Below are positions 1 through 30,285 of a DNA stretch of 30,285 nt, piece after piece. The notes beneath the pieces are model-generated. The model was not told where the DNA came from. It was given only the letters and a program-made list of their open reading frames with translations, and did not search any database. The translations under genes were made by a program, and so were the position numbers. The DNA is taken from IMG/VR virus record IMGVR_UViG_3300017752_000093, positions 1 through 30,285 of that record; one strand, written 5' to 3'. Within the stretch, counting starts at the first letter, position 1. Every line of letters starts with the position of its first letter. The stretch comes from a virus.

Positions 1-94
1 ACTCCTCTTTTGTGAGGTATGTTTTTGTATTCATAATCTCTTCAAATCGATTGAACTCTTGTTCTGCAAAATAAACACTTTCTGGACTCATCAT
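1..94 (-). CDS. Unknown protein, N-terminal fragment cut by the window edge
   Basis: The minus-strand frame is open from the ATG at 92-94 to base 1, giving 31 residues that begin MMSPESVYFAEQEF, with no stop. A second ATG (89-91) follows directly, so either may be the start. The fragment is acidic and probably helical; too little is visible to assign a family. It is supported as a gene by its position about 35 bases downstream of promoter P1 (135-166) and by the terminator at 178-204, which would isolate it from the primase/nuclease operon upstream. No Shine-Dalgarno sequence is seen; the leader ends AAAGGTTAT. The gene continues outside the window. Confidence 0.6.
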   Translation of the reverse strand, partial: MMSPESVYFAEQEFNRFEEIMNTKTYLTKEE

Positions 95-134
95 ATAACC
101 TTTATTTAACACGTTGACTTAATTATCAACAGGG

Positions 135-166
135 TAAATATACGAAAGATATCCCGGGTAGCCAAA
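135..166 (-). promoter_or_regulatory. Promoter P1, Bacteroidota sigma-A-like
   Basis: On the minus strand TTTG (166-163) is followed by exactly 20 bases and then TATATTTA (142-135). This fits the Bacteroidota vegetative promoter pattern (TTTG near -33, TAnnTTTG near -7). The flanks are also shared with P2 (324-355) and P3 (28040-28071): GGnTAC begins inside the -33 box and TCG abuts the -7 box in all three. Transcription would start near 128-130 and run into the gene at 94-1. Confidence 0.6.
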
Positions 167-177
167 TATTATCGCAT

Positions 178-204
178 AAAAAGCCCGAAACGTCTTCCGG
201 GCTT
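178..204 (-). terminator. Intrinsic terminator on the minus strand
   Basis: In the minus-strand RNA, AAGCCCG (204-198) pairs with CGGGCUU (187-181). The stem can extend by GAA against UUU to 10 pairs with a GACG tetraloop, and it is followed by a run of five U (182-178). This is the clearest rho-independent terminator in the window. It would end the putative small RNA started at P2 and also read-through from the primase/nuclease operon. Confidence 0.85.
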
Positions 205-318
205 ATGTTGTTAAGTTGTAGATTGAAACCGCATGCATTTAAGGTTAGCGGATTGTGTTTTACACTTATGGGATCTTTTACCTGGACTACTCCTTACCAG
301 CTTTGACCTTAACTAACT
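178..318 (-). ncRNA. Putative phage small RNA (~140 nt), class unknown
   Basis: This stretch has a promoter-like element immediately upstream (P2, 324-355), no open reading frame of useful length on the minus strand, and a strong terminator at its 3' end (178-204). Internal pairings visible by eye are a 7-bp long-range helix between 306-312 and 239-245, a 4-bp hairpin CTGG/CCAG (300-297 with 285-282) whose loop contains AAGGAG, and a small GTGT/ACAC hairpin (265-262 with 258-255). The composition is visibly more GC-rich than the neighbouring genes. It is not a tRNA: no acceptor, D, anticodon and T arms can be assembled. I recognise no known RNA family. The alternative is a long 5' leader or plain spacer. 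Confidence 0.45.
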
Positions 319-323
319 TGACA

Positions 324-355
324 TGAATATACGACTTTTCTCTCACGTAACCAAA
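324..355 (-). promoter_or_regulatory. Promoter P2, Bacteroidota sigma-A-like
   Basis: On the minus strand TTTG (355-352), 20 bases, then TATATTCA (331-324). It matches P1 at TTTGG-TAC and at TCGTATATT-A with identical spacing. The -33 box lies three bases after the stop codon of the PD-(D/E)XK nuclease gene (stop at 361-359), so the promoter sits in the first non-coding bases available. Its product would be the putative small RNA ending at 178. Confidence 0.55.
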
Positions 356-358
356 TTT

Positions 359-1126
359 TTACGCGGTTCTCTTCACAGTGGTTTTAAATGAAGTTGTTGC
401 AGGTTTATGTTTTGGGTTTTCAATATCAAATATACTTTTTACTGATTTGTAAATTTCTATATTTTCTTCTTGGGATCTTGGTGATTCAAAAATTTCCCAA
501 TTTTTACCTTTTAAACGTTTACCTGAATTATCTACACCTCTAGATTTAGATTTTAACCATAAAACACCTACACGATCTGCTGTTTTACCATAACATTCTT
601 TATAACATTGAGCATATGCCGCACTTTGTAAATCGTAAGTAGTTTGTAAATGGTTAGATGTTTTAAAATCAAGCACCCATAATTCACCATCAATCTCACA
701 AATTAAATCACAAGTACCAGCTACTTTAAGTTCTTCACTAAATAAATGTACTTCCGTTTCAATTAGTGTTGGTTTATATGTTTCCCAAAAATCAACAAAA
801 CGTAAAAACATTTGCCATACCAGTGGATTCATTTTAGGATAACCATCTTTATTAAGATACGTTAATTCTTTGCCTGTAAAATATTCTTCAATCATTTCAT
901 GTACAGCAGTACCTTCTTCACTTGCCTTTTTAACAATCCAATCAGCACTATGTCCTACTTTTTTAAGCCAGTCCTGAAAATATTTACCTTTTGGGTAACA
1001 ATTTAAAACATAAGTAATAGATGGATAATATTCACCATTGCGTCTATAATACCTTGAATCAGGTAATGTAATTTGTTTGTGATCATCTGAGATCTCTAGT
1101 ATTCTATTGTATGATTTTTTGATCAT
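359..1126 (-). CDS. PD-(D/E)XK nuclease, RecB/Cas4-like exonuclease family
   Basis: 255 residues. The nuclease core motifs are visible in order: a helix with GTAVHEMIE (His76), a Glu-rich strand region around 123-132, AGTCDLI (Asp140), LDFKTS (Asp153, Lys155) and the helix LQSAAYA (Gln167, Tyr171), which is the motif IV/QxxxY signature of RecB/Cas4-type nucleases. Such enzymes process DNA ends or single strands; in a phage the likely role is in replication or recombination, or host DNA breakdown. The start ATG overlaps the TGA of the primase gene upstream (ATGA), implying translational coupling. It is the last gene of its operon, followed by promoter P2 and a terminator. Family assignment is firm; exact substrate is not visible. 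Confidence 0.85.
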   Translation of the reverse strand: MIKKSYNRILEISDDHKQITLPDSRYYRRNGEYYPSITYVLNCYPKGKYFQDWLKKVGHSADWIVKKASEEGTAVHEMIEEYFTGKELTYLNKDGYPKMNPLVWQMFLRFVDFWETYKPTLIETEVHLFSEELKVAGTCDLICEIDGELWVLDFKTSNHLQTTYDLQSAAYAQCYKECYGKTADRVGVLWLKSKSRGVDNSGKRLKGKNWEIFESPRSQEENIEIYKSVKSIFDIENPKHKPATTSFKTTVKRTA

Positions 1127-2052
1127 ATAGATAATTTATGTTCCATTAAATTGTAATAGGTTAAAGGAACTGTTTTTTGTATCAGTTTTGTGAAATTTTC
1201 GAAACCCATTTCACTCGGATCCTTATCTTGTAAATCTACAAGATAGACTTCTTTACCCTCTGCCATTAATTTTTCACAGAATTTTAAAGCTTGTTTAATT
1301 GCATCCCTATCTAATGCAATATAAATTTTATCTACTACAGAAGTAACTATTTTTTTCATTAAACTACTCTGTATGTTTTTCCCTAATAGGGGAATTGCGT
1401 TTCTTTTTATAGCCATAGCATCAAATAGTCCTTCACATAAAATAACTGGTACGTTCCAATTTATTAAATGTTCATTTGGGATTACATCTCTACTTGCTGA
1501 TGGATTACGATATTTAACATATGGTTCTTTTTCAAATGAACGAGCAGTAAAGTAATTTAATCTACCATCTACATCATATGTTGGTATAATAATCATATTT
1601 TTGTATAAACCTTCTTTACAATAACCTATATTATATTTGAGAATATCGTATTTACTTACATGCCTATTTTTTAAGTATGCAAGCGCGTGTCTAGCCATTA
1701 TATCGCTAGTATCAACGTTATATAGGCTAATATACTCAGTAGGTAATGCAACACTAGACACAACTTGTGTTTCCTTAATAGATTTTGAAGTTTTAACTAA
1801 AGATTTAAGTTCAGTAAACTTTTCAGGAATTGTTTTTAACTGCTTAAATAAAGAATAGATAGTAGTACCCCTTGTATCACAAGCCCAACAATGCCAAGGA
1901 TTTTTACCTTCACGATTTTCTGTCAAATTAACCTCTAACTTAGGTTTATGATGGTGACAAAAAGGACAGTGGTAAGCATAATTATTTCGAGCAGTAGCTT
2001 TGCCCGAACCCAACACAGAGTTTACTAATGTAACTAATAACTGATTTACCAT
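1123..2052 (-). CDS. gp61: DNA primase, zinc-finger plus TOPRIM (T4 gp61-like)
   Basis: 309 residues. The N-terminus has a DnaG-type zinc-binding motif, CPFCHHH (Cys29, Cys32) and WHCWAC (His54, Cys55, Cys58). A linker follows, then a TOPRIM catalytic domain: VILCEGLFDAMA with Glu207, and IALDRD with Asp248 and Asp250, followed by DKDPSE (Asp278). These are the metal-binding acids of bacterial-type primases. The size is close to T4 gp61 (about 340 residues), with no helicase domain fused, so a separate gp41-like helicase is expected elsewhere. It synthesises RNA primers for the lagging strand. It lies 18 bases after the GIY-YIG gene and overlaps the downstream exonuclease by ATGA. The leader has a weak ATATATTACC element before the ATG. 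Confidence 0.9.
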   Translation of the reverse strand: MVNQLLVTLVNSVLGSGKATARNNYAYHCPFCHHHKPKLEVNLTENREGKNPWHCWACDTRGTTIYSLFKQLKTIPEKFTELKSLVKTSKSIKETQVVSSVALPTEYISLYNVDTSDIMARHALAYLKNRHVSKYDILKYNIGYCKEGLYKNMIIIPTYDVDGRLNYFTARSFEKEPYVKYRNPSASRDVIPNEHLINWNVPVILCEGLFDAMAIKRNAIPLLGKNIQSSLMKKIVTSVVDKIYIALDRDAIKQALKFCEKLMAEGKEVYLVDLQDKDPSEMGFENFTKLIQKTVPLTYYNLMEHKLSI

Positions 2053-2070
2053 ATGTGGTAATATATGAAA

Positions 2071-2556
2071 CTATTTAACTTCAGGCACGAGATCTTTATC
2101 AAAATCTATATTTTGTAGATCTTTTGTAAAAAATTTACCTAAAATATTATCATTAAAAAATTCATCTGGTTTTTCTAATACTTGATATAACATCTGAAAT
2201 TTAATTTCAAAATATGTCATTGATTTTTTATCAGGACACATTTTTAAAATTGTACGTTCAAATTCATCTTTCTTACCTTCTAAAAGTAGTTGTTTAATAT
2301 CTTTTTGGGAGCCATAATAGTTCATCCAATCTGATTCTTTAACTTCTAATTTATAGGTAGGACGACGTCCAACAATTCCAGTTAATGCCGCTAACTCTTT
2401 TTTACCAAGTCGCTTTTTTTTATTATGAAATAAGACTTTTTTCCCAATATATGATTTTCCAGTGGGTTTGTGTGTAACTATATAAACGAAACCGAATGTA
2501 TTTTCTGGAAATTGAGTGATGTCCCCTATTTTATGCGTTTTATAGGTCCAACTCAT
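2071..2556 (-). CDS. GIY-YIG endonuclease, SegE-like
   Basis: 161 residues. The GIY-YIG signature is split as FVYIV (residues 22-26) and SYIGKKV (Tyr35-Gly37). NYYGS (79-82) follows, then a helix with TYFEIKFQ whose Glu116 is the probable metal ligand, and a late Asn (136). This pattern resembles the SegE-like family of phage endonucleases, which are free-standing, intronless homing-type enzymes in T4 relatives. No DNA-binding zinc finger or NUMOD repeat is evident. It sits exactly at the border between the tail-fibre gene and the replication genes, under its own ATATTTAT-type element (2576-2584). It could equally be a host-DNA-degrading nuclease like T4 endonuclease II, which also has this fold; the sequence alone does not decide. 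Confidence 0.75.
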   Translation of the reverse strand: MSWTYKTHKIGDITQFPENTFGFVYIVTHKPTGKSYIGKKVLFHNKKKRLGKKELAALTGIVGRRPTYKLEVKESDWMNYYGSQKDIKQLLLEGKKDEFERTILKMCPDKKSMTYFEIKFQMLYQVLEKPDEFFNDNILGKFFTKDLQNIDFDKDLVPEVK

Positions 2557-2575
2557 ATGTTTGTTTTAAAGTTAA

Positions 2576-2584
2576 TGATAAATA
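2576..2584 (-). promoter_or_regulatory. ATATTTAT element before the GIY-YIG gene
   Basis: The coding strand reads TATATTTATCATTAA, the most divergent member of the recurrent ATATTTATAA family (A replaced by C at the ninth position). It lies 19 bases before the ATG at 2556. See the elements at 6429, 9285, 9304, 22609, 25944 and 28858. Confidence 0.4.
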
Positions 2585-2615
2585 TAACTAAAAACTATTA
2601 AATAGACAAGGAATT

Positions 2616-5600
2616 TTATCCTGCAGATATTTTTAATGTACCTCCATCATTCCAAAGTTGACCAGCATTTGCAGGATCTGATATAGGTAATCCTCTCATT
2701 ATTACAACAGAAGTTCCGCCTGCTGATCCACTTACTGTGAAGTTATTAACATGAGTTGTGCATGCGGCATGGGATGCAATATTTGATCCAATAATAAATG
2801 ATTTACAATGGTCTACAGTATTTTGATCTCCACCTAAGATACCACTGTAATCTGCGCCAGAACAAATTTCATTATTACTACCCGCACCAATAAATCCATA
2901 ATCCGCTGATGCTGAATTTCTACTACCTCCACCTATTACAGATACAACACTTCCACTAGTTGCATTAAATTGACCACCTCCAATAAAATTACAATTACCT
3001 GCTATAATATTAAAGCATCCACCTGCTATTGTACCGCCACTTCCAGTTGCAGTATTACGTAGTCCTCCAACTATTGCATTATAACTACCAGTTATACAGT
3101 TTTTAAATCCTGATCCAATAAAGTTATGTTGGCCTGAGTCTCCTGCTATAATACTATTTAGACTACCCCCAACTATAATAGATCTTGCACCTGATGCTGT
3201 GTTAAAGGTACCTACACCTATTAATGAAAAATTACCATCAATAATACAATTTTGACAACCTCCAATAATAGCATTACAAGATCCAGTAGTGAAATTTGAA
3301 TGACCGCCCACAATAGATGAATGTTTACTACTTATTGCATTACTTTGACCACTTCCTATAAAGTTTAAACCCTCGTTTGATCCATCGTTTATTGCATTTA
3401 AACAACCTCCTACTATAACATTCTTTCCCAATTGAGCAACATCAGTCGACGGAGAATAAGATGAAATTGTATTTTTAATTCCTGCTCCTATAAATGAATT
3501 ATTTTCACTACCAACATTACCAGTGTATGAATTAGATATACTATTACAGGTACCACTTACAATACTATTACCTCCTCCACCATCTGTTTGGATGCAATTG
3601 CAAATCCCTGCAACTATAGCACCATGGCTAGAAAAGGGACCAGTACTACTAAGGAGGTTTCTAGCTCCTCCTACTATAACATTACCTGTACCATTACTAA
3701 TAGTTTGTAGACAACCACCACCTATAAAATTAAAATATTCATAACCAGACACAGTATTGCCTTTACCTCCTACTATAACATTACATCCATAATACGTGCT
3801 TATCGAGTTACCACATCCACCTCCTATAAAATCATGAGCTCTAACAATACCACCACTCAAGCTATTTAATTGACCACCCACGATAGATGAGTGGTTATTA
3901 TTATTTATTGTATTACCTCGACCACCACCTATAAGGGCACCACAAGATAAGTCTATTAAATTATTAAAACCTGTTACTATTGCAGCATATTTAACTTCAT
4001 CTACAGAAGTACTATTACTAGCTGTTATATTATTATTATCTCCTGCCCCAATAAAAGCACTAATACCACCTGAGCCAATATTGTTGTTTTGACCACCTCC
4101 TATCATTCCTGCATAACCTGCTACTGAATTGCAACTACCACCAGCTATAGTTCCATAACCATTAGAAACTGTGTGGCAACCACCTCCAAGTATTGCTCCA
4201 TATTGACCACTAACTGTATTATTTCTCCCACCAAATATACTTGAATAATTGTTTGATACAGTATTACTAAATCCACCACCTATAATGTTAAATGATCCTC
4301 CTACTGAATTTTGTCCTCCTCCCACTACTGTTTGATGGCTATAATTAGATACAGTATTACAACAACCACCACCTACAAAATTGTAATCACTTGTATATCC
4401 ATTAGCACCATTATTTCCACGACCCCCAACAATGACATTATAATTTCCTCCACTTGAAGTATTTAATAATCCTCCTACAATAATATTATTACTGCCAGAT
4501 ATAGAATTTCTACAACCTGCACCAATAAATGAACCTAAATCAGTGCTTCCAGTGATGATATTACATATCCCACCTACTATAACTGATTTGTTAGAAGAAA
4601 TAGTATTTTTAGATCCTCCTCCTATAAAAGAACAATTTAATCCAACATTGCTTGAAGTTATATTATTACAACTTCCACCTACAATTGAATTATAACATCC
4701 ATCGATTATATTTTTTTCACCACCACCAATGAAACTTTTGTTACTAGAAAAAGATCCTGAAATTTTATTCTGGCAGCCTCCTACTATAGTTGTTGTATTA
4801 TCATTTAAACCAATAATATTTCCAAATCCTCCTCCAATAAAGGCACATGCACTTCCATTTTGTATTTGGTTAGATATTCCACCAACAATAGTATCATTAG
4901 AAGATGATATTTGGTTGCATTGTCCCGCTCCTATAAAACTATAAAAACCACAAACAGTATTTTTACATCCTGCTAAAATAGTACTTAAACCTTGGCAAAT
5001 TTCATTATTAATTCCTCCTCCGATAAAACTATTAGAATTATTTTTTAAACAGTTACAACCACCTGCAACAATAGCACCTCTAAAAGCACAAACAACATTT
5101 AACTCACCACCACCTATAAATGAACAATTACATACTGCTAAGTTAGACCTTCCACCTGCTACTACACTAACATTACCACAAGCTGTATTTTCGCAACCGC
5201 CACCTACAGTGCTAAAAGCCCCAGAAGCAGTATTTCTAACTCCACCTCCTATAAAACTACATCCTCCAGAAGCTACTTGAGAAACCCCACTAACAATAGC
5301 GGCATAATCCGCAGAACTTGTATTTAAAAAACCAGCTCCAATAAAGGCATTGGTATTAGTTGTTATATTTCTAAGACCACCTACTATAGTTGAACGGTTT
5401 TCTTCTATTAAATTTGATTCTCCTCCTCCTATAAAAGAAAGACACCCGTTAATTGTATTAGTTTGTCCACCAACTATTACACTTTTACATCCTGAATTCG
5501 CAATAGTATTATTAGTTCCAGATCCTATAAAACCAAAATCAATAGATACACGATTAAAATTACCATTTATTATAGAAGTATTACAAGAAAAATTTTCAAG

Positions 5601-6413
5601 ACAATTTGTTAGTCCTGTTCCTATAAAACCATATCTTGATGAGGATATGTGATTTCCTGATCCATTTATTATAGAAGAATATTGTGTGCATGTACATACA
5701 TCACTACCTGAAATTTTATTAGCATTTCCAGATCCTATAAAACCAAATTGTGAGGAAATAAAACTTGTTTGTGATGTTCCAATAAAATTATTACAAGCAT
5801 TATAATTACTTGCAGATATTACATTTGTAGCTCCACCCACTATTGATGATTTAGAACCATTAATAATACTATTACTATTACCTCCTACAATATTGCTAAA
5901 TGCTGTATCACCAAATCCAGCAGATGAAGTTATTGCAAGTTTTGTTCCTGCACCTATAAAAGAGCAATCTCCTGATGCTGTGCTAAGGGTACCTCCCCCA
6001 ATAAAAGTATGACAAATAGAAGCATTTATTTTATTAGTAGTACCAGAAGCTATAGCAGAACAACAACCTTGATTATCAAAATTGCCAAATTTATTAGGAA
6101 TTATATTATTATTACTAGATCCTGTTTTGTAAACAGTAAATCCACTTTCTTCTCCATCAACAATACTACTAGTAAGCATTTTAAACACATCACCTGTAGT
6201 ATCATCATATGCAAGAACATAATCTCGTGGTTGTTCTAGTAACTCATTTGAGCTAATCCCTACAGAACCTGTTATCTTAAAAGATCCTGATACCGAAATA
6301 TCGTATGCTGCCTGATTAGTAGATGAAAAGGCATCAACAGATTGTGAGACGTGCCATGAATGAACAACATCACCCTCTACTATTTGACTTTTATATTTTA
6401 ATTTTTGTGCCAT
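2616..6413 (-). CDS. Long repetitive tail-fibre adhesin, YadA-head-like repeats
   Basis: 1265 residues. Residues 1-115 form a non-repetitive N-terminus, likely the attachment end. From about 117 to 1220 the protein is an array of two alternating units, FIGGGxxNxIs and xSxIVGGxxNxIsG, at roughly 14-15 residues per unit. Some units read NTASG and STVGGG, exactly like the left-handed beta-roll repeats of YadA/Hep_Hag trimeric adhesins. The C-terminus, from about 1220, ends in an AGQLW-NDGG-TLKIS cap typical of phage fibre tips. No S74 chaperone domain is present. It contains about 50 Cys, many in the turn before GGG or after it, which is unusual for a phage fibre. It is the last gene of the structural block and the best candidate for the receptor-binding or virion-decorating fibre. 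Confidence 0.8.
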   Translation of the reverse strand: MAQKLKYKSQIVEGDVVHSWHVSQSVDAFSSTNQAAYDISVSGSFKITGSVGISSNELLEQPRDYVLAYDDTTGDVFKMLTSSIVDGEESGFTVYKTGSSNNNIIPNKFGNFDNQGCCSAIASGTTNKINASICHTFIGGGTLSTASGDCSFIGAGTKLAITSSAGFGDTAFSNIVGGNSNSIINGSKSSIVGGATNVISASNYNACNNFIGTSQTSFISSQFGFIGSGNANKISGSDVCTCTQYSSIINGSGNHISSSRYGFIGTGLTNCLENFSCNTSIINGNFNRVSIDFGFIGSGTNNTIANSGCKSVIVGGQTNTINGCLSFIGGGESNLIEENRSTIVGGLRNITTNTNAFIGAGFLNTSSADYAAIVSGVSQVASGGCSFIGGGVRNTASGAFSTVGGGCENTACGNVSVVAGGRSNLAVCNCSFIGGGELNVVCAFRGAIVAGGCNCLKNNSNSFIGGGINNEICQGLSTILAGCKNTVCGFYSFIGAGQCNQISSSNDTIVGGISNQIQNGSACAFIGGGFGNIIGLNDNTTTIVGGCQNKISGSFSSNKSFIGGGEKNIIDGCYNSIVGGSCNNITSSNVGLNCSFIGGGSKNTISSNKSVIVGGICNIITGSTDLGSFIGAGCRNSISGSNNIIVGGLLNTSSGGNYNVIVGGRGNNGANGYTSDYNFVGGGCCNTVSNYSHQTVVGGGQNSVGGSFNIIGGGFSNTVSNNYSSIFGGRNNTVSGQYGAILGGGCHTVSNGYGTIAGGSCNSVAGYAGMIGGGQNNNIGSGGISAFIGAGDNNNITASNSTSVDEVKYAAIVTGFNNLIDLSCGALIGGGRGNTINNNNHSSIVGGQLNSLSGGIVRAHDFIGGGCGNSISTYYGCNVIVGGKGNTVSGYEYFNFIGGGCLQTISNGTGNVIVGGARNLLSSTGPFSSHGAIVAGICNCIQTDGGGGNSIVSGTCNSISNSYTGNVGSENNSFIGAGIKNTISSYSPSTDVAQLGKNVIVGGCLNAINDGSNEGLNFIGSGQSNAISSKHSSIVGGHSNFTTGSCNAIIGGCQNCIIDGNFSLIGVGTFNTASGARSIIVGGSLNSIIAGDSGQHNFIGSGFKNCITGSYNAIVGGLRNTATGSGGTIAGGCFNIIAGNCNFIGGGQFNATSGSVVSVIGGGSRNSASADYGFIGAGSNNEICSGADYSGILGGDQNTVDHCKSFIIGSNIASHAACTTHVNNFTVSGSAGGTSVVIMRGLPISDPANAGQLWNDGGTLKISAG
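2760..6065 (-). repeat. Protein-level tandem repeat array in the adhesin
   Basis: The DNA shows dozens of degenerate repeats with a period near 42-45 bases. On the plus strand they appear as recurring CCTCCTATAAA or CCACCTATAAA (FIGGG codons) and CCTCCTACTATA (IVGG codons). Boundaries are approximate. The copies have diverged at synonymous and non-synonymous positions, so this is an old, selected protein array and not a recent DNA satellite. Confidence 0.8.
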
Positions 6414-6428
6414 TTTACTTGGTGTTTA

Positions 6429-6437
6429 TTATAAATA
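6429..6437 (-). promoter_or_regulatory. ATATTTATAA element before the adhesin gene
   Basis: The coding strand reads TATATTTATAATAAA, 15 bases before the ATG at 6413, in a 28-base gap. It is a full match to the recurrent family. The overlap with TATAAT would also give an ordinary -10-like hexamer here. Confidence 0.5.
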
Positions 6438-6441
6438 TAAA

Positions 6442-7512
6442 CTATCTATCTATATTTACTAAAATTGTAGTATCTGTTGTAGGAGATGATTGTAAAGGTT
6501 GAGCTAGTTTACCAACTGCTAATAATTGAAAATCTCCATCATATAACCCTACAGTTGTAATATAAGGTTCAAAATATGAACTTGTTACAAATCCTAATGG
6601 AACACCAATAGATGCCGTATTTTCAAAATTAAGATTACTTCCTGAGAATACTGTTGGGATTGTACTTCCTGTTATTGCACTTGGGTTTAATGTGTAGTTA
6701 AATTCATTTTCATCTATGGTACATTGATATTGTGTTTCAAATAATTTATAAGAACTAGAAAATGACATTGTAACATTAGATCCAGAAACAAAGGATTCAA
6801 TAAAATCAATTCTAGGTACTCTTGTTATTCCGTATTTCGATGATCCATAAACTGCGGTACCATATAAAGCTTCACTTGCATCTCCCTCCGTTTCTGAGTC
6901 AAATAAAGTTATTATACCGTGTTGGTATATAATATTACCATTCATATATTCATATGGAGAAGATGGGGAATTAGGGTGTAACCATAATAATCTTCCTTCA
7001 CCATCATCTTTAATAGAACCACTTATTCCTTCTAAGTAAAAAGAATTTGGTTGAATATAATCTCCAAATAATTTAGATGGAATTGATATTACACCTATTA
7101 TACTATTTGAAGATGTTGGGAATGTTTTACTAGGCCAAAGAGTTGTTTGTTCGTAGTTGTAAAAATTTGTTTGTTGAATTCCACCTATTAAAGTATTTCC
7201 TGCCTCATTAGCCCCTAAAAGAACACTAGATGTAATTGCATCACTTGTAAAACCAGCACTACTAGTTAAATAGTTTGAGTAATAAAGTTGTTTTATTGAA
7301 TCATAAATTAATACAGAAGGTACTTGTGAACCAGAAATAGTTCCTGATAGTTGGCTACCTGATATTAAGTAATCCCCTTTACTACCTGTAAATCTATTAA
7401 TGCCTACATTAGATCCAGTTAGGATATCTCCACCTTTAAAATAAAATCCTTTATTTACTTCAAGAGGTGATACTATTAAGTCCTGTGAATTGAATTGTTT
7501 GTAAGCGCTCAT
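6442..7512 (-). CDS. Beta-rich tail/baseplate protein, paralogue of the gene upstream
   Basis: 356 residues, no recognised enzyme motif. It is rich in Ser, Thr, Gly and short beta-prone segments, as in phage structural proteins. Its ends match those of the neighbour at 7518-8597. The N-terminus (FNSQDLIVS) parallels DPEDFVVS. The C-terminal 90 residues share ENEFNYTLNPSAITGST and a TTVGLY...LLAVGKLAQP segment. The centre differs. The start ATG is five bases past the previous stop, so it is translated from the same message. The ends probably dock to the baseplate or to each other, with the centre exposed. This role is inference from position between the gpH-like gene and the adhesin. Confidence 0.65.
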   Translation of the reverse strand: MSAYKQFNSQDLIVSPLEVNKGFYFKGGDILTGSNVGINRFTGSKGDYLISGSQLSGTISGSQVPSVLIYDSIKQLYYSNYLTSSAGFTSDAITSSVLLGANEAGNTLIGGIQQTNFYNYEQTTLWPSKTFPTSSNSIIGVISIPSKLFGDYIQPNSFYLEGISGSIKDDGEGRLLWLHPNSPSSPYEYMNGNIIYQHGIITLFDSETEGDASEALYGTAVYGSSKYGITRVPRIDFIESFVSGSNVTMSFSSSYKLFETQYQCTIDENEFNYTLNPSAITGSTIPTVFSGSNLNFENTASIGVPLGFVTSSYFEPYITTVGLYDGDFQLLAVGKLAQPLQSSPTTDTTILVNIDR

Positions 7513-7517
7513 TCATT

Positions 7518-8597
7518 TTAGAAATCTAGTTTTACTCGTATTAGAGCTTCTTTTGTAAAATCTTTTTGTATGGGTCTTGATAATTTAGCTACTGCTAATA
7601 AATCATTTGAATCATTATACATCCCAACTGTAGTAGGGAAGGTTTGTGGGTTATTAATAAAATAAGGATAAATCACTTCACCAGTTGAACCCGATATAAA
7701 TGATGGATTTTCTGTATAATTAAATTCATTGTTTCTTGCTCTAATAAATACATAATCTGAGGATATAGTTTCTTGGGAATTTAAGTCAAAGATATTATCA
7801 ACTCCAGACAAGCCTACTGATCCAGATATACAATTGTATAATTTTGTAGGATTACCTCCAAATTCGTCAGAACCTGTAACAGTTGCTATATTAATACCTC
7901 CTCCAGTTGGTGAATTATCATCTAAAGCAGCAGCATTAAGTAATATTGTAGAAATATCTGGGCAAAACCAACCATAAGAGCCACTATTTTGTGTAAAACC
8001 TGTTCCTCCCGATATACCTGCATTATATGCAACACCATCTGATCCACTAATTAATTGGTAAACTCTTTGGGTTCCATAAAAAGTAGGTAGGGTTACCATA
8101 CCTGAATTATCCGTTAATTTGATAACTGGGGTATTCGTTGCATTCTCATTACTACTTGATAAAAATAAATTTAAAGTACCAGGAAGTAATGATTGTTTAT
8201 ACCTTGCTCTTTCAATACTTATCACATAAAAGTCATTATCAGCACTACCTGTAAAAGTTTCACCCCAAACAAAATTAGAATTTTCATCTTCTAATATTAG
8301 GGTTCTATATTGCCCATAAATAGTTGTTGTGGGGGATACAAATGGTACTGAGGAATCAAAATTGACTCCTCCTCCACCATTTTTATTGGCATATGCAATT
8401 TGAAATTGAACAGCAGCTGTATCATCTAATGATGCTGTTTGATAAACATTTATATAATAAGGACCAGAGGTTCCTTCAGTTTGTGTAGATGATGTAAAGA
8501 AAGTATTTAAAGATGGGGAGTTATTACTCCAAACAGTTGAAGTTACTGAATCTGAACTTACTACAAAATCTTCCGGATCTAAACTTTTAAAAGCCAT
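7518..8597 (-). CDS. Beta-rich tail/baseplate protein, paralogue of the gene downstream
   Basis: 359 residues. It has the same terminal modules as its neighbour at 6442-7512: DPEDFVVS near the start and, at the end, NEFNYTENPSFISGST, a TTVGMY...LLAVAKLSRP segment and a final charged strand (IRVKLDF). The TVGxYN-LLAVAKLS ending is a pattern I associate with structural proteins of marine T4-like phages. The middle contains Gly-rich loops (NGGGG near residue 75, GGG near 228). No signal peptide or membrane segment is present. It starts a few bases after the gpH-like gene and is part of the 223-359-356 block. Function: minor tail or fibre-network component, unproven. Confidence 0.65.
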   Translation of the reverse strand: MAFKSLDPEDFVVSSDSVTSTVWSNNSPSLNTFFTSSTQTEGTSGPYYINVYQTASLDDTAAVQFQIAYANKNGGGGVNFDSSVPFVSPTTTIYGQYRTLILEDENSNFVWGETFTGSADNDFYVISIERARYKQSLLPGTLNLFLSSSNENATNTPVIKLTDNSGMVTLPTFYGTQRVYQLISGSDGVAYNAGISGGTGFTQNSGSYGWFCPDISTILLNAAALDDNSPTGGGINIATVTGSDEFGGNPTKLYNCISGSVGLSGVDNIFDLNSQETISSDYVFIRARNNEFNYTENPSFISGSTGEVIYPYFINNPQTFPTTVGMYNDSNDLLAVAKLSRPIQKDFTKEALIRVKLDF

Positions 8598-8601
8598 ATT
8601 T

Positions 8602-9273
8602 TTATGATGTTAATGATTGTTTTGTTACTGTAATTGGTACTGTTAATCTAGCTCCACTATCTAATCCAGTTACTGTTAAAGTTGTTCTTAATATTGAATT
8701 AGCACCAAATAGTGTGTTAACTGTTGTTGCTGTTAAATTAATTTGAGTTCCTATTACTGTTTTAGAAACACTAGTACCAATAGTTTGAGTTGCATTTTGA
8801 TTAGCTTCTATAGCTGCATCAGATTGTATGCCCTGCCCTGTAAAGGTACTTAATAATCTTATATCTCCTATTGTTGCACTATATCCTGATGTTTCAAATG
8901 TTTGATTATTTCCTAAATAATTTAATGTTTGTGGTGTTATTGCTAATTGAGCTCCTTGTTTTAAAGTAATAGCTGCATACCCTAAATCTAACACAGGTAA
9001 TTTAGCAGTACCTCGAGGTAAAGTAGTTAGTTTATATTTCATTATTTGAAGTTCGCTTGGAAATGCTTCAAGTAAAGGCATGTTATCAATTGCTTCACCA
9101 TAATAAGCTGATCCTGATGGGTGATTTGGATTATAAAGTGTATAATCAATTTCATCATCCCCTAAAGCAAATTGTGTAATTTGAAAAGAACCATCATTTC
9201 TTGCTAATAACTCTCTTCCTTTTGTAGTTAATATAGCGTCAACTGTTATTACTGCGTTATTTAAATATCCCAT
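8602..9273 (-). CDS. Tail-collar/gpH N-terminus-like fibre attachment protein
   Basis: 223 residues. The N-terminal segment (VDAILTTKGRELLARN, then FQITQFALGDDEIDY) parallels the N-terminal domain of P2-type tail-collar fibres, where a TTxGxxxLAxA helix is followed by a strand and AVGDG. This domain plugs fibres onto the baseplate. The second half is Thr/Ala-rich with alternating hydrophobics and looks like an Ig-like or beta-sandwich domain. It follows the gpI-like giant gene, as H follows I in P2. It is preceded by a 48-base gap holding two ATATTTATA elements and starts a three-gene block. The N-terminal match is by eye, so the family call is moderate. Confidence 0.6.
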   Translation of the reverse strand: MGYLNNAVITVDAILTTKGRELLARNDGSFQITQFALGDDEIDYTLYNPNHPSGSAYYGEAIDNMPLLEAFPSELQIMKYKLTTLPRGTAKLPVLDLGYAAITLKQGAQLAITPQTLNYLGNNQTFETSGYSATIGDIRLLSTFTGQGIQSDAAIEANQNATQTIGTSVSKTVIGTQINLTATTVNTLFGANSILRTTLTVTGLDSGARLTVPITVTKQSLTS

Positions 9274-9284
9274 GTTGTGTTTTT

Positions 9285-9312
9285 ATATAAATATTGTTAT
9301 ATGTTATAAATA
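9285..9312 (-). promoter_or_regulatory. Two tandem ATATTTATA elements before the gpH-like gene
   Basis: The coding strand carries ACATATTTATAACA (around 9304-9312) and CAATATTTATATAA (around 9285-9293), spaced 19 bases apart. The nearer one ends 11 bases before the ATG at 9273. This is the only gap in the window with two copies. Confidence 0.5.
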
Positions 9313-9321
9313 TGTATTCTA

Positions 9322-12300
9322 TTAGGATTCTATTACTCCTTTAGAAATTAAATCATTTACTATTACAGAAGCACTTTGTATTAAATACTCTGTTGGAAAA
9401 TCCGGATATAATATACCTGGAGTTGCTAATGTTTCAATATTACTTAAAGAAGCTGTATATAAACCTGAACTATCAGAACCACTAGTAAAACTTCCAGTTA
9501 AACCAAATGATCCCGTTGATTTTATTACTTTAGAAATACTTCCACTTGACAATATACCATAAGGAAAGTTCAAATCCAAATAAAGAGATTGAGGATCAGC
9601 AATTTTTCTTCTTACTAAAAAGAAATCCTTATTTACTGATGAATCTACGGGTTTGTCTAATCTAAGTTTTACTCTTCCAGCACCACTTACTACATTTTCA
9701 GATGGAGCGAATACTTCCTCAACTGTATAGGTAAATGATTCATTATTGCTAAATCTTATTTCATCACCCTCTTCAAAATCCAATGTATTTTCGATTGGAT
9801 CAAAAGCGGTTGTTTTAGGTTCTGTATTTCCAGGGAAATATTCTGAAAATCCTGGTTCATAGGGTAGATCACCTTGATAAAATCCTGTTCCATATGCTTC
9901 ATTAAAATTTGAAGATGACATTTCTATAAATCTATAATCATTTGTTGGAAATATCCAATAAGGGGCTGCTGCTTTATTTGCTTCATCTAATTTATAATCT
10001 AAAGCACCATCACCACTTATTATTGTAGGGGTGTATGCTCCTTGGTAGGCATTAGGGAAGAAAAGACCTTGTTGGAATCCACCTCTTGCATTTTTAAAGA
10101 AACCTTCAAATTTCCAACTTATTTTTTCGCCAGTTTTAATAGTGTGATTTCCAGAATTTGCCTTAAATATCCATTCTAGTGCCTGAACCCCCGCACCATT
10201 TCTAGGTGATGTTTGTCTCATTAAACCAAAATTAAATAAAGTATGAAACATTTCCCAATCAACTTTACATTTAATTCCTCCTCCGGGTATTGGAACTCTA
10301 GTATAATAGTATCTTTTAAAACTTAAACCTTTTTTTCTTTTCTTTACTTTTACTGATGTTGGTAAATTTGAATAAGTAAACCATCCATGATCATCTACAT
10401 CTTTTATTAAATATACTTTTCCTGTATCTGTGTAGACTTTACAATCTATACCTTCAAGATTAAAGGGGGATTGAGTAGTTTCATTAGATCCAGTAAACAT
10501 TTTAAATGTTAAATCTAATTCATCTCTTGTTCTTCTTGTTTCACTTACATATGATGTTACAACTGAATGTTGTATAGATACTATTTGTGTATTATCTAGA
10601 TCTTCACCATCAGTTCCCCATTCACCTGGATCACCACCTGCTGCATATTCAGCTGATCCCGTTCTACTTGATACTGAGTAAGGGTTAATCAATACACCAG
10701 TTTTAGTAGTTATAGCTTCTGTTGGATCAATATAGTATGATACACTTTGTCTATCTTGACCTACAACGTCTACAACTGATGAAGTACCTACTGCTTGGAA
10801 AGTACCAAAAGTTATACTACTTTCATCATCATTATCATATCTTGAAATATACCCAGACCCAGATAATGGAATTGAAGTACTATAATTATTACCTGAATTC
10901 TGTGAGTAACATATTGGAGTTACATATTCCATAATACGACTTATAGGAGATGGTGTTGATAAAGGTGTATATTGGGTTTTACCAAGTTTAACGGCTATTT
11001 TACCTTGTGTTGTATTTGGAAATACTTGTTCAAAAGTATCTATACTTAATTGATCTTCTAATGAAGGAGGTAAAGCATTACCTTGTTCATCAATTAAATA
11101 ATTAAGATTAACTCTTGTTAAATCGTTTATATTAGGATATGGATCTGATATATCATTAAAGTATCCAAAATAAGCGTCCCTTAATTCTATTGTTGGGTTT
11201 TTACCAAATGTACCTATATCACCTATATTCCAAACATTTAATTCTTGGCTTGTTGATTTTGCACCCAAGTATCTTGGGCTAATAGAGCTAAATTGTGTGT
11301 AATTTGATACAGGAACATTTGCTCTAATTGCACTACCAGATAATATTTGTAAAAAATTAACAGGTGCTAGTGAACTAGAAAAATATATAGAATTACCTTG
11401 GAAATTATAATCAATATCAAATATAAAAGGATTTATTCTTTGGTTAACATAATTGTTTAATAAAGGTTGACAATTAACTGCTAAATTAAAAGGTAAGGCT
11501 CCTGGGTAATAAGTTGGTACAATTAATCCCGTTTTATCTGGGTCTTTAAATAGACCGTATCCAAATGGATCTCTTTCTTTAGCCCATATAGATTGAGATG
11601 GGAATATACTAGCTGTAATTTCTCTAATGTGAAGATTACTTCCAAAACCTACTTTTGAATTTCTAATAGAAAATCTAAATGCATCGTTATGGAAAAAATC
11701 ACCTATATATGATCCAGATACATCAACTCTTGTATTAGATGCGTTTTCATCAAGATTAAAGTTTAAGGTCGAAACAGGTTGACCTAAAGTTTGAGGGTTT
11801 GAAGTATTACCTTTACGTAATACTACACTTCCGGTAGCATTAAATGTTGAAACTCCCCCACTATCAGAATATGATTGTGTAATTGCAATTCTAGATAAAT
11901 CACTATCCGTTTGGAATACAACCCTTTGAGTATTTACATCAAGTCCATCTATTACCCCAGGTACAAAATTACTCATAGAATATTCAACATAATACATATC
12001 GCCCTCTAAATTTTGAGTAGAACCAGTTGTTGCATCATCAGTTGGGTCAAAATTAATACCTGGTTTATATATGCCTAATATTGGGGATTCATTAAATGTT
12101 AAAGTAGATCCGGAATATATAGACCCAGAATAACCTCCTTCTTCTGTAGAAGGATCATAAATTGAAGATGTAATAATAACATCATAAGGTACACCTGAAA
12201 TTGATCCTGTTCTTTTTAAATAGACATCAACTTGTGCTTGGGGATAAAAATCTGGAATCGCAGAATAAGGCATTACTGCAGGGTTTGCAGAACTACCACT

Positions 12301-15300
12301 TTGAAACATATCTCCAGTATATGTAATATTTGTTCCAGTTGGGTTTATTATAGTAAAAGTTGATGGGTTATTACCCTCTGCAAACGTTGCATAACTGTTT
12401 GAGGAAGGATAAAAGTTAAAGCTAGAATCACCTTGTAATGTATATGTAGCCTGTGCAGCTAAATCTTCTAAAATTACTGCATACTCTATATCACTACTAT
12501 CTGTGTTAATATTTTGGACCTCAAAAAAGAGGTAAACATATGAAAGTCCAGTGATTAATGGTATTGAAGATATTTGGTTAGAAAAGAAAACCGATCCATT
12601 ATTTGATGTTTGTTCACTAAATACCACAGAAGTGCTTGAACTTCCATTAGTTTGGACGTATCTGGCACTCATCCTTACTTTAAATTGATCTGTTGTATTT
12701 CTAGACATAACACGAGCAGTCATTTTATAACCTAATTGAAGAAAAATATTTATGGTGTTTGATTCTATTTGCTCTAAAGTGTCTATTAATGCATCTATGT
12801 CAATTGCTATAGCACCATCATATTGGCTTCCTTGATTAGAGCTTCCTGCAAAAGAAGGGTCTGCAAAATCAAATGCTTGAACCCCTGTTCCAGAATCAGG
12901 TGGCCAATTAGTTGTATTGAAATCAGCAGTAAAATTAGGGTTGTTTGTTAGTGCTAAACTTCCTGATAATGTTCTCCAGCTAACCGCACCAGCACCTAAT
13001 GTTGGTGCAGTACCTGCTAATGTCAAAGATGGAAAAGACCAGTCCATTGAAGCTGTACCTGCTGTTGCTATTTTAGGGTGACCCCCTAAAGTAGTTAAAG
13101 GTAAACCAGAACCAGAATTACCAGGTATTTGTGTATTTACTGTATTCGAATTAAATGCTATGTTTCCTAGTTCTTCTACATAACGAGGAGCGGGTCTAAA
13201 TTTTGTTATTGCAGGTACAGATAGACCTACAAGGGGGGATTTTGTTGTTAGAGGATTTCTAAAAATAGTGCTAATAAGAAAAGAATATTCACCAGGAGTG
13301 GTGGTATTGCTTGGAGTTCCAACTAAATACTCTTGGTTTCCCGATACAGTATCAATTTCTAAATTTGTTAAATAGTAAAACTTCCCAAAAACTAAACCTA
13401 AAGAGGTTATAATATCAGGATCTAATAAATTGCGATCTGAGTACGCGACACTAACTCCTTGCTGGAAGGTACTTGCCCCAGATGTAGAGTAATAAATAAG
13501 GGGATCTGATGCACTAGCAGCATTTGCTGCAGCGTCTGCTGCTGATGAGTAACCTGTTGTATTAATATGAAATGCTCTTGTTTGAACACTAACTGGGGTA
13601 CCAAGACTAAAGTCCTGAATAGTCAAACCACTTCCTGCATATAACGAAGCTGAATGATATATACCACTATCTACTGAAATTCCAGATGAATTTGAATTAA
13701 GAGATGAACTATAAACTACAGATGCTGAAATTATCCAAGGTGTATTTGAGGTGTATGGGGTTGTATAAGCAGCATTTTTAAAGAAATCAAAATCGGTGCT
13801 GATAATTTTATCCGTGTTTACGGCATCACTTCCTGTATTAAAAAATCCTAAAGCATCTAGTGTATCTCCATTCCAATAATATATGTTTTGTTCCTGTGTT
13901 GAAGCATTTGGGTTAGATAAATCATTTTGTTGAGTATTATCTGCTGATTCTGTATTTATAGAACCAGTTGTTGTATAATCTGTTTTTGCCTCCAATGACC
14001 AATCCATAGAACCACCTTGGTCCGAACTTGTTATTGGATAATAATCTACCCCATCTACGGTTTGTAAATAATTATTCCCTCCTACCCCAGATCTAATATC
14101 TATTCTAAGTAAGGCATGTTCCGAAAATATTGTTCTCCCTAAAACTTTATATTCAGTTGCCTTAGAATTATAAGGTATAGAAGCGTCTCCAAATAAGAGT
14201 CTTAAACTAGAAAAATCATCTAAATAATTAATTACTTCTATTCCATTTGCATCAGTTTGTGATAATTTTATGGCATACACTTGTTGTGTACCCCCATTAG
14301 GTCCTTCAAAAATAGTTTGTTCTGATGCTATCCAGGCATAACCTCTAGGTGGATAATTAGCTTGGTTTAAAAATTCTTGTTTTGTTACAACAGGTTGAAA
14401 ACCTGCAGATGTTGAAAAGAATATAGGTTTATATAAAATAGGTGTATCTGCAATATTTAAATAGGGTTCACAGCCTTTATTTAAATCTCCATTAGTTACT
14501 TCTATGTAAGAACCTGAAAATATTCCATTATAAAATTCTGATTGGTCACTATGTATAACACCTTTTCTAATACCTTTATAAGATGCACTAATATATTGTG
14601 AACTACTTCTATTGAAAAATAAACTATTAATTACTGATCTATCTATTGCTCCATAATCAAATGATTCTGTCCAACTTTGTGTTAAATTAAACCTATTATC
14701 TGGTCCTAAACCTTTAGACCCAGATAGTGATGTTTGTAACCCATTAAATTTATTAAATGAACCACCGGGTCCACCACTAAATTTATATAATGCAGATCCT
14801 TCTGTTGAATATTGAGGGAAATCTGATGACCCTGAACTATAATCTTTTGGTAAATTGACTACTAGACCCTCATAATCATGTAATGAAGATGATACTTGTG
14901 CAGGTCTTAATCTATTTCTTTCTAATAAATGTTGTTTTACTATTACACCAGAAGCTAAACTAGTTCTAGCAGGTGTAAAATCTTTAATCATTTTAAATAA
15001 TGAATTATCAAAGAATTTTATTAATCTAATAAAATCAACTATATCATATCCTTTTATGTATTTTTCAAAATATGCATCTCTTAATCTATCTAAATTTGGA
15101 TATGAGTCTAATGATGAAGATATAAATCTTGGGTCGCCTATATAATCTCCTAAATTAAAGTATCCTAATTGGGCATTAATATCATCATTTATTTGATTTG
15201 ATGGTGAAAACCCAACTTCTAAATAATTAACACTTGGAGTATAACTTTGACTTACAAATGATGTTTGTTGTATTGACTCCATAGGAGATATTACATCACT

Positions 15301-18165
15301 TGTTGTACTAGAAATAGTTGCATTTGAAGATGTAGATGTTTGAAAACCATAAGGTGCCTCAGCTAGGATTAAATCTTCTTTATATATTTTATCTGTAATT
15401 CTATTTTTTATACCAGCTGGTACTTGGTCTTGATATATAAATTCTTTATTTTTTACATATAATTTATCACCTCTAAATCTTGGACTTGTAATAAAATAAT
15501 CACTAGTACCATCACTAAATGATTGTGTAATTTGTATAGCTGATCCTGTTACTCTAGGGTGAATAGATGTTGGTAGTATTACAGGGATAGTTTGAGATTT
15601 TTCATCTCTACTTAATTGACTACCTAAGGCAGCTCTAAAAATTAACTCATTAGGAGTTGAATTTAAACTATTACCTTCAACAGAATACGGATTTACTGTA
15701 TAATCTAAAAATTTACTTTCACTAATTGGTTGGGTCCAAAATCTATATTCTTGGTAAGATCCTGTAAAACCTGAATAAATATCATTATTTTGTAATTGTA
15801 CTGGATTATCAAAATTTAAAAAAGCTTTTTCATTATCCGTATAATAAGCAGTGTCAAACCCACTAACCGAACTACTAGCTATAAAACCTACTTTACCATT
15901 TATTTGGTTTGCAGCAAATAAACTGGCGGTAGCAGTAATCGTATCTACACTTGTTTGAATAGACCACCAATCTCCATTAAAAAATGGAAGGAAGACACTT
16001 GCTGAATTATTAGAACTATCACCATCAGCAGGAATGAATTTTAAAGTACCATAAGTATCATATGGGTTAGCTATAGAACCATCATACGAACCTGTTACAA
16101 ACCCTGAACCCGTATATTCTAAAACTATAGCTACGTTAGTTACATTACTATTATCTACTGCATGAAATAATGATTGGGAATAAATAATATTACTTGAAGG
16201 GGTGTTATTAGTTGGTTGAGGAATTTCTGCAGGTTTTATTCTAAATTGAACATTTTTAACTGTATTACTTCCATTATTGGGAAACTTTGAATTAGCATTA
16301 AAGGATGAAGAAATATAATTTGTAGAATTAGTACCTGTATCAAAAGCATAGTTAAATACATTTTGTTTTAAATCATAATCTTGAGATTCATTTCTATCTT
16401 TACCTCCAAATTCACTAATTCGTAAAATTGTATCAGGTATCCCGTAAGAAGTTATTAATGCTCTTATACCAGCTATTGTACCTTTAGTTTTAAGTAAATA
16501 AGGTATATTATGGTATATTCGTTTATATACTTGCTTTTGAACATTATTTAATGGCACTATATCATTTGAAGCAGATATTTCAGTATCTACGTACTCAAAC
16601 CCAGATTCCGTTGGTAAACTACCAGTCATATTTGGGAAAGGAAATGCACTTCCTGAGGGTGTTAATCCTAAAAATGCTGTAAATAAATCATTTGTATTAA
16701 AATTACTAGCATATAATTTTACACCAAAGTCTCTAATAGCATCTGCTACTAAATCTTTTGATATACCATATTCTAAACGGTTATCAGCATCAAATTTATT
16801 TGATATATCTTTTGTATAAACCCAAACATTATCATAGTATTGGGCAACCATATCAACAAATAATTCATACCCTTCATTCGCCGGATCATCTCTTAAATAT
16901 TCTGGTATCGACCAATATAGCCAATTTCTATTATCTTGATCATAATCTGATGCTACTAATGCTTGTCCCCCGTAATATGGATCTCCAACTGTTGCATTAC
17001 CAACCCAAGTTAAAGCTTCTATACTTTCTGTTGAAGCAAGTTGATATGGAGGTGATGTTGTGGTTTTTGGATAAGAATATTGAGACCCACTATTAAAATA
17101 TAAGAATGATTCATAACCATCAAAATTCTTTATAATATTATCAATTTTATCTGTAAGTTGAGCTTTACTTTCTAAATATGAGGGTGTTGTTGATGTAGGA
17201 GAAGTTGTTGTAAAATTCTGAATTAATTGATTACTAGCTGATTCTATTAATCCTGCTTTATAATAAAAATTTTCTAAACGTATTTTAGCAGAACTAAAAT
17301 GAATAAAATTAGCATAATTTTCATAATTAACATTAATATCAATTTCTTTTTGATTTAAAAGATTTTGAATTTGGTTAATTGAACTTGTTACATCTGATTG
17401 TAATAATGTATTAAATGAAAATGCTTCTCCACCCGTTGATGTTTCTTGTATTACATTAAGATTATAATTAGGGCCTGCTATATAAGTAAAATCATCTTCT
17501 ACAATAGGTTCAAAAGGAAAATCTAATTCATATGCTTGAGGATCTGATAGTTCTTCTACTACCCATAATTCATCTTTTATACCAAAATTAGATGGTAAAG
17601 GTTCATATAGTTTAATTAAAATAGTAGGATCAATTCCTTCTTCTGTTTCTAATTTTATATTATTGGCTATTACTGTTTGGTTGTTACCAAAATTTAAATA
17701 AAAGTCAACAAAATATTCAGCTGTTTCCCTATATTGTATAAATTCATTAGTTGAAGATATTACTATATCATTAGGTATAATGTTACTATCTAATCTAATT
17801 TCCGTTCTATCAGATGATATATTTGAAATAAAATATTTTTCTGATAAATTAGATGATAATCTTTTTCTATAAAAACTATATAAAATATTATATATTCCTA
17901 TATCAAAACCAGAGTTTTCTAAATCCTTTTGTGGGTTTAAAAGTACATCTCCATCTCTTATATCATAATTTAGTAAAGGGATTGTACTTCCAGGATATAT
18001 TAAGTTTTGATTTTGGTCATAAACATAATATTCAATGTAATCAGTACTAGCAGAAAAAACTGTATCTAATTGTGATTGTACAATTAGTTGAGAGTCCGAA
18101 TCTGAATATGTTTGGTATTCAAATGTGTTTGGATCTAATTGTTGTATTGTTACATTTTCGTTCAT
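9322..18165 (-). CDS. Giant (2947-residue) tail/baseplate protein with gpI-like segment
   Basis: The largest gene in the window. Residues 1-400 are a predominantly beta N-terminus with a helical stretch (260-320). Residues ~410-590 carry a tail-protein-I-like region: YWSIPEYL, a long helix with DNVWVY, and VYKRIYHNIPYLLKTKGT leading to YGIPDTILRISEFGG. A LamG/concanavalin-like beta-sandwich follows at ~600-830 (NVQFRIK near the start, WWSIQTSV in the middle, EYRFWTQPIS near the end). A charged KVKKRKKGLSFKR stretch lies in the last fifth. The remainder is Ser/Thr/Asn-rich beta sequence. P2 gpI is only about 180 residues, so here an I-like module appears embedded in a fibre-sized protein. It starts nine bases after the coiled-coil gene and ends in a separate gap before the H-like gene. 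It is likely a baseplate-attached long fibre or arm. Confidence 0.7.
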   Translation of the reverse strand: MNENVTIQQLDPNTFEYQTYSDSDSQLIVQSQLDTVFSASTDYIEYYVYDQNQNLIYPGSTIPLLNYDIRDGDVLLNPQKDLENSGFDIGIYNILYSFYRKRLSSNLSEKYFISNISSDRTEIRLDSNIIPNDIVISSTNEFIQYRETAEYFVDFYLNFGNNQTVIANNIKLETEEGIDPTILIKLYEPLPSNFGIKDELWVVEELSDPQAYELDFPFEPIVEDDFTYIAGPNYNLNVIQETSTGGEAFSFNTLLQSDVTSSINQIQNLLNQKEIDINVNYENYANFIHFSSAKIRLENFYYKAGLIESASNQLIQNFTTTSPTSTTPSYLESKAQLTDKIDNIIKNFDGYESFLYFNSGSQYSYPKTTTSPPYQLASTESIEALTWVGNATVGDPYYGGQALVASDYDQDNRNWLYWSIPEYLRDDPANEGYELFVDMVAQYYDNVWVYTKDISNKFDADNRLEYGISKDLVADAIRDFGVKLYASNFNTNDLFTAFLGLTPSGSAFPFPNMTGSLPTESGFEYVDTEISASNDIVPLNNVQKQVYKRIYHNIPYLLKTKGTIAGIRALITSYGIPDTILRISEFGGKDRNESQDYDLKQNVFNYAFDTGTNSTNYISSSFNANSKFPNNGSNTVKNVQFRIKPAEIPQPTNNTPSSNIIYSQSLFHAVDNSNVTNVAIVLEYTGSGFVTGSYDGSIANPYDTYGTLKFIPADGDSSNNSASVFLPFFNGDWWSIQTSVDTITATASLFAANQINGKVGFIASSSVSGFDTAYYTDNEKAFLNFDNPVQLQNNDIYSGFTGSYQEYRFWTQPISESKFLDYTVNPYSVEGNSLNSTPNELIFRAALGSQLSRDEKSQTIPVILPTSIHPRVTGSAIQITQSFSDGTSDYFITSPRFRGDKLYVKNKEFIYQDQVPAGIKNRITDKIYKEDLILAEAPYGFQTSTSSNATISSTTSDVISPMESIQQTSFVSQSYTPSVNYLEVGFSPSNQINDDINAQLGYFNLGDYIGDPRFISSSLDSYPNLDRLRDAYFEKYIKGYDIVDFIRLIKFFDNSLFKMIKDFTPARTSLASGVIVKQHLLERNRLRPAQVSSSLHDYEGLVVNLPKDYSSGSSDFPQYSTEGSALYKFSGGPGGSFNKFNGLQTSLSGSKGLGPDNRFNLTQSWTESFDYGAIDRSVINSLFFNRSSSQYISASYKGIRKGVIHSDQSEFYNGIFSGSYIEVTNGDLNKGCEPYLNIADTPILYKPIFFSTSAGFQPVVTKQEFLNQANYPPRGYAWIASEQTIFEGPNGGTQQVYAIKLSQTDANGIEVINYLDDFSSLRLLFGDASIPYNSKATEYKVLGRTIFSEHALLRIDIRSGVGGNNYLQTVDGVDYYPITSSDQGGSMDWSLEAKTDYTTTGSINTESADNTQQNDLSNPNASTQEQNIYYWNGDTLDALGFFNTGSDAVNTDKIISTDFDFFKNAAYTTPYTSNTPWIISASVVYSSSLNSNSSGISVDSGIYHSASLYAGSGLTIQDFSLGTPVSVQTRAFHINTTGYSSAADAAANAASASDPLIYYSTSGASTFQQGVSVAYSDRNLLDPDIITSLGLVFGKFYYLTNLEIDTVSGNQEYLVGTPSNTTTPGEYSFLISTIFRNPLTTKSPLVGLSVPAITKFRPAPRYVEELGNIAFNSNTVNTQIPGNSGSGLPLTTLGGHPKIATAGTASMDWSFPSLTLAGTAPTLGAGAVSWRTLSGSLALTNNPNFTADFNTTNWPPDSGTGVQAFDFADPSFAGSSNQGSQYDGAIAIDIDALIDTLEQIESNTINIFLQLGYKMTARVMSRNTTDQFKVRMSARYVQTNGSSSTSVVFSEQTSNNGSVFFSNQISSIPLITGLSYVYLFFEVQNINTDSSDIEYAVILEDLAAQATYTLQGDSSFNFYPSSNSYATFAEGNNPSTFTIINPTGTNITYTGDMFQSGSSANPAVMPYSAIPDFYPQAQVDVYLKRTGSISGVPYDVIITSSIYDPSTEEGGYSGSIYSGSTLTFNESPILGIYKPGINFDPTDDATTGSTQNLEGDMYYVEYSMSNFVPGVIDGLDVNTQRVVFQTDSDLSRIAITQSYSDSGGVSTFNATGSVVLRKGNTSNPQTLGQPVSTLNFNLDENASNTRVDVSGSYIGDFFHNDAFRFSIRNSKVGFGSNLHIREITASIFPSQSIWAKERDPFGYGLFKDPDKTGLIVPTYYPGALPFNLAVNCQPLLNNYVNQRINPFIFDIDYNFQGNSIYFSSSLAPVNFLQILSGSAIRANVPVSNYTQFSSISPRYLGAKSTSQELNVWNIGDIGTFGKNPTIELRDAYFGYFNDISDPYPNINDLTRVNLNYLIDEQGNALPPSLEDQLSIDTFEQVFPNTTQGKIAVKLGKTQYTPLSTPSPISRIMEYVTPICYSQNSGNNYSTSIPLSGSGYISRYDNDDESSITFGTFQAVGTSSVVDVVGQDRQSVSYYIDPTEAITTKTGVLINPYSVSSRTGSAEYAAGGDPGEWGTDGEDLDNTQIVSIQHSVVTSYVSETRRTRDELDLTFKMFTGSNETTQSPFNLEGIDCKVYTDTGKVYLIKDVDDHGWFTYSNLPTSVKVKKRKKGLSFKRYYYTRVPIPGGGIKCKVDWEMFHTLFNFGLMRQTSPRNGAGVQALEWIFKANSGNHTIKTGEKISWKFEGFFKNARGGFQQGLFFPNAYQGAYTPTIISGDGALDYKLDEANKAAAPYWIFPTNDYRFIEMSSSNFNEAYGTGFYQGDLPYEPGFSEYFPGNTEPKTTAFDPIENTLDFEEGDEIRFSNNESFTYTVEEVFAPSENVVSGAGRVKLRLDKPVDSSVNKDFFLVRRKIADPQSLYLDLNFPYGILSSGSISKVIKSTGSFGLTGSFTSGSDSSGLYTASLSNIETLATPGILYPDFPTEYLIQSASVIVNDLISKGVIES

Positions 18166-18174
18166 AAATTATAT

Positions 18175-18765
18175 TTAATATCCTCCACCTCCACCACCAG
18201 TGCCGCCACCACCACCTCCAGTAGATCCTCCACCAGAAGACGCTATACTAGAAACAGCACCTCCACCTGATGTTCCTCCACCACTACTTACAGAAGGGGT
18301 ATTTGTTGATGTTTTAGTATCTTGTGATAATCTTGTATTAGTTTCTATAAGGTTTTCATTAGCAACTCTTAATTCTCTTTCAAATACCTCTAAAGCCACA
18401 TTTGTTTGTTCATTATCAGATGGTTCTGCTGCTATTTTTATATTATCCATTTGTGCCGACAATAAATCACTTCTTAATTGAGCTATTTCAGCTTGTAAAG
18501 CTTCAATCTCTTCATTTCTTTCTTCATAATTTATATATTCTCCACTTGTTTTAACTAAATATTCATGGGAATTAGTTTCACCTAGGGCGGGTATATCATA
18601 AAAAAGAGAGTTGTATAATCCAAAGAATTCTTCAACAGTTGGTTGAAGTTGTTGATCTTCAGTAATAGAAGTAACACCCAATTCACTAAAACTTGTATTT
18701 ATAGTTTTAATGTATTCAGCTTTATTAAAAACATCTTTAATTAAGTCTAATCTTTCTTCTGCCAT
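18175..18765 (-). CDS. Coiled-coil structural protein with Gly-rich C-terminal tail
   Basis: 196 residues. Residues 1-80 are mixed helical. Residues ~82-106 and 120-148 have heptad-like spacing with Glu, Leu and Ile and are probably coiled coil. Residues 160-196 are almost only Gly and Ser, ending in six Gly and Tyr. The start overlaps the previous stop by one base (TAATG), and the 2947-residue gene follows after nine bases. That arrangement suggests it works with the giant protein, perhaps as an oligomeric connector with a flexible tether. No family is recognised. Confidence 0.6.
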   Translation of the reverse strand: MAEERLDLIKDVFNKAEYIKTINTSFSELGVTSITEDQQLQPTVEEFFGLYNSLFYDIPALGETNSHEYLVKTSGEYINYEERNEEIEALQAEIAQLRSDLLSAQMDNIKIAAEPSDNEQTNVALEVFERELRVANENLIETNTRLSQDTKTSTNTPSVSSGGGTSGGGAVSSIASSGGGSTGGGGGGTGGGGGGY

Positions 18766-19916
18766 TATCTATTAATAACTTTGAAATAATAATTATCATC
18801 CTTTACTATTGTACTCCCACTAATAGTGGTTTGTATTAAAATTTTATAATATCTTTCGGGTTGTAGCCCATTCATATAAATATCAAAATAATTACTTTGA
18901 CTATCACAGCTTATTTTAGTAAATTCGGGGTCAAATTCTATTAAAGTTTCATTTGTATCTAAATCTTTAACTGAATACATTGAATTACTATTTAAATAAT
19001 GATTTTGTGTATCTAAAGAAGATGTTAAGAATGTTCTTTTTGGGAAATCAGGTCTTATATTTAATCTGAACCTGTTTACACTTTCCTCATAAAATATTCC
19101 TGGGTTGCTGTCTAAAGCAACATACAAATCTGTTGTTTGAATTGGAGGTAAACTTCCTGTTTCAAAGGAAGAATCATCCCATTTTATTTCTAATGCAGGA
19201 GGATATATTGTATTAGTATCAACTGAATAGAATTGCATTATGGGTTGTATAGCATCAGTAGTACTAAATTCTATAGTATCTTCCCATTTTACTAAAAATC
19301 CATTATTTTTTATATTAGTATACCCACCAATAGACTTTGAACTTGAATACCAAACTTTAACTATATCAGTAACAGAGGCATTAAGATCTTTATCGGATCT
19401 TAAAGTAAAAGATTGAGTAACATATAAATTAGTATTATAAGGATCATCTGATCCTGTATACCAAGTTCCACCTCCAGCCGTATTACTTCCAGAAAAAGAA
19501 GCTGTTGCATAAGGTTGAAAATTGGAAGTTGCCCATTCTTGACCACCATCAAATGTTTGATTTTTCCAACTACAACCATTAGTAGTAAAAGGTGAATCTA
19601 AATAAGTACCCGAGCCATTATTCCATGATCCTGATACGGGGTATATTTCTAATTCAGTATCAAAAATAACACCTTGAGCATTAGCTATATAACATTTTAA
19701 ACTACTAGAAAATTGAGTTCCCCCTACTTTATTATCAATTATATCTTCTATTTCAGTTTGATCAAACTCAACTAAATATCTAAATACTTGAGGTACGGGG
19801 TTTATGTTTACATTAAGATTACCTACTTCTATAATAGGGTCTATCCCAGTATTCATAGTAGGGTAAAATGAATACATTGTAGCATCTTGCAAAGGAAAAA
19901 TTTTATATACTGCCAT
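18765..19916 (-). CDS. DNRLRE-like beta-sandwich baseplate/tail protein
   Basis: 383 residues. The N-terminus follows the DNRLRE pattern: an Asp-Ala-Thr turn, YPTMNTG, a strand with VGN, then RYLVEFDQTEIEDI, a long hydrophobic strand matching the family's 'LLxFDLSxIP' segment. Residues ~180-250 contain the second strand set (VTDIVKVWY, GFLVKWED). The C-terminal third (residues ~260-380) is another beta domain ending in YYFKVINR. DNRLRE domains occur in surface and fibre proteins. Its place directly after gp6 in a coupled operon argues for a baseplate component. It starts 10 bases after gp6 and has no signal peptide. Confidence 0.6.
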   Translation of the reverse strand: MAVYKIFPLQDATMYSFYPTMNTGIDPIIEVGNLNVNINPVPQVFRYLVEFDQTEIEDIIDNKVGGTQFSSSLKCYIANAQGVIFDTELEIYPVSGSWNNGSGTYLDSPFTTNGCSWKNQTFDGGQEWATSNFQPYATASFSGSNTAGGGTWYTGSDDPYNTNLYVTQSFTLRSDKDLNASVTDIVKVWYSSSKSIGGYTNIKNNGFLVKWEDTIEFSTTDAIQPIMQFYSVDTNTIYPPALEIKWDDSSFETGSLPPIQTTDLYVALDSNPGIFYEESVNRFRLNIRPDFPKRTFLTSSLDTQNHYLNSNSMYSVKDLDTNETLIEFDPEFTKISCDSQSNYFDIYMNGLQPERYYKILIQTTISGSTIVKDDNYYFKVINR

Positions 19917-19926
19917 AATTTATTTT

Positions 19927-21816
19927 TTAATAACTAGTAGATGATCCTCCCCCACTAGTGCTAAATGTTCCTGTTCCTAATGAAACTACTCTACCTTTAA
20001 TATCTGTATTAGGATATTTTACTTCAAATATACTTGGGTCTAAAGAAGGGTATATAATACCATTTTGAGTAGCTCCACTTATATCATAAGCAAATTGTGA
20101 ATACCCACTATTTGTACCTGCTTTATTTGTAATACTCACATTTTGTATAGTCTGCACACCAGAAATATTATCTAATAATACTGTTATCTCTCTTAGTATG
20201 ATAGGTTGATTAATTTGCCATTTACTAATTTCAAAGTATATTTGTAAAGCTGATATACATCTAGCTAATACTTCACTATTATTAAAATTAGGTAAAGTAA
20301 TTATTTCAAAATCTATACAAATATTAATAATAAAAGCATCTTTAATATTAACAGTATCACCTATCATTCGTGATTGATTTAAATAAGTAATTAGATTACT
20401 CTTAATAGCATCTGATGTTGTTACTAAATTACCTGATGTGTTATAAGCTAATACATATAAATCTAAAATGACATCAGGATCTTTTACGCTTGGTTTTGTT
20501 GTATATGCTTTAGATAAATCTCCAAATTTAGAAGGCATACTTAAAGCTCTAATTAAATAATCATCAGCTGTAACATTTCTTTGTTGAGTATTATAATTAG
20601 CTAAAGAATTTTGTCTTATTTCTTCTATGGTATCTCCATCTCCTCCCCCGCTTGCAGCTATAGGATTATTCACAGCTAAAGAATTAAATATAAATTGTGC
20701 TGTTGATGTGTTGCTAAGATTTGAATTCTTAAATAAAGTATTACCTGTGTTTAATTGTGTTACTTGGTTAGCGTTAACATTATCTCTAGTTCCACCCCCT
20801 GTAATATATCTAACTGTTAGAGTAGTATTACTTGGTGCTGTTCCATAAGTATTTGTAAATACAAAATTTGTTGGTGAATAAGCAGCTGTTAATTTACTTT
20901 GACCAAATGGAAGACCAATCCCTACATTATCGGGATTAGGAACTATCTCTTCATCTATTTGTAATGCATTTCCGGCACCAAATTGAATTTGTAAGGTTGT
21001 TTCGTTTAAATACCTTGTAATAAATCTATTATTTGTGGATTTTGTTCTTAATATATAAGGTGCATCCCCATCTTGATAATTATTAGGGTCATTAGTATTA
21101 GTATTTTTAATACTGTCGTATACTAAATCTTGACCTAAATAATCTACTTCATAATATTGGTTACCATCAGAATCAAATATATCAAGGATACCACCTATAT
21201 TATTAGAATTAATTTCTAAAGTTGGGAATTGTTGGTAAGCACCTAGAGTAAAAGTTTGTGTAGAGACATTACCTGATGATGCTTTTCTTGTTTTCTTTAA
21301 TAAATAGTAAGTAGGTTCTCCACCAGCTACTTGAGCAATTGATACTTCAGTTGGATCACTTGAGGATGAAACTGAAAAATCTACTGCGTCTTCTATTAAA
21401 AAACTAATACCTGTTTGAGTATTTGAAATTGAATTTGCTCCTATTATTAGGGCATAATTAAAATCAGGTACTACGGTTACTCCTTCTACTTTAGAAGGAA
21501 CTTGTTGGTAAAAATCTAAATCAACAGATGCTAACCCGGTTGCCTTTGGTTTATAACTAAACATATAGGCAAGATCATATAAATTATCAAATTGTCTAGC
21601 ATATTGTAAATAAGTTTCTTGGATTTGGTTATCTAAATAAAAGGATAAAACATCACTAACATAAGATGCTTGTTCTATAAACATCATACCAGGTGATGCG
21701 GGACTAAAATCTGTATAGGTATTGGGGAAATAAGTTTGAGAAAAATTAATAAGTTGGGCTCTAATATCATTAAAGTCCTTATTAATATAAGATATGTCTT
21801 TGTTTAGTAACGCCAT
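19927..21816 (-). CDS. gp6: Baseplate wedge protein gp6 / P2 gpJ-like
   Basis: 629 residues, close to T4 gp6 (660). The N-terminus has the wedge signature with DFSPASPGMMFIEQ (57-70) and SDVLSFYLDNQIQE (74-87). The central Baseplate_J-like part includes the conserved run VTADDYLIRALSMPSKFGDL, which mirrors the 'T..DY......P...I..' motif of this family. gp6 dimers form the core ring of the baseplate and link the wedges around the hub. The start ATG overlaps the gp25 stop by one base, the order expected from T4-like and P2-like phages (W then J). The C-terminus ends in a Ser/Gly-rich tail. Confidence 0.9.
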   Translation of the reverse strand: MALLNKDISYINKDFNDIRAQLINFSQTYFPNTYTDFSPASPGMMFIEQASYVSDVLSFYLDNQIQETYLQYARQFDNLYDLAYMFSYKPKATGLASVDLDFYQQVPSKVEGVTVVPDFNYALIIGANSISNTQTGISFLIEDAVDFSVSSSSDPTEVSIAQVAGGEPTYYLLKKTRKASSGNVSTQTFTLGAYQQFPTLEINSNNIGGILDIFDSDGNQYYEVDYLGQDLVYDSIKNTNTNDPNNYQDGDAPYILRTKSTNNRFITRYLNETTLQIQFGAGNALQIDEEIVPNPDNVGIGLPFGQSKLTAAYSPTNFVFTNTYGTAPSNTTLTVRYITGGGTRDNVNANQVTQLNTGNTLFKNSNLSNTSTAQFIFNSLAVNNPIAASGGGDGDTIEEIRQNSLANYNTQQRNVTADDYLIRALSMPSKFGDLSKAYTTKPSVKDPDVILDLYVLAYNTSGNLVTTSDAIKSNLITYLNQSRMIGDTVNIKDAFIINICIDFEIITLPNFNNSEVLARCISALQIYFEISKWQINQPIILREITVLLDNISGVQTIQNVSITNKAGTNSGYSQFAYDISGATQNGIIYPSLDPSIFEVKYPNTDIKGRVVSLGTGTFSTSGGGSSTSY

Positions 21817-22223
21817 TATCTAAAATTTAATTCTAAAGTATCATTTATACCTGTATTAGGAATACTGTATGTTATATTTATTTGTATTGTATTTTCATTA
21901 ACAGTTCTTAAGACTTCAACTTCTTCAACTAAAATATTTGGAAAATTATCATTTAATTTTGTTTGAATATCATCTTTTATAAAATCTAAATTTCCAGTTT
22001 CTACTTGAGTAAAAATATATCTTCTTAAACCTGCACCAAAAAGTGGGTTTTCTATTCTTTCCCCTGGGTTTGTTAAAAAATAATTAATTAAATTATTCTT
22101 AATGGCATCTTTAGTTTGGTAATTAGGTTGAAACACCCCAGGTGCGCTAAATGGTAGATTAACACCAATAGCAACTCTAGGTCGTAAATCATTAGGATAT
22201 ACTCTTCTTGCTCCAAATGCCAT
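21816..22223 (-). CDS. gp25: Baseplate wedge protein gp25 (GPW/gp25 family)
   Basis: 135 residues, matching T4 gp25 (132). The family signature is clear: NNLINYFLTNPGERIENPLF (residues 43-62), then GLRRYIFTQ, followed by the strand EVEVLRTV and the C-terminal beta hairpin. gp25 clamps the wedge and starts sheath polymerisation. It is coupled to gp6 by a one-base overlap and lies five bases after the small helical gene. Despite its historical 'lysozyme' label the family is structural. Confidence 0.92.
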   Translation of the reverse strand: MAFGARRVYPNDLRPRVAIGVNLPFSAPGVFQPNYQTKDAIKNNLINYFLTNPGERIENPLFGAGLRRYIFTQVETGNLDFIKDDIQTKLNDNFPNILVEEVEVLRTVNENTIQINITYSIPNTGINDTLELNFR

Positions 22224-22228
22224 AATTA

Positions 22229-22594
22229 TTACCCTTTACTATTCATTAAACCCATTATTTGGTCCATACTTACATTTCCCTGAGGTAAACTACCATTAGG
22301 TGAAGTTGTATCTACAGGACCACCCATTTGTAAAGGTACATCTGCTGAAGTTGCACTTAATGTACCATTAGCTCCTGGCATCATTCCTCCTAGTACATTT
22401 TGTATATTTTCTCTCATTGCTACTCTTTTATCTTCTGGTAAAGGTTGTTGTTTCACTTGTTGAGTAGGTTGAATAACTTCTTGTACTTGTTGTTTAGGAG
22501 CACGAACTGCTTCTATTAAAATGTCTTTCATTTCCTCTTGTATTGCCTCTTTTACGGCCTCTTTCACAATAGTTTTTAATTGACTTAATTTCAT
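22229..22594 (-). CDS. Small protein, helical N-terminus and Gln-rich linker, unknown
   Basis: 121 residues. The first 30 residues form an amphipathic charged helix (KTIVKEAVKEAIQEEMKD). Residues 33-55 are Gln/Val/Pro-rich and probably disordered. The C-terminal half is Gly/Pro/Ser/Met-rich with short helices. No domain is recognised. It begins the gp25-gp6 block, five bases before gp25, and has a full ATATTTATAA element upstream. Position suggests a structural, scaffolding or chaperone role in baseplate assembly, which the sequence itself does not prove. Confidence 0.55.
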   Translation of the reverse strand: MKLSQLKTIVKEAVKEAIQEEMKDILIEAVRAPKQQVQEVIQPTQQVKQQPLPEDKRVAMRENIQNVLGGMMPGANGTLSATSADVPLQMGGPVDTTSPNGSLPQGNVSMDQIMGLMNSKG

Positions 22595-22608
22595 GTTGTA
22601 TTGATTTA

Positions 22609-22617
22609 TTATAAATA
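22609..22617 (-). promoter_or_regulatory. ATATTTATAA element before the gp25/gp6 block
   Basis: The coding strand reads TTAATATTTATAATAAA, 14 bases before the ATG at 22594 in a 28-base gap. It precedes the run of six closely spaced or overlapping genes from 22594 to 9322. Confidence 0.5.
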
Positions 22618-22622
22618 TTAAA

Positions 22623-24308
22623 CTAGTTAGCTTTTAAATTATTTTGTTGTATATAAAATACAAGTTCATCTATTAAAATTTGATCTGATGATGAAAATGA
22701 AGGTTCTCCTTTTAATAATGTAATTCCCCTGGAGTCTTTAGCTACAGCAAATCTTCTTTTTAAAGTTCCAACAGGGTTTTTATTATCAGTTTCAACACTA
22801 AAAATAAATCCATTTACATTACCAATTATGGGGTTTCCATCTTCAGCTTCTTCTTCAGCTAAATCTAATAATTCTTGATTAATTGCTTCTAATTCTAAAT
22901 TTGTTACACCATTTTCTTCAGCACACTCTTGGGCCATTTGATCAACCGATTTTAATAATAATATTACTGTTGTAACCCCTGCTATTAAAAATATTAATGA
23001 AACTAAAGTAGCTCTACTTGTTCCTTTATTTGCTTCTTCTAATTTTTCTAATTCATCATTAATATGCTGTAATTTAGCTGTAAACGAATAAGGTTGGGCA
23101 AATATTAAACCACCAAAATCTTTAGCAGGAAAAACCCCTACTGCTTGGGGTGCTGGGAGAGCATCTAGTGCTAGTCTCACCCCTCTTAAAACATTAGCTA
23201 AAGCTGTAAAAGCTAAGGCTAAAGCTGTGTTAATAGTTATTGCCCTAAATAATTGGTTTAATTGTCTAACAACTCTATTTCTAGTTCTTATTACATTGTT
23301 TAAAGTATCGGGTGTTGGGCATGTTTTTCTATTTGCTTGTGTTAATTTAGAAATACCAAAAGCTAATAATAAACTAATTGCTAAAGGAATTAATTTTGTT
23401 TTAATATTATCTACTAATTTACCAATACTAAATTTTTTAGCAAATATAAGTTTATCTAAAACATCCATAGCTAAGGCAGCAACCCCAGCTTGTGCTAAAT
23501 CAATACCATCATTAAATTTTTGAGAAATTTCTTCTGCTGCTTCACTTAAATTAATTAAACTAGTTAATGATAAATTTGTTTTTATTGTTTTATCACCATT
23601 TATAATAGCTTGTGTTCCAGGGATATACCCACTTTTAGAATAAAGTAAACCAAAAACAAGTGGGGTTTTTTGATTTTCGGGGATAATAGGAACCTTAACT
23701 TTAATTGAAAAATTTCCTTGTTTATCTGTTCTAGCAGTTTGTCCTGGGATAGGAATAAAAATTAGATCATTTAAATCAAGTGAAACTTTATTAGGGAGTA
23801 ATTCTTCACTTACATTTAAAGGATTATCGGCACCAACTTTTTCATCTACAAAATCCTGATTAACTCCTAATGTTACTTTAGCTCCTTGTAATGGAGTATT
23901 TGTATTTTTATCCTGCAGTCTACCTACAATTGTATAAGTTTGAAGTGTAGGAATTTGACTTTTTAATTTGGCTTTTAAAAGTGATATTTCTGCTCTTACT
24001 TTTTTTTCAACATCTACTTTTGTTATATTAGCTTCGTCTAAACGTTCTTGTAATTTTTCTTTAGCAGACAATCTTTTTTGTCTTCTTTTTTCTCTTTTTT
24101 GTTCACGAGTCAAATTAGAACCCAGGGATAAATTAATATTATCTAAGGATGTTTCATCTAAGGTAGATAAATCAATGTTAAATTTAGAAGAAAGATCTTG
24201 TATTCTATTAGTTATATCATTTAAATTAAGTTGGCTTCCTAACAATGATTTACCCGCAGGGGTTTGAAGAAATTGTTGTGATAATTGTAAAAGTGCTTCT
24301 TCCCCCAT
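22623..24308 (-). CDS. Baseplate-region protein, Ig-like domain plus hydrophobic helices
   Basis: 561 residues. Residues 1-120 are helical and highly basic (KREKRRQKR near 71-79). Residues ~122-250 form a carboxypeptidase-regulatory-like Ig fold: TIVGRLQDKNTNTPLQGAKV, then TARTDKQGNFSIKV, the classic 'G.V.d..tg.pl.GA.V...  T..G.F.i' pattern. Three hydrophobic segments follow at ~305-321, 355-373 and 433-452, long enough to span a membrane. A coiled-coil-like stretch lies at 411-428 and an acidic region at 470-495. It sits between the spike and gp25, sharing one base with the spike stop (TAATG). Candidate roles are a hub, tape-measure-like or membrane-penetrating ejection protein; the length is near T4 gp29 (590) but the Ig domain does not fit gp29. 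Confidence 0.55.
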   Translation of the reverse strand: MGEEALLQLSQQFLQTPAGKSLLGSQLNLNDITNRIQDLSSKFNIDLSTLDETSLDNINLSLGSNLTREQKREKRRQKRLSAKEKLQERLDEANITKVDVEKKVRAEISLLKAKLKSQIPTLQTYTIVGRLQDKNTNTPLQGAKVTLGVNQDFVDEKVGADNPLNVSEELLPNKVSLDLNDLIFIPIPGQTARTDKQGNFSIKVKVPIIPENQKTPLVFGLLYSKSGYIPGTQAIINGDKTIKTNLSLTSLINLSEAAEEISQKFNDGIDLAQAGVAALAMDVLDKLIFAKKFSIGKLVDNIKTKLIPLAISLLLAFGISKLTQANRKTCPTPDTLNNVIRTRNRVVRQLNQLFRAITINTALALAFTALANVLRGVRLALDALPAPQAVGVFPAKDFGGLIFAQPYSFTAKLQHINDELEKLEEANKGTSRATLVSLIFLIAGVTTVILLLKSVDQMAQECAEENGVTNLELEAINQELLDLAEEEAEDGNPIIGNVNGFIFSVETDNKNPVGTLKRRFAVAKDSRGITLLKGEPSFSSSDQILIDELVFYIQQNNLKAN

Positions 24309-25585
24309 TATATTGATTTTACAATTTTAGATTTATAATTTTTAATATTATTTAACATTTTAGAAGCTTGTGTTTTTACAGAGCTAGCGGGACCACCACT
24401 AACATATATTTTTGGTTCAGTTGATAACGTTTGACCTAAAGTTTGTAATTTTCTTAATAAATCTGCAAGATCATCTAAAAAAGTATCTCCTAGAACTATA
24501 GATTCATTAGCTGTAGAATCCCCTAATCTAATATTATTTTTAGAGGATTGTAAAACAACATCTCCTTCTTGAGAATATATTCCAATTGTATTTGTTGATG
24601 TCAATGAAATTACTCCTTCGGAATTTAATAATATACTACCTGTAGAATTAGCATTAAAAACTAATCTATTAGAATTTAGCATTACTTGACTTCCCTGAAA
24701 TGAACCTATTGACTCTGGTTTGTTATTTTTTATTGAAGGGTTGTTTGTAATTGTTGTTACTAAGGGGATTGATTGGTTAGACGTTAAATAAATCGAAGAT
24801 AAGTCTTTATTTATATCTTCAATAATAGGTAAATATCCCTCTTCACTAGCATCATTAGGTTGACCATTTCTTAATATTGTTATAGGGTTACCATCTTCTC
24901 CTGTACTAGACCAATTATTACCATATAAAATACTATCGGTTTTTGCAGTACTACCAAATCTAATACTATTACCCCATCTACCTTCAGTAATAATATCCCC
25001 AGCAAAAGCTAATAAAGGATGGATATTTGATCTTTCAATAAAAGTACCTCCTACTAGAGGAGAATTATAAGCATATTCTACTTCTTCATCAGAAGATTTT
25101 CTGGTTTGCCCCTGTTCTATTGCTTGGTAACTTTTTTGTTGTGAAGGTTGGGTTTGGTTATTAGCTTGTAAATTTGGGTATGCGTTTAAATGAGGAGTGT
25201 TCCAAATAGATATTGGATTTATATAAAAATATTTTTTTGTATTACTATTTAAATTTACTTGATTATTAGGTAGTAAAAATAATAATACTAATTCATTAAC
25301 TAAGGGATAGTTTTTTAAATAAGGAATTAGGGGAGATGCTACTTTTGCAATTTTAGATGAAATTGAAGGTGAGCCCTCAACTGCTTCAAAAAATATAGTT
25401 CCAACAGAACTCCATTCACCATAAATCTCAAATTTAGGGTGTTGATCATCCAAGATAATATCCGTTACTCTAGCAGATATCATATTAGAAGCTAAAGTAT
25501 TAAGTTGTTGTTGTGTAGCTGATTGGTTATTCCTCCCTATATTTAATTGAGAGTTAACCGAAGCAAATCCATATTTATGCGCCAT
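24308..25585 (-). CDS. gp5: Baseplate central spike protein (gp5/gpV-like), no lysozyme domain
   Basis: 425 residues. The N-terminal half looks like the spike OB-fold: ARVTDIILDD, then VGTIFFEAVEG and LVNELVLLFLLP, with the PLVxExVxLFxLP phrase typical of phage spike OB domains. The C-terminal half (residues ~305-375) is a run of short strands with Ser/Asn/Gly turns (MLNSNRLVFNANSTGSILLN onward), as in the triple beta-helix needle. The T4 gp5 lysozyme domain is absent. The last 45 residues are basic and may be a cap or extra domain. It overlaps the upstream gene by 11 bases and the next one by one base. The call rests on pattern and position in front of gp25. Confidence 0.7.
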   Translation of the reverse strand: MAHKYGFASVNSQLNIGRNNQSATQQQLNTLASNMISARVTDIILDDQHPKFEIYGEWSSVGTIFFEAVEGSPSISSKIAKVASPLIPYLKNYPLVNELVLLFLLPNNQVNLNSNTKKYFYINPISIWNTPHLNAYPNLQANNQTQPSQQKSYQAIEQGQTRKSSDEEVEYAYNSPLVGGTFIERSNIHPLLAFAGDIITEGRWGNSIRFGSTAKTDSILYGNNWSSTGEDGNPITILRNGQPNDASEEGYLPIIEDINKDLSSIYLTSNQSIPLVTTITNNPSIKNNKPESIGSFQGSQVMLNSNRLVFNANSTGSILLNSEGVISLTSTNTIGIYSQEGDVVLQSSKNNIRLGDSTANESIVLGDTFLDDLADLLRKLQTLGQTLSTEPKIYVSGGPASSVKTQASKMLNNIKNYKSKIVKSI

Positions 25586-25931
25586 CTTTCTTTTGTTCGA
25601 AATTAGTATTAAGTTTATCTAATTCCTCCATTAATTGTTGTTTTTCTTCTTCCGTTATCCCCATTGATTCTTCACCACCACTATTATTAAGCGCACGCTG
25701 TACTATAGTGGCCATTTTAATTAATTGTTCATCGTTACGAACGCCAATTTCCATATATTCTTTAATAAGTGGAACAATCAAAGTAGCATCACCTATGTCA
25801 TTTATAAGTGGTTTTAACTCTGAAATTAAACCCGTTATTTGGGTTTCTTTTTTCTTTTGATTATCGTAAATTTCGCTTAGGATATCCGAGAATTTTTTCT
25901 TTTTAAATACAATGTTGTCTAATGATCCCAT
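25575..25931 (-). CDS. Small helical protein, unknown, first gene of the spike block
   Basis: 118 residues, mostly helical and charged. It starts MGSLDNIVFKKKKFSDIL, with a long helix from 15 to 45, an acidic region near 85-105 and a coiled-coil-like end. No domain is recognised. It overlaps the spike start by 11 bases, so its translation is tied to the spike. A full ATATTTATAA element precedes it. A baseplate chaperone is possible by position only. Confidence 0.55.
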   Translation of the reverse strand: MGSLDNIVFKKKKFSDILSEIYDNQKKKETQITGLISELKPLINDIGDATLIVPLIKEYMEIGVRNDEQLIKMATIVQRALNNSGGEESMGITEEEKQQLMEELDKLNTNFEQKKDGA

Positions 25932-25943
25932 AATGTTATTTTG

Positions 25944-25952
25944 TTATAAATA
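25944..25952 (-). promoter_or_regulatory. ATATTTATAA element before the spike block
   Basis: The coding strand reads CCATATTTATAACAAAA, 12 bases before the ATG at 25931, in the 37-base gap that separates the sigma-factor operon from the baseplate genes. Confidence 0.5.
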
Positions 25953-25968
25953 TGGATATAGGAAGGGG

Positions 25969-26688
25969 TTAGAATCTAGCGTAACCGTTTTCTAAATAAA
26001 AAATGTATTGTTCTTTAAATATACCATGAAGTTTATCAGCTATTTTAGTTATTTTAGGAGTTTTTACATCTACCATTTCTCTTATGTAGATATAAAGTGC
26101 TTTTTTATTAAATACTTCTAATGTTTCTCTTTTACGGAATAATTCTAATATTGCATCCGCTATTTGAGCATCATTTTTTTTAGGAAATAATTCAAAAATA
26201 TTTTCTGATACATGATCTACAAATATATCCACATACTTATCTAAATCACTTTTTACTCTTTCATCACCTTGTGTATAAACATGGGTTGAATTCTCTCCAG
26301 TTAATACTTCAACTCCAACTTTTTTGATTTTTTTATTGTAATTTTTAGTATTATATAAAATTAACCAACGTTTTACTATAGTACCAAAATAAGAATATGC
26401 TTTTGCTCCTCTTGTGGGATCAAATAAATGTATTTTGGATAGTAAAAAGGTTATTATTTCATGCTGTAAATGTTCTAAATTAGACACTTCAGTATGATAA
26501 AATTTAAAAGTATGGATTATATTCTGAGTAAGTTTAAAAAAGGCATAATGTATGTAAGCTTCATATATTTTACTTCTTTTTTCTGAATCTTCAACAGGAT
26601 CTAAGTTATTATATTTTACTATATAATCTTCTGTTTCTTGGGTAAAATAATTTTTACTTTTTTTCCTTCTTTTTCTTTTTTGGATCAT
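25969..26688 (-). CDS. gp55: Late-transcription sigma factor (T4 gp55-like)
   Basis: 239 residues (T4 gp55 is 185). After a basic N-terminus (KRKRRKKSK) comes a sigma region-2-like segment: helix 40-60, LEHLQHEIITFLL (71-83), then LFDPTRGAKAYSYFGTIVKR (89-108), which closely follows the FDP..G.KA.SYF..I.K pattern of phage gp55 proteins. The C-terminal part (170-235) is helical with FRKRETLEVF and an HTH-like KITKIADKLHGIF, extra relative to T4 gp55, which lacks region 4. It directs RNA polymerase to late promoters. It is the last gene of the operon from P3 and overlaps its upstream neighbour by ATGA. Confidence 0.85.
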   Translation of the reverse strand: MIQKRKRRKKSKNYFTQETEDYIVKYNNLDPVEDSEKRSKIYEAYIHYAFFKLTQNIIHTFKFYHTEVSNLEHLQHEIITFLLSKIHLFDPTRGAKAYSYFGTIVKRWLILYNTKNYNKKIKKVGVEVLTGENSTHVYTQGDERVKSDLDKYVDIFVDHVSENIFELFPKKNDAQIADAILELFRKRETLEVFNKKALYIYIREMVDVKTPKITKIADKLHGIFKEQYIFYLENGYARF

Positions 26689-26972
26689 TTTTCTTTGGGG
26701 TTAGTTTTAAATTGAGATAAACCTGTTTGTAAAACCTTTATTTCATTAAAAAACCAACCTATTTCATCATCGCTTTTGAACATGCCTTTTTCATCTATTT
26801 GTTCTAATCTTTTTTCTGAAAATGTGACTTGTTCATCTACTTTATTGATAAATTCCTGTTGAGAAACTATAATATCTTCTGCTCTTTCATTTTTACGTAA
26901 AAGGTTAAAAGTCGTGTACCCAAGGATAACGACTGATAAACCTAATATTGTAATAGTAATTTCTAATATCAT
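26685..26972 (-). CDS. Small membrane-anchored protein, unknown
   Basis: 95 residues. Residues 4-23 are a hydrophobic helix (ITITILGLSVVILGYTTF), followed by Arg/Lys (LLRKNER), so the C-terminus should face the cytoplasm. Residues 30-60 are coiled-coil-like, and FKSDDEIGWFFNEIK (65-79) is a short motif I associate with small conserved proteins of T4-like phages. It overlaps both neighbours by ATGA junctions, tying it to the HD protein and the sigma factor. Function unknown. Confidence 0.6.
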   Translation of the reverse strand: MILEITITILGLSVVILGYTTFNLLRKNERAEDIIVSQQEFINKVDEQVTFSEKRLEQIDEKGMFKSDDEIGWFFNEIKVLQTGLSQFKTNPKEK

Positions 26973-27745
26973 AAACTATCTAACATACTTTTTAATCCAG
27001 GGCTTGCTATTGTATTAAGTGCCTTGGATTTAGAACTAGTTTTCGATTGTAATGTATAATTTTTCTTTGGCTGTGCCACGCTATCCTTAGAAAACTTTGG
27101 AAGCCATTCAATTTCAAACTCAATACGAGCAGCCATCATATCAGCTTGATGTAAAATATATGGTAAAGATGTGCGAGGTTTTTGTTCGGGCATAAATGCC
27201 TTTAAATATTTCTCATTTGCAGCATCATATAAACCATCATGTGTTTGAATTGCTACCATTTCATTAAATGTGTATGAAATATCATGTTGTTGAAGTAAAA
27301 ATAAACTACGGTCTGGTACTGAACAAAATGCTAATTTTTTATTAAACATATAATCTTCTCCTAATTTATCTCTCCTCCATTTATCAGTTTGTGGGATATA
27401 CGCCTCATGGTCTTTATCTCCCATTTTACCTAGATCATGGTTAATAGCAGAAAATACTAATTCTTCAATAGTAAATGTAGTTACATCACAACCCTCTTCT
27501 TTCCAAAGTTCAAATTGTTTAAGAGCACATCTAACTACTCGATTAACATGATCTACATAACCCCCGGGGAATGCCGAATGGTATTCTTTTTTATGAGCAG
27601 CAGGCATTAATATAACTCGCTCTTCATATTTTTTATAAAAATTAAGCAATTTATCTTTTCTATCCCCTTTATCTGATATATGGATTTTAATATTATCTAA
27701 AAATATTTCCCAATTAGATTGAATCTGTTCTGCTGATAACTTCAT
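26969..27745 (-). CDS. HD-domain metal-dependent phosphohydrolase
   Basis: 258 residues from the ATG at 27743-27745. The frame stays open upstream to a TTG at 27796, but that would overlap the 67-residue gene by 50 bases, whereas the ATG lies one base after its stop. HD metal ligands are visible: His66 (GGYVDHVNRV), His103-Asp104 (INHDLGK) and Asp202 (HQADMMAARIE), with further His at 154 and 169. The family hydrolyses phosphomonoesters or diesters of nucleotides. Substrates range from dNMP/dNTP to cyclic dinucleotides, so nucleotide-pool remodelling or signal removal are both possible; the sequence does not decide. It is coupled to the membrane protein downstream by ATGA and travels with the sigma gene. 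The last 45 residues are basic and Ser/Lys-rich, likely disordered. Confidence 0.8.
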   Translation of the reverse strand: MKLSAEQIQSNWEIFLDNIKIHISDKGDRKDKLLNFYKKYEERVILMPAAHKKEYHSAFPGGYVDHVNRVVRCALKQFELWKEEGCDVTTFTIEELVFSAINHDLGKMGDKDHEAYIPQTDKWRRDKLGEDYMFNKKLAFCSVPDRSLFLLQQHDISYTFNEMVAIQTHDGLYDAANEKYLKAFMPEQKPRTSLPYILHQADMMAARIEFEIEWLPKFSKDSVAQPKKNYTLQSKTSSKSKALNTIASPGLKSMLDSL

Positions 27746-27746
27746 A

Positions 27747-27950
27747 TTAACGTAGTGAGGTATTTTGTTCTTGATGTGAACGTGGTTCTCTTTCAATCAT
27801 AGTTCTAATATCATCGGCTATACCTTGAGCTTTAACTATGTTAGCTCTATATGATTCAATTGGTTCCTGAGTGTTTACTATACGTTGAAGATTAATCAAT
27901 GTATGATCTAAAGTTTCTAACTTTCTATATAACAATTCTCTATTTCTCAT
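27747..27950 (-). CDS. Small helical protein, first gene of the sigma operon
   Basis: 67 residues: a single long helix-rich protein (NRELLYRKLETLDHTLINLQ) with QEPIESYRANIVKA (28-41), a motif I recall from short conserved proteins of T4-like phages of unknown function. It is followed after one base by the HD gene. It is preceded by a purine-rich leader of about 85 bases from promoter P3. The stop codon position decides the HD start, as noted there. Confidence 0.65.
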   Translation of the reverse strand: MRNRELLYRKLETLDHTLINLQRIVNTQEPIESYRANIVKAQGIADDIRTMIEREPRSHQEQNTSLR

Positions 27951-28035
27951 AATTTATATTATTAACAGGGTGTTCCTTAACCCCTTATTACCTTTATTCC
28001 CATCCCTTCTTATTCCCTTTTCTTACAAAACCTGT
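27951..28035 (-). promoter_or_regulatory. Purine-rich 5' leader of the sigma-factor operon
   Basis: The putative transcript from P3 begins with about 85 non-coding bases. Between 28025 and 27973 the coding strand is nearly all A and G, with GGGAATAA twice and a third AATAAGGGG. No ORF is visible. The other genes in the window have leaders of 11-40 bases or overlap their neighbour, so this is exceptional. It may be a translation-control site, an RNA-binding target or simply spacer. Confidence 0.4.
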
Positions 28036-28039
28036 AATA

Positions 28040-28071
28040 CTAATGTACGAGGGATACTTTGGGTATCCTAA
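28040..28071 (-). promoter_or_regulatory. Promoter P3, upstream of the sigma-factor operon
   Basis: On the minus strand TTAG (28071-28068), 20 bases, then TACATTAG (28047-28040). It shares with P1 and P2 the TT-GG-TAC start and the TCGTA-ATT end at identical spacing. The -33 box is one base off consensus (TTAG for TTTG). A 6-bp GGATAC/GTATCC inverted repeat (28067-28051) lies between the boxes. The promoter begins eight bases past the stop of the 141-residue gene. Confidence 0.5.
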
Positions 28072-28078
28072 TTATTTT

Positions 28079-28504
28079 TTAAATTTCCTTAACTATTTTC
28101 TGGATTTTGTGAAGATGTGCACATTTTTCATATTCTTCATAACCTTCAAAAAAACTAATTGAACTAACTAATACTTTTAACAATGCTTTAGGTTCAAAAT
28201 TTATAATAGCGTTTAAATCATCCTCATCATTTACACTAATATTTTTAATATAAGACCAAGCTCTATTATAAACAGTAAATTCAGATGCTTCCTTTGTAGA
28301 CTCTACATTATAATTAGGTTGTTCTTTTTTTAGGAACTTTTCTAATTTACGATGAAATACTTCATGATTTTGAATTAATTTGACAAACATTCCTATTTTA
28401 GCGAAAGGACCGTTCATAAAATCCCTTATCTCGGATTTAGTTTTATCGTCATTAATTTCTTTCCCATCTACAAATAATTGAAATATTTTATCTTTATCTA
28501 TCAT
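28079..28504 (-). CDS. Unknown 141-residue helical protein
   Basis: No recognised domain. The protein is charged and helical throughout, with aromatic and Lys-rich segments (FHRKLEKFLKKEQPNY, residues 50-65) and a hydrophobic stretch LLKVLVSSISFFEG (108-121). It lacks a signal peptide. The start overlaps the SNase-like gene by ATGA, so the two are translated together. It is the last gene before promoter P3. Confidence 0.55.
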   Translation of the reverse strand: MIDKDKIFQLFVDGKEINDDKTKSEIRDFMNGPFAKIGMFVKLIQNHEVFHRKLEKFLKKEQPNYNVESTKEASEFTVYNRAWSYIKNISVNDEDDLNAIINFEPKALLKVLVSSISFFEGYEEYEKCAHLHKIQKIVKEI

Positions 28505-28845
28505 CTTTTACCTCCAAAATATTCTACAGCATGTCCTTCTGTAATTAATAAATCATTTAACTTAACATCTCCTAAAAATATCTCTCCCAAACATCTACCA
28601 TATTTACCTACACCCTGAGAGTGAAGTATGAATTCATTATCATGTTTTATTAAAATCTCTTTAACAAATGCTTTAGCAGCTAATCCTCTTGCTTTTTCAT
28701 CTAAATCTCTAGTACGAGACTCGGCAGCATTAATACCAACCAATCTAATTCTAATTTTTTTCCAAGTATCAAAACCAAGATCGATAGTAGCATCAATGGT
28801 ATCTCCATCTACTACTCTTTCACATTTTGCTTTATAGATATACAT
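28501..28845 (-). CDS. Staphylococcal nuclease-like (SNase) protein
   Basis: 114 residues, a minimal SNase OB-fold. Motifs: VVDGDTIDA (Asp13, Asp15), IRIRLVGINAAESRT (Arg34, Asn39, Glu42) and KYGRCLGEIF (Arg84). Relative to S. aureus nuclease, D21, R35, E43 and R87 have matches, but D40 is Asn, T41 is Ala and P42 is Ala. The typical GIDTPE is therefore changed to GINAAE, which may lower activity. No signal peptide is present, so it acts in the cytoplasm, perhaps in host DNA degradation. Similar short SNases are common in T4-like marine phages. It is preceded by a full ATATTTATAA element. Confidence 0.85.
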   Translation of the reverse strand: MYIYKAKCERVVDGDTIDATIDLGFDTWKKIRIRLVGINAAESRTRDLDEKARGLAAKAFVKEILIKHDNEFILHSQGVGKYGRCLGEIFLGDVKLNDLLITEGHAVEYFGGKR

Positions 28846-28857
28846 AATAACGTTTAG

Positions 28858-28866
28858 TTATAAATA
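28858..28866 (-). promoter_or_regulatory. ATATTTATAA element before the SNase gene
   Basis: The coding strand reads GCATATTTATAACTAAA, 12 bases before the ATG at 28845, in a 25-base gap. It is the only family member upstream of an apparently non-structural gene besides the GIY-YIG nuclease. Confidence 0.5.
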
Positions 28867-28870
28867 TGCA

Positions 28871-29083
28871 CTACTTATCTAGATCAGCTAATTCAGATTC
28901 AATATCTTTTTGGATTTGTTTTAGTATTTCATACTCCTTAATAACATCTTTTTTACTTGGGTTATCTGGGTGGTATCTCCAAACTTCTTCCATTACTGTA
29001 GAGGTTGCTAATAAATCTGCTACTAATTCTGATTTTTGTTGATCTAATTCTTCTTGTTTTGTCATATCTGTAATTTTAACCAT
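28871..29083 (-). CDS. Small coiled-coil protein, unknown
   Basis: 70 residues: two helices joined by WRYHPDNPSKKDVIKEY (36-52), a motif I associate with short proteins of T4-like phages. The first ATG (29083) overlaps the end of the preceding small gene by eight bases; an in-frame ATG six codons later is an alternative start. No function is known to me. It closes the small-gene run before the SNase gene. Confidence 0.55.
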   Translation of the reverse strand: MVKITDMTKQEELDQQKSELVADLLATSTVMEEVWRYHPDNPSKKDVIKEYEILKQIQKDIESELADLDK

Positions 29084-29213
29084 AAATACTATCTTGTATT
29101 TCTTTTCTTAAACTTTCTAATATAAGTAAGGTACCATTAATATCCCTAGATTCCAAAGAATCAATAGCATCATTTACTTTTTTATATAATTTTTCTTTTT
29201 TTAAACCATCCAT
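29076..29213 (-). CDS. Short 45-residue helical protein
   Basis: An ATG at 29211-29213 opens a frame ending TAA at 29076-29078. The product begins MDGLKKEKLYKKVNDAIDSL and is amphipathic, highly charged and wholly helical. It fills an otherwise empty gap: it starts two bases after the lipoprotein stop and overlaps the next gene by eight bases. That tight fit is the main support, since the length is too small for motif evidence. Confidence 0.55.
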   Translation of the reverse strand: MDGLKKEKLYKKVNDAIDSLESRDINGTLLILESLRKEIQDSIYG

Positions 29214-29215
29214 AA

Positions 29216-29830
29216 TTATTCAAATATAATTTTAAATTCTTTTTCTACTTCTATATTATTAGGAAATAATGTTTTAATAAATACAGTAGCCGTATCCCCT
29301 ACCATTTCATTATCAAAAAATATTTGCTGTTGTGGGCTAGTATTATACTTACTATAAGTACCTAAACTATTTACATCAGAATTAGGGTTATAAGAATAAC
29401 CTGCTATATTTAATGGGGGGAAATTTTGAGCCATATCTTCAATAGTATATGTTAAATTACCAATGGGTATAGGATTGTTATAATCACCGTTGGTAAAATA
29501 ACTTAATACACTATATAACGGTACTGTAAATGTTATACTGTCTATCCATACCCAATAATTTGAATCAAAAATAGTTTCGATTAAAGGTACCCCATTAACA
29601 ATGTAATCAGGATGTAATTCACTAGTATTACCTTTTATAGTAAAATATTGTATACCCTGATGTTCTATATGCCAATATCCATTATTATCTTGGTAAACAC
29701 CAGGTGATACTAAGGGATCAATATAAAATGATGTATCACAATCTCCTAAACAAGGGTAATTATTAATAAGCTCCTCTGGGCTACATGCCCAGAAGAAACT
29801 TATTAAGGTTATGTAAATAAACTTTTTCAC
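29216..29830 (-). CDS. Phage-encoded secreted lipoprotein
   Basis: 204 residues with a GTG start that overlaps the previous stop by one base (TAGTG). The N-terminus MKKFIYITLISFFWAC is a short type II signal peptide with a lipobox ending WAC; Cys16 would be lipidated. The mature protein begins CSPEELINN. Ser-Pro followed by Glu-Glu resembles the acidic export signal that sends Bacteroidota lipoproteins to the cell surface. The rest is mainly beta (many Tyr, Asn, Pro, Thr), with two Cys near residues 27 and 31 (CLGDC). No enzyme motif is visible. A lipoprotein expressed from a phage may block superinfection by masking a receptor, as T5 Llp does, or modify the envelope. This role is inference. 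Confidence 0.75.
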   Translation of the reverse strand: MKKFIYITLISFFWACSPEELINNYPCLGDCDTSFYIDPLVSPGVYQDNNGYWHIEHQGIQYFTIKGNTSELHPDYIVNGVPLIETIFDSNYWVWIDSITFTVPLYSVLSYFTNGDYNNPIPIGNLTYTIEDMAQNFPPLNIAGYSYNPNSDVNSLGTYSKYNTSPQQQIFFDNEMVGDTATVFIKTLFPNNIEVEKEFKIIFE

Positions 29831-30285
29831 TATGCTACTAATTCTAATGCTTTATTAAACATTTTTTTATTTACGTCCTGATCTTGCTTAAAGTTTTTAA
29901 TAACTCGAGCTTGACGAACTTTTCCTGATGGTGTTTTATATTCAAAATTACCTTCAATAATATTTTCTTGAACTCTATTAAACACTTCCCAAAGCATATT
30001 ACCTTCATCTTTGGAACGTTGTGCTTCTAAAACATCATCAATTGCTTGATCATCGTAAGTATTATTAGTACCTTCTACTCTAATATCTAGAAATGATTTA
30101 GCAAGATTAAACATTTGCTCTTCTTGCAATTCAACTTCTTTCATTTTATTCATTGCTTCCACTGTTAAAGGTAATTTTTCAACCATACCTTTAATTAGTA
30201 CTTGCAAATCTTCAAATGTATAACCCATATGACGCATTTTCAAATCTTCAAATTCATCTGTAGCTATAACTAAACCATTTTCACA
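29830..30285 (-). CDS. DUF932 family protein, C-terminal part, cut by the window edge
   Basis: The frame is open to the last base: reading from 30285 it gives CENGLVIATDEFEDLKMRHMG and continues to a TAG at 29830-29832, about 151 residues. The CxNGL phrase, the helical NTYDDQAIDD region, and LWEVFNRVQENIIEGNF with RQARVIKNFKQDQDVNKKMF are features of the phage/plasmid DUF932 family (TIGR03299-like), whose function is unknown. An internal TTG at 30241-30243 could be taken as a start but is not one; the true start lies outside the window. The lipoprotein follows with a one-base overlap. Confidence 0.75.
   Translation of the reverse strand, partial: CENGLVIATDEFEDLKMRHMGYTFEDLQVLIKGMVEKLPLTVEAMNKMKEVELQEEQMFNLAKSFLDIRVEGTNNTYDDQAIDDVLEAQRSKDEGNMLWEVFNRVQENIIEGNFEYKTPSGKVRQARVIKNFKQDQDVNKKMFNKALELVA

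Follow-up and report, generated by a model that had tools for sequence, protein, structure and literature searches.

The motif ATATTTATAA, found between genes of this viral DNA, is very likely a variant of the T4-type late promoter, with a box that reads TATTTATA rather than TATAAATA. It is probably read by the gp55-like sigma factor encoded at 25969-26688. The stretch analysed here (the window; 30,285 nucleotides) comes from a large myovirus; this 30-kb fragment has all of its long genes on the minus strand and encodes gp25-like and gp6-like baseplate proteins, tail fibre-like proteins, a primase, an exonuclease and an endonuclease of the GIY-YIG type. Flavobacterium phage vB_FspM_immuto (immuto) is the nearest isolate, with 45% identity by the gp6-like protein, and the host of the window phage is therefore probably a marine member of the Bacteroidota. 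No structured RNA or tRNA was detected in the window using Rfam and ARAGORN.

Five exact copies of ATATTTATAA were present in the window, each in a gap between genes and on the coding strand (Table 1). Allowing one mismatch gave the seven copies reported in the initial annotation, five exact and two with a single mismatch, and these occupied all six gaps of 25–60 bases. The copies had been said to end 11–19 bases before the ATG, which is correct for six of them; of the pair preceding the gene at 9273, the upstream copy ends 30 bases away. For the second box of this pair, the distance from the core to the start of the ATG is 13 bases. As described earlier, the exact motif was missing from the shorter gaps and overlaps of the window (gaps of 10 bases or less, overlapping junctions and the 18-base gap), and two longer gaps, 27951-28078 and 29084-29215, were also devoid of it. 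The copy before the gene at 2556 is the weakest of the seven and is doubtful, since its mismatch lies inside the 8-base core and the motif was absent from both of the more distant orthologues that were compared.

Table 1. Candidate promoter elements and the putative sigma factor gene in the window.
Feature	Position	Strand	Sequence	Remarks
Host-type (early) promoter, candidate	129..145	-	TCGTATATTTACCCTGT	Downstream of exonuclease gene, faces next gene; of one class with TTCGTATATTyA, a motif discovered de novo in the family
Weak, uncertain late box copy	2576..2585	-	ATATTTATCA	One mismatch, inside core; before GIY-YIG endonuclease gene at 2556
Late promoter box, candidate	6429..6438	-	ATATTTATAA	Exact; before 1265-aa repetitive gene at 6413 (probable tail fibre/adhesin)
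Second box of pair before 9273	9285..9294	-	ATATTTATAT	One mismatch to 10-mer; 8-base core TATTTATA intact
Upstream late promoter box of tandem pair, candidate	9304..9313	-	ATATTTATAA	Exact; before gene at 9273
Late promoter box, candidate	22609..22618	-	ATATTTATAA	Exact; before 121-aa gene at 22594, just upstream of gp25-like/gp6-like baseplate genes
Late promoter box, candidate	25944..25953	-	ATATTTATAA	Exact, core TATTTATA; before 118-aa gene starting 25931, directly after sigma gene
gp55-like sigma factor, 239 aa, proposed reader of boxes	25969..26688	-		Identified by phrog_234, Sigma70_r2, AlphaFold fold, orthologues
Host-type (early) promoter look-alike	28034..28050	-	TCGTACATTAGTATTAC	In leader of operon ending in sigma gene
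Late promoter box, candidate	28858..28867	-	ATATTTATAA	Exact; before SNase-like gene at 28845

Scanning of the whole window on both strands with one mismatch showed no enrichment of the motif (23 seen, 29 expected), and the signal therefore resides in location and strand, making the gaps the decisive test. In the nine gaps of 15–150 bases (503 bases), the coding strand carried five exact copies and seven with at most one mismatch, and the opposite strand carried none of either kind. Dinucleotide shuffling of these gaps gave means of 0.06 exact copies and 0.71 copies with at most one mismatch, and the observed counts were not reached in any of 2000 shuffles. The motif is thus commoner than in shuffled AT-matched intergenic DNA, in line with the initial annotation.

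Two scans of viral contigs provided 70 and 80 loci, and about 110 related loci were used to determine directionality. In gaps of the close group, 254 exact copies (not independent, many of the loci being overlapping or close relatives) pointed toward the next gene, with none pointing away and none antisense. Only 14 exact copies were found in coding DNA of this group, on the coding strand, with gaps accounting for just 5% of the sequence. The pattern of the full set was repeated by 39 non-redundant sites (<80% alike). Among distinct sequences, the exact motif was present in 97 of 114 codirected gaps of 20–39 bases and in none of 71 gaps shorter than 10 bases, and the majority of copies in the close group ended 10–14 bases before the ATG. 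A position weight matrix built from sites with two mismatches was too noisy against Markov shuffles when score alone was used; the bias for direction and for gaps still held.

Alignment of the sites gave the consensus YATATTTATAAYWAAA, in which the conserved flanks are one-sided, with YWAAA downstream, and an AT-rich segment (AYWAAA) directly follows the box. There was no -35 element, information being low at every upstream column of the 39 non-redundant sites. The motif had been taken at first for a T4 late promoter in reversed orientation. This reversal is not needed, because TATTTATA is two substitutions from TATAAATA in the same direction, and the change of the central AA to TT is what yields the reverse complement. 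The element also has one-sided flanks and a directionality of 254:0, and we rejected a reverse-oriented T4 promoter as unnecessary.

The core was conserved at orthologous positions. For the gap after the sigma gene, 21 non-redundant orthologues reaching as far as immuto (53% protein identity) were compared; 19 of them retain TATTTATA, while their flanking sequences and the spacing to the ATG vary. TATTTATA was also present before 81 of 83 orthologues of the 22594 gene and 26 of 31 orthologues of the SNase-like gene at 28845. The box was found in both orthologues compared for the gene at 9273, in contig G001 and in immuto (gp107), and the gene at 6413 had no orthologue outside the window among the loci compared.

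The association with gene class was analysed in the complete immuto genome and in G001, a contig of 138,667 bases. Unseeded motif discovery by expectation maximization (EM) in immuto gave mTATTTATAAwwAA for 78-160 kb and TTCnTATATTTAGr for 1-78 kb, both well above shuffled controls, so that de novo discovery recovered the late element in the structural half. The structural half of immuto has 32 gaps, 15 of which contain the core TATTTATA; elsewhere in the genome the core occurs in 6 of 59 gaps (Fisher p 1.5e-4). The immuto genes behind the box include those for TerL, portal, tail sheath, tail tube, hub and tape measure, as well as the gene that lies ahead of the endolysin-holin pair. In G001, the box is found ahead of the orthologues of sheath, tube, tape measure, gp107 and gp117, and of the gene before the endolysin. 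EM on distant relatives recovered only a Shine-Dalgarno signal. On T4's own 15 gaps it recovered a Shine-Dalgarno signal and not the TATAAATA box, so T4 could be used as a control only by locating its boxes directly.

The early half of immuto carries a different, host-like element, TTCnTATATTTAG, with a few late-type boxes as exceptions. The distance to the ATG differed between the two elements in both genomes, being mostly 20–37 bases for the early-type element and mostly 10–16 bases for the late box. The former spacing would give leaders near 20–30 nt, fitting those of a Flavobacterium host; leaders in F. psychrophilum have a median of 24 bp (PMC9723704). In the 1-78 kb region of immuto (L155-L156), the early-type motif appeared as TATATTTAG, and 8-mers of the string GGTATCAATAATTAAAAC were also among the most enriched in gaps, which suggests that these gaps share an operator or leader element.

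A 128-base leader (27951-28078, minus strand) lies before the operon whose last gene encodes the sigma. The L130 orthologue of the host-type look-alike in this leader reads TCGTATATTTATATCAC, and TATTTATA was found in the leader in only 4 of 41 non-redundant orthologues. A host-type look-alike at the sigma operon and a late box at the very next gene would suit a switch from early to late expression. The leader also contains a long purine-rich stretch, GGGAATAAGAAGGGATGGGAATAAAGGTAATAAGGGG...ACCCTG, which is recognisable in many orthologues; the leader may be regulatory.

The protein encoded at 25969-26688 belongs to a family in which 14 of 20 members matched phrog_234, 'late sigma transcription factor' (best E 7e-6), and 13 of 20 weakly matched Sigma70_r2. 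Residues ~12-122 of the AlphaFold model matched sigma domain 2 (1or7_B, Z 9.5, 2.3 A over 91 residues). Orthologues were present in immuto (48% identity) and G001, where they were the sole matches to phrog_234 in a search with T4 gp55 as positive control. No significant match was obtained when the protein was compared with T4 gp55 alone by hhalign, and sequence searches of the PDB gave nothing useful. A conserved stretch, NKKALYIYIREMVDVKTPKITKIADKL, lies beyond the sigma-2 domain in the C-terminal part (26029-26109, minus strand); it has the look of a helix-turn-helix and could contact extra bases flanking the box.

We searched the C-terminal ends for the hydrophobic/acidic clamp-binding motif; T4 gp55 ends in SLDFLYEAND and the window sigma in YLENGYARF. 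The gp45 clamp families PF02916 and PF09116 were not found in G001 and immuto and were present in T4, though a divergent clamp could escape such a search. Coupling to replication of the T4 type is thus not supported, though it may exist.

Homologues of the sigma also occur in more distant phages that lack the 13-base motif, namely Microcystis phage Mel-JY01, LR756508, G002 and G003. The co-occurrence of sigma and motif is thus imperfect, and either the distant sigmas must read something else or another factor contributes. A simple correspondence between the motif and the presence of the sigma was considered when tblastn returned nothing in Mel-JY01 and LR756508, but was rejected, since a profile search found homologues in both and the motif is absent there. 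The Mel-JY01 variant ATATTTATT was likewise dismissed as a counterpart of the motif, as it shows no strand bias.

No enrichment of Shine-Dalgarno sequences was seen in the window, G001 or immuto, and the box lies close to the start codon. We measured spacing to the A of the ATG, counting from the base after TATTTATA. The 155 distinct cases fell into two groups, with 16 at 2–6 bases (15 of these at 4–6), a single case at 7–10, and all remaining cases at 11 or more, where the distribution peaks at 14. Two peaks were also evident within one orthologous gene, that at 22594, in which the spacing was 4–6 in 15 loci and 15–17 in 67, with none between. The first residues of these orthologues are conserved, and most have no other in-frame ATG nearby.

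In T4, the first base of the late box is numbered -13 (PMC2988020); the box then ends at -6, and transcription would start at the sixth base after it. Applied to the phages studied here, this geometry predicts late mRNAs that are leaderless or carry leaders of about 5–11 nt. The two-peaked spacing fits a start six bases after the box, provided that leaders of 1–4 nt are avoided. The lower peak would then represent leaderless mRNA, and the empty zone the avoided leaders of 1–4 nt.

Taken together, location, gene class, conservation and geometry lend good support to the initial annotation's proposal of a late promoter that is read by a gp55-like sigma and gives a very short leader. The lineage in question, large myoviruses that include Flavobacterium phage immuto and many marine contigs, probably infects Bacteroidota. 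We suggest that in these phages YATATTTATAAYWAAA would be recognised by the RNA polymerase core of the host together with the phage sigma. Within it, TATTTATA would act as a -10-type box in place of TATAAATA, the AT-rich DNA that follows would melt next, and transcription would start about 6 bases beyond the box; there is no -35 element. The promoter would abut the gene, since Bacteroidota do not use Shine-Dalgarno sequences, and late mRNAs would thus have no leader or one of only about 5–11 nt. Early expression of the sigma would turn on the virion genes. A fuller picture can be offered only tentatively, though it is quite conceivable: a T4-type late system working in Bacteroidota that lack Shine-Dalgarno sequences, with switched box specificity and leaderless or nearly leaderless late mRNAs, in which the AUG is at +1 or the leader is at least about 5 nt, lengths of 1–4 nt are avoided, and the gp45 clamp may not be needed.

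T4 late promoters consist of an 8-bp box followed by AT-rich DNA, with no -35 element (PMC2988020). The promoters described here share with those of T4 (gp55/gp33/gp45) the 8-base TATA-type box, the AT-rich downstream segment, the lack of a -35 element and the position before virion genes, and both systems have a phage-encoded sigma with the gp55-type domain-2 fold. Six of the eight bases are common to TATAAATA and TATTTATA, the central AA being TT here, and the box of these phages has additional conserved flanks, A before it and AYWAAA after. It lies mostly 10–16 bases from the ATG, in contrast to the usual 24–35 in T4, where in 8 of 9 late genes inspected the box ended 24–35 bases before the ATG with a Shine-Dalgarno sequence between; no such sequence intervenes here, and no gp45 clamp was detected. 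The sigma is also longer, at 239 aa compared with 185 for T4 gp55. Lineage-specific versions of one late box are likewise seen in the T4-related phages KVP40, 44RR, S-PM2 and Aeh1. The Aeh1 promoter is changed at positions -13/-12 (PMC2988020), whereas in the phages studied here the altered bases are the central ones, and the Bacteroidota are a new host group for this system in the literature found. The genes also resemble TA-led (leaderless) bacterial genes (PMC3160421) in having a -10-type box about 10–12 bases before the start codon and a very short or missing leader; they differ in that the box is phage-specific and the spacing is two-peaked within one orthologous gene.

Other explanations for the motif were weighed against this reading. 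Chance matching in AT-rich gaps would agree with the lack of window-wide enrichment at one mismatch, but is refuted by the gap shuffles, the 254:0 strand bias and the conservation of orthologous sites, and carries practically no weight. It is also quite improbable that the motif is an ordinary host promoter, that is, the Bacteroidota -7 element TAnnTTTG, here as TATATTTA, read by the main sigma of the host. The late motif shares TATATTT with the sigma-A promoter of Flavobacterium and other Bacteroidota (TTTG / TAnnTTTG), a type to which the phages' early promoters also belong; ATATTTA is common to the late motif and TTCnTATATTTAG, and the -33 element of Bacteroidota is often poorly visible (PMC6847099). 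However, the host element almost always has T at -12 and G at -5 (PMC6847099), and the late box requires neither, its first position being T in only about 40–50% of sites and its -5 position almost always A. The conserved downstream TAA-YWAAA has no counterpart in the host element, and the late and early motifs differ by gene class and spacing to the ATG in two genomes.

A signal for translation or RNA processing, such as an A/U-rich ribosome-binding or cleavage site replacing the Shine-Dalgarno sequence, was the other reading given in the initial annotation, and we regard it as very improbable. It would account for the location of the motif just upstream of the ATG in a group that has no Shine-Dalgarno sequence and prefers adenines at -3, -6, -12 and -13 (PMC6847099). 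Yet genes behind short gaps and overlaps, and most early genes, are translated without the motif, and among orthologues the spacing to the same start codon switches between 4–6 and 15–17, a shift of ten bases, while the sequence stays fixed. At the closest spacings the box, as a promoter, would fall outside the mRNA, and a strong ten-base consensus is unlike a loose A-rich context. That the motif is a late promoter with a different reader, such as a phage sigma or activator that escaped recognition, or host polymerase in modified form, is unlikely, though the weak homology of the sigma to gp55 and the sigma homologues in phages without the motif would be in its favour. The 25969-26688 protein is the only late-sigma-family match in G001 and immuto, and its predicted fold contains sigma domain 2. 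No single-subunit RNA polymerase (T7-like, PF00940) was detected in either genome, in a search that had no positive control.

In the open-access literature we found no description of TATTTATA as a late promoter; the one relevant match examined was to a T4 test promoter, read on its complementary strand. A T4-type late promoter of this form would make late promoters readable across a large group of uncultured marine phages, so that early and late genes in contigs could be told apart. The specificity of gp55-type sigmas for the box can be tested by setting orthologues that read TATTTATA beside orthologues that do not. The two-peaked spacing would constitute a natural experiment on the minimum length of a bacterial leader in a host group without Shine-Dalgarno sequences.

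The 1265-aa protein encoded at 2616-6413 (minus strand) contains dozens of imperfect FIGGG/IVGG...N repeats and is a probable tail adhesin. In the gaps next to the SNase-like and 67-aa genes, one related locus (L127) has a tRNA-like piece (GGGTTCGATTCCCA) directly before the late box. A second locus (L092) carries such a piece (GGGTTCGATTCCCA) in a leader, at a place where the window has none.
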